From assembly GCA_946406015.1 (NCBI GenBank), contig CAMJJD010000018.1:1-34504 (forward strand): 34,504 bases of DNA. The letters run 5' to 3'. Both the position numbers and the translations under genes were made by a program. This DNA is from an uncultured Bacteroidales bacterium (lineage in GTDB: Bacteria > Bacteroidota > Bacteroidia > Bacteroidales > P3). The notes below the pieces were generated by a model. That model had not been told where the DNA came from. It saw nothing but the letters and a program-made list of their open reading frames with translations, and ran no database searches. Shown here in pieces: positions 1-34,504 of the stretch. Every line of letters starts with the position of its first letter. The first letter of the stretch is position 1.

Positions 1-2
1 CC

Positions 3-176
3 TGGCAGGCCGCCAGCGAGGACATGTACAAAGCCCAGCAGCAGGCCGGCGGTGCCAACCCCGGCGCCGGCTTCGACCCCAACAACATGGGCGGTAACCC
101 CAACGCAGGTGCCGGCCAGCAGGGCAACAACCCCAACGACAATGTCACCGACGTCGACTACGAAGAGGTGAAGTAA
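3..176 (+). CDS. dnaK: Chaperone DnaK (Hsp70), C-terminal 57 residues only
   Basis: Only the 3' end is inside the window, and the reading frame enters from the left edge. The visible residues begin with the last helix of the lid (WQAASEDMYKAQQQ). They continue into a Gly/Asn/Pro-rich flexible tail and end in the conserved acidic terminus DVDYEEVK. This lid-tail-acidic end is characteristic of bacterial DnaK, the ATP-dependent Hsp70 chaperone that binds unfolded peptides with DnaJ and GrpE. The tail is rich in NPNAGAG and GNNPN motifs, as is common in Bacteroidota. The stop codon lies inside the ascending arm of a short hairpin. Confidence 0.93.
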   Translation, partial: WQAASEDMYKAQQQAGGANPGAGFDPNNMGGNPNAGAGQQGNNPNDNVTDVDYEEVK

Positions 177-193
177 AGAGCCGGTGGCTCTTT
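175..193 (+). terminator. Short hairpin overlapping the dnaK stop codon
   Basis: An 8-bp perfect stem, AAAGAGCC (175-182) with GGCTCTTT (186-193), is closed by a 3-nt loop. It begins inside the stop codon. There is no long T-run after it, so it may stabilise the 3' end or act as a weak terminator. A better terminator follows at 295. Confidence 0.4.
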
Positions 194-204
194 ACGATAG
201 CGAA

Positions 205-269
205 GCGGAGAAAGACACCCTCGCGGTGTCTGCGGCCAATAGGCCGCTCCGCCGATTCGAAAACGGCGG
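205..269. repeat. Cluster of stacked GC-rich palindromes after dnaK
   Basis: Three hairpins follow one another: GACACC/GGTGTC (214-219/225-230), GCGGCC/GGCCGC (232-237/242-247) and CCGCCG/CGGCGG (250-255/264-269). In addition GCGGA at 205-209 can pair with TCCGC at 248-252, enclosing the first two hairpins as a junction. This looks like a REP/BIME-type extragenic palindrome cluster or a structured 3' UTR. No protein-coding content was seen. Confidence 0.4.
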
Positions 270-294
270 AAATAAGAGTTTCCGTGAATAAGGG

Positions 295-326
295 AAATAG
301 GTGCAAACATTAGCTTGCACCTATTT
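295..326 (+). terminator. Intrinsic terminator, 12-bp stem, after dnaK
   Basis: AAATAGGTGCAA (295-306) pairs perfectly with TTGCACCTATTT (315-326) around an 8-nt loop. The T-rich descending arm continues as ATTTG. It is the likely end of the dnaK transcript. Being nearly symmetrical it could also stop transcripts from the other side. Confidence 0.65.
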
Positions 327-327
327 A

Positions 328-358
328 TTTGTCATGCGGAGAAAAAGTCGTATATTTG
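328..358 (+). promoter_or_regulatory. Bacteroidota promoter driving a candidate small RNA
   Basis: TTTG (328-331) is followed after exactly 19 nt by TATATTTG (351-358), matching the Bacteroidota consensus TTTG-N19-TAnnTTTG. No open reading frame begins downstream, but a strong hairpin does lie about 95-130 nt on. This is why a non-coding transcript is proposed. Confidence 0.6.
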
Positions 359-364
359 CCGCAT

Positions 365-488
365 AATATGCGGAGATTAATAGCTGTATTATCCGCACAG
401 AGTCAGGCGGTCGCAGCACTGGATACGACTTGGTAAAACAAACAATATAAACAACGAAGGGAGCGTCAATTCTGGCGCTCCCTTCGTT
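365..488 (+). ncRNA. Candidate small non-coding RNA of about 125 nt
   Basis: The span runs from the start site predicted from the promoter at 328-358 to the end of a 13-bp perfect hairpin (453-465 with 476-488). The middle contains further pairings, including GCGGA with TCCGC around an AT-rich loop near 370-400. No ORF with a plausible start fits the transcript. The terminal hairpin has only a short T-rich tail, so the 3' end is uncertain. I could not assign it to a known family; 6S RNA, SRP RNA and tmRNA signatures were not recognised. From 490 to 660 I see no further gene. Confidence 0.42.
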
Positions 489-661
489 ATGCCTTCTTTG
501 TGGGTTCTATATGAATTACCGCAATCATGTACTTCTTTAAAAACACGCCATATACCCCAGCAAAACTATGTTTTCATTTTGAAGCACACTTTCGCGCCCT
601 GCGAAACCCGTTTTCAACCCCCTTTGGCACTATTGCAGCATTACATCGGCCGTTTTCAAAA

Positions 662-1075
662 TCATTTCAGGTTAATGTTTAGTTTCTTTATTAGTGCTGG
701 ATAATGTTTCGGGTCAAGTTTGTGCACTTTGCGGTAGAAGTTGTTGTATTGCTTGTATTCCGCCGCTGGTATCACTGGCTTGCCTCGCCACAAACGCTGT
801 ATTTCCACCTCGCAGCACCAACTGTTGTTGCATTTCACATCATCGGGGCTGTCTTTCAAGAACACGCAGGGCTGCGTGATTATTCCCCATGCGTACACAC
901 CACTCTTAGCAATATCCTCGCGGTGCTTCCCAACGTGCAAGATGACAAGATCGCCTCTCTTCATGTCCTTTGTCTTTATCATGTGCTCGATGTACCCTGG
1001 CACTTTTTCGTCCTTGATTTTCTTGAACATTGGAAAATCGTTGAGATTGACTGGCTGATGAAATATTTGTCTCAT
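662..1075 (-). CDS. Small protein with an EVE/PUA-like fold (tentative)
   Basis: A 137-residue protein with no signal peptide or membrane segment. The central part KRGDLVILHVGKH followed by SGVYAWGIITQP resembles the EVE/ASCH-type PUA-like barrel, in which a GD-x-V strand precedes a strand ending in a small-G-x-I turn. Proteins of that superfamily bind modified bases in RNA or DNA. The tail is basic (KLDPKHYPALIKKLNINLK). It is the last gene of a tight three-gene unit, starting 4 nt after the upstream barrel gene. The assignment rests on a weak pattern; the protein could be something else. It lies about 1.6 kb from an AbiE pair, which would suit a defence role, but that is inference. Confidence 0.5.
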   Translation of the reverse strand: MRQIFHQPVNLNDFPMFKKIKDEKVPGYIEHMIKTKDMKRGDLVILHVGKHREDIAKSGVYAWGIITQPCVFLKDSPDDVKCNNSWCCEVEIQRLWRGKPVIPAAEYKQYNNFYRKVHKLDPKHYPALIKKLNINLK

Positions 1076-1079
1076 ATCG

Positions 1080-1769
1080 TTATCTTGTTTTGATTATTCT
1101 AAAGTTGTATGCAACACCAAACATTATGCGCCCCAATAGTCCTTTGTGAGTTTCATGACTATTGGTTTGGGCATTATATTCATTGTATTTGAATGGCACA
1201 CCGTCGAATGTCAATGACATATCAAATTTGTTATACGATACGCCCAAAGACACTCCTGCATAGAAACGGGACAATCCTTCTCGTTCCCATATGTCGTTAT
1301 AGTCGGATGAAATAAAATGCCTTCTGTAACCATTCATAAGTGCATAATTTCGCAGAAAACCAATTGAAAGGTCAACATAAGGACGCCATATATTCGTATT
1401 GGTATAGTAATATCTTCCCATAATATATAAGGGTCCGTTTACTTGGGCTATTACATTGTGATTAAAGCCATATTCACCATTACGCGAATACGAATAAATG
1501 AAACAGAAATTGACACCCAATCCGAAAGTAAACCTATCATTGCACTGCCACAAAGCTCTCAATGATGCATCACCGTGTAGCCCCAAGTCACAACCGAAAG
1601 GAGACCAATGTGTGAAGTCCAAATAGACAGCTGGCTGGATATAGATGCCGTTCTCCTTTGGGTGTTTAAACGTTGTACTTGTTCTTGACTCCTGTAGCGT
1701 CAGCACCTCTTGTGCGCTAATGCTGAAAGATGCAAGAATGAGCAGAACAGTTATTATATTACGTCGCAT
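1080..1769 (-). CDS. Putative outer-membrane beta-barrel protein
   Basis: A 229-residue protein with a clear Sec signal peptide (MRRNIITVLLILASFSISAQ, cleavage likely after Ala-Gln). The mature part alternates polar and aromatic residues in short strands, such as GIYIQPAVYLDFTHW, YIMGRYYYTNTNIWRPYVDLSIGF and MFGVAYNFRI (each shorter in the sequence as strand plus turn), and ends in aromatic then basic residues. This is typical of small OMP_b-brl-type barrels. Substrate and role are unknown. It starts 2 nt after the upstream lipoprotein gene ends, so the two are almost certainly co-transcribed and may work together in the outer membrane. Confidence 0.62.
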   Translation of the reverse strand: MRRNIITVLLILASFSISAQEVLTLQESRTSTTFKHPKENGIYIQPAVYLDFTHWSPFGCDLGLHGDASLRALWQCNDRFTFGLGVNFCFIYSYSRNGEYGFNHNVIAQVNGPLYIMGRYYYTNTNIWRPYVDLSIGFLRNYALMNGYRRHFISSDYNDIWEREGLSRFYAGVSLGVSYNKFDMSLTFDGVPFKYNEYNAQTNSHETHKGLLGRIMFGVAYNFRIIKTR

Positions 1770-1771
1770 GG

Positions 1772-2203
1772 CTACTTGCTGTTAAAGTTAGACATCCATA
1801 CATCGTCCTGTGTAGCTTTGCGCAGTTTCTTATATCTGACACCGTAGCCCTTGACCACTACAATAAGCTCCTTGCCCTCGTTTCTCGTGTAGGTAAGGAA
1901 TGTAGTGTTCACAATCATGTCGAACTGACTGTTGAAACAGAATTTTTCCAATGCCGCTTGCTTGAACAAGGGCAAATCAGCACGCAAGGCTCTGTCGTCG
2001 TTATAGTCGGAGACATGAAATACGGTGCTGTCGGAAATCTGTTGAGGTGTGACATAATCAACTTCCAACACCATCGGTTCCGTGACGATTCCAGCTTGTG
2101 CTTCAGCGGCGCGAATCTGTTTCTCATGCACCATGAGTTTTGTCTGAGTGCAACCTGTCAGTATCAATGCTGCTAATAGAAAAGGAAATATTGTTTTCTT
2201 CAT
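1772..2203 (-). CDS. Small lipoprotein of unknown function
   Basis: A 143-residue protein with a lipoprotein signal peptide, MKKTIFPFLLAALILTGC, whose lipobox LTGC places the lipidated Cys at residue 18. The mature part is a compact mixed domain with a beta-rich end (FDMIVNTTFLTYTRN, then ELIVVVKGYGVRYKKL), which resembles small periplasm-facing lipoproteins of Bacteroidota. No catalytic motif was recognised. It is the first gene of the minus-strand operon 2203-662, behind a leader of about 350 nt. Confidence 0.65.
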   Translation of the reverse strand: MKKTIFPFLLAALILTGCTQTKLMVHEKQIRAAEAQAGIVTEPMVLEVDYVTPQQISDSTVFHVSDYNDDRALRADLPLFKQAALEKFCFNSQFDMIVNTTFLTYTRNEGKELIVVVKGYGVRYKKLRKATQDDVWMSNFNSK

Positions 2204-2357
2204 ATTGAATATGTTTTAGAAATTACAAAACCATCCCGCCCCGCCGCACGTTTGCGGCAGAGAGAGACAAATGAATTATTTAGATATTTGTTTGGCATAC
2301 TTATTTTTTATGGGGGGGCATCCAAAATAAAAAAGGCGTTGAATTATCCGTTTTGTC

Positions 2358-2488
2358 GCTCATTATGTCTATGGGCTCTGGAATGCCTTACCTACTAATG
2401 AGCGTCGAATAATCCACGCCGTAGCGTGAACATTCGCATACTCTCTCGTAGGTTTTTGATTTTCCAGATCTATAGACAGAGAATGAGC
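2358..2488 (-). ncRNA. Structured element in the leader of the lipoprotein operon
   Basis: An imperfect inverted repeat of about 26 bp (2358-2383 with 2462-2488) encloses three nested short stems: CCTAC/GTAGG, CGAAT/ATTCG and CACGC/GCGTG around 2391-2452. The whole is about 130 nt and folds as one long rod with internal loops. On the minus strand it would sit inside the 5' leader made from the promoter at 2562-2592. It could be a regulatory leader, a small RNA or a miniature mobile element with terminal inverted repeats. The rest of the 2204-2708 spacer holds no gene that I can see. Confidence 0.4.
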
Positions 2489-2561
2489 TGCGTTATTCTA
2501 TTATGTCGTCTTTGTATATTTCTACGTTTTATGTCATCATGATTTTATCAATTTCACGCTG

Positions 2562-2592
2562 CAAAGATACACATTATTTTCTATTCCACAAA
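2562..2592 (-). promoter_or_regulatory. Promoter for the lipoprotein/barrel/EVE-like operon
   Basis: On the minus strand TTTG (2592-2589), 19 nt, then TATCTTTG (2569-2562). Transcription would start near 2555, giving a leader of about 350 nt before the lipoprotein start at 2203. Confidence 0.62.
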
Positions 2593-2676
2593 AAAATATT
2601 GACAATCACAAAACCATACTGAAGTTTATTTTCGTACAGAAAAACGACTTTTCTTCGTTTATCTGTACAAAATTTG

Positions 2677-2684
2677 TATATTTG
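2677..2684 (+). promoter_or_regulatory. -7 element for the AbiE pair
   Basis: TATATTTG lies 24 nt before the abiEi start codon. The upstream element is poor (TTCG at 2654-2657 at 19-nt spacing), so the promoter may be weak or regulated. Antitoxins of this family often repress their own promoter. Confidence 0.5.
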
Positions 2685-2708
2685 CAATTGAAATAACATT
2701 CTATCGAT

Positions 2709-3341
2709 ATGTTACAAAGCAATCTATATCAGTTCGGTAGCACGCCATTCGCCATGTCTGCGTTGTCGGATATTTATCCCTCGACAAAGCATATTTCCGA
2801 CAAGGCGAGACGACTGGAACAGGAAGGTCGCATCATAAGGCTGAAAAAGGGCCTTTATGTGAGAAGCGCGGAGGATGGTGCAGAGCCGATGGCAGAACTT
2901 GTCGCCAACCACCTGTATGGCCCATCATATGTGAGTATGCTGTCGGCGTTACGCCACTACGGGTTAATCCCCGAACGAGTGTATGCCACACAGTCGTTGA
3001 CCATAAAGCACAGCCGCAGCTTTGACACACCGCTCGGACGATATGATTACTTTTCATGTGGAGTAAATTATTTCCCGATAGGTGTAAGCCAGCATTATGA
3101 GACTAGGACGCAGTTTCTTATAGCCAGTCCCGAAAAGGCATTGTGTGACCTACTTGTAAAAACGCGAAACCTTGAATTTGACTCCTCGAACATACTACTT
3201 GACTATCTTGAAAATGACTTGCGCTTTAACACAGACGCCTTGAAGAAAATGGACAGTGGAATTCTTCGCCAATGTTATGAAAACGCTACGACGAGGCAAA
3301 ATAATATCGCTATATTGATTAAACTGGTCGAGAATGAGTAA
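2709..3341 (+). CDS. abiEi: AbiEi-family antitoxin of a type IV toxin-antitoxin system
   Basis: A 210-residue protein. Residues 10-52 form a winged-helix domain (SALSDIYPSTKHISDKARRL, then a wing with RLKKGLYVRS) like the DNA-binding N-terminus of AbiEi antitoxins. The C-terminal domain has the family signatures SYVSMLSALRHYGLIPE and SPEKALCDLL. AbiEi counteracts the AbiEii nucleotidyltransferase and represses the operon; the pair can confer phage abortive infection. The gene overlaps its toxin gene by 8 nt, the usual arrangement, implying coupled translation. Base composition is somewhat lower in GC than the core genes to the right, in keeping with horizontal gain. Confidence 0.85.
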   Translation: MLQSNLYQFGSTPFAMSALSDIYPSTKHISDKARRLEQEGRIIRLKKGLYVRSAEDGAEPMAELVANHLYGPSYVSMLSALRHYGLIPERVYATQSLTIKHSRSFDTPLGRYDYFSCGVNYFPIGVSQHYETRTQFLIASPEKALCDLLVKTRNLEFDSSNILLDYLENDLRFNTDALKKMDSGILRQCYENATTRQNNIAILIKLVENE

Positions 3342-4161
3342 TAGTGTATTCGAACAGATGCTGTCGCTGTATCCGCAGAAGACTGCTAACGACCGACGCA
3401 ATGCCACCTACGAGGTGATGCAACAAGTGGTGCTGGCCGGACTGTACCGGGGCGGATTCTTCGAACACGCCGCTTTCTATGGAGGCACCTGCCTGCGTCT
3501 GTTCCACGGTGTGGAGCGTTACTCGGAGGACATGGATTTCTCGCTCCTGAAAAAGGACGAAAACTTCTCATTGGAACAATACTTCCCTGCTATCATCGAC
3601 GAATGCCGTTTGCTCGGCCGCAATGTCGAGATTACGCGCAAGGACAAACGCACTTTTGGCAAGGTCGAGTCTGCTTTTCTTAAGGACAATACCGACGTTT
3701 ACAACATCTCATTCCAGACGGAGAAGTCCATACGGATAAAGATAGAGGTGGATACTATGCCTCCATTGCGTTTTGAAACAGAGCAACAGTTGCTCTTGCA
3801 GCCCTTTTCATTCATGGTGCGCTGCTTCACCCTTCCCAGCCTGTTTGCCGGCAAGATGCACGCATTGTTATTCCGTCAGTGGAAAAACAGAGTAAAGGGC
3901 CGTGACTGGTACGACTTCGAATGGTATGTGCGCACATCCGTTCCGCTTAATTTTACACATTTACAGGCAAGGGTAAAAGAATTCAATGGGATGGAAATTG
4001 ACCGTGAACAGTTCCAGACAATGCTCAAAGAGCGTTTGTCGCAAACGGACATTCGCCAGGTAAAAGCCGACGTGCTACCTTTTGTGCAAAACCCAAGCGA
4101 ACTTGACATTTGGAGCAACGACTATTTTGTGCAATTGGCAAGAAGAATACACTATATGTAA
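3334..4161 (+). CDS. abiEii: AbiEii-family nucleotidyltransferase toxin
   Basis: A 275-residue protein of the nucleotidyltransferase AbiEii/AbiGii family. The core motif GGTCLRL (about residues 50-56) followed by RYSEDMDFSL gives the GG-x-x-x-R and paired acidic (E-D-x-D) residues of the DNA polymerase beta-type active site. Further on, LPSLFAGKMHALLFRQW and KGRDWYDFEWYV match the conserved lysine and K-x-R-D-x-Y-D motifs of the family. Such toxins transfer nucleotides to targets such as tRNA ends, arresting growth. It starts inside the end of abiEi. All key residues are present, so the toxin looks intact. Confidence 0.86.
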   Translation: MSNSVFEQMLSLYPQKTANDRRNATYEVMQQVVLAGLYRGGFFEHAAFYGGTCLRLFHGVERYSEDMDFSLLKKDENFSLEQYFPAIIDECRLLGRNVEITRKDKRTFGKVESAFLKDNTDVYNISFQTEKSIRIKIEVDTMPPLRFETEQQLLLQPFSFMVRCFTLPSLFAGKMHALLFRQWKNRVKGRDWYDFEWYVRTSVPLNFTHLQARVKEFNGMEIDREQFQTMLKERLSQTDIRQVKADVLPFVQNPSELDIWSNDYFVQLARRIHYM

Positions 4162-4169
4162 ATAATTAT

Positions 4170-4207
4170 AATCAAGAGATGATGCATTTTTGCAACGTTT
4201 CTTGATT
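4170..4207. terminator. Hairpin between the convergent abiEii and sugE genes
   Basis: AATCAAGAGA (4170-4179) pairs with TTTCTTGATT (4198-4207), allowing one G-T pair, around an 18-nt loop. It lies in the short convergent spacer and could end both transcripts. Confidence 0.4.
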
Positions 4208-4218
4208 GGAATCTTTAT

Positions 4219-4542
4219 TTATCCCACAATCTTTAGCCCAACTATCGAAAGTATCAAGGTGCTGAGGAAGAGGAGGCGCCAGAAGGTGGCAGGTTCGTGG
4301 AAGACGAAGATGCCAAGGAGGACGGCGCCGACGGCGCCGATGCCGGTCCAGACGGGATAAGCGATGCCGATGGGGATGGTCTGCGTGGCTTTGGCCAGCA
4401 GGACGGCGCTCAGCACGTAGAAGAAGGCGAAGCCCGCAATCCACCACCACCATTCGCTGCCCACCGCCGGTTTGGCTTTGCCCAAACAGAAGGCAAAACC
4501 CGTCTCACAAAAACCTGCAATAATTAGTATCACCCAATTCAT
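4219..4542 (-). CDS. sugE: Small multidrug resistance family exporter, SugE/Gdx type
   Basis: A 107-residue protein with four predicted membrane helices, the standard SMR size. The essential Glu is at residue 13 (AGFCETGFAF). The segment IAYPVWTGIGAVGAVLLG in helix 3 has the WTGIGAVG form typical of the Gdx/SugE branch (guanidinium and small cation export) rather than the EmrE/Qac branch. It would act as a proton-coupled dimer in the inner membrane. No guanidine riboswitch is visible upstream; the 5' region is filled by octamer repeats running directly up to the start codon. The gene downstream is convergent. Confidence 0.84.
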   Translation of the reverse strand: MNWVILIIAGFCETGFAFCLGKAKPAVGSEWWWWIAGFAFFYVLSAVLLAKATQTIPIGIAYPVWTGIGAVGAVLLGIFVFHEPATFWRLLFLSTLILSIVGLKIVG

Positions 4543-4599
4543 GGATTTTCAGATTTTCGGATTATCAAATTTTCGGATTTTCGAATTTTTCAGATTTTC
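4543..4599. repeat. Degenerate octamer tandem repeat before sugE
   Basis: About seven units resembling GGATTTTC run without gaps from the sugE start codon outwards: GGATTTTC, AGATTTTC, GGATTATC, AAATTTTC, GGATTTTC, GAATTTTT and CAGATTTTC. The series ends near the sstT fragment. Similar short-unit repeats occur elsewhere in the window. Confidence 0.7.
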
Positions 4600-4825
4600 G
4601 GATTCCGAATGTCCGCTTGTCTGAATATCCGAATGTCTTTTTGCGGTCGTAGTGCTCGGCGGTGGCGGTGAAGAAGGCGTCGCCGCTGCTGTTGAGGGCA
4701 GTCTCGACCGAGTCCTGTACCACACCGATGATGAAGCCTATGGCCACGGCCTGCATGGCCACGTCGTTGCCGATGCCGAAGAAGGAGCAAGCCATGGGGA
4801 TGAGCAGCAATGAGCCGCCGGCCAC
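4600..4825 (-). pseudogene. Second, truncated copy of the 3' end of sstT
   Basis: On the minus strand, 4825 to about 4643 encodes the last 60 or so residues of the Na+/serine symporter next door, from [13 protein letters not shown] to AEHYDR. The peptide is identical to the end of the intact copy at 6024-7265. At DNA level the two differ at about 16 of 183 positions, and every difference I compared is synonymous. The frame then runs on into octamer-derived sequence. The first 350 codons are absent; the break adjoins a methyltransferase remnant. It has no plausible function alone. Confidence 0.82.
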
Positions 4826-4840
4826 ATCCGTCTAGTGGAG

Positions 4841-4998
4841 TGAAGCCTCTCGCATCTGACGCTCACCGCCATCGCCAACGTATTTGATGTAGAATGCGGC
4901 GACGGAGCTACTGTGGCACGTCTGCTGAAGCGCTGCCTCCAAGGAACGGTGACGGGTATCGACTACTCTCCCGTCTTAGTGAAAAAAGAATGTAATGA
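4841..4998 (+). pseudogene. Fragment of a class I SAM-dependent methyltransferase
   Basis: In the plus frame beginning after the TGA at 4841 the sequence reads SLSHLTLTAIANVFDVECGD, then GATVARLLKRCLQGTVTGID and YSPVLVKKECN. This matches the start of class I methyltransferases (SHL..., LDVGCGGGAT, GIDYS). The motif I glycine is replaced by Glu (VECGD), there is no start codon, and the frame is cut off where the convergent amidotransferase-like gene ends. It is therefore a decayed remnant. It is fused end to end with the sstT fragment, marking an old recombination joint. Confidence 0.68.
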
Positions 4999-5012
4999 TG
5001 TATGTATGACTT

Positions 5013-6005
5013 TTATTTCTTCGACTGCTGGTACTGGCGGGCTTGCTCCACAAGAACCTTGAAATAGGCGACGGCTTCGTCGTATGTCATGAAGTCGGAG
5101 GCGTTCTCGTCGTGGTCGAGGCGCTTGACGACGGCGGCCTCCGGATGGTACTGCAGGGCGAAGGCGAAGGTCTTGTCGGTACGCTGCACGGCCTCGATGA
5201 TGTCGATGCCGTCGGTGGTCAGCATGCCGGTGACACGCAGCGGGGTACCCTCGACGCTGCCAGCGGCCTGATGGTGCCACGAGGGGGCGCCATGCACTAT
5301 ATCAACGCCAACAATCTTATACAGCCACGAGGTGGTGTCGAGCACATAGACATCGTGCGGTGCGTAGTCGCGGTAGACGCCGGGCTCCACCTGGTTGCGG
5401 TGCTCGTAGTTGTAAGTCTTGCCCTGCTGGGCGAAGTAGGTGGGGAGGTCCTGGATGATGGTGCCGCCGGAGACGACGACGAGCATCTGCATACCGCGGC
5501 ACATGCCCATCACAGGGATGTCGTTGGCGAGGCAGTAGCTCATAGTGAGGTAGTCGGACACGTCACGCGTGGCGTTGTAGTCCTTCTCGGCCTCGATGCC
5601 GTGCCACGGCTCGGGGTTGCGCAGCAAAGTGGGGGCAATGTCCTCGCCGCCTGTGAAGACCACGGCACAGACACCCTCAACCGAGGTGCTTACATTCGAA
5701 TTGCCGTAGCCTGCCTTCACCATGTCGGCATACTGCTGCAGCAGCACGTCGTTCTCGTCGATATATTCCGGTGCAAGGGTGGAATCGACGTAGTTCCAGC
5801 CCTCCATACGCACCTGCGGCAGCAGGACGGGGTCGGCGCCGGCCTCGCGCAGGGCGCAGACAACGTTGGTATAGAACTCCGACTCGGTGTCGGCACGCCA
5901 GGCGATACCTATGCGCACAGGTTCTTCGGTGGGAGTGCTCTTCTTGTTGAAGCACGAGGTGAAAAGCATGGCCGCTACGGCCAGCATCAGAAGTATTCTT
6001 TTCAT
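5013..6005 (-). CDS. Class-I glutamine amidotransferase-like (peptidase C26/PuuD type) lipoprotein
   Basis: A 330-residue protein with a lipoprotein signal peptide (lipobox FTSC, Cys 18). The rest is a peptidase C26 domain: FTGGEDIAP at about 117-125, the nucleophile elbow GMCRGMQ with Cys 169, and QYHPE with His 287 and Glu 289. It thus has the complete Cys-His-Glu triad of gamma-glutamyl-gamma-aminobutyrate hydrolase (PuuD) relatives. Family members cut gamma-glutamyl amide bonds. The lipid anchor places this one in the periplasm or on the envelope, so its substrate is likely not the PuuD polyamine intermediate. It lies 18 nt downstream of sstT and is probably co-transcribed, perhaps linking amino-acid release to uptake (inference). 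Confidence 0.82.
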   Translation of the reverse strand: MKRILLMLAVAAMLFTSCFNKKSTPTEEPVRIGIAWRADTESEFYTNVVCALREAGADPVLLPQVRMEGWNYVDSTLAPEYIDENDVLLQQYADMVKAGYGNSNVSTSVEGVCAVVFTGGEDIAPTLLRNPEPWHGIEAEKDYNATRDVSDYLTMSYCLANDIPVMGMCRGMQMLVVVSGGTIIQDLPTYFAQQGKTYNYEHRNQVEPGVYRDYAPHDVYVLDTTSWLYKIVGVDIVHGAPSWHHQAAGSVEGTPLRVTGMLTTDGIDIIEAVQRTDKTFAFALQYHPEAAVVKRLDHDENASDFMTYDEAVAYFKVLVEQARQYQQSKK

Positions 6006-6023
6006 GATATAGTTTTTTGAGTG

Positions 6024-7265
6024 TCAAATTCCGTATTTAAGGTTCTTGCGTCTGTCGTAGTGCTCGGCGGTGGCGGTGAAGAAGGCGTCGCCGCTGCTGT
6101 TGAGGGCCGTCTCGACGGAGTCCTGCACCACGCCAATGATGAAGCCGATGGCGACGGCCTGCATGGCCACGTCGTTGCCGATGCCGAAGAAGGAACAGGC
6201 CATAGGGATGAGCAACAGGCTTCCGCCGGCCACGCCCGAGGCGCCGCAGGCGCCGAGGGTGGCTATCACGCCCAAGAACAGCGCCGAGGCGAAGCTCACG
6301 TCCACACCCACCGTATGCGCCACCGCCAGCGAAAAGACCGTGATGGTCACCGCCGCACCGTCCATGTTGATGGTGGCACCCAGCGGGATGCTGACGGAGT
6401 AGAATTTCTCATCCAGTCCCAGCTTCTTGCACAACGCCATATTGATGGGAATATTGGCCGCCGACGAGCGTGTGAAGAAGGCCTGCAGGCCGCTCTCCTT
6501 CAGACAGGTGAAGAGCAACGGATAGGGATTCTTGCGCAGCATGACGAACGAGATGAGCGGATTGAAGATAAACGTATTGGCCAGCATGCAGCCTACCAAC
6601 AGCAAGAGCAGATGGCCGTAGGTGGTGAAGACCGAGAGGCCGTTCTCGCTCACCGTCGTGAAGACAAGACCCAGGATGCCAAAAGGCGCAAACTGGATGA
6701 CCCATTTCACCACGCGCGACACCACATCGCTCAGGTCGTGTGCCACCTGCACGGTAGCCTTCGACGCCGTAGTCTTCAACGCTATGCCAATGATGATACT
6801 CCAGAAAAGGATGGCGATATAGTTGGCGTTGGCCACCGCTGCGATGGGGTTGCCCACCATGCCGGTGAGCAGGTTGGTGAACACCTCGCCCAGCGAGCCG
6901 GCCCCCTGCCCTATCTCCACACCCTCGGCCGCCTCGCCCAGCTGCAACGTGACGGGGAACAGAAAACTGCCCACCACAGCACACACGGCAGCGATGAAGG
7001 TGGAGAGCAGGTAGATGAATATCAGCGACGTGAAGCGTCGTCCCATCCCGCGCCCTGCTTTGGCTATCGACGAGATGACCAGCACCGCCACCAACACAGG
7101 TGCGATGCCCTTCAGGGCGCTCACGAAGATGCGTCCCAGAATGCCCACTCCCGTCCAACCGGGCAGCGCAAGGCCCAGCACGGCACCGATGACCAAGCCG
7201 ATGAATATCCTCAGCATCAGGCTGACGGATGTGTAGCGGAGCAAAACTCTTTTGGCAATATTCAT
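6024..7265 (-). CDS. sstT: Na+/serine-threonine symporter SstT (dicarboxylate/amino acid:cation symporter family)
   Basis: A 413-residue, full-length transporter. The N-terminus MNIAKRVLLRYTSVSLMLRI and the segment GIAPVLVAVLVISSIAKA are typical of SstT. Family re-entrant loop motifs are visible: a Ser-rich stretch (FTRSSAANIPINMALCKKLG), GATINMDGAAVTI, and the C-terminal [14 protein letters not shown]. SstT takes up serine and threonine with sodium across the inner membrane. The 3' 180 bp also exist as a truncated second copy at 4643-4825. It is transcribed from a promoter divergent from that of the TIGR04076-murF unit. Confidence 0.92.
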   Translation of the reverse strand: MNIAKRVLLRYTSVSLMLRIFIGLVIGAVLGLALPGWTGVGILGRIFVSALKGIAPVLVAVLVISSIAKAGRGMGRRFTSLIFIYLLSTFIAAVCAVVGSFLFPVTLQLGEAAEGVEIGQGAGSLGEVFTNLLTGMVGNPIAAVANANYIAILFWSIIIGIALKTTASKATVQVAHDLSDVVSRVVKWVIQFAPFGILGLVFTTVSENGLSVFTTYGHLLLLLVGCMLANTFIFNPLISFVMLRKNPYPLLFTCLKESGLQAFFTRSSAANIPINMALCKKLGLDEKFYSVSIPLGATINMDGAAVTITVFSLAVAHTVGVDVSFASALFLGVIATLGACGASGVAGGSLLLIPMACSFFGIGNDVAMQAVAIGFIIGVVQDSVETALNSSGDAFFTATAEHYDRRKNLKYGI

Positions 7266-7344
7266 AATTTACAGTTTACAAAACTGGCCAGTAGCCACGG
7301 GCCACTGACTACTAAATAACTATTATCACTACTAAAATGTGCTG

Positions 7345-7375
7345 CAAAGATACGGAATAAATGCGAGATGACAAA
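7345..7375 (-). promoter_or_regulatory. Promoter of sstT
   Basis: Minus-strand TTTG (7375-7372), 19 nt, then TATCTTTG (7352-7345). The start site would be near 7338, about 73 nt before the sstT ATG. Confidence 0.65.
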
Positions 7376-7380
7376 AAATA

Positions 7381-7412
7381 ATTGTCCAGACGGGGAAAAA
7401 GTTGTACTTTTG
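7381..7412 (+). promoter_or_regulatory. Promoter of the TIGR04076-murF unit
   Basis: ATTG (7381-7384), 20 nt, then TACTTTTG (7405-7412). It places the start site near 7419 and so rules out in-frame starts upstream of 7439. It is back to back with the sstT promoter. Confidence 0.58.
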
Positions 7413-7438
7413 CAATTGTTTTCAAAGGAGGAAATACG

Positions 7439-7756
7439 ATGTATGATGTGAGGATTACGGCCATCCGCAAAGCAGATTACAAAGACCTGCAGAGTCTCTA
7501 CGAGAACCCCATCCAGCACACCTGCGACGTGTGCGAGGGGCAGCAGTGGATTGCTCCTTGCGGCAGCAAGCCCGTTGGGCTGTGCGACAGCGCTTGGGAG
7601 TCGATGCGCGCGTTTGTCGAGGAGTTGTCCGCCGGAGGCGGCAATTTCTACGACGGCTGGATGCGCAACCCCTACAGTGCCCTCATCAGCTGCAACGATG
7701 GCTTCCGACCCGTCAGTTTCCTTCTCGAACGGATAGAAAAAGAAACCACAACATGA
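7439..7756 (+). CDS. TIGR04076 family protein
   Basis: A 105-residue protein. It has the pattern of the TIGR04076 family: MYDVRITAIRK at the start, a paired Cys region (HTCDVCEGQQWI), then GLCDSAW, and the C-terminal NDGFRPVSFLLERIE. The family is of unknown function; the conserved cysteines suggest metal or redox chemistry. The start at 7439 is chosen because AAAGGAGG lies about 7 nt upstream, one of the few clear Shine-Dalgarno sites in the window, and the promoter ends at 7412. Its stop overlaps the murF start (ATGA), so the two are translationally coupled. Confidence 0.8.
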   Translation: MYDVRITAIRKADYKDLQSLYENPIQHTCDVCEGQQWIAPCGSKPVGLCDSAWESMRAFVEELSAGGGNFYDGWMRNPYSALISCNDGFRPVSFLLERIEKETTT

Positions 7757-9072
7757 CAGATCAACTCTACGAAACTTATCTGCGCTCACGTACCGTCACC
7801 ACCGACTCGCGCAATATCACCCCCGGTTGCCTCTTCTTTGCCTTCAAGGGCGAACGGTTCGACGGCAATGCTTTTGCACCGCAAGCGCTGGAGCAAGGGG
7901 CCGCCCTCTGCGTCATCAGCGACCCACAATACAAGGTCGACGACCGCTGCATCCTGGTCCCCGACGTGTTGGCCGCCCTGCAGGATCTGGCCCGCGAACA
8001 CCGCCGCCACCTGACCATCCCCGTCGTCGGCATCACCGGCACCAACGGCAAGACCACCACCAAAGAACTCGTCCACGCCGTGCTGGCCAAGCGGTATAAA
8101 ACTTCGGCCACCAAAGGCAACTTCAACAACCACCTGGGGGTGCCGCTGACGCTGCTCTCCATCCCTGCGAACACCGAAATCGCCATCGTCGAGATGGGTG
8201 CCAACCACCCGGGCGAGATAGCCTTCCTCTGCGGCATCGCCGACCCTGACTGTGGCCTCATCACCAACGTGGGGCGTGCCCACCTCGAGGGCTTTGGCTC
8301 GTTCGAGGGAGTCATCCAAACCAAGACGGAACTCTACCGCCACTTGGCCGCAAAGGAAAGCACCGTCTTTGTCAATGCCGACAATCCAATATTAATTAAG
8401 AATTTAGAATTAAAAATTAAGAATATTGTCAGATATGGCAAGGGAGAGAACGCCCAGGTTCGCGGTACTTTGGTCAACTCCGAACTCCGAACTCCGAACT
8501 CCGAACTCTCCAGCCCCTACCTCCATTTTTACTTCGAAGTGGGCGACAACGTCTACAATGTGCGCACCCACCTGCTGGGCGCCTACAACTTCGACAACTG
8601 CATGGCCGCTGTCGCCGTGGGCTTGCATTTCGGCGTCGAGCCTTGGGACATCAAGGAGGCCATTGAGGAATATGTACCATCCAACCAGCGCTCCGAATAC
8701 CGCGAGACCGCCCGTGGCAACCGCCTCTACCTCGACTGCTACAACGCCAACCCATCCAGCATGGCCGCCGCCATTGAAAGTTTCAAGAACATGGGAGGCA
8801 CCCTAGCCATTATAGGCGGAATGCACGAACTCGGTGCCGAAGAGTGCAAAGAGCACGAGCGTGTGGTGGCTCAGCTTGAAGCCTGCCACCTCGACCAAGT
8901 GCTGCTTGTCGGATCCGAATGGGCTCCGCTCTCCCATCCCGCCAATATGCTGCTTTTCCCCGACACCGAGGCTGTGACCGCCTACCTCAAGGAGCACCCT
9001 GTCAGCGGCGCCACCATCCTCGTCAAAGGCTCCAACACCAACCGCCTCTGGACGCTGGAAGAGATGCTTTAA
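7753..9072 (+). CDS. murF: UDP-N-acetylmuramoyl-tripeptide--D-alanyl-D-alanine ligase MurF
   Basis: A 439-residue Mur ligase that adds D-Ala-D-Ala to the muramyl tripeptide in the cytoplasm, the last soluble step of peptidoglycan precursor synthesis. The N-terminal domain has TVTTDSRNITPGCLFFAFKG. The ATP P-loop is GITGTNGKTTTK (about residues 93-104). EMGANHPGEI and NVGRAHLEGFGS follow, and the C-terminal domain has DCYNANPSSM. The start at 7753 overlaps the preceding stop. Two repeat-encoded segments lie at about residues 214-226 (LIKNLELKIKN) and 242-253 (NSELRTPNSELS), within the central domain; relatives usually have only a short loop there. Both keep frame, so the enzyme is presumably active. 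Confidence 0.93.
   Translation: MTDQLYETYLRSRTVTTDSRNITPGCLFFAFKGERFDGNAFAPQALEQGAALCVISDPQYKVDDRCILVPDVLAALQDLAREHRRHLTIPVVGITGTNGKTTTKELVHAVLAKRYKTSATKGNFNNHLGVPLTLLSIPANTEIAIVEMGANHPGEIAFLCGIADPDCGLITNVGRAHLEGFGSFEGVIQTKTELYRHLAAKESTVFVNADNPILIKNLELKIKNIVRYGKGENAQVRGTLVNSELRTPNSELSSPYLHFYFEVGDNVYNVRTHLLGAYNFDNCMAAVAVGLHFGVEPWDIKEAIEEYVPSNQRSEYRETARGNRLYLDCYNANPSSMAAAIESFKNMGGTLAIIGGMHELGAEECKEHERVVAQLEACHLDQVLLVGSEWAPLSHPANMLLFPDTEAVTAYLKEHPVSGATILVKGSNTNRLWTLEEML
8394..8424 (+). repeat. AT-rich heptad repeat inside murF
   Basis: Four heptamers, AATTAAG, AATTTAG, AATTAAA and AATTAAG, plus a partial fifth. The 19 nt at 8406-8424 recur exactly at 9088-9106 in the spacer after murF. Confidence 0.85.
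8476..8510 (+). repeat. AACTCCG heptad repeat inside murF
   Basis: Four perfect AACTCCG units (8476-8503) and a fifth with two changes. Three units equal seven codons, producing the peptide repeat NSELRTP. Confidence 0.9.
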
Positions 9073-9075
9073 GAG

Positions 9076-9110
9076 AATTAAGAATTAAGAATTAAAAATT
9101 AAGAATTAAG
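9076..9110. repeat. AATTAAG heptad repeat downstream of murF
   Basis: Five heptamers, four of them AATTAAG and the middle one AATTAAA. It starts 3 nt after the murF stop codon. A related shorter stretch occurs at 9971-9985, after the next gene. Confidence 0.88.
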
Positions 9111-9124
9111 GTATTACTAGACAT

Positions 9125-9168
9125 CCCCTATGGGAAATATCTCATGATATCCCGTAGGGGTTTTCTAT
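9125..9168 (+). terminator. Intrinsic terminator of murF
   Basis: CCCCTATGGGAAATAT (9125-9140) pairs with ATATCCCGTAGGGG (9147-9160) with one T-G pair, followed by TTTTCTATT. Confidence 0.65.
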
Positions 9169-9236
9169 TAATAACTATTCCATTAAAAAAAAATCACCCC
9201 GTTTCAATTTTCAACTCTCAATTATCAACTTTTTCG

Positions 9237-9244
9237 TATCTTTG
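9237..9244 (+). promoter_or_regulatory. -7 element for the leader upstream of 9471
   Basis: TATCTTTG at 9237-9244 predicts a start near 9251. No clear TTTG lies 19-21 nt upstream. Confidence 0.5.
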
Positions 9245-9250
9245 CCTCGC

Positions 9251-9376
9251 AAACACAAACAGACAACCATGCGTTAAAGTACACATAGTCATCATTTAAG
9301 CACACACAAGACCGTTAAAAAGCCTCTGAAAAGAGGCCGAAGAGGGAGGTTTATGCGGTTTTGTGTGTGCTTTTTT
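9251..9376 (+). ncRNA. Candidate small RNA or attenuated leader ending in a strong terminator
   Basis: A stem AAGCACACACAA/TTGTGTGTGCTT (9298-9309 with 9361-9372) closes with T6, giving a clear intrinsic terminator. Inside it are GACCG/CGGTT and a perfect GCCTCT-GAAA-AGAGGC hairpin, followed by a purine-rich AAGAGGGAGG that could pair with CCTCT as an alternative fold. The transcript from the promoter at 9237 would be about 125 nt. A gene begins about 95 nt after the terminator, so this may be a riboswitch-like attenuator or a free small RNA. Only a trivial three-codon ORF lies in it. I cannot name a family. Confidence 0.45.
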
Positions 9377-9470
9377 GTTGTGCGCTCTTTGACATAGTAC
9401 CCTGACAACAACCCAGCGGACCCGCCGTTGCCTCCTCTCCTTCTATTTTTAATTAAAAAACACAGTAACC

Positions 9471-9977
9471 ATGGAAAGAGACAAAAGAATCCGAATCAAC
9501 AAACGCATGATGGCCTGGAGCAACGGCCAACGAACAAATGTCATACCCAGTGTGTGGTGTCAGGTAGACGACTACGGACGTACACTTGTCAACTACCACC
9601 GAACCTTGCGCGAGGGTGACGAGAACTATATGACCTGCACCATTATCCGCGAGGAATGCCAATGCCGCGAATACGAAGCCGACCGCTATTGGGATCGGGG
9701 GCACCACCTCAAAGCCCTCAACCAAATGATTGATGCCGCCATGATGGTGCTGCCCGACGAGAGTGTCGACATCCAGTTCGAAGATGCACAGTGGCTCAAC
9801 CCACAGGAGACCCTCTATTGGCATCCCAACGTGCGCGAGCACCTCCGCCTGATGCGCCGCTGCGAGGGCTACTGCAAGCAAGACCCGCGTCTCTGGCCTC
9901 TCCTCGAAGACAGCCGCACCTACCGCAACTACAAGAAATACCTCCACACCCTGGGACAATGGGTGCACGAGAATTAA
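9471..9977 (+). CDS. Hypothetical protein
   Basis: A 168-residue soluble protein that I do not recognise. It starts with a basic segment (MERDKRIRINKRMMAWSNGQ), then VWCQVDDYGRTLVNYHRTLR, and is rich in Trp, Tyr, His and acidic residues. The second half has three tryptophans and a cluster of Arg and Cys (LRLMRRCEGYCKQD). There is no signal peptide or membrane segment. Its codon use matches the GC-rich neighbours. It stands alone between two terminators, behind the candidate leader at 9251-9376, and its ATG is preceded by a long A-rich tract. A regulated stand-alone gene is the most that can be said. Confidence 0.6.
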   Translation: MERDKRIRINKRMMAWSNGQRTNVIPSVWCQVDDYGRTLVNYHRTLREGDENYMTCTIIREECQCREYEADRYWDRGHHLKALNQMIDAAMMVLPDESVDIQFEDAQWLNPQETLYWHPNVREHLRLMRRCEGYCKQDPRLWPLLEDSRTYRNYKKYLHTLGQWVHEN

Positions 9978-9991
9978 AAATTAAAAAAGAA

Positions 9992-10039
9992 AAGGAGATA
10001 AGACTTTTGCACCGATGGGCACATTTGTCTTATCTCCTT
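9992..10039. terminator. Terminator hairpin between 9471 gene and hbd
   Basis: A 13-bp perfect inverted repeat, AAGGAGATAAGAC (9992-10004) with GTCTTATCTCCTT (10027-10039), in the convergent spacer. Either transcript could be stopped here. Confidence 0.6.
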
Positions 10040-10067
10040 ATCTACTTAACTCCTGTCTACTAAACTA

Positions 10068-10904
10068 CTAGTATTTGTAGAAACCTTCGCCGGTCTTGCG
10101 GCCAAGGAGGCCGGCACGGACCATCTTGCGGAGCAGGGGGTGGGGACGATACTTGGGATCGCCGAACTCTTTGTAGAGCACCTCCATGATGGCGAGGTTC
10201 ACGTCGTTGCCGATGAGGTCGGCCAGAGCCAGCGGGCCCATGGGGTGGTTGGCGCCGAGCATCATGCACTTGTCGATGTCCTCGGCGGTGGCGATACCGT
10301 CGGCCAGGATGCCGACAGCCTCGTTAATCATGGGGATGAGGATGCGGTTGACCACAAAGCCGGGGGCTTCCTTCACCTCGACGGGCTGTTTGCCAATCTC
10401 GGTGGCCAGGTCGATGACCGTCTTGGTCACCTCGTCGCTGGTCAGCTGGCCGCGGATCACCTCGACCAATGCCATGCGGTCGGCGGGGTTGAAGAAGTGC
10501 ATGCCGATGAACTGGGCGGGACGCTTGGTGCAGGCGGCAATCTCGGTGATGCTCAGCGAGCTGCTGTTGGTGGCGAAGATGGTCTCGGGCTTGCAGATGC
10601 CGTCGAGCTCGGTGAAGACATCCTTCTTGAGCTGCATCTCCTCCACGGCGGCCTCGATGACGAGGTCGGCGTCGGCGAAGGTGGCGTAGTCGGTGGTGGT
10701 GGTGATGTTCTTCAGCAGGGCGTCGACAGCCTCCTGAGTCATCTTGCCTTTCTCAACCAGTTTACCATAGCCCTTGGCAATCGAGGCCATAGCCTTGTCG
10801 AGGCTGGCCTGCGTGCGGCTCTTCATGACGATGGGCATCTTGGCGGCGAAGGCTTTCACAATGCCTTTGGCCATCGTGCCGGTTCCAATAACACAGATTT
10901 TCAT
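10068..10904 (-). CDS. hbd: 3-hydroxybutyryl-CoA dehydrogenase
   Basis: A 278-residue protein, the usual size of single-domain bacterial Hbd. The N-terminal Rossmann motif is [11 protein letters not shown]. The region [13 protein letters not shown] and the catalytic [17 protein letters not shown] (with His) follow, then [16 protein letters not shown] and the C-terminal dimer domain with [16 protein letters not shown]. It oxidises (S)-3-hydroxybutyryl-CoA to acetoacetyl-CoA, or works in reverse in fermentation. It lies downstream of a crotonase gene on the same strand. No thiolase or butyryl-CoA dehydrogenase is in the window, so whether the pair serves butyrate formation or another CoA route is open. 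Confidence 0.93.
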
Positions 10905-10983
10905 AGTAACATAAATTTATTTGTAAGACTATTATTTCTTTTCACACGAATGCTCATGAATATCCATTAATACTTATCTGAAT

Positions 10984-11013
10984 ATTTATGGTTATTTATG
11001 GTCATTTATGTTA
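10984..11013. repeat. Decamer tandem repeat between crt and hbd
   Basis: Three decamers: ATTTATGGTT, ATTTATGGTC and ATTTATGTTA. It fills part of the 119-nt spacer between the two genes. Confidence 0.65.
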
Positions 11014-11023
11014 AAAACAAGAT

Positions 11024-11800
11024 TCATTTACCCACGAACTCGTACTTGCCCTTCTCGAGGAAGGCCTTCATGCCCTGCTTCTGGTCCTCGGTGGCGAAGC
11101 AGCGGCCGAATACGGCGCTCTCGTTCATGATGGCCTCATCGGCCTCCATGTCCCACTCCTCGTTGATGCAGAGCTTGGCGGCTTTGACGGCGAGGGGGGC
11201 GTTGGCGGCAATCTGGTTGGCCAGCTCCATGGCTTTGTCCATCAGCTCGGCCTGGGGCACCACGGCGTTTACCAGCCCAATGCGCAGGGCCTCGTCGGCC
11301 TTGATGGGCTTGCCCGTGTAGATGAGCTGCTTGGCCATGCCCATGCCCACGAGGCGCGCCAGACGCACGGTGCCGCTGAAGCCGGGGATGATGCCCAGCC
11401 CCACCTCGGGCTGACCGAAGCGGGCGTTGTCGGAGCAGATGCGTATGTCGCAGGCCATGGCCAGCTCGCAGCCTCCGCCGAGGGCGAATCCGTTGACGGC
11501 GGCGATGACGGGCACATGGAGCGTCTCCAGCTTGCGGAACACGGCGGCGCCGCGGGCGCCGAAGGCTTGTCCTTCCAACATGCCGAGGGTAGCCATCTCG
11601 CTGATGTCGGCTCCTGCCACGAAACTCTTCTCGCCGTCGCCGGTGACGATGAGGCAGCGGAAACGGTTGCAGTCGAAATGGGTCAGGTAGTCGTCCATCT
11701 CCTTCAAGATGGTCGTATTGAGCGCATTGAGGCTCTTCGGCGCGCTAATGGTCATAATGGCCACCGCACCACGCTCTTCTATCTTCAGATGTTCGTACAT
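11024..11800 (-). CDS. crt: Enoyl-CoA hydratase / crotonase
   Basis: A 258-residue crotonase. The oxyanion-hole segments are FVAGADISEMA (about 60-70) and the GGGCELAMACDIR stretch. The two catalytic glutamates are Glu 112 (GGCELA) and Glu 132 (QPEVGLG), both present as in true hydratases. It hydrates crotonyl-CoA to 3-hydroxybutyryl-CoA, the substrate of the Hbd encoded next, which supports a working pair. A consensus promoter lies about 50 nt upstream, so the order is promoter, crt, hbd. Confidence 0.93.
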   Translation of the reverse strand: MYEHLKIEERGAVAIMTISAPKSLNALNTTILKEMDDYLTHFDCNRFRCLIVTGDGEKSFVAGADISEMATLGMLEGQAFGARGAAVFRKLETLHVPVIAAVNGFALGGGCELAMACDIRICSDNARFGQPEVGLGIIPGFSGTVRLARLVGMGMAKQLIYTGKPIKADEALRIGLVNAVVPQAELMDKAMELANQIAANAPLAVKAAKLCINEEWDMEADEAIMNESAVFGRCFATEDQKQGMKAFLEKGKYEFVGK

Positions 11801-11852
11801 ATTCTATTTATTGCTTGAATGTTTTAATGCTCTATTGCTTGAGTTGCGACTG

Positions 11853-11883
11853 CAAAATTACGAAAAAAGGATGATATGGCAAA
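11853..11883 (-). promoter_or_regulatory. Promoter of crt-hbd
   Basis: Minus-strand TTTG (11883-11880), 19 nt, TAATTTTG (11860-11853). The predicted start site is about 45 nt before the crt ATG. Confidence 0.6.
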
Positions 11884-11983
11884 ATATTTTCTCTGAACCA
11901 AAAACAATTCGTATCATCGCACCGTGAAAACGATATGATTGAAATGACCCATGCCGCTCTCCTTTCGACGATTGTCAATCGGT

Positions 11984-12031
11984 ATTTCTTCGGTATTTCT
12001 TCGGTTTAAACCGAAGAAATACCGAAGAAAT
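11984..12031. repeat. Perfect 48-bp palindrome built from an 11-nt repeat
   Basis: Each 24-nt arm contains two copies of a CGGTATTTCTT-type undecamer, and the arms meet at TTT/AAA with no loop. It lies between the end of cca and the crt promoter and could act as the cca terminator. Its loopless symmetry is more like a recombination-born or protein-binding site. Confidence 0.85.
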
Positions 12032-12075
12032 GACGTAAAATAGTGAGAGAGAAGCGGAAGAGGAGGGCGGACGGG

Positions 12076-13764
12076 CTACTCTTTGGAGGGATGCAGGCCC
12101 AGGTCAGCGGCGAGGCGGAGCATCATCTGCCAGGCGGCATCGCGGTCGTTGGGTATCTGGCCGTCGAGGATGGCATCCTTGATGGCATCCTTGATAGTGC
12201 CTATCTCACGGCAGGGTCCGATGCCGAAGGTGTCCATGATGTCCTGACCCGAGACGGGAGGCTGGAAGTTGCGTATGCGGTCGCGCTCCTCCAACTCGAC
12301 GAGTTTGCGCTTCACCAATTCGAAGTTGGCCTTGTGACGACGCACCTTCTCGGGGTTCTTGCTGGTGATGTCGGCGTTGCAGAGGAGCATCAGGTCGTCG
12401 ATATCGTCGCCTGCCTCGAAAAGCAGACGACGCACGGCGCTATCGGTCACCTCCTCTTCGCTGAGCACGATGGGGCGCATGTGGAGCATGACAAGCTTCT
12501 CCACATAGCGTTCTTCCGCTCCCAGCGGCAGACGCAGGCGCTTGAAGATGCGCTTCACCATGTGGGCGCCACGGGCCTCGTGGCCGTGGAATGTCCAGCC
12601 CTGTTTGGCGTCGTAGCGCTTCACGCCGGGTTTGCCGACATCGTGAAGGAGGGCGGCCCAACGGAGCCAGAGGTTCCTGTCAATCTCCCGCTTGTCGGCC
12701 AAGCCGACGCCATAGCACGCGAAATCTTGGAAATCCTGTAAATCCTCTTGATTCTTTTCTGATTTCAAAGATTTGTTGGATCCGTCAGAATCTTGGAAAT
12801 CTTTAGGGGAATCATTTCCAGAATCTCCAGGATTTCCGCCGGAGGCGGGGAGACATAAGTTGTCCAGGACCTGCATGGTGTGGTAGAAGATGTCCTTGTG
12901 ACCGCGGCCGTCGACGGTTTCGATACCTTGAAGGGCCGAAATCTCTGGCAGGATGAGCTGCATGAGGCCGCATTTCTGCATCAGCTTGAGTCCGACACTG
13001 GGCACAGGCGAGAGCATAATCTTGTTCAGCTCGACCATCACGCGCTCAGCACTGACAATCTCAATGCGCTTGGCATTGCGACCGATGGCCTCGAAGGTGT
13101 CGTCGGCGATGCGGAAACTCAGCTGCGAGGCGAAGCGGACGGCCCGCATCATGCGCAGGGGGTCGTCGGAGAAGGTGACATCAGGGTCGAGGGGGGTACG
13201 GAGGATGCCTTCGTTGAGGTCGCGTATGCCGCCAAAGGGGTCCATCAGCTCGCCATAGCGGTCTTCGTTCAAACACACCGCCAAGGCGTTGACGGTGAAG
13301 TCGCGCCGGCGCTGGTCGTCCTCGAGGGTGCCGTTCTCGACAATGGGCTTGCGGCTGTCGTGGGAGTAACTCTCACGACGAGCTCCAACGAATTCAAGCT
13401 CGTATTCTCTAACCGAAAAATCTTTATCTCTAACCGAACTATCCGAATGAATCTGAATTCGGTCTGGTTCGGATGATTCGGTTAGATGCTTATGGTCGGG
13501 TGTGTAACGAAACGAGGCGGTGCCGAAGGTCTTGAACACCGAAACCTTGGAACCGCCGACAGCGGCGGAAACGGCCTTGGCCAGCTCGATGCCTATATGC
13601 ACCTCGCCACCTTCGTCGTGACCGATGCAGACCACGTCGATATCGGTGCAGGGGCGCTGCAGGAAATAGTCGCGCACCACGCCGCCTACCGCATAGGCGT
13701 CCACACCCATACGGTCGGCCTCACGTCCGATGACACGATAGATATCCAACCCCAGGTCAATCAT
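12076..13764 (-). CDS. cca: CCA tRNA nucleotidyltransferase with HD domain
   Basis: A 562-residue protein that adds or repairs the CCA end of tRNAs. The head domain has GGVVRD (27-32) and the metal-binding pair DID (41-43). RRRDFTVNAL and DPLRMMRAVRFASQL are the following class II signatures. An HD domain has ALLHDVGKPG (about 371-380). Two segments without counterpart in the usual core enlarge it: about 88-120 and 304-362. Both are repeat-encoded and low in complexity (SVRDKDFSVRE; DFQDSDGSNKSLKSE; EDLQDFQDF) and lie in loops between conserved blocks. The start ATG directly abuts the stop of the MORN-like gene, indicating co-transcription. Confidence 0.92.
   Translation of the reverse strand: MIDLGLDIYRVIGREADRMGVDAYAVGGVVRDYFLQRPCTDIDVVCIGHDEGGEVHIGIELAKAVSAAVGGSKVSVFKTFGTASFRYTPDHKHLTESSEPDRIQIHSDSSVRDKDFSVREYELEFVGARRESYSHDSRKPIVENGTLEDDQRRRDFTVNALAVCLNEDRYGELMDPFGGIRDLNEGILRTPLDPDVTFSDDPLRMMRAVRFASQLSFRIADDTFEAIGRNAKRIEIVSAERVMVELNKIMLSPVPSVGLKLMQKCGLMQLILPEISALQGIETVDGRGHKDIFYHTMQVLDNLCLPASGGNPGDSGNDSPKDFQDSDGSNKSLKSEKNQEDLQDFQDFACYGVGLADKREIDRNLWLRWAALLHDVGKPGVKRYDAKQGWTFHGHEARGAHMVKRIFKRLRLPLGAEERYVEKLVMLHMRPIVLSEEEVTDSAVRRLLFEAGDDIDDLMLLCNADITSKNPEKVRRHKANFELVKRKLVELEERDRIRNFQPPVSGQDIMDTFGIGPCREIGTIKDAIKDAILDGQIPNDRDAAWQMMLRLAADLGLHPSKE
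12721..12837 (-). repeat. Nonamer-like repeat inside cca (insert 2)
   Basis: On the plus strand units such as GAAATCTTG, GAAATCCTG and TAAATCCTC follow at 9-nt spacing. Related but decayed units continue to AGGATTTCC at 12829-12837. The peptide is rich in Asp, Gln, Ser and Phe. Confidence 0.65.
13405..13503 (-). repeat. Repeat-encoded insert 1 inside cca
   Basis: The 12-mer TCTCTAACCGAA occurs at 13406-13417 and again at 13427-13438; TTCGGTTAG near 13478 is its inverse. The insert splits the block that normally joins FGTASFRY to ELEFVGARRESY. Confidence 0.6.
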
Positions 13765-14298
13765 CTAGTATTCCGTCTTCTCCACCAGATTGCCTTCGGC
13801 GTCGTAGACCTCCCAAAGGCCGACCGGACGGCCTGATTCGTACTGACCTATATAATAGGGGGCTCCGTTGTCACGATAGACGCGGTAGGTGCCCTCCTCC
13901 TTGCCACCGACGAAGGTAGCCTCGCATTGCGGAAGGCCGTTGGGGTGGTAGAACACCCAGCGTCCTTCGCGCTGGCCGTCGACCATAGTGCCTTCGCTAC
14001 GGAGCTGCATGGAGCTGAAATACTGCAGCCAGCGCTGCTGATTGCCGGAGTAATACACCACCGTCATGGGGTGACCGTCCTCGCTGACTTCGACAACGCG
14101 CATCGAATCGTAGTCGGACACAGGCTCGTTGCCCTGGGCGTCGGTGATGCTCCACGCGCCGGAACGCAGATTGTGAGTGGCCGTGACGCTGCCGTCGGCG
14201 GCGCTGAAAGTCTCGGTGCGACCACCACGGCCGCTGCAGGCCGCCGTCAAGAGCGCGGCGACAACCAAAAGTGAGTATTGAAGGGTTCTTTTCATCAT
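13765..14298 (-). CDS. MORN-repeat-like lipoprotein
   Basis: A 177-residue lipoprotein (signal peptide ending LLTAACS, Cys at about 20). The C-terminal half has three MORN/YwqK-like repeats: GTMVDGQREGRWVFYHPNG, ATFVGGKEEGTYRVYRDNG and GQYESGRPVGLWEVYDAEG. Proteins with these repeats are often on the cell envelope; their ligand is unknown. It sits directly before cca and about 50 nt after dprA on the same strand, as part of the 16374-12076 run. Confidence 0.8.
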   Translation of the reverse strand: MMKRTLQYSLLVVAALLTAACSGRGGRTETFSAADGSVTATHNLRSGAWSITDAQGNEPVSDYDSMRVVEVSEDGHPMTVVYYSGNQQRWLQYFSSMQLRSEGTMVDGQREGRWVFYHPNGLPQCEATFVGGKEEGTYRVYRDNGAPYYIGQYESGRPVGLWEVYDAEGNLVEKTEY

Positions 14299-14351
14299 AA
14301 TATCTATAACGGGAAGATGAGATTGATTATTGCTTCGGGAAAGATGTTTTT

Positions 14352-15455
14352 TCAGTCGATGGACTCATAGAGGTGGCCGGGCAAGACGCGCACCACCTTC
14401 TGCATTTCAAGGTTGAACAGGATTGATGCCACACGCGGCATCGGGAAGCCGCTAAGCCCCACAAGCTCGTCGATGGAGAGCTGCCGCCCTTGCTTCAGCA
14501 AGCCGTACAGACGTTGTTCATCGGACGACAGCTGGGGCAACAAGGAAGTCTGCGAATCGGACAACCCGGCCTGCCGACGAGGCCATCCCATATAGTCGGC
14601 GATGTCGTCGGCGTCGCGCACCATCTGGGCACGCTGGGTGGCAATCAGTGTGTTGGTGCCACGCGAGTAGGTGTCGGTGAGACGTCCGGGCACAGCGAAC
14701 ACCTCGCGGTGGTAGCCGGCGGCGATGGCGGCCGTGATGAGGGCGCCGCCCTTGTCCGAAGCCTCCACAACGAGCGTTGCGTCGGACATCGCGGCTATGA
14801 TGCGGTTGCGGGCGGGGAAAAAGCGCGGGTTGATGGCAGTACCACTGGGATACTCTGTCACCAATGCCCCACCCTGCTCCAGAATCCGCTTGGCCAGCGG
14901 CCTGTTGGAAGAGGGATAGATACGGTCAAGCCCGTGACCCAGCACAGCCACAGTCGGCAACCCATGTTGGAGTGCAGCAGTATGTGCCGCCGTGTCAATA
15001 CCATAGGCCAGGCCGCTGACGATGGGCAGGTCCAAATATTGCAGCTGTTCCACCAGGCGGTCGGTGGTGTCGCGCCCCTGGGAGGTGGCGCGGCGCGTGC
15101 CGACGACAGACAGCATGCGTTCCGCATTGAGATTGGCTGCGCCGAGGACATAGAGCACAACAGGACAGTCCTGCGTCTCTTCGCGGTTGAGGCGCGTGGG
15201 ATATTCGGCATCGGTGCAGAACAACACTTTGATACCGTTGTGTTCGCAGAACTTCAGTTCTTCCTCGGCACGCGCATGGGTGGCCTTGGACAGAATGGCC
15301 TCGAGCGGCTGAAGGTGACTGCCAAAAGCCAGCTTCAACTCGTTTGGCGGCAGAGAGAAGATATCCTGGCCGGGATAGGCATCGAGCAGCTTGCGGCAAC
15401 TGGTAGGTCCCAGGCCCGGAATCATGGAGAGGGCTATTTGGCTGACTGCATCCAT
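14352..15455 (-). CDS. dprA: DNA-processing protein DprA
   Basis: A 367-residue DprA, which loads RecA onto single-stranded DNA taken up in transformation. A helix-hairpin-helix comes first (ALSMIPGLGPTSCRKLL). The Rossmann-like core has VVGTRRATSQGRD, SGLAYGIDTAAHTAAL, VLGHGLDRIYPSSN, RFFPARNRIIAAMSD and FAVPGRLTDTYSRGTN. A small winged-helix-like C-terminal domain (SIDELVGLSGFPMPRVAS) follows. A longer reading frame extends to 15602, but it only overlaps the Nudix gene in another frame, so I choose the ATG at 15455, where MDAVSQIALS begins. This start overlaps the end of the Nudix gene by 22 nt. Confidence 0.92.
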   Translation of the reverse strand: MDAVSQIALSMIPGLGPTSCRKLLDAYPGQDIFSLPPNELKLAFGSHLQPLEAILSKATHARAEEELKFCEHNGIKVLFCTDAEYPTRLNREETQDCPVVLYVLGAANLNAERMLSVVGTRRATSQGRDTTDRLVEQLQYLDLPIVSGLAYGIDTAAHTAALQHGLPTVAVLGHGLDRIYPSSNRPLAKRILEQGGALVTEYPSGTAINPRFFPARNRIIAAMSDATLVVEASDKGGALITAAIAAGYHREVFAVPGRLTDTYSRGTNTLIATQRAQMVRDADDIADYMGWPRRQAGLSDSQTSLLPQLSSDEQRLYGLLKQGRQLSIDELVGLSGFPMPRVASILFNLEMQKVVRVLPGHLYESID

Positions 15456-15922
15456 TTCGTAGAGAGTGTTTTCAAGGTGCCGTAACTGCCCTGCAGGCGA
15501 CGGTACCACTCGTCGGGAGTGACCCACACAACCTCGGTGATGCCCTCTTCGCCCTGCGGTTTCCCTACCGGCTTCCTGCCGGCGACATGGGCGTCGAACC
15601 ACGAAGTCTGCTTCAGGTGCCAGCCGCCGTAAAGGTTGAAGGTGTGATAAGTTTTAATGGGTAGTGGATAGCGGGTAGTGGGTAGCGGGGCAATGCCCGT
15701 CTCTTCCTCCACCTCGCGGAGAGCAGCTTGAAGGAGGGTCTCGCCTGATTCCACTTTGCCTTTGGGCAGGTCCCATCGGCCGTTGCGAAGGATGAGGAGC
15801 ATGTTGCCCGCATCGTCGTGCACCACGCAGCCGGCGGCACGCACCCACCGCATGCGACGCTTCAGACAGCGCAGCCACCGCAGCGGAAGATTGAAAGTAT
15901 GGTATTTATAGCTGACTTTCAT
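15434..15922 (-). CDS. Nudix hydrolase
   Basis: A 162-residue protein with a complete Nudix box, GKVESGETLLQAALREVEEE followed by TGI (about residues 55-77), which binds divalent metal and hydrolyses nucleoside diphosphate-linked substrates. The exact substrate cannot be read from sequence. Directly after the box lies a low-complexity stretch PLPTTRYPLP, encoded by four GGGTAGT-type heptamers, where relatives have a short strand connection. It overlaps the META lipoprotein gene by 4 nt (ATGA) and dprA by 22 nt. Confidence 0.88.
   Translation of the reverse strand: MKVSYKYHTFNLPLRWLRCLKRRMRWVRAAGCVVHDDAGNMLLILRNGRWDLPKGKVESGETLLQAALREVEEETGIAPLPTTRYPLPIKTYHTFNLYGGWHLKQTSWFDAHVAGRKPVGKPQGEEGITEVVWVTPDEWYRRLQGSYGTLKTLSTKWMQSAK
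15659..15690 (-). repeat. GGGTAGT heptad repeat inside the Nudix gene
   Basis: Plus-strand units GGGTAGT, GGATAGC, GGGTAGT and GGGTAGC, then GGGG. It is in frame and codes for PLPTTRYPLP-type sequence on the minus strand. Confidence 0.85.
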
Positions 15923-16374
15923 TGCAATTCGAACTTAAGCGTCTCCTTGCCTTTCTGGAAAAGGGTGAGCGAATAGGGCGTCAGCAGGCAGGCATCGGCT
16001 TTGCCCAGCAGGGCCAGGTAGCGATCCTGCGCCGCCATATCTCCCTCGGGACACTGCACGTCGCCGCCACTCACATAGGCCACCTTAAGTGCATAACGCG
16101 TGCCCTCGGCAGTGACGCGGTCGAACCGCAGCGTATAGTCGGCGAAGTAGCGGTTGCAGGCCACACGGCCACGCAGGGTGCCCGATTCAGGGTGGAACAT
16201 CAGGATGACGGGGTCGGCCGACGGAGCTTCATCCTTGCCACGCTGAGCCACCAGCTGCCACACCTGCTCCTTGTCGAGCTGTAACGCCCCGGCATTGTCG
16301 GCAGCCTTCTTTGGAGCCGAACAACCCACCCACAGGGGGAGGAGGAATAATAACAATAGATGTTTCGTTCTCAA
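15919..16374 (-). CDS. META/HslJ-like lipoprotein
   Basis: A 151-residue lipoprotein (lipobox WVGC, Cys 18). The mature domain follows the META/HslJ pattern: VWQLVAQRG at the start, MFHPESGTLRGRVACNRYFADY in the middle (with the G-x-x-x-CNR core), and TPYSLTLFQKGKETLKFELQ at the end. Such domains occur in envelope proteins linked to stress and are of unknown biochemical role. It is the first gene of the minus-strand run META, Nudix, dprA, MORN-like, cca. Confidence 0.75.
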   Translation of the reverse strand: MRTKHLLLLFLLPLWVGCSAPKKAADNAGALQLDKEQVWQLVAQRGKDEAPSADPVILMFHPESGTLRGRVACNRYFADYTLRFDRVTAEGTRYALKVAYVSGGDVQCPEGDMAAQDRYLALLGKADACLLTPYSLTLFQKGKETLKFELQ

Positions 16375-16422
16375 TTGTTAACAAATATTTCAGTCGATTA
16401 ATATATCAGTTTTTTCCGACTG

Positions 16423-16456
16423 CAAAGATACGAAAATAATCGGTATACTGGTCAAA
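16423..16456 (-). promoter_or_regulatory. Promoter of the META-Nudix-dprA-cca run
   Basis: Minus-strand TATCTTTG at 16430-16423. TTTG at 16456-16453 is 22 nt away, slightly more than the usual spacing. Only short spacers follow down to cca. Confidence 0.5.
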
Positions 16457-16491
16457 AAACACACATACCTGATTCATAGTATTTTATTCAC

Positions 16492-16530
16492 CTGTTCTTT
16501 TACTGTTCTTTTACTGTTCTTTTAGTTTTG
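16492..16530 (+). promoter_or_regulatory. Putative promoter with three 11-nt tandem repeats
   Basis: CTGTTCTTTTA occurs three times exactly (16492-16502, 16503-16513, 16514-16524). The last copy provides the TA of a -7 element TAGTTTTG (16523-16530). The upstream promoter element must therefore lie inside the repeats. It would serve the glycosyltransferase at 16705, leaving a leader of about 165 nt in which I see no gene. Confidence 0.5.
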
Positions 16531-16704
16531 CAAAAAACAGCAATCAAACAACTATAAGACAACTAATTACAAACACACCTCCAAACGGTGGAATTGGCAC
16601 CGGGGTGTACACAACAATTGATGACGGGAGCTGCCGATAATATGGAAAAATAATATTTATCAACAATAATACGAAAGATGGAGTTTGTTCGTTAATGAAA
16701 TGTT

Positions 16705-17838
16705 TTGGAGAAAGAGAACAAGGGACGCATCGTGATGGCTGTGAGCAACGACCTGCTGACTGACCAGCGCGTGGACCGCCACCGTCGGACACTGACGGAG
16801 GCGGGTTTTGACGTTGTGGTCTTAGGTCGGCTCGATGTGCCCACACGCCACCGTCGCGGATGGCGGTTCTACCTGGAGCTGAACCGCGGCCTGCGCCGCA
16901 AGGTGGCGGAGCAGAAGCCCGACATCGTTTGGGCCAACGACACCGACACCCTGCTGGGATGCTACCTTGCCGCCAGACGCTGTCGCGCCAAGCTGGTGAT
17001 GGATGCCCACGAACTCTTCCCCGAGGTGCCCGAGATACAGCACAAGCCGCTAGTGAAGTGGGTGTGGCGCACGCTGGAGCGGTGGCTGATGCCAAAATGC
17101 GACGCCCTGCTGACAGTGTGCAACAGCATCGCCGAGTACTACCGGCTGCAACTGGGTGTGTCGATGACGGTGGTGAGAAATATCAGCCTCACCCCCTACC
17201 CCTCTCCGATTGGAGAGGGGGGTAGTCGGCAAGGGTATCCACTCCCCTCTCCCCTTGGAGAGGGGCTGGGGGTGAGGCTGCTGCTCTACCAAGGCAGAGT
17301 GAACCTGGGGCGCGGAGTGGATTGGGCTATCGACGCGCTGGAATGGCTTCCGGAATGCCGTCTGGTGGTGGCCGGCGACGGCGACCTGCTGGAGGAAATG
17401 AAGGCCTATGCCGCCTCGAAGCCGTGGAGCGGACGCATCTCGTTCACCGGACGCCTGATGCCGGAGGAGATGCACGCGCTGACACCGCAGGCCGACGTGG
17501 GGCTGGTGATGCTGGAAGACATGGGGTTGAACTACCATTACGCACTGCCGAACCGCATAGGCGACTTTGTGCAGGCGGGCGTGCCGATGGTGGTGAGCGA
17601 CTTGCCGGAGATGGCGGCGGCGGTGAAACGCTACCGCATCGGCGAGGTGATGCGCGAACCGGGTGCCCAGGCGCTGGCCGACAGCATACGCAAAGTGCTT
17701 GCACTCGGCAAGGACCGCTACAATTTCAACCAAGCGCGAAGCGATATGGACTGGAACAAAGAAAAGGACAAACTGCTTGATTGCGCCAATGCGTTAATGC
17801 TTGAATGCAGACGCAACAAGCACTCACACAGTTATTGA
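16705..17838 (+). CDS. GT4-type glycosyltransferase
   Basis: A 377-residue cytoplasmic glycosyltransferase with the two-Rossmann layout of family GT4. The N-terminal strand is RIVMAVSNDLLTDQRVDRH, followed by KPDIVWANDTDTLLG and KLVMDAHELFPEVPE. The C-terminal domain has LLLYQGRVNLGRGVDWAIDA, LVVAGDGDL and ALPNRIGDFVQAGVPMVVSD. It probably builds a surface polysaccharide or glycolipid; donor and acceptor are unknown. The start TTG at 16705 is preferred since the first strand begins before the ATG at 16735; no Shine-Dalgarno decides it. A palindromic insert splits the two domains at about residues 160-192. The last residues are encoded by a 50-nt tandem repeat. Confidence 0.83.
   Translation: MEKENKGRIVMAVSNDLLTDQRVDRHRRTLTEAGFDVVVLGRLDVPTRHRRGWRFYLELNRGLRRKVAEQKPDIVWANDTDTLLGCYLAARRCRAKLVMDAHELFPEVPEIQHKPLVKWVWRTLERWLMPKCDALLTVCNSIAEYYRLQLGVSMTVVRNISLTPYPSPIGEGGSRQGYPLPSPLGEGLGVRLLLYQGRVNLGRGVDWAIDALEWLPECRLVVAGDGDLLEEMKAYAASKPWSGRISFTGRLMPEEMHALTPQADVGLVMLEDMGLNYHYALPNRIGDFVQAGVPMVVSDLPEMAAAVKRYRIGEVMREPGAQALADSIRKVLALGKDRYNFNQARSDMDWNKEKDKLLDCANALMLECRRNKHSHSY
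17184..17280. repeat. 97-bp palindromic element inserted in frame in a glycosyltransferase gene
   Basis: Outer arms CAGCCTCACCCCC (17184-17196) and GGGGGTGAGGCTG (17268-17280) enclose two perfect 9-bp hairpins of the same sequence, CCCCTCTCC/GGAGAGGGG, at 17199-17220 and 17244-17265. It translates to SLTPYPSPIGEGG...PLPSPLGEGLGVRL. The placement in the linker between two Rossmann domains, and in frame, suggests insertion of a mobile palindromic element. Confidence 0.8.
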
Positions 17839-17885
17839 ATGCGTCAATGCATGAGCGCCGACGCGACAAACACTCATACAATCGA
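17788..17885. repeat. Diverged 50-nt tandem duplication at the end of the glycosyltransferase gene
   Basis: Copy 1 starts AATGCGTTAATGC at 17788 and contains GACGCAACAAGCACTCACACA. Copy 2 starts AATGCGTCAATGC at 17838 and contains the matching GACGCGACAAACACTCATAC. Copy 1 codes for the protein's C-terminus and the stop sits at the junction. Confidence 0.7.
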
Positions 17886-17929
17886 ACGAGAAAACAAACA
17901 AAACAGATAAACAACCAAACAATTAAACA

Positions 17930-19489
17930 ATGCTATACAACATCCTTTTGATACTGTATTTTGCAGGCACAATACTTGGCCTGTGGTTTGTGTTCAAGAA
18001 AGCTGGCGTGGCACCGTGGAAGGCATTGGTGCCGGTGTACAACATCGTGGTGTGGGTGAAAGTGTGCGGCAAGAAGTGGGTGTGGTATCTGTATTTCCTG
18101 ATACCGGCGTTCAATGTGTTCGCATTCCTGCTGCTGGTGGTGGAGACGGCACGTGTGTTCCGCCGCTACAACTTCTGGGAGCAGACTGCAGCGGTCATCT
18201 TCCCCTGGATTTATCTGCCCGTGCTGGGCATGCACCCGCGGACGGTGTATGTGGACCCGGCGGTGGAGAAGCCCCGGAAGGAGAAGGGACTGCGCGACTG
18301 GGCCGACGCGATTGTGTTCGCGCTGGTGGCGGCGATGATTATCCGCGGCATGTTCGTGGAATTGTACAACATACCGTCGAGTTCGATGGAGAAGAGCCTG
18401 CTGGTAGGCGACCACGTGCTGGTGAGCAAGATGGCCTATGGTGCGAAGGTGGCGCAGACGCCGCTGGCGGTGCCGCTGATACACAACGTGCTGCCGGGCA
18501 CGGACGGCCGTGTGGAGAGCTACCTGAAGTGGATACAACTGCCCTACCACCGCTATCCGGGGCTGGGCAAGGTGGAGCGATACGACGCGGTGGTATTCCA
18601 CTATCCCGACGGCGACACCATGTGCACGGCGCAGTTCAGCAACCAGAGCTACCACGAGTTGGTACGCCGCTACGGCCGCGAGGCGGTGGAGCAGGATCGT
18701 GTGTGGGACGAGTATGGCAACCGGGTGCCGATAGGCAAGATACGGGTGCGACCGGTGGACAAGCGAGAGAACTTCATCAAGCGCTGCATCGGCATGCCGG
18801 GCGAAGACCTGCAGATTGTCAACTGGCAGGTGCTCATCAACGGAGAGCCGATAGAGACGCCGACCGAGGCACAATACACCTATGCGGTGCTGTTCAACCC
18901 CATCGTGGTGCCCGAGCGGGTGCTGGACAAGATGGGCGTGAGCCATGAGGACATAGAGCGGGCCCATCAACAGATGTACCTCAACAATACAGAATACTAT
19001 ATCCTTCCGTTGTCGCCTGCAGTGGCTGCCAAATTGGCCGGCAAGTACGAGGTGCTGGACATACAGCCGTTCATACACCCGGCCGACTCGGTCGACGGCG
19101 GCGCAATGTTCCCCCATGTCGACAGCCTCTACTGGAGCATAGACAACTACGGTCCGGTGCATATTCCCGCCAAGGGAGAGACGCTGCAGCTGACGGTGGA
19201 GAACCTGCCCTTCTACCGCCGCGTGATTGAGGCCTATGAGGGCAACAAGGTGGAGGTGAAGGAGGGCCGCATATTCATCAATGGACAGGAGACATCGGAA
19301 TATACCGTCAAGATGAACTACTACTGGATGATGGGCGACAACCGCCACAACAGCATCGACAGCCGCTACTGGGGCTTTGTGCCCGAGGACCACATTGTGG
19401 GCAAGGCGCAGTTCATCTACTACAGCATTGACAAAGACCACGGCAAGATACGCTGGAACCGCATGTTCCGCAATGCCTCGAAACGATAA
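17930..19489 (+). CDS. lepB: Signal peptidase I, long Bacteroidota form
   Basis: A 519-residue membrane peptidase that removes Sec signal peptides on the outer face of the inner membrane. Residues 1-100 form an extra membrane domain with about three helices (DUF5684-like: [19 protein letters not shown]). A further helix at about 123-143 leads into the S26 catalytic domain. The nucleophile is Ser 152 ([15 protein letters not shown]) and the general base Lys 284 ([12 protein letters not shown]). Box E reads [18 protein letters not shown]. The catalytic domain has a large insertion between the Lys region and box E, as usual in this phylum. It lies 91 nt after the glycosyltransferase gene and about 60 nt before parC. 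Confidence 0.93.
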
Positions 19490-19548
19490 AAGCGTTACTG
19501 CACCAGGGCGCGAATGCGTTTGTGCGTCAAAACGTTAGAAAAAGAGTT

Positions 19549-22206
19549 ATGGACGAATACGAAGATATCAATCTGGAGAACGAAGAGACCACCACTCCTG
19601 AACAGACAAGCAGCGAAGGGGCGACCGTGTCGCTGAGCGGCATGTACAAAGACTACTGGATTGACTATGCCAGCGATGTGATATTGGACCGTTCGGTGCC
19701 CAACATCGACGATGGATTGAAGCCGGTGCAACGCCGCATACTGCATGCGATGAAAGAGACCGACGACGGACGCTTCACGAAGGTGGCCAACATCGTGGGT
19801 AACACGATGCAATACCACCCCCATGGCGACGCCTCGATCAAGGACGCCCTCGTCAACATGGGACAGAAAGAACTGCTCATCGACTGCCAGGGCAACTGGG
19901 GCAACATACTCACCGGCGACGATGCCGCCGCAGGCCGCTACATCGAGGCGCGCCTGTCGAAGTTTGCCAAGGAAGTGGTGTTCAACCCGAAGACGACCCA
20001 GTGGAAGCCGAGCTACGATGGAAGGAAGCAGGAGCCTGTGAGCCTGCCCATCAAATTCCCGCTGCTGCTGGCCCAAGGCACCAAAGGCATCGCGGTGACG
20101 CTGACGAGCGTCATCCTGCCCTACAACTTCTGCGAGCTGCTGGAAGCCAGCGTGAAAATACTGCGCGATGAGGAGTTCGAGATATATCCCGACTTCCCCA
20201 CCGGCGGCCTCATCGATGTGAGCCGCTACAACGACGGCGCCCTGGGCGGCCGTCTCCGCATACGCGCCAAGATGCACTACGACGAGAAACGCAAGGCTAT
20301 CGTCATCACCGAGTTGCCCTACACCGTTACCACCGACACGCTTATCGCCAGCATCCTTACAGCCAACGAGAAGAAGAATATCAATATAAAGAAGGTTGAC
20401 GACAACACGGCCGCCGAGGTGGAGATTATCGTCCACCTGCCCTCCGGTGTCAGTCCCGACCAGACCATCGACGCCCTCTATGCCTTCACCAACTGCCAGA
20501 TAAGTTTCTCGCCGCAGACCTGTGTCATCGTCGACGACAAGCCCGTCTTCATGACCGCCAGCGACATTCTGCGCCACAACACCCTCCACACCCGCGACCT
20601 GCTGCGTCAGGAGCTGGAGATACAGCTGGGCGAGCTGGAGGACCGCTGGCATTGGGTGAGCCTGGAAAAGATATTCTTTGAGAAAGGCATCTACAAGAAA
20701 ATGGAGAAGAGGGACAGCCTCACGTGGGACGAGCAGGTGGACGACATGCTGGCAGCATTCGGTCCCTACCGGAAGAAGTTCAAACGTGACATCACCCGCG
20801 AGGACGTACTCAAGCTGACCGAGAAGCCCGTGCGCAAAATCTCCAAGTTCGACATCAAGAAGGCCGAAGAGGAGATTGAAAACATAGAGATGACCATGGA
20901 CGAGGTGCGCAACCACCTGGAACACCTCACCGACTATGCCATCCGCTACTTCCAAGACATCCTGAAGAAGTATGGCAAAGGACGCGAGCGCAAGACCGAG
21001 ATACGCAACTTCGAGGACATCGAGTCGACCCAGGTGGCTCTGGCCAATGAGAAACTATACGTCAACTACCAGACCGGGTTCGTCGGCTGGGGACTGAAAC
21101 GCGAAGAGGGCGTGGAGGTGGCCTGCGAATGCTCACGCATGGACGACATCATCGCCTTCCGTCGCGATGGCACCTTCATGGTGACCAAGGTGCAGGAGAA
21201 AGGGTTTGTGGGTTCACAGGAGTGCAAGGAGCTGCTTTACGTCAGCGTGTTCCGCAAACGTGACGAGCGCACGGTATACAACCTCATCTACCGCGACGGC
21301 ACGGCCGGTTACGCCATGGTGAAGCGATTCTCGGTCACAGCCATCACGCGCGACCGCGAATACTCGCTCACCAAGGGTTCGAAGGGAAGCAAGGTGCTCT
21401 ACTTCACGGCCAACCCCAACGGGGAGGCCGAGGTGGTCACGGTGCATCACGTCAGCAGCCCCAAGATAAAGAAAGTCTCCTTCGAATTCGACTTCAAGAC
21501 ACTTGCCATCAAGGGCCGTCAGTCGATTGGCAACATCCTCACCCGCAACCCTGTCCGCTCCATCAACCTCAAGGACGAGGGGGTCAGCACCCTCAGCGCC
21601 CGCAAGATTTGGTTCGACGAGAGCGTCAAGCGGCTCAATGTCAACGAGGCAGGCCGTTACCTCGGCGAGTTCCACGGTACGGACAAGATACTGGCCATCA
21701 TGCAGAACGCCACTTACCGCACCACCTCGTTCGACCTGAGCAACCACTACGATGACGACCTCATCGAGCTGCGCAAGTTCCGGACAGACCAACCCGTCAC
21801 CGTGCTCTACCGCTCGCCCGAAGGCTACCCCTACCTCAAACGCTTCATCCCCGAGCCCTCGGACCGCAAGCAGCCGTTCCTCGACGACGACGGAAGCACG
21901 CTCGTCGAGCTCTGCCTCGACTTCTACCCCCGGCTCGAAGTGGTCTATACCGAAGACAGCGGCAAAAAGATACAGAGCGAGATTATCGAGGTGGAAGACT
22001 TTATCGGCATCAAGAGCAACAAGGCGCGCGGCAAACGTATCACAACCTTCGCCGTGGAGAAGTTCAACTGGCTGCAGCCGTTGAAGGAAGACCCCGCCGA
22101 GATGGAAACGAATGATGAGCAGCAGGAGGGTGACGCCGAAGCGTCGATCGACTCCATCGACGACCGCCAAGGCTTCGCCGAAGGCACACAGACCCAACTA
22201 TTCTAA
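19549..22206 (+). CDS. parC: DNA topoisomerase IV subunit A
   Basis: An 885-residue type IIA topoisomerase A subunit. The breakage-reunion domain starts MYKDYWIDYASDVILDRSVP and includes DGLKPVQRRILHAM, GNTMQYHPHGDASIKDA and the catalytic tyrosine Tyr 131 (DAAAGRYIEARL). The C-terminal half is a diverged beta-propeller without the GyrA box (QRRGGKG-type), which with the length favours ParC over GyrA. With ParE it decatenates replicated chromosomes. The ATG at 19549 is chosen over an in-frame GTG at 19522 because AAAAAGAG precedes it and the family begins close to here. The stop is 3 nt before the next gene. Confidence 0.9.
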   Translation: MDEYEDINLENEETTTPEQTSSEGATVSLSGMYKDYWIDYASDVILDRSVPNIDDGLKPVQRRILHAMKETDDGRFTKVANIVGNTMQYHPHGDASIKDALVNMGQKELLIDCQGNWGNILTGDDAAAGRYIEARLSKFAKEVVFNPKTTQWKPSYDGRKQEPVSLPIKFPLLLAQGTKGIAVTLTSVILPYNFCELLEASVKILRDEEFEIYPDFPTGGLIDVSRYNDGALGGRLRIRAKMHYDEKRKAIVITELPYTVTTDTLIASILTANEKKNINIKKVDDNTAAEVEIIVHLPSGVSPDQTIDALYAFTNCQISFSPQTCVIVDDKPVFMTASDILRHNTLHTRDLLRQELEIQLGELEDRWHWVSLEKIFFEKGIYKKMEKRDSLTWDEQVDDMLAAFGPYRKKFKRDITREDVLKLTEKPVRKISKFDIKKAEEEIENIEMTMDEVRNHLEHLTDYAIRYFQDILKKYGKGRERKTEIRNFEDIESTQVALANEKLYVNYQTGFVGWGLKREEGVEVACECSRMDDIIAFRRDGTFMVTKVQEKGFVGSQECKELLYVSVFRKRDERTVYNLIYRDGTAGYAMVKRFSVTAITRDREYSLTKGSKGSKVLYFTANPNGEAEVVTVHHVSSPKIKKVSFEFDFKTLAIKGRQSIGNILTRNPVRSINLKDEGVSTLSARKIWFDESVKRLNVNEAGRYLGEFHGTDKILAIMQNATYRTTSFDLSNHYDDDLIELRKFRTDQPVTVLYRSPEGYPYLKRFIPEPSDRKQPFLDDDGSTLVELCLDFYPRLEVVYTEDSGKKIQSEIIEVEDFIGIKSNKARGKRITTFAVEKFNWLQPLKEDPAEMETNDEQQEGDAEASIDSIDDRQGFAEGTQTQLF

Positions 22207-22209
22207 ACG

Positions 22210-23367
22210 ATGAAGATACTCGTACTGCTACCGCGATTCCCCTACCCTCTCGACAAGGGCGACAAGCTGCGTGCCTATCACCAGATTGTCGAGCTGGCAA
22301 AGCAGCACGAGGTCTATCTCTTCGCCCTATCACACAACAAGGTGAAGCACGACGACTACGACCACCTCCACACCCTATGCACAGCCGTCGACTACGTGCA
22401 AATCCGTTGGTGGGAGAGCTTGTGGGGAATACTCAAGGCTTTTTTCAATGGCAAACCGCTACAACTAGGCTATTGGAGTTCACGCCGGGCACGACGGGCC
22501 TACCGCCAATGGGAGCGGCAGGTGCAACCCGACGTGGTCTACTGCCAGATGGTGCGCACCATTCCCACCGTCGAAGGCTCCCGCTGCCGCAAGGTGCTCG
22601 ACTTCCAAGACGCCCTCTCGCTCAACACCCGTCGCCGCATGGAACGCTCAAAAGGCTTGATGCGGATAGTGTTGAAGTATGAGCACAAAGCCCTGCAACG
22701 TGTGGAGCAGGAAGCGCTGACCCTCTTTGACGCCACCACTGTCATCAGCGCTGTCGACCGCGACGCCATCGACCCCTCGGTGCACCTCGTCCCCAACGGC
22801 GTCGACACCGACTACTTCAACACTAAACACTTAACACTAAACACCAGACACTATTCAATAGTCTTCACCGGCAACATGGCCTATGCACCCAATGTCGATG
22901 CGGCCTGCTGGCTGGTGAAAGAAATTATGCCGCTGGTATGGAAGCAATGCCCCTATGGCATAAAAGTGCTAATTGCTGGAGCCGACCCCAAACCGGCCGT
23001 CAAAGCATTGGCCAGCCCCAAAGTCACCGTCAGCGGCCGTCTGGACGACATCCGCGAGGCCTATGCCGCCGCCAGCATCTTTGTCGCCCCCATGCGCATC
23101 GGCTCGGGGATGCAGAACAAGCTGCTCGAAGCCATGTCGATGGGCTTGCCGTGCGTCACCACATCTCTGGCCGCCTCCCCCTTGGGAGCCACCCCTTGGG
23201 AGCACCTGCTTGTCGGCGACAGCGCCGCCGAACTGGCCGACCTGATAGTGAAACTCGGCACCGACGAGCTGCATCGCTCCATCGCCGACGCCGGCCACCG
23301 CTTCGTACAGGAGCGCTATGCTTGGCCTGCCGCCGTCGAACCCCTCGAATCAATACTCACACATTAA
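22210..23367 (+). CDS. GT4-type glycosyltransferase (TIGR03087-like)
   Basis: A 385-residue glycosyltransferase. The start ILVLLPRFPYPLDKGDKLRA is characteristic of a GT4 branch that includes TIGR03087 proteins. VVYCQMVRTIPTVEG, VVPNG-type LVPNGVDTDYFN, IVFTGNMAYAPNVDAACWLV, VLIAGADPKP and VAPMRIGSGMQNKLLEAMSM follow, the last with the family Glu that binds the sugar nucleotide. The role is in an unknown surface glycan. Residues NTKHLTLNTRHY, just after the NGVD motif, are encoded by a heptad repeat. The stop codon lies in an octamer repeat. The gene starts 3 nt after parC and is surely co-transcribed with it. Confidence 0.85.
   Translation: MKILVLLPRFPYPLDKGDKLRAYHQIVELAKQHEVYLFALSHNKVKHDDYDHLHTLCTAVDYVQIRWWESLWGILKAFFNGKPLQLGYWSSRRARRAYRQWERQVQPDVVYCQMVRTIPTVEGSRCRKVLDFQDALSLNTRRRMERSKGLMRIVLKYEHKALQRVEQEALTLFDATTVISAVDRDAIDPSVHLVPNGVDTDYFNTKHLTLNTRHYSIVFTGNMAYAPNVDAACWLVKEIMPLVWKQCPYGIKVLIAGADPKPAVKALASPKVTVSGRLDDIREAYAAASIFVAPMRIGSGMQNKLLEAMSMGLPCVTTSLAASPLGATPWEHLLVGDSAAELADLIVKLGTDELHRSIADAGHRFVQERYAWPAAVEPLESILTH
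22819..22853 (+). repeat. AACACTA heptad repeat inside a glycosyltransferase gene
   Basis: Units AACACTA, AACACTT, AACACTA, AACACCA and GACACTA in register, five in all. It lies in frame in the loop between the two Rossmann domains. Confidence 0.85.
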
Positions 23368-23400
23368 CGCATTAACACATTAACGCATTAACACATTATA
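23361..23400. repeat. Octamer tandem repeat between two genes
   Basis: ACATTAAC and GCATTAAC alternate for four units, and a fifth, ACATTATA, ends the series. The first unit carries the stop codon of the glycosyltransferase gene, and the array ends 2 nt before the next ATG. Confidence 0.85.
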
Positions 23401-23402
23401 TT

Positions 23403-24260
23403 ATGGACCTCAACGGACGCAGACAAAGCACCAATTTCGAAGACCGCCGTGGCAAAGGCAGCGTCGGCAAGATTGCCGGCCTAGGCGGAGGCGGCGCCAT
23501 CATCGTCGCACTCATCATGCTCTTCCTCGGCAAAGACCCCTCACAGGTCGTTCAGCAGATGGCCTCGAGTCAGATGACCACCACCGAAGAGTACACCCCC
23601 ACGGCGCAGGAAGAAGAATTCAAGACCTTCGCCTTGCAGATACTCGCCTCGACCGAGGACGTGTGGACCACCGAATTCCGCAAATACGGCCTTACCTACC
23701 GCGCACCGAAGCTCATCCTCTTCCACGGCTCGGTGCAGAGCGCCTGCGGCGGCGCCACCTCGTCGGCGGGTCCCTTCTACTGCTCGGCCGACGAGCAGGT
23801 TTACCTCGACCTCGACTTCTTCAACGAGATGAGCCGCAGCATCGGTGCCGCGGGCGACTTCGCCTGTGCCTACGTCATTGCACACGAGGTGGGACACCAC
23901 GTGCAGCATCTCCTCGGCACCCTCGACCAAGCCCACAGCCAGATGGCACAGCAGGGAGAGAAAGAGAAGAACCGCACCAGCGTACGCATCGAGTTGCAGG
24001 CCGACTATTACGCAGGCGTATGGGGCTACCACGAGAACAAGATGTTCGGCTCGCTTCAGGACGGCGACATCGAGGAAGCCATCAACGCCGCACAGAAGAT
24101 AGGCGACGACTACCTGCAGAAGAAAGCCCGCGGATACTCCACCCCCGAGAGCTTCACCCACGGCACCTCGCAACAGCGCATGCGCTGGCTCAAGAAAGGT
24201 CTCACCACCGGCGACCTACGTGCCGGCGATACCTTCTCACCCAGCTACAACTCACTGTAA
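23403..24260 (+). CDS. ypfJ: Neutral zinc metallopeptidase, YpfJ family
   Basis: A 285-residue protein of the YpfJ/KPN_02809 family. It starts MDLNGRRQSTNFEDRRGKGS, then has a Gly-rich stretch and one membrane helix (about 25-43), followed by the peptidase domain. The zinc motif HEVGHH is at 161-166. Other family segments are SACGGATSSAGPFYCSADEQ, YLDLDFFNEM, and a third-ligand region ELQADYYAGVWGYHE. The C-terminus has HGTSQQRMRWLKKG. It is anchored in the inner membrane with an unknown substrate. It is the last gene of the plus-strand run, followed by a strong terminator. Confidence 0.9.
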   Translation: MDLNGRRQSTNFEDRRGKGSVGKIAGLGGGGAIIVALIMLFLGKDPSQVVQQMASSQMTTTEEYTPTAQEEEFKTFALQILASTEDVWTTEFRKYGLTYRAPKLILFHGSVQSACGGATSSAGPFYCSADEQVYLDLDFFNEMSRSIGAAGDFACAYVIAHEVGHHVQHLLGTLDQAHSQMAQQGEKEKNRTSVRIELQADYYAGVWGYHENKMFGSLQDGDIEEAINAAQKIGDDYLQKKARGYSTPESFTHGTSQQRMRWLKKGLTTGDLRAGDTFSPSYNSL

Positions 24261-24283
24261 CAACCCACCCAAACATATCTAAA

Positions 24284-24309
24284 CGGGGCCCTCCGGCCCC
24301 GCTTTTTTA
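24284..24309 (+). terminator. Intrinsic terminator of the lepB-parC-ypfJ run
   Basis: CGGGGCC (24284-24290), loop CTCC, GGCCCCG (24295-24301), then CTTTTTTAT. Confidence 0.85.
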
Positions 24310-24341
24310 TTGTCCCTCCCCAACCGCCATGGAAAATAAAT

Positions 24342-24372
24342 TTTGCCACCTCGCAGAATTGTCGTATCTTTG
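24342..24372 (+). promoter_or_regulatory. Promoter of the structured leader and small lipoprotein
   Basis: TTTG (24342-24345), 19 nt, TATCTTTG (24365-24372), a full consensus match. The start site would be near 24379. Confidence 0.68.
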
Positions 24373-24378
24373 CAGTCG

Positions 24379-24613
24379 ATTTCAAAGGAAATCGTGAAGC
24401 GTTATACGCGTTCTGTGTATAGGAACCTAGGAAATTCCACAGCGAAACAGAATAAGTGTAATGGCTCTTCGCATTTATAAGCGTGGGCTAATTGCATCTT
24501 CTTTTCGCAAGGTTATTCCTAGGACCTCTATACAGGAAGCGGCATACGGCGCCACGCTTCTTTTATTAATAATGCTCGACGAGGCGCGGAAGAGCGTATA
24601 CAAAAATAATAAA
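24379..24613 (+). ncRNA. Structured leader RNA of about 235 nt
   Basis: The leader is rich in pairings: GATTTC/GAAATC near 24378-24393; TGTATAG (24416-24422) with CTATACA (24528-24534); CCTAGG (24426-24431) with CCTAGG (24518-24523); CTGTG/CACAG inside; and GAAGCG/CGCTTC near 24536-24560. The long-range pairs enclose about 85 nt. A reading frame runs through it from 24461, but the lipoprotein signal peptide begins only at 24614, and the leader is more GC-rich than the gene. It may be a cis-regulatory RNA, a separate small RNA, or remains of a mobile structured element. I cannot assign a family. Confidence 0.48.
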
Positions 24614-24991
24614 ATGAAAAAAATATTATTCGCGGTATGTTGTACTATGCTATTCGTATCCTGTCAAAAAGAAGTCGATAATGAATTAGTTGGGACAAAA
24701 TGGTCTCGCCAGTTTAGCTCTTTTCTTCACAAGACCAGCATTGTACTTGAGTTCACCTCTAATACTGAATTAGTTTATTATTTAATGATGGATGACGAGC
24801 CGTCCGACCCTAAAAGTGCAACATACACCTTAACAGGACACAATATTACATTTGACGAATTATCATTTACATGGGTAAATACATATACATTTAAAAGTGC
24901 AAAATATACAGCAAGCGTAATGATGGTTGAAGGAACTATTAGAGATGGTAATGGTATATCTGATTTATCATGGAACCTTGCAAAACAATAA
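24614..24991 (+). CDS. Small lipoprotein, possibly lipocalin-like
   Basis: A 125-residue lipoprotein with signal MKKILFAVCCTMLFVSC (Cys 17 in lipobox FVSC). The mature domain starts ELVGTKWSRQF and is beta-rich (SIVLEFTSNTELVYYL, ATYTLTGHNITFDELSF), similar to lipocalin-like domains of Bacteroidota lipoproteins in which a G-x-W motif opens the barrel. No catalytic residue is recognised. It is clearly more AT-rich than its neighbours, a sign of recent gain. The ATG at 24614 is chosen because the signal peptide begins there. Confidence 0.7.
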   Translation: MKKILFAVCCTMLFVSCQKEVDNELVGTKWSRQFSSFLHKTSIVLEFTSNTELVYYLMMDDEPSDPKSATYTLTGHNITFDELSFTWVNTYTFKSAKYTASVMMVEGTIRDGNGISDLSWNLAKQ

Positions 24992-25058
24992 AACAAATGA
25001 GTATTATGCAACAACAAATTGTCTTTAAATCATGATTCTGGGGCCATAATATGAGCGG

Positions 25059-25083
25059 GGCCCGCGACGTTCCGTCGCGGGCC
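25059..25083. terminator. Strong GC-rich terminator between the lipoprotein and pheT
   Basis: GGCCCGCGACG (25059-25069), loop TTC, CGTCGCGGGCC (25073-25083): an 11-bp perfect stem in a convergent spacer. T-rich sequence is modest on either side. Confidence 0.65.
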
Positions 25084-25105
25084 TAATTCATATTGTATTG
25101 GCTTG

Positions 25106-27604
25106 TTATCCGCGGATTTTCGCGCCCAGCTGGGTCTCGAGGGTCTTCTGAATCTTGGCCATGGTAGCCTCAATCTGTTTGTCGTTGAGGGTCTTGTCCT
25201 TGTCTTGCAGGATGAAGCTGACGGCGTAGGACTTGAAGCCTTCGGCGATGCCTTTGCCCTCGTAGACGTCGAAGAGATTGACGCTCTTGAGCAACTTCTT
25301 CTCGCACTGCTGGGCAGCTTGCTCGACTTGGGCGAAGGTGACATCTTTCTTCAGAACGAGGGCCAAGTCGCGGCGCACCTCGGGGAACTTGGCCACCTCC
25401 TGGTAGAGCACCTCCTTGGTGGGGTACTCCTTGAGGAGGAGCGTCCAGTTGAGGTCGGCATAGAAGACGGGCTGCTTGATGTCCATCTTCTTCAGCGTCT
25501 CGCGGCCGATGCGGCCGAGGGTGCCCAGCAGCTTCTTGCTGTCGCGCTGGATGATGTCGAGGCCTTCGGCGAAGAACTTGTACTGCGTCGGCACCATCTC
25601 CACGCGGCCCATGTTGACGCGCATGCGGTGCAGGATGTCCATGACGTAGGCCTTGAGGTAGAAGAAGTCGGTCTCGGCGGACTTCATCTTCCAACTCTCG
25701 GGCGTCATGTTGCCGGTCATGAAGATGCTGACATGCTCAGTCTCGTTAAAGCGCTTGGTGACCGGCAGCTCCTTAAGGTCACTAGAGTCCTTAAGGTCTT
25801 TAAGGTCAGCCTTCACATAGCTCCTGCCGAACTCGTAGAGCTTCTGGTCGAGGATGCGGAAGTTGATATTGCGGGCGATGCACTCGAGGCCGCTGTAGAG
25901 CAGCGTCTGGCGCATCACGTTGAGTTCCTTCGAGAGGGGGTTGAGTATCTGCACACAACGGTCGGCCGGGAAGTCGGGGTTGTCGTCGTATAGTTCACTC
26001 TTGGTGAGCGAATTGTTCATAATCTCGCTGAAGCCGTTGTCGGTGAGGTAGTCGCTGACGGCGTTCTTCAGCTTGCGCGGGTCGGGCTTCTTGCCGTAGG
26101 AGAGGCAGCTGTTGACGGTCTCGCCGATGTGGATGTTGTTGTAGCCGTAGATGCGCATGATTTCCTCCACAATGTCGCACTCGCGGGTGACGTCGGCCTT
26201 GCAGGTGGGCACCTTCAAGGTCATGCCCTCGGCGGTCTCGTTGACTATCTCGATGTCCAAAGAGGTGAGAGCGGTACGGACGGCCTCCAGCGGGATGTCC
26301 TGACCCACAAGGTCGAACATGCGGCGGAAGTTCACCTCCACGACGGGCTTCTCGATGGGCTTCGGGTAGAGGTCAACCATCTGGCCGCAAATCTCGCCGC
26401 CGGCGAGTTCCTGGATGAGCTTCACAGCGCGGCGCAGGGCCCACTCGGTGATGTTGGGGTCGCAGGTGCGCTCGTAGCGGTAGCTGGCGTCGGTCTTCAG
26501 GGTGTGGCGCTGGCTGGTCTTGCGGATGCTCACGGGGTTGAAGAAGGCGCTCTCGAGGAAGACGTTCTTGGTCTCCATGGTGGTGCCGCTCTTCAGGCCG
26601 CCGAAGACACCGGCGATGCACATGCCTTCCTGCTCATTGCATATCATGAGGTCGCGGGCGTCGAGGGTGCGCTCCACGCCGTCGAGGGTGACGAACTTGG
26701 TGCCTTGCGGCAGACGCTTCACGATGACGTGTCCGCCGGCAATCTGGTCGGCGTCGAAGGCGTGCAGAGGCTGACCCACCTCCATCATGACGAAGTTGGT
26801 CACATCCACCACATTGTTGATGGGGCGCAGACCCACGGTGCGCAGGCGGTTCTGCAGCCACTCGGGGCTCTCCCCTACCTTCACGTTGCGCAGCGTGATG
26901 CCCGTGTAGCGCGGGCAGAGGTCGGGCTCCTCGACGGTCACCTTGATGGGCTCGCCGGAGGCTTTGGGGGTAAGGTCAGCAGCAACCTCCGGCCACTTAA
27001 TCTTCAGCTGTTTCCCTTCGCGGGTATTGCGGACAGCCACCACGTCGCGGGCCACGCCGATGTGCGAGATGGCGTCCATGCGGTTGGCGGTGATGGCCAC
27101 CTCGAGCAGGCAGTCGTCCTTCACGTGGAAGTATTCCTTGGCGGGCATTCCCACGGGGGCGTCGTCGGGCAGCACCATGATGCCGGCGTGGTCGGTGCCG
27201 AGCTGCAGCTCGTCGGCAGCGCAGAGCATACCCTCGCTGACGGCGCCGCGCAGCTTGCCTTTCTTAATCTCGTAGTATTCGGTATCCGAGGTGTATATCT
27301 TGGTACCTATCTGGGCACACACCACCTTCTGGCCGGCGGCCACGTTGGGGGCGCCGCAGACGATGTTCAGCGGACGCTCGCCGCCCACGTCGACAGTGGT
27401 CAGGTGCAGGTGGTCGCTGTCGGGGTGCGGCTCGCAGGTCAGCACCTGCGCTATCACCACATGCTCCAGACCGCCCTTGATGGTCTCCACCTTCTCCATG
27501 CTGTCCACCTCCAGGCCGGAGAAAGTCAGCAGGTCGTCCAGTTCCTGAGGAGTCATATCCTCAATATCCACATACTCTTTAAGCCAATCAAAAGAAATAT
27601 TCAT
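25106..27604 (-). CDS. pheT: Phenylalanine--tRNA ligase beta subunit
   Basis: An 832-residue PheT, which with PheS charges tRNA-Phe. The N-terminus MNISFDWLKEYVDI and the tRNA-binding EMAP-like domain (HVVIAQVLTCEPHPDSDHLH) come first. The B3/B4 region has NVVDVTNFVMMEVGQPLHAFD. The B5 part has EIMRIYGYNNI. A catalytic-like core and the C-terminal FDX-ACB domain (FPEVRRDLALVLKKDVTFAQ) follow. All expected domains are present. A 12-residue repeat-coded stretch, LKDLKDSSDLKE, lies in the core at about residues 600-612, made by a 9-nt tandem repeat. pheS is not adjacent, as is common in this phylum. Confidence 0.95.
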   Translation of the reverse strand: MNISFDWLKEYVDIEDMTPQELDDLLTFSGLEVDSMEKVETIKGGLEHVVIAQVLTCEPHPDSDHLHLTTVDVGGERPLNIVCGAPNVAAGQKVVCAQIGTKIYTSDTEYYEIKKGKLRGAVSEGMLCAADELQLGTDHAGIMVLPDDAPVGMPAKEYFHVKDDCLLEVAITANRMDAISHIGVARDVVAVRNTREGKQLKIKWPEVAADLTPKASGEPIKVTVEEPDLCPRYTGITLRNVKVGESPEWLQNRLRTVGLRPINNVVDVTNFVMMEVGQPLHAFDADQIAGGHVIVKRLPQGTKFVTLDGVERTLDARDLMICNEQEGMCIAGVFGGLKSGTTMETKNVFLESAFFNPVSIRKTSQRHTLKTDASYRYERTCDPNITEWALRRAVKLIQELAGGEICGQMVDLYPKPIEKPVVEVNFRRMFDLVGQDIPLEAVRTALTSLDIEIVNETAEGMTLKVPTCKADVTRECDIVEEIMRIYGYNNIHIGETVNSCLSYGKKPDPRKLKNAVSDYLTDNGFSEIMNNSLTKSELYDDNPDFPADRCVQILNPLSKELNVMRQTLLYSGLECIARNINFRILDQKLYEFGRSYVKADLKDLKDSSDLKELPVTKRFNETEHVSIFMTGNMTPESWKMKSAETDFFYLKAYVMDILHRMRVNMGRVEMVPTQYKFFAEGLDIIQRDSKKLLGTLGRIGRETLKKMDIKQPVFYADLNWTLLLKEYPTKEVLYQEVAKFPEVRRDLALVLKKDVTFAQVEQAAQQCEKKLLKSVNLFDVYEGKGIAEGFKSYAVSFILQDKDKTLNDKQIEATMAKIQKTLETQLGAKIRG
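25772..25807 (-). repeat. CTTAAGGTC nonamer repeat inside pheT
   Basis: Units CTTAAGGTC, ACTAGAGTC, CTTAAGGTC and TTTAAGGTC at 9-nt spacing on the plus strand. Each is exactly three codons, giving DLK-DLK-DSS-DLK on the coding strand. Confidence 0.85.
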
Positions 27605-27652
27605 ATATGTATCAATTTATTATCAATAGTATATACACTTTGCATTATTCTG

Positions 27653-27683
27653 CAAAGGTACTACATTTTTTTCAAACAACAAA
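27653..27683 (-). promoter_or_regulatory. Promoter of pheT
   Basis: Minus-strand TTTG (27683-27680), 19 nt, TACCTTTG (27660-27653). The start site would be about 40 nt before the pheT ATG. Confidence 0.6.
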
Positions 27684-27698
27684 AACAAAAATTAACTT

Positions 27699-27835
27699 CT
27701 ATAGCCCTTCCTTTAACAATGCGGTAAAGGCCTGTATCTTTAGAACTGCAATCTTTGGAAAATCAATAGTTGCAAGAACATCCAAGTGATGCTCTTGAGA
27801 AACAATAAACGTAGCGTTGGCATATCATTTAGTTT
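27699..27835 (-). pseudogene. Possible gene remnant in the pheT upstream spacer
   Basis: The 27605-27940 spacer holds no intact gene. On the minus strand a frame open from about 27835 to the stop at 27699 reads ANATFIVSQEHHLDVLATID then FPKIAVLKIQAFTALLKEGL. It looks like the end of a folded protein but has no start codon. A minus-strand -7 element, TATCTTTG (27916-27909), lies upstream and may once have served it. It may equally be chance. Confidence 0.25.
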
Positions 27836-27940
27836 TGTATTCATGACGCAACATGTCGGTATTTATTGTGTTGTGTGAGAATTTGACCTTCAACATATCT
27901 TCCGACTGCAAAGATACGAACATTATTTTAATTGGCATAA

Positions 27941-29278
27941 TTATTCTGCCTGTAGCTCGTAGAGGTGATACTGCTCTGTCGGCAGGGGAACCTCACGGTA
28001 GGCGTTGTCGGCGGAATAGTCGGCGGTGGTCAGCAGGTGGCGGTGACGCTCCTGGTCGCCGAGGCTCACACGGCATCCACGGTAGTAGTAGCCCTGCAGC
28101 TTGTAGTCGAAATACAGCGGCGTGGGTACCGTCACCATCTCACCACGCTCCAACTGTGGAGCGATAACCTTCATGTCGCGCTGCAGCTGAGCATCGCGTC
28201 CTTCATTGCCGAAACGGAGGACATTAAGAGCAACTGCACCCAACAGCAACGCCAGAGCAATATATTGCAACACCTTTGAGGGTTTTATCCAACGGGCGAC
28301 AGGCTCTTCTATCAACATACCTGCCAGAACCGCCACCACAGGCATCGCCGTCAGCAGGTAGAACTCGCGCTGGCGGGTGCTGACCATCATCGGCAGCACA
28401 GCGCAGGCCACCAACGCCCACATAGCCCACTGCTCACGAGAGGGCTTCTGCCCCACCCCTTTGTTGACAATAACGACCAACAGCACCAAACCAATCACGA
28501 TGGCCGTATTACGAAGGAAATCAACAATAATCTGCCAGCGATGCACTTCACCTTGCGACCATCCAGCCAGCACTTGCAGCTGCATGTAGTTTTCGAAATA
28601 TCCTCTTGACTCCGGTACCGCAAGTGCAATTACTGCAAGCGGAAGTAACACACCTCCAAGCATGCAGACGGTCTGCATCAAAGCACCTTTCTTTCTGTCG
28701 AAGAGCCAAAGTAAAACAGGCAGTACCAGCGGGAACAGTCCTGTATAGCCTTTGGTCAAGAAGGCCGCCGCCAGCAGCAGTCCCGCCAGCAGTGCGTTCC
28801 ACGCCTTTCTGTCGGGCCGCAACAACAGGAGTATCGCGCCCAGGTCGAACAGTACCATGGTGTTCTCCAGCATGCCCTGGAAGGCAAAGTGGGTGACGAT
28901 GGGAATGAGCGTCCAAAGCAGCAGCGGCATCCAACCGTTCTCGCGCTTGCCACCGAGCCGCATCCACAACTTGACGATAAGCCATGCGCACAAAAGCATG
29001 GTGAGCACCATATAGAGCTTGGTGACCCAAATATGTGTGCCCAACACCTTGTAGAACAACGCCAACAAGCCCAGCGCCAGCGGTGGATGCTGGTAGAAGT
29101 CGGGGTGGTGTGTGGCGGTGTAGACCGGGTGCCAGAACGAGCCGACACCTTCAGCCATATTGGCTGCCACATTGCTGTAGATAAGGCCATCCATGAACAT
29201 GCCCGTCGTCGTCAGCGACCCGCTGACTAGTGCCAGAAACAGCGCCACCACAGCAATATATAGGGACCAGGATTTCAC
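27941..29278 (-). CDS. GT39/ArnT-like integral membrane glycosyltransferase
   Basis: A 445-residue protein with about ten membrane helices. The first periplasmic loop reads GMFMDGLIYSNVAANMAEGV followed by FWHPVYTATHHPDFYQHPPL. The acidic D-G and the H-P-P-L motif match the PMT/ArnT (GT39, GT-C fold) family, which uses polyprenyl-phosphate sugars to glycosylate lipids or proteins on the outer face of the inner membrane. The C-terminal 100 residues form a soluble domain. The substrate is unknown. It is about 10 nt downstream of the GAF-type reductase gene, suggesting co-transcription. Confidence 0.8.
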   Translation of the reverse strand: MKSWSLYIAVVALFLALVSGSLTTTGMFMDGLIYSNVAANMAEGVGSFWHPVYTATHHPDFYQHPPLALGLLALFYKVLGTHIWVTKLYMVLTMLLCAWLIVKLWMRLGGKRENGWMPLLLWTLIPIVTHFAFQGMLENTMVLFDLGAILLLLRPDRKAWNALLAGLLLAAAFLTKGYTGLFPLVLPVLLWLFDRKKGALMQTVCMLGGVLLPLAVIALAVPESRGYFENYMQLQVLAGWSQGEVHRWQIIVDFLRNTAIVIGLVLLVVIVNKGVGQKPSREQWAMWALVACAVLPMMVSTRQREFYLLTAMPVVAVLAGMLIEEPVARWIKPSKVLQYIALALLLGAVALNVLRFGNEGRDAQLQRDMKVIAPQLERGEMVTVPTPLYFDYKLQGYYYRGCRVSLGDQERHRHLLTTADYSADNAYREVPLPTEQYHLYELQAE

Positions 29279-29288
29279 ATTACCGCAT

Positions 29289-29798
29289 TTACATCAATTC
29301 CACAAGTTGCTCCAAGTAGTGGGCATCCACCTCGTCGAAGGTACCCAGCTCGCGGCTGTCGATGTCGAGCACAGCGACGACCTCTTCTCCACAGAACATA
29401 GGCACTACTATCTCGCTGCGGCTCTCACTCGAGCAGGCAATATGCCCCGGGAATTCCTCCACGTCGGGCACCACCACCGTGCGGCGTTCCTTCCATGCCG
29501 TGCCACAGACTCCCTTGCCATAGCCGATATGCACGCAGGCCAACGGCCCTTGGAAGGGTCCTAGAATGAGGGCGGAAGTCGGAGGGCGGAGGGCGGAAGT
29601 CGCTGTCGGGGCCGCCGGCTCCAACTTCCGCCCTCCGACTTCCGGACACACCCGGTAGAAGCCCGTCCACCAGAATCCAAACTCCTGGTGCAGCAGCGCG
29701 CTGACATTGGCCATCTTGGCAATCGTGTCCTCTTCGCCCTCGCAGAGGGCCTTCACCTGCGGCAGCAGCCGCTCATATTTCTCTTGTTTGGTATCCAT
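29289..29798 (-). CDS. msrC: Free methionine-(R)-sulfoxide reductase (GAF domain)
   Basis: A 169-residue GAF-domain protein closely following fRMsr enzymes, which reduce free methionine-R-sulfoxide in the cytoplasm. The motifs LGPFQGPLACVHIGYGKGVC and GHIACSSESRSEIVVP contain the three family cysteines, here Cys 88, Cys 98 and Cys 122, and AVLDIDSRELGTFDE ends the domain. Between GFYRV and LILGPFQG, where the E. coli protein has only a few residues, about 22-25 extra residues (including TATSALRPPTSAL) are encoded by a heptad repeat with inverted copies. The active-site cysteines are unaffected. Confidence 0.9.
   Translation of the reverse strand: MDTKQEKYERLLPQVKALCEGEEDTIAKMANVSALLHQEFGFWWTGFYRVCPEVGGRKLEPAAPTATSALRPPTSALILGPFQGPLACVHIGYGKGVCGTAWKERRTVVVPDVEEFPGHIACSSESRSEIVVPMFCGEEVVAVLDIDSRELGTFDEVDAHYLEQLVELM
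29572..29645. repeat. GCGGAAG/TCGGAGG heptad repeat with inverted arms inside msrC
   Basis: Left arm 29572-29602: GCGGAAG, TCGGAGG, GCGGAGG, GCGGAAG, TCG. Right arm 29625-29645: CTTCCGC, CCTCCGA, CTTCCGG. The arms are reverse complements over 17 nt, so the insert can form a hairpin as well as a tandem repeat. Confidence 0.8.
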
Positions 29799-29858
29799 AT
29801 TTGGATAACGAATCTTCTAGCTAAATATTGCCACCAGCACTCATTTTAAAATAATTAT

Positions 29859-29889
29859 TTTGCCAATCAGAAAAAATCACTTATCTTTG
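29859..29889 (+). promoter_or_regulatory. Promoter of the 29923 gene
   Basis: TTTG (29859-29862), 19 nt, TATCTTTG (29882-29889), a full match. The start site is about 27 nt before the ATG. Confidence 0.68.
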
Positions 29890-29922
29890 CATCCAAATTT
29901 CATAATATAAATTTACAATTCG

Positions 29923-31974
29923 ATGAAGAAAAGCTTACAAGAGTATTATGATGAGTTAAAGCATAACTTATCCACGAGATCATACAATGTGTTGGCCAGA
30001 AACAATTTGCACATTGTACGTGACATTATTCCATGGGTTTTTGGCAAGTTAAGTTTTCATTCATTGAAAGGATGTGGAGATATTAGTGCGGACGAATTAT
30101 CGGTGATGTGTGAAAAGCTGCATGAAGTTTTATACAAAACACTTACCGAGACTTCTCTGACAAGTGACATCATTGTAGAAACGCCGACAGAAGATATTAC
30201 AAAGCCCTTTCATGTACCTATCCCTTACAAAACAAAAGATAATGAGGAAAACACCGTTGACAAAAAATTGTCTTCTATACAAGAATACTTGCTTCAGTCT
30301 GACTTGGAGTTCATTAAAAACTACCATTCTGTCAAGGGGGAAGTTCCTATGTTTTATGTATTACAAGCCTGCATAAACCGCTTTCGCAATTCAGATGACG
30401 CTACTCTTGTTGGTTCAAAATCAAAGTTGAAATCTTTTCTCAATAATGAGCATTGGTTGTCATACTCTGTTGTAAAGATGCAGTATGTGTATTCGTTCCG
30501 CTTCCGATTTGGAAAGATGTGTGTTCAAGAGCACATTGACAGGGAGCAATTGTTTTCCATGTTGGTTTTGTTGGGGAAAAGAAGAATGTATGTCTATCCA
30601 GATAGTAAATCCATTGTGAAATATCGGCAAGACGAGAATAAAGATTCTTATTTTGATCTTTTGGTTAGCGAGAAAATATCTCACTTCAACCTAAAAAGAA
30701 TGATAAAAGAGGTAAAACGTCAGAACGAATTAAGCCGAACAAAAGACGTCATTATACCAATAGAAACATTCTTTACAAGAAATATAGATTACTGGGATAA
30801 TTCCGCATTGCCGGATGAAGACACCTTACACGATTTGTTATGCCTGATTGGGGAAATAATCGAGTCTGTTTTCGGAGAAATAGTCAATGATGGTACAATT
30901 ATTCTAAAGAAAACACGTACAGACTACAAAGACATCATATATAGAGTTCTGAAAGAATCCGGACACAGAATGCATATGGCCGACATCCTTGATGCCGTAA
31001 AAAGCCATTGTCCGGAATGTGGCTTCACCAAACCGGAACAACTACGATACTATATCACTAACAATGAGAATATAATACCCGTTGGAAAGACGTCTACTTT
31101 CGCATTAAAAGAATGGGGTGAGATGGTTGGAAGCATCCGAGACCTGGCACTGAAGATTCTTGCCCAGCAGCAGGAGCCGGCCTTAATAAGCAAAATTGCA
31201 AAAGAGATATTGACCTACCGCCCTGATTCAACATACCGGAGTGTAACTACTATTATTCAGCAATGTGTGGAAAAAGGAGAACTGGTTGAATTTTTTGGTG
31301 ATTATGTTGGATTGCAAGAAAAAAAATATGAAGATAAATATGTTTCTGTTCCTCGTTCATTTGACGAATGGCTTAATCTTTACAAACAGTTTGTCGAAGA
31401 ACACGGCTGGCATCCACTAAGTGGATCAACAGGTTTGGAGGGTTATTTATATCGGTGGGCATACAAACTCAATCGTTCAGATGAAGCCAGTGCCGAAATG
31501 AAACAACGGTTAGCCGATTTGATGGGACAGCTCTCATCGTATCCTCGGACAACAACAGAAATAAAGTTCCTGCGAGATTGTGAATCGTATAAGAATTTTG
31601 TCATACAATATGAACGGATGGTGGAGTTAGTGGATGATCCATTATTATGCACTTGGTTCAAGAAATGGGAGTTCGAACATAAGAGATTAAGTGATAATAG
31701 AAAACACTATTTTGAAGAACTACTTTCTTTCTTGAAAGAAAAATTAGGCAGTTCTTCTTCTCCTCAATCAATGGTTCCAACAGAAATACGTTTTGTGAGG
31801 AATTGTAACACATATAAGAAGTTTGTACAAAAGAAAGGTCGCAAAGTAGAACGTATTGACGATCCTATTCTATATACATGGTTTGACAATTGTATACAAA
31901 AATACAATTCATTGAATAGAAGTCAACAGGATCATTTCGACGAATTGCTTCAGTATCTTGTTGATAAAATATAA
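29923..31974 (+). CDS. Large multidomain protein: RNAP alpha-CTD-like, winged-helix (HARE-like) and helicase-associated-like repeats
   Basis: A 683-residue soluble protein that I cannot name. Residues 15-68 (NLSTRSYNVLARNNLHIVRD, then LSFHSLKGCGDISADEL) resemble the helix-hairpin-helix C-terminal domain of RNA polymerase alpha. Residues 120-330 are helical with no recognised motif. Residues 335-397 (YKDIIYRVLKESGHRMHMAD onward) look like a HARE-HTH winged helix, and 402-466 like a second one (LALKILAQQQEPALISKIAK). The C-terminus has three related helical units at about 480-540, 545-607 and 618-683; the last two share E-I-x-F-x-R-x-C and D-D-P-x-L-x-T-W-F. They resemble helicase-associated (HA) domains. 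No helicase or nuclease motif was found. The gene is AT-rich and has its own promoter, suggesting horizontal gain. A nucleic-acid-binding regulator or defence factor is inference. Confidence 0.7.
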   Translation: MKKSLQEYYDELKHNLSTRSYNVLARNNLHIVRDIIPWVFGKLSFHSLKGCGDISADELSVMCEKLHEVLYKTLTETSLTSDIIVETPTEDITKPFHVPIPYKTKDNEENTVDKKLSSIQEYLLQSDLEFIKNYHSVKGEVPMFYVLQACINRFRNSDDATLVGSKSKLKSFLNNEHWLSYSVVKMQYVYSFRFRFGKMCVQEHIDREQLFSMLVLLGKRRMYVYPDSKSIVKYRQDENKDSYFDLLVSEKISHFNLKRMIKEVKRQNELSRTKDVIIPIETFFTRNIDYWDNSALPDEDTLHDLLCLIGEIIESVFGEIVNDGTIILKKTRTDYKDIIYRVLKESGHRMHMADILDAVKSHCPECGFTKPEQLRYYITNNENIIPVGKTSTFALKEWGEMVGSIRDLALKILAQQQEPALISKIAKEILTYRPDSTYRSVTTIIQQCVEKGELVEFFGDYVGLQEKKYEDKYVSVPRSFDEWLNLYKQFVEEHGWHPLSGSTGLEGYLYRWAYKLNRSDEASAEMKQRLADLMGQLSSYPRTTTEIKFLRDCESYKNFVIQYERMVELVDDPLLCTWFKKWEFEHKRLSDNRKHYFEELLSFLKEKLGSSSSPQSMVPTEIRFVRNCNTYKKFVQKKGRKVERIDDPILYTWFDNCIQKYNSLNRSQQDHFDELLQYLVDKI

Positions 31975-32013
31975 TTTTCAGAAGCTAGATATTGAGAACG
32001 ACACAGAATTCAA

Positions 32014-32238
32014 TTATTCTTCATATTCCTGTTCAGACAATAGGCTGAGGAGGTAATCGTCCTCAAACTGCGGTGCATTGACATCGGCAACATGCCGGTC
32101 GGCCGTATTGCTGATAACCGCCGAGTGGCCATGGAGCGCCGCAAAGGGAGCAAACTGGGCCGCACGGTCGTAAAGCGACATGTGGGGCCGTGTCGTCGAC
32201 TGGTGATGCGGCAAATCTATAATGTCGTCGTAACTCAT
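32014..32238 (-). CDS. Small protein found next to Y-family polymerases
   Basis: A 74-residue protein. The start MSYDDIIDLPHHQSTTRPHM then SLYDRAAQFAPFAALHGHSA is a pattern I know from small proteins encoded beside UmuC/DinB-like polymerases in Firmicutes and Bacteroidota; they are related in position to YolD-type partners. Their function is unproven, perhaps control or assembly of the polymerase. The acidic C-terminus (LLSLLSEQEYEE) is variable. It begins 23 nt after the polymerase gene ends on the same strand, so the pair is co-transcribed. The spacer holds a short repeat of ATAACTCTTA. Confidence 0.72.
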   Translation of the reverse strand: MSYDDIIDLPHHQSTTRPHMSLYDRAAQFAPFAALHGHSAVISNTADRHVADVNAPQFEDDYLLSLLSEQEYEE

Positions 32239-32261
32239 AACTCTTAACTCATAACTCTTAC

Positions 32262-33731
32262 CTACGCCTTGTGTCCTCCTATCTGTCGATTGCGGTCGCG
32301 GGCGGTAGCTCCTTCCTCGAAGTCGGTACCCCGCAGGATGGCATTCTTGCCGAACTTCCTTTTAATGGCCAAGGTAGCCTTTTGCATCCGCTGCTCCCGC
32401 GCCAGCGACTCCTGCTCTTTCTTTCGCTGCGCTTCTACGACCTCGGGGTCGGAGAAGAGGTCGAGCTGGACGTCAGACGTGTTCTGTTGGGCTGCCGGGG
32501 TAACATTATAGGTACCGATAGTGATACGACGTACCAGCAATGAGGCATCGACCATCGAGTCATAGAGTCTTATTATCGCCTGTGTGATGAGGCGGGCCGA
32601 CGAGCTGGGCTGCGGCAGTGTGGCAGTGGCGTGGACCGGCTTGGGAACCACGCGTCCGTACCAGTCGCGCACCTTCTCCCCTTCCGTATGGCTCTCACGG
32701 TCATAGTTGACCATCAGGGTAAACTGGTCGGCCACCAATCCCTTGTCGACCAGTCCGAGTGCCACCGCGTCGGCCATCTCACGCACCACCACACGTGCCT
32801 TGCGGAAAGTGTAAGGTTCCTGCAGCACCTGACTGGAAGAAAGCGAGTGGGTGGCTGGACGGTAGGCTTTGATTTCTTTCATCGTGCAGGGTTCCCAGCC
32901 CCAGGCATGGTCGATAAGCAGTTCGGCGTTGACGCCGAAGAGTTTATACAGCATCGCCTCGTCGGTAAGCGACCGGCGTGCCACGTCGCCCATAGTCTGC
33001 ATGCCATGGGCTTGCAACTTGGCAGAGATGCCGCGCCCCACGCGCCAGAAGTCGGTCAGCGGAGTGTGGCTCCACAGCTGGCGGCGGTACTCCATCTCGT
33101 CCAACTCGGCAATACGCACTCCGTCCTTGTCGGCCGGCAGGTGCTTGGCCACGATATCCATGGCCACCTTGCAGAGGTAGAGGTTGGTACCTATGCCGGC
33201 GGTGGCGGTGATGCCCGTCTCACGCAGCACGTCGCCTATCATCCTCCGCGCCAGCTCATGGGCCGTGCAGCGGTAGGTGGCGAGGTAGTGGGTGACATCC
33301 ATGAACACTTCGTCGATGGAGTAGACATGGATGTCTTCGGGTGCAATATAGCGCAGGTATACCTGATAGATGCGGGCGCTGTAGTCAAGGTAGAAAGCCA
33401 TGCGCGGCGGCGCGGCGATATAGTCCACCTCATACTCAGGATGCGCCTTGAGGACGTTGTCGTCGACCGACTTGCCGCGAAAGATGCCCTCGGGCGAATG
33501 GTAGAGCCTGTCACGGTTCACCTCGCGCAAGCGTTGCACCACTTCGAACAGACGTGCCCTTCCTCCGATGCCGTAGGCCTTCAGCGACGGCGACACCGCC
33601 AGACAGATAGTCTTCTCGGTGCGCGACACATCGGCCACTACAAGATTGGTCGAGAGGGGGTTGAGCCCCCTCTCGACACATTCTACCGAGGCGTAGAACG
33701 ACTTGAGGTCTATGGCAATATAACTGGCCAA
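32262..33731 (-). CDS. Y-family DNA polymerase (UmuC/DinB-like)
   Basis: A 489-residue translesion polymerase. The N-terminal block YIAIDLKSFYASVEC carries the first catalytic Asp (residue 8) and the steric-gate aromatic region. YSIDEVFMDVTHYL gives Asp 140 and Glu 141. Then GIGTNLYLCKVAMDI and WRVGRGISAKLQAHGMQTMG (the thumb helix-hairpin-helix) follow, with a little-finger domain to the end. Relatives occur in SOS-type or mobile-element loci. The start is TTG at 33731, directly after the TAA of the oxidoreductase gene, since the family begins right at the first strand. The basic C-terminal tail is variable. Confidence 0.9.
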   Translation of the reverse strand: MASYIAIDLKSFYASVECVERGLNPLSTNLVVADVSRTEKTICLAVSPSLKAYGIGGRARLFEVVQRLREVNRDRLYHSPEGIFRGKSVDDNVLKAHPEYEVDYIAAPPRMAFYLDYSARIYQVYLRYIAPEDIHVYSIDEVFMDVTHYLATYRCTAHELARRMIGDVLRETGITATAGIGTNLYLCKVAMDIVAKHLPADKDGVRIAELDEMEYRRQLWSHTPLTDFWRVGRGISAKLQAHGMQTMGDVARRSLTDEAMLYKLFGVNAELLIDHAWGWEPCTMKEIKAYRPATHSLSSSQVLQEPYTFRKARVVVREMADAVALGLVDKGLVADQFTLMVNYDRESHTEGEKVRDWYGRVVPKPVHATATLPQPSSSARLITQAIIRLYDSMVDASLLVRRITIGTYNVTPAAQQNTSDVQLDLFSDPEVVEAQRKKEQESLAREQRMQKATLAIKRKFGKNAILRGTDFEEGATARDRNRQIGGHKA

Positions 33732-34504
33732 TTACTTGAAAGCGTTCTCCGAGAGGCCGTGGCCACTGAGGGCGAGTTCCTTCATATAGCCCGGCACCTC
33801 ACGGCCGAGGTACTTGTCGACATACAGTTTTGCAAGGTACTGGCCCAGCATGAATCCGTGGCCGCGCAAGCCTGTGAGCAGACCCACCTCGGGGTCGACG
33901 ATGTAGCGCGGCTCGGTGTAGCGGCCGGCCCAGCAGGCCAAGAAGCTGACATCCTTCAGGTTGGGCAGCCACTCGGCGAAGACTTGGCTGACAATCTCCA
34001 GGAACTCCTTGCTGTTATACTTGATGTTCTGGCGCGTCTCGTAGGCGTCGGTGTCGGGGCTGGCACAGCCGATTATCTGACCCGTGTGCTCGAACTGCTG
34101 GCCGTAGACGGCGCTGAAGCCTTTGTAGTGGCGACGGTCGATAATCATGTCCAGCGGCCCTCCGTTGGGTCCCATCATGGGCAGACGACGCGTGATGAAG
34201 GCCTGGTGCTTGACGGGATAGAGACCCGTGTCGATGCCCAGCATGTCGGTGAACTTCTCGGCACCCCAACCCATGGCGTTGACGAAGTGGTCGCAGGTGT
34301 ACTCGACGTATTTGCCCTCGTGGTTGCGCACCAAGGCCACCACCTTGTCACCCTTGCGCCACACGCTGAGCAACTCGGTATCTTCGTAATAGCGGCCGCC
34401 GAGCGAGACACCGATGCCGCGGATGTAGTCGATGACGCGGCCCGGCGTAGCCTGCCAGCAGTCGCGCGTGATGAGGGCGTGGCTGTAGGTGTCGCGGCTG
34501 TCGT
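33732..34504 (-). CDS. FAD-dependent oxidoreductase (DAO family), C-terminal part
   Basis: The frame enters from the right edge, so the N-terminal FAD-binding motif is outside the window. The visible 257 residues include RDCWQATPGRVIDYIRGIGV, the strand-turn VNAMGWGAEKFTDMLGID, LYPVKHQAFITRRLP, and the C-terminal FAD-contacting block DPEVGLLTGLRGHGFMLGQY. This is the layout of the D-amino acid oxidase/glycine oxidase/DadA group, which oxidises amines with FAD. The substrate is not readable. It abuts the polymerase gene with no spacer, which suggests one transcript although the functions look unrelated. Confidence 0.83.
   Translation of the reverse strand, partial: DSRDTYSHALITRDCWQATPGRVIDYIRGIGVSLGGRYYEDTELLSVWRKGDKVVALVRNHEGKYVEYTCDHFVNAMGWGAEKFTDMLGIDTGLYPVKHQAFITRRLPMMGPNGGPLDMIIDRRHYKGFSAVYGQQFEHTGQIIGCASPDTDAYETRQNIKYNSKEFLEIVSQVFAEWLPNLKDVSFLACWAGRYTEPRYIVDPEVGLLTGLRGHGFMLGQYLAKLYVDKYLGREVPGYMKELALSGHGLSENAFK

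Follow-up and report, generated by a model that had tools for sequence, protein, structure and literature searches.

The window, a stretch of 34,504 nucleotides from an uncultured Bacteroidales bacterium (contig CAMJJD010000018.1), combines repeats of two kinds already known, simple sequence repeats rich in heptads and elements resembling the Rickettsia palindromic elements (RPE), and both have been repeatedly captured in permissive loops. The same enzyme loops carry different repeats in different species, and one palindromic element, E1, is dispersed in frame into four genes.

Short tandem arrays in the window and the genome

A strict scan (periods 4-30) located 12 distinct array loci in the window (Table 1), against a single match (period 15) over a total of 30 locally shuffled, composition-preserving windows. 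An earlier note had counted at least twelve arrays, and TRF recovered each of those that it names, along with units of 8, 9, 10, and 11 nt. The strict list is without the AATTAAG array in murF and the pheT 9-mer, and the arrays of fRMsr and Nudix enter it only at multiples of their unit length (21 nt and 14 nt). The ORF adjoining the TAACTCA array is, judged by its sequence, presumably a DinB-like polymerase.

Table 1. Repeats and host genes in the window (strand "." for spacer features).
Feature	Position	Strand	Basis or detail
murF (UDP-MurNAc-tripeptide--D-Ala-D-Ala ligase), two repeat-encoded segments	7753..9072	+	NCBIfam TIGR01143, 369 bits
AATTAAG heptad array in murF	8394..8424	+	TRF, alignment
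AACTCCG heptad array in murF, encodes NSELRTPNSEL	8476..8508	+	TRF, strict scan, alignment
AATTAAG/AGAATTA heptad array, spacer 3' of murF	9074..9110	.	TRF, strict scan
10-nt array (TATTTATGGT), spacer	10983..11010	.	TRF, strict scan
11-nt array and its inverted copy (TCGGTATTTCT units), hairpin, intergenic	11979..12031	.	
CCA tRNA nucleotidyltransferase / poly(A) polymerase-like gene, HD domain, two inserts	12076..13764	-	
12-mer array, C-terminal coding part of CCA-transferase-like gene	12169..12195		strict scan
RPE-like palindromic element E1 in CCA-transferase-like gene	12718..12852	-	in-frame peptide LPASGGNPGDSGN..DLQDFQDFA
Second insert of CCA-transferase-like gene	13399..13512	-	self-complementary
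NUDIX hydrolase	15434..15922	-	PF00293
GGGTAGT heptad array in NUDIX loop	15658..15689	-	TRF
11-nt array (CTGTTCTTTTA x3), intergenic	16492..16524	.	TRF, strict scan
GT4-type glycosyltransferase	16705..17838	+	PF13579, PF00534
Palindromic element E2 in GT4-type glycosyltransferase	17187..17277	+	two inner hairpins and outer arms
Glycosyltransferase, TIGR03087-like	22210..23367	+	score below that model's cut-off
AACACTA heptad array in glycosyltransferase, encodes NTKHLTLNTRH	22819..22853	+	TRF, strict scan
8-nt array (ACACATTA/ACGCATTA), end of glycosyltransferase gene and next spacer	23359..23398	.	TRF, strict scan
9-nt array in pheT (DLKDLKDSSDLKEL)	25770..25807	-	TRF
fRMsr (GAF-type methionine-R-sulfoxide reductase)	29289..29798	-	PDB 3mmh match, PF13185
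GAGGGCG/GCGGAAG-type heptad array in fRMsr	29568..29597	-	TRF
TAACTCA heptad array, spacer	32231..32260	.	TRF, strict scan

The genome-wide tendency toward short arrays proposed earlier is borne out in a sample made up of the window and 20 stretches of 20 kb (434,504 bases of 2.22 Mb). This sample contains 70 arrays of period 7 (0.0 expected, 0 in two shuffles), 21 of period 8 and 15 of period 11 (0 in two shuffles for both), and 5 of period 9 and 3 of period 10 (0.0 expected), with a single poly-C run entered alike in the period-7, -8, -10, and -11 lists. The counts exceed those of the shuffles, heptads are the commonest class among periods 7-11, and the array enrichment in this genome is real. 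Although ORFs make up 89.5% of the sample, no more than 29 of the 76 heptad arrays are located in them; some of the ORFs called (greedily, with a minimum of 100 aa) are doubtful, and the figure is therefore an upper bound. Coding copies thus appear filtered, as had been suggested. The idea of one general process filtered by frame holds for the array tendency and the coding depletion, but not in full, since units are not independent and at least one segment is a defined, dispersed palindromic element.

The earlier note also had unit sequences differing between sites. They do differ, yet units recur far above chance, with 72 heptad arrays falling into 31 unit classes where 69 are expected and forming 92 identical-unit pairs where about 3 are expected. 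Some words were seen in only one of the 13 sampled backgrounds (60-400 kb per genome, of genomes of about 2-2.5 Mb): AACTGCC in G010, AATGATG in G002, AACTCCG in G000, and ACTCAGCC in G007, the last at one site only. ACTCATC occurs in the G002 background and at a low count in that of G010. Units across species share a YYTYAAC-like pattern (5.7 bits, compared to 4.2-4.5 for shuffled units), which could reflect slippage bias instead of descent. Locus L191 was omitted from both groups in one unit-sequence comparison.

As the earlier note held, one mobile repeat behind all sites can be rejected, since unit sequences and element types differ. A larger common element surrounding every array was also rejected: comparing the 434 kb with itself yielded 73 segments that occur repeatedly, and the 45 of them that were listed include compound repeats with the core GATAAGACAAATG, CTAGCCCGG-type 9-mers, and the octads GACTCTTC, but nothing from the window. 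Assembly error is an unlikely source of the inserts because similar inserts recur in separate assemblies; E1 lies at one site in both G000 and G012, and an fRMsr-type insert occurs in G002, L121, and L126 (L121 and L126 identified by flank resemblance only).

Different repeats in the same loops

Across a ten-species clade (100% ultrafast bootstrap), an array or palindrome occupies the corresponding loop of five orthologous proteins in 27 of 49 readable cases, compared to 0 of 18 readable cases in six outside species. A loop was scored as occupied when it held an array scoring at least 9 at periods 7-9 or a CCTCTCC hairpin; readable loops were 49 of 50 possible in the clade and 18 of 30 outside, the others being not fetched or unmatched to the anchor motif. 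Loop lengths are multiples of three by construction and are not counted as evidence. Array density is 6.1 per kb in the loops of the clade; the remainder of those genes has 0.48 per kb, and the genes of the outside species, apart from their loops, have 0.06. The outside species do have arrays elsewhere, at lower heptad density, and none in their loops, so the size of the pool may not be enough by itself to account for capture. Twenty arrays lie beyond the five loops; among these are additional repeat inserts (G007, G002) and cases of ordinary coding repetition (TCATCGGCATCACCGGC motif).

One loop can have different occupants by species, with heptads, octads, and palindromes alternating. The GT4 loop holds a repeat or palindrome in nine of ten clade members, and in the murF, fRMsr, GT, and Nudix loops filled and insert-free species are interspersed across the tree. 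The Nudix loop has a similar heptad in G012 and different heptads in G001, G002, G007, and G010. E2, whose palindromes are seen in several species, encodes LTPYPSPIGEG..PSPLGEGLGVR downstream of VVRN in the GT4-type enzyme, and the pheT array adds 6 residues compared to the 93%-identical orthologue of G012. The segments are missing or different in relatives, rather than being the same peptides in non-repetitive codons. G012, the nearest relative, is 78-80% identical to the window genome in MurF, both glycosyltransferases, and Nudix, and no pair of empty and filled sites close enough for insertion junctions was found.

All 41 genomes searched for murF gave a match, in some only to Mur-ligase paralogues. 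The AACTCCG array of murF adds about 10 residues compared to insert-free congeners, and in a predicted structure it falls in the turn that joins strand 236-240 to strand 256-263 (pLDDT 59 for the block). In fRMsr, called msrC in the earlier note, the heptad array is one arm of an inverted-arm insert at protein residues 53-74, predicted to lie between strands 44-52 and 75-83 (pLDDT 55 for block 51-60 and 49 for block 61-70). These two predicted structures support the claim that all segments sit at loops for two of the seven genes, the rest being placed by a variable stretch in alignments. The view of the repeats as inserts fits AACTCCG, but the AATTAAG stretch of murF and the AACACTA array stand where relatives have a loop of nearly the same length and different sequence, one that in the case of AACACTA is variable among them.

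The palindromic element E1 and known repeat families

The larger segment of the CCA-transferase-like gene is more than a 9-nt array: it is one imperfect palindrome with inverted ends and 9-nt repeated words in its arms (∼135 bp, and about 135-140 bp across copies). Near-full-length relatives of E1 lie in frame in the Mfd, QueG, and FolC genes of congeners, with the same peptide and orientation, and G012 carries E1 at the same CCA-transferase-like site. Near-full-length copies number at least seven, spread over 6 of the 59 genomes, with at most 14 candidates scored per genome. Five of the seven are open in frame, over four different genes; in the other two, every one of the three frames on the strand of the element is interrupted by stops. 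Hairpin folding of one copy is moderate (z -2.2; 5 of 200 shuffles fold as well). The second insert of this gene has a related stretch in the same genome (L028:8443-8525, 78% over 85 nt), and the 12-mer array may be ordinary coding repetition.

The earlier note knew of no formal description of such a system, but several are in print. Heptads are the commonest long simple sequence repeats (LSSR) in most genomes surveyed, with slippage proposed (Mrazek et al., 2007, via PMC4679880). TAACTGA arrays are described from Beggiatoaceae, Cyanobacteria, and Bacteroidetes, with mention of array sets inside ORFs, one near the purC end in a Bacteroidetes species (PMC4679880), GGGNATC arrays are in print alongside cited Calothrix heptanucleotides (PMC4692102), and Rickettsia palindromic elements are in frame (Ogata, 2000, reviewed in PMC2229807; PMC10969869). 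The arrays studied here fall within the 5-11 nt unit range of LSSR and, like them, are longer than composition predicts. They resemble LSSR and heptanucleotide arrays in that heptads dominate and arrays are short, dispersed, sporadic, and under-represented in coding sequence. They differ in that many words coexist in one genome, some of them seen in just one species, that units of 8 and 11 nt are abundant as well, and that arrays lie mid-protein in housekeeping genes that are conserved, at loops shared between species.

By analogy, E1 behaves like a Rickettsia palindromic element in form, dispersal, and frame, being a dispersed, palindromic element of 100-150 bp in several unrelated loci, in frame in conserved genes and also located elsewhere. 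The two share an imperfect palindrome with inverted ends, coding and non-coding places, and a constant frame and orientation (for E1, in all four genes seen), a likeness of form and placement. E1 differs in its host phylum, low copy number, and repeated arm words. MITEs and REP-RAYT systems are likewise short, non-autonomous, palindromic dispersed repeats. Unlike in REP-RAYT, Y1 transposases here do not track the repeats: PF01797 is present in 15 of 20 genomes, two genomes outside the clade (G003 and G005) among them, and is absent from the array-bearing G008 and G009, and a Y1/RAYT driver was rejected for want of correlation with arrays across these genomes.

Proposed entry of repeats into protein genes

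We think it moderately probable that a dispersed repeat pool is copied into new places, grows by slippage, and survives in frame in permissive loops. In these rumen Bacteroidales, short dispersed repeats would form a large pool made up of tandem arrays of mostly 7-nt units, with favoured words differing by species, and of palindromic elements, imperfect and about 90-140 bp long. Parts of the pool would repeatedly be copied from elsewhere in the genome, the palindromes presumably moved by some enzyme, and would then lengthen, shorten, and homogenise through local recombination and, as the likely growth route, slippage. Most coding landings would be lost, as the depletion in ORFs suggests, and survivors would be in frame in permissive loops, so that the same housekeeping-enzyme loops would be colonised in parallel by different repeats in each species. 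Loop 11-mers match the background of their own genome above those of other genomes (mean 0.099 vs 0.067, permutation p 0.0009), with a small own-genome excess in the flanking coding control too (0.096 vs 0.087, p 0.013). Of 24 loop-unit rows, only 11 have their highest frequency in the sampled background of the genome they come from, a hand count of rows that are not independent, with four rows of G022 and G001 dropped for lack of their own background.

Two loop units, AGGGCGG (fRMsr, G000) and AGCCCCTC (G007), occur in none of the 13 sampled backgrounds, as in-situ growth would predict. Heptads would then grow by slippage only, from chance partial duplications and with the polymerase favouring 7-nt steps; likeness of words would reflect composition or slippage bias, and loops would tolerate the growth. 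The unit pattern common across species and the slippage proposed for heptads elsewhere are consistent with this. We nevertheless find it unlikely, given the excess of identical-unit pairs, the different words at one site among related species, the inverted-arm form of several inserts, and the use by G002 of one word family (AATGATG/ACTCATC) in three loops (GT4, Nudix, and fRMsr).

The arm-core-inverted-arm inserts (murF of G002 and G022; fRMsr of G000, G002, and G015), with the dispersed palindrome E1 and the E2 palindromes, would also suit a view in which every segment is what remains of a transposable MITE/RPE-like element that had terminal inverted repeats, and heptad arrays are decayed or slipped arms. 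Many arrays are without an inverted partner, however, with only 13 inverted pairs in the 1.05 Mb scanned, arms share little sequence between sites, and the sole transposase family searched, Y1, does not track the repeats, which makes this improbable. A conserved core of these inserts (GACGCAGCAAC-like, murF of G002/G022) was dropped: spacers varied among the 13 pairs, and therefore no consensus core is claimed. A single ancestral gain in the clade, with units later swapped by concerted evolution (molecular drive) and parallel gain an illusion, fits the nearly always filled GT4 loop but is very improbable given the interspersed filling of the other four loops, the alternation of palindromic and tandem types, and the separate subclades of (G000,G012) and (G001,G004).

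Beyond copying from a pool, it is conceivable, though rather doubtful, that an enzyme system writes arrays of species-favoured 7-/8-nt words, often as arm-core-inverted-arm, into new sites including protein genes, rewriting core-enzyme loops in parallel.

Rickettsia provides the best description of housekeeping proteins that have captured palindromic repeats in frame (PMC2229807; PMC10969869). Here a gut clade captures palindromes and simple arrays, in many comparable species and at identical loops of a shared set of enzymes, so one can directly ask at what rate proteins take up repeats, which of their loops tolerate this, and how 7-nt words spread within a genome. Odd annotated peptides (NSELRTPNSEL, NTKHLTLNTRH, PSPIGEG) can be repeat-derived rather than conserved motifs. 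As the repeats lie repeatedly in frame in the same enzyme loops, genomic repeats appear to feed protein evolution in this rumen group.

Short-period arrays in the genome and its relatives

All arrays named in the earlier note were recovered by TRF, and the short arrays that it reported are real. A stricter scan finds 12 array loci in the window, compared with one match across 30 locally shuffled windows, and the window together with a further 400 kb from its genome contains 70 arrays of period 7, 21 of period 8, five of period 9, three of period 10 and 15 of period 11 (a single poly-C run enters the period-7, -8, -10 and -11 lists alike), against an expectation of 0.0 for every period in two shuffles. 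Arrays of period 13 were absent from this sequence. The genome (G000; 2.22 Mb, 124 contigs, 80.6% complete), in which the window is contig C18, has as nearest named-record relatives rumen and hindgut metagenome Bacteroidales, including Candidatus Colimorpha and "bacterium P3", on a list from which the record of the window itself may be missing.

Heptad arrays scoring at least 13 were counted per sampled stretch, giving 76 in 434 kb of G000. Congeneric species (other G-numbers) sampled over 95-100 kb each hold 26 (G002), 24 (G008), 15 (G007), 12 (G010), 11 (G012), 10 (G015), 7 (G023) and 4 (G009), while 40 kb of G004, a member of a ten-species clade, holds 2. Outside this clade, 80 kb each of G003, G005, G014 and G011 contain 3, 2, 4 and 5, and a 40-kb sample of G006 contains none; octad arrays number 12 in G014 and 7 in G011. 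Heptads also occur beyond this group, since other Bacteroidota loci hold 17 in 756 kb, 11 of them from one locus (L175).

By a simple ORF call, coding arrays are strongly depleted: ORFs make up 89.5% of the sampled G000 sequence, yet at most 29 of 76 heptad, 8 of 23 octad and 1 of 15 period-11 arrays lie inside them, with an additional 7, 3 and 0, respectively, overlapping an ORF edge. Ten array-bearing ORFs were searched against Pfam, and such ORFs include NAD kinase (two arrays), dihydrofolate reductase, RsgA (two), an ABC exporter, CinA (three), HydF and methionyl-tRNA synthetase. The 11-nt-period arrays (34 in 611 kb from 36 loci of close relatives, none in 756 kb of other Bacteroidota) form 31 unit classes, mostly with a unit of their own, and several are large inverted hairpins; 14 of the 15 in the window's genome are intergenic. 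Compound dispersed repeats at three sampled loci consist of words 7 to 9 nt long, and several are centred on a core resembling GATAAGACAAATG.

Coordinates of repeat features in the window and in sampled loci (L-numbers)
Feature	Sequence	Position	Strand
11-nt-period array	window	11979-12031	
11-nt-period array	window	16492-16524	
11-nt-period array	L142	19459-19547	
11-nt-period array	L147	4380-4471	
11-nt-period array	L133	4016-4106	
Compound dispersed repeat	L014	3-419	
Compound dispersed repeat	L014	3286-3538	
Compound dispersed repeat	L017	1605-1800	
Compound dispersed repeat	L032	13534-13618	
Compound dispersed repeat	L032	14474-14602	
Palindromic element E1	window	12718-12852	-
Palindromic element E2	window	17187-17277	+
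Inverse heptad pair, MurF	L115	2641-2745	
Inverse heptad pair, MurF	L126	6068-6171	

Inserts in the loops of conserved proteins

The same loops carry different repeats in different species. The MurF loop contains AACTCCG heptads in G000, GCCACTCA octads in G007, inverted heptad arms flanking a core in G002 and G022, and short extra segments in G009 and G021, with a shorter loop in the remaining aligned proteins. In fRMsr, inverted heptad arms occur in G000, G002 and G015 and a palindromic element in G004, and the insert is absent from the aligned G012, G010, G009 and G008 proteins. The loop of the glycosyltransferase at 22210-23367 holds heptads in G000, G001 and G010, octads in G007 and a mixed insert in G002, and the Nudix loop holds heptads in G000, G012, G001, G002, G007 and G010. 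The GT4 loop has palindromes in G000, G012, G001 and G004, heptads in G002, G007, G008 and G010, and octads in G009; no array or palindrome was detected in that of G015.

Scored over the 16 congeners in the tree, an array or palindrome is present in 27 of 49 readable loops of the ten-species clade (ultrafast bootstrap 100) and in 0 of 18 readable loops (of 30) across six species outside it. Within the clade, array density is 6.1 per kb in the loops and 0.48 per kb elsewhere in those genes; the corresponding values outside it are 0 and 0.06. The fRMsr match of G001 (L095 / L109) is broken into two frames, with stops adjoining the repeat segment, and an altered heptad number could be the cause. 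A 9-nt array lies in pheT, with six residues more than in the 93%-identical G012 protein.

G006 and G021 each have two close MurF-like genes. At two further loci, an inversely oriented pair of heptad arrays flanks an apparent conserved MurF segment, and with arrays inverse on both sides the native MurF coding sequence would be a hairpin loop between complementary arms.

The placement of the inserts at loops, proposed earlier for seven genes, is upheld on predicted structures for fRMsr and MurF and was judged from alignments alone for the other five. In AlphaFold2 models built on aligned relatives, the insert of fRMsr spans residues 53-74 and falls between strands 44-52 and 75-83; pLDDT averages 55 in block 51-60 and 49 in block 61-70, and it is at least 90 at 129 of 169 residues. 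For MurF, the insert falls between strands 236-240 and 256-263 (block pLDDT 59). The solved fRMsr relative 3mmh has only about four residues across the insert's stretch.

Palindromic elements E1 and E2

The CCA-transferase-like gene at 12076-13764 (minus strand), in an alignment that leaves out G012 and G015, carries two inserts that the 15 other proteins lack; at the second of these places, the G001, G007 and G010 proteins have additional segments of smaller size. The larger insert is E1, which has DNA matches to elements that other species carry in different genes. Some match occurs in 24 of 59 congeners, mostly as arm fragments, and near-full-length copies number at least seven in at least six genomes, with up to 14 candidates scored per genome. 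Five of these seven share an orientation and an open frame and encode LPASGGNPGNPGN..DKSWKS..LQDFQDFAKR-like peptides, and the other two are interrupted by stops whichever of the three frames on the element's strand is read. The hosts of the five open copies are Mfd (G009) and QueG (G002), names that rest on fragments scoring under model cut-offs, FolC (G072) and the CCA-transferase-like gene, where the site is common to G000 and G012; G015 has a partial E1 in the same gene, adjoining an LTPSPSP segment. At E 1e-10, with up to four candidates scored in each of 198 genomes from the order, the sole match was in the genome of the window itself. The predicted fold of one copy is moderately more stable than those of its shuffles (z -2.2). 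Compared by description and not by sequence, E1 has most of the defining features of a Rickettsia palindromic element (RPE) as set out in PMC2229807 and PMC10969869.

Host genes included, the E2 hairpin motif occurs five times each in 434 kb of G000 and 100 kb of G012; the 40 kb of G004 hold a single instance, and the samples of 11 other species hold none.

Repeat words and the origin of the arrays

The view that no formal description exists must be withdrawn, as heptad-rich simple repeats (PMC4679880, PMC4692102) and in-frame palindromes (PMC2229807, PMC10969869) both appear in published papers, including heptad sets within ORFs, mostly near protein ends, e.g., in purC of one Bacteroidetes species (PMC4679880). 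Among titles and abstract openings, with few subscription journals, we found no paper on conserved genes of Bacteroidales in which arrays or palindromes return to the same loops.

Repeats would be copied into new sites and then undergo slippage and selection. Copying is favoured because words recur and some are seen in one species only. The 76 heptad arrays of G000 fall into 32 unit classes, most commonly AACACTT, AAAAGTG, AACTCTT and ACCTCCG, and the 72 of them that lie in the 20 sampled stretches comprise 31 classes (∼69 for random heptads) and 92 identical-unit pairs (∼3 at random). When 191 heptad arrays from the genus and close relatives are brought into register by rotation and strand, they give a common pattern near YYTYAAC (5.7 bits vs 4.2-4.5 in letter-shuffled units), which is a description and not a test because the arrays are non-independent, some loci covering the same contig twice. 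Of 59 congeneric genomes, 13 have an AACTCTT x2.7 array; the reversed-letter control, AATTCTC, is a heptad in its own right, found in 30 with up to 101 matches (G044, counting overlapping places), and 25 have neither. Across the order, 9 of 295 genomes, the window's own included, have AACTCTT arrays, and three genomes of other families have 22-49 matches each.

Among 13 sampled backgrounds, AACTGCC was seen in G010 only, AATGATG in G002 only, AACTCCG in G000 only and ACTCAGCC in G007 only, at a single site, while ACTCATC was seen in G002 and at low count in G010. The GT4, Nudix and fRMsr loops of G002 all contain AATGATG or ACTCATC. Loop units are commonest in their own genome in 11 of 24 rows and not so in 13. 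Loop segments share 11-mers with their own genome at a mean of 0.099 vs 0.067 permuted (p 0.0009), and flanking coding DNA has a smaller excess by this measure (0.096 vs 0.087, p 0.013).

Part of the arrays may stem from pure local slippage, as several loop units have no match in the remainder of the sampled genome. The Y1 transposase family, the sole enzyme family searched, has a distribution without correlation to the repeats. Copying is further favoured because one species' word family occurs in several genes and E1 is dispersed in frame. On balance, given that one apparently private word rests on a single site and that the outside comparison covers 18 of 30 loops, we lean only somewhat towards copying to new sites, with subsequent slippage and selection, as the best explanation of these arrays.
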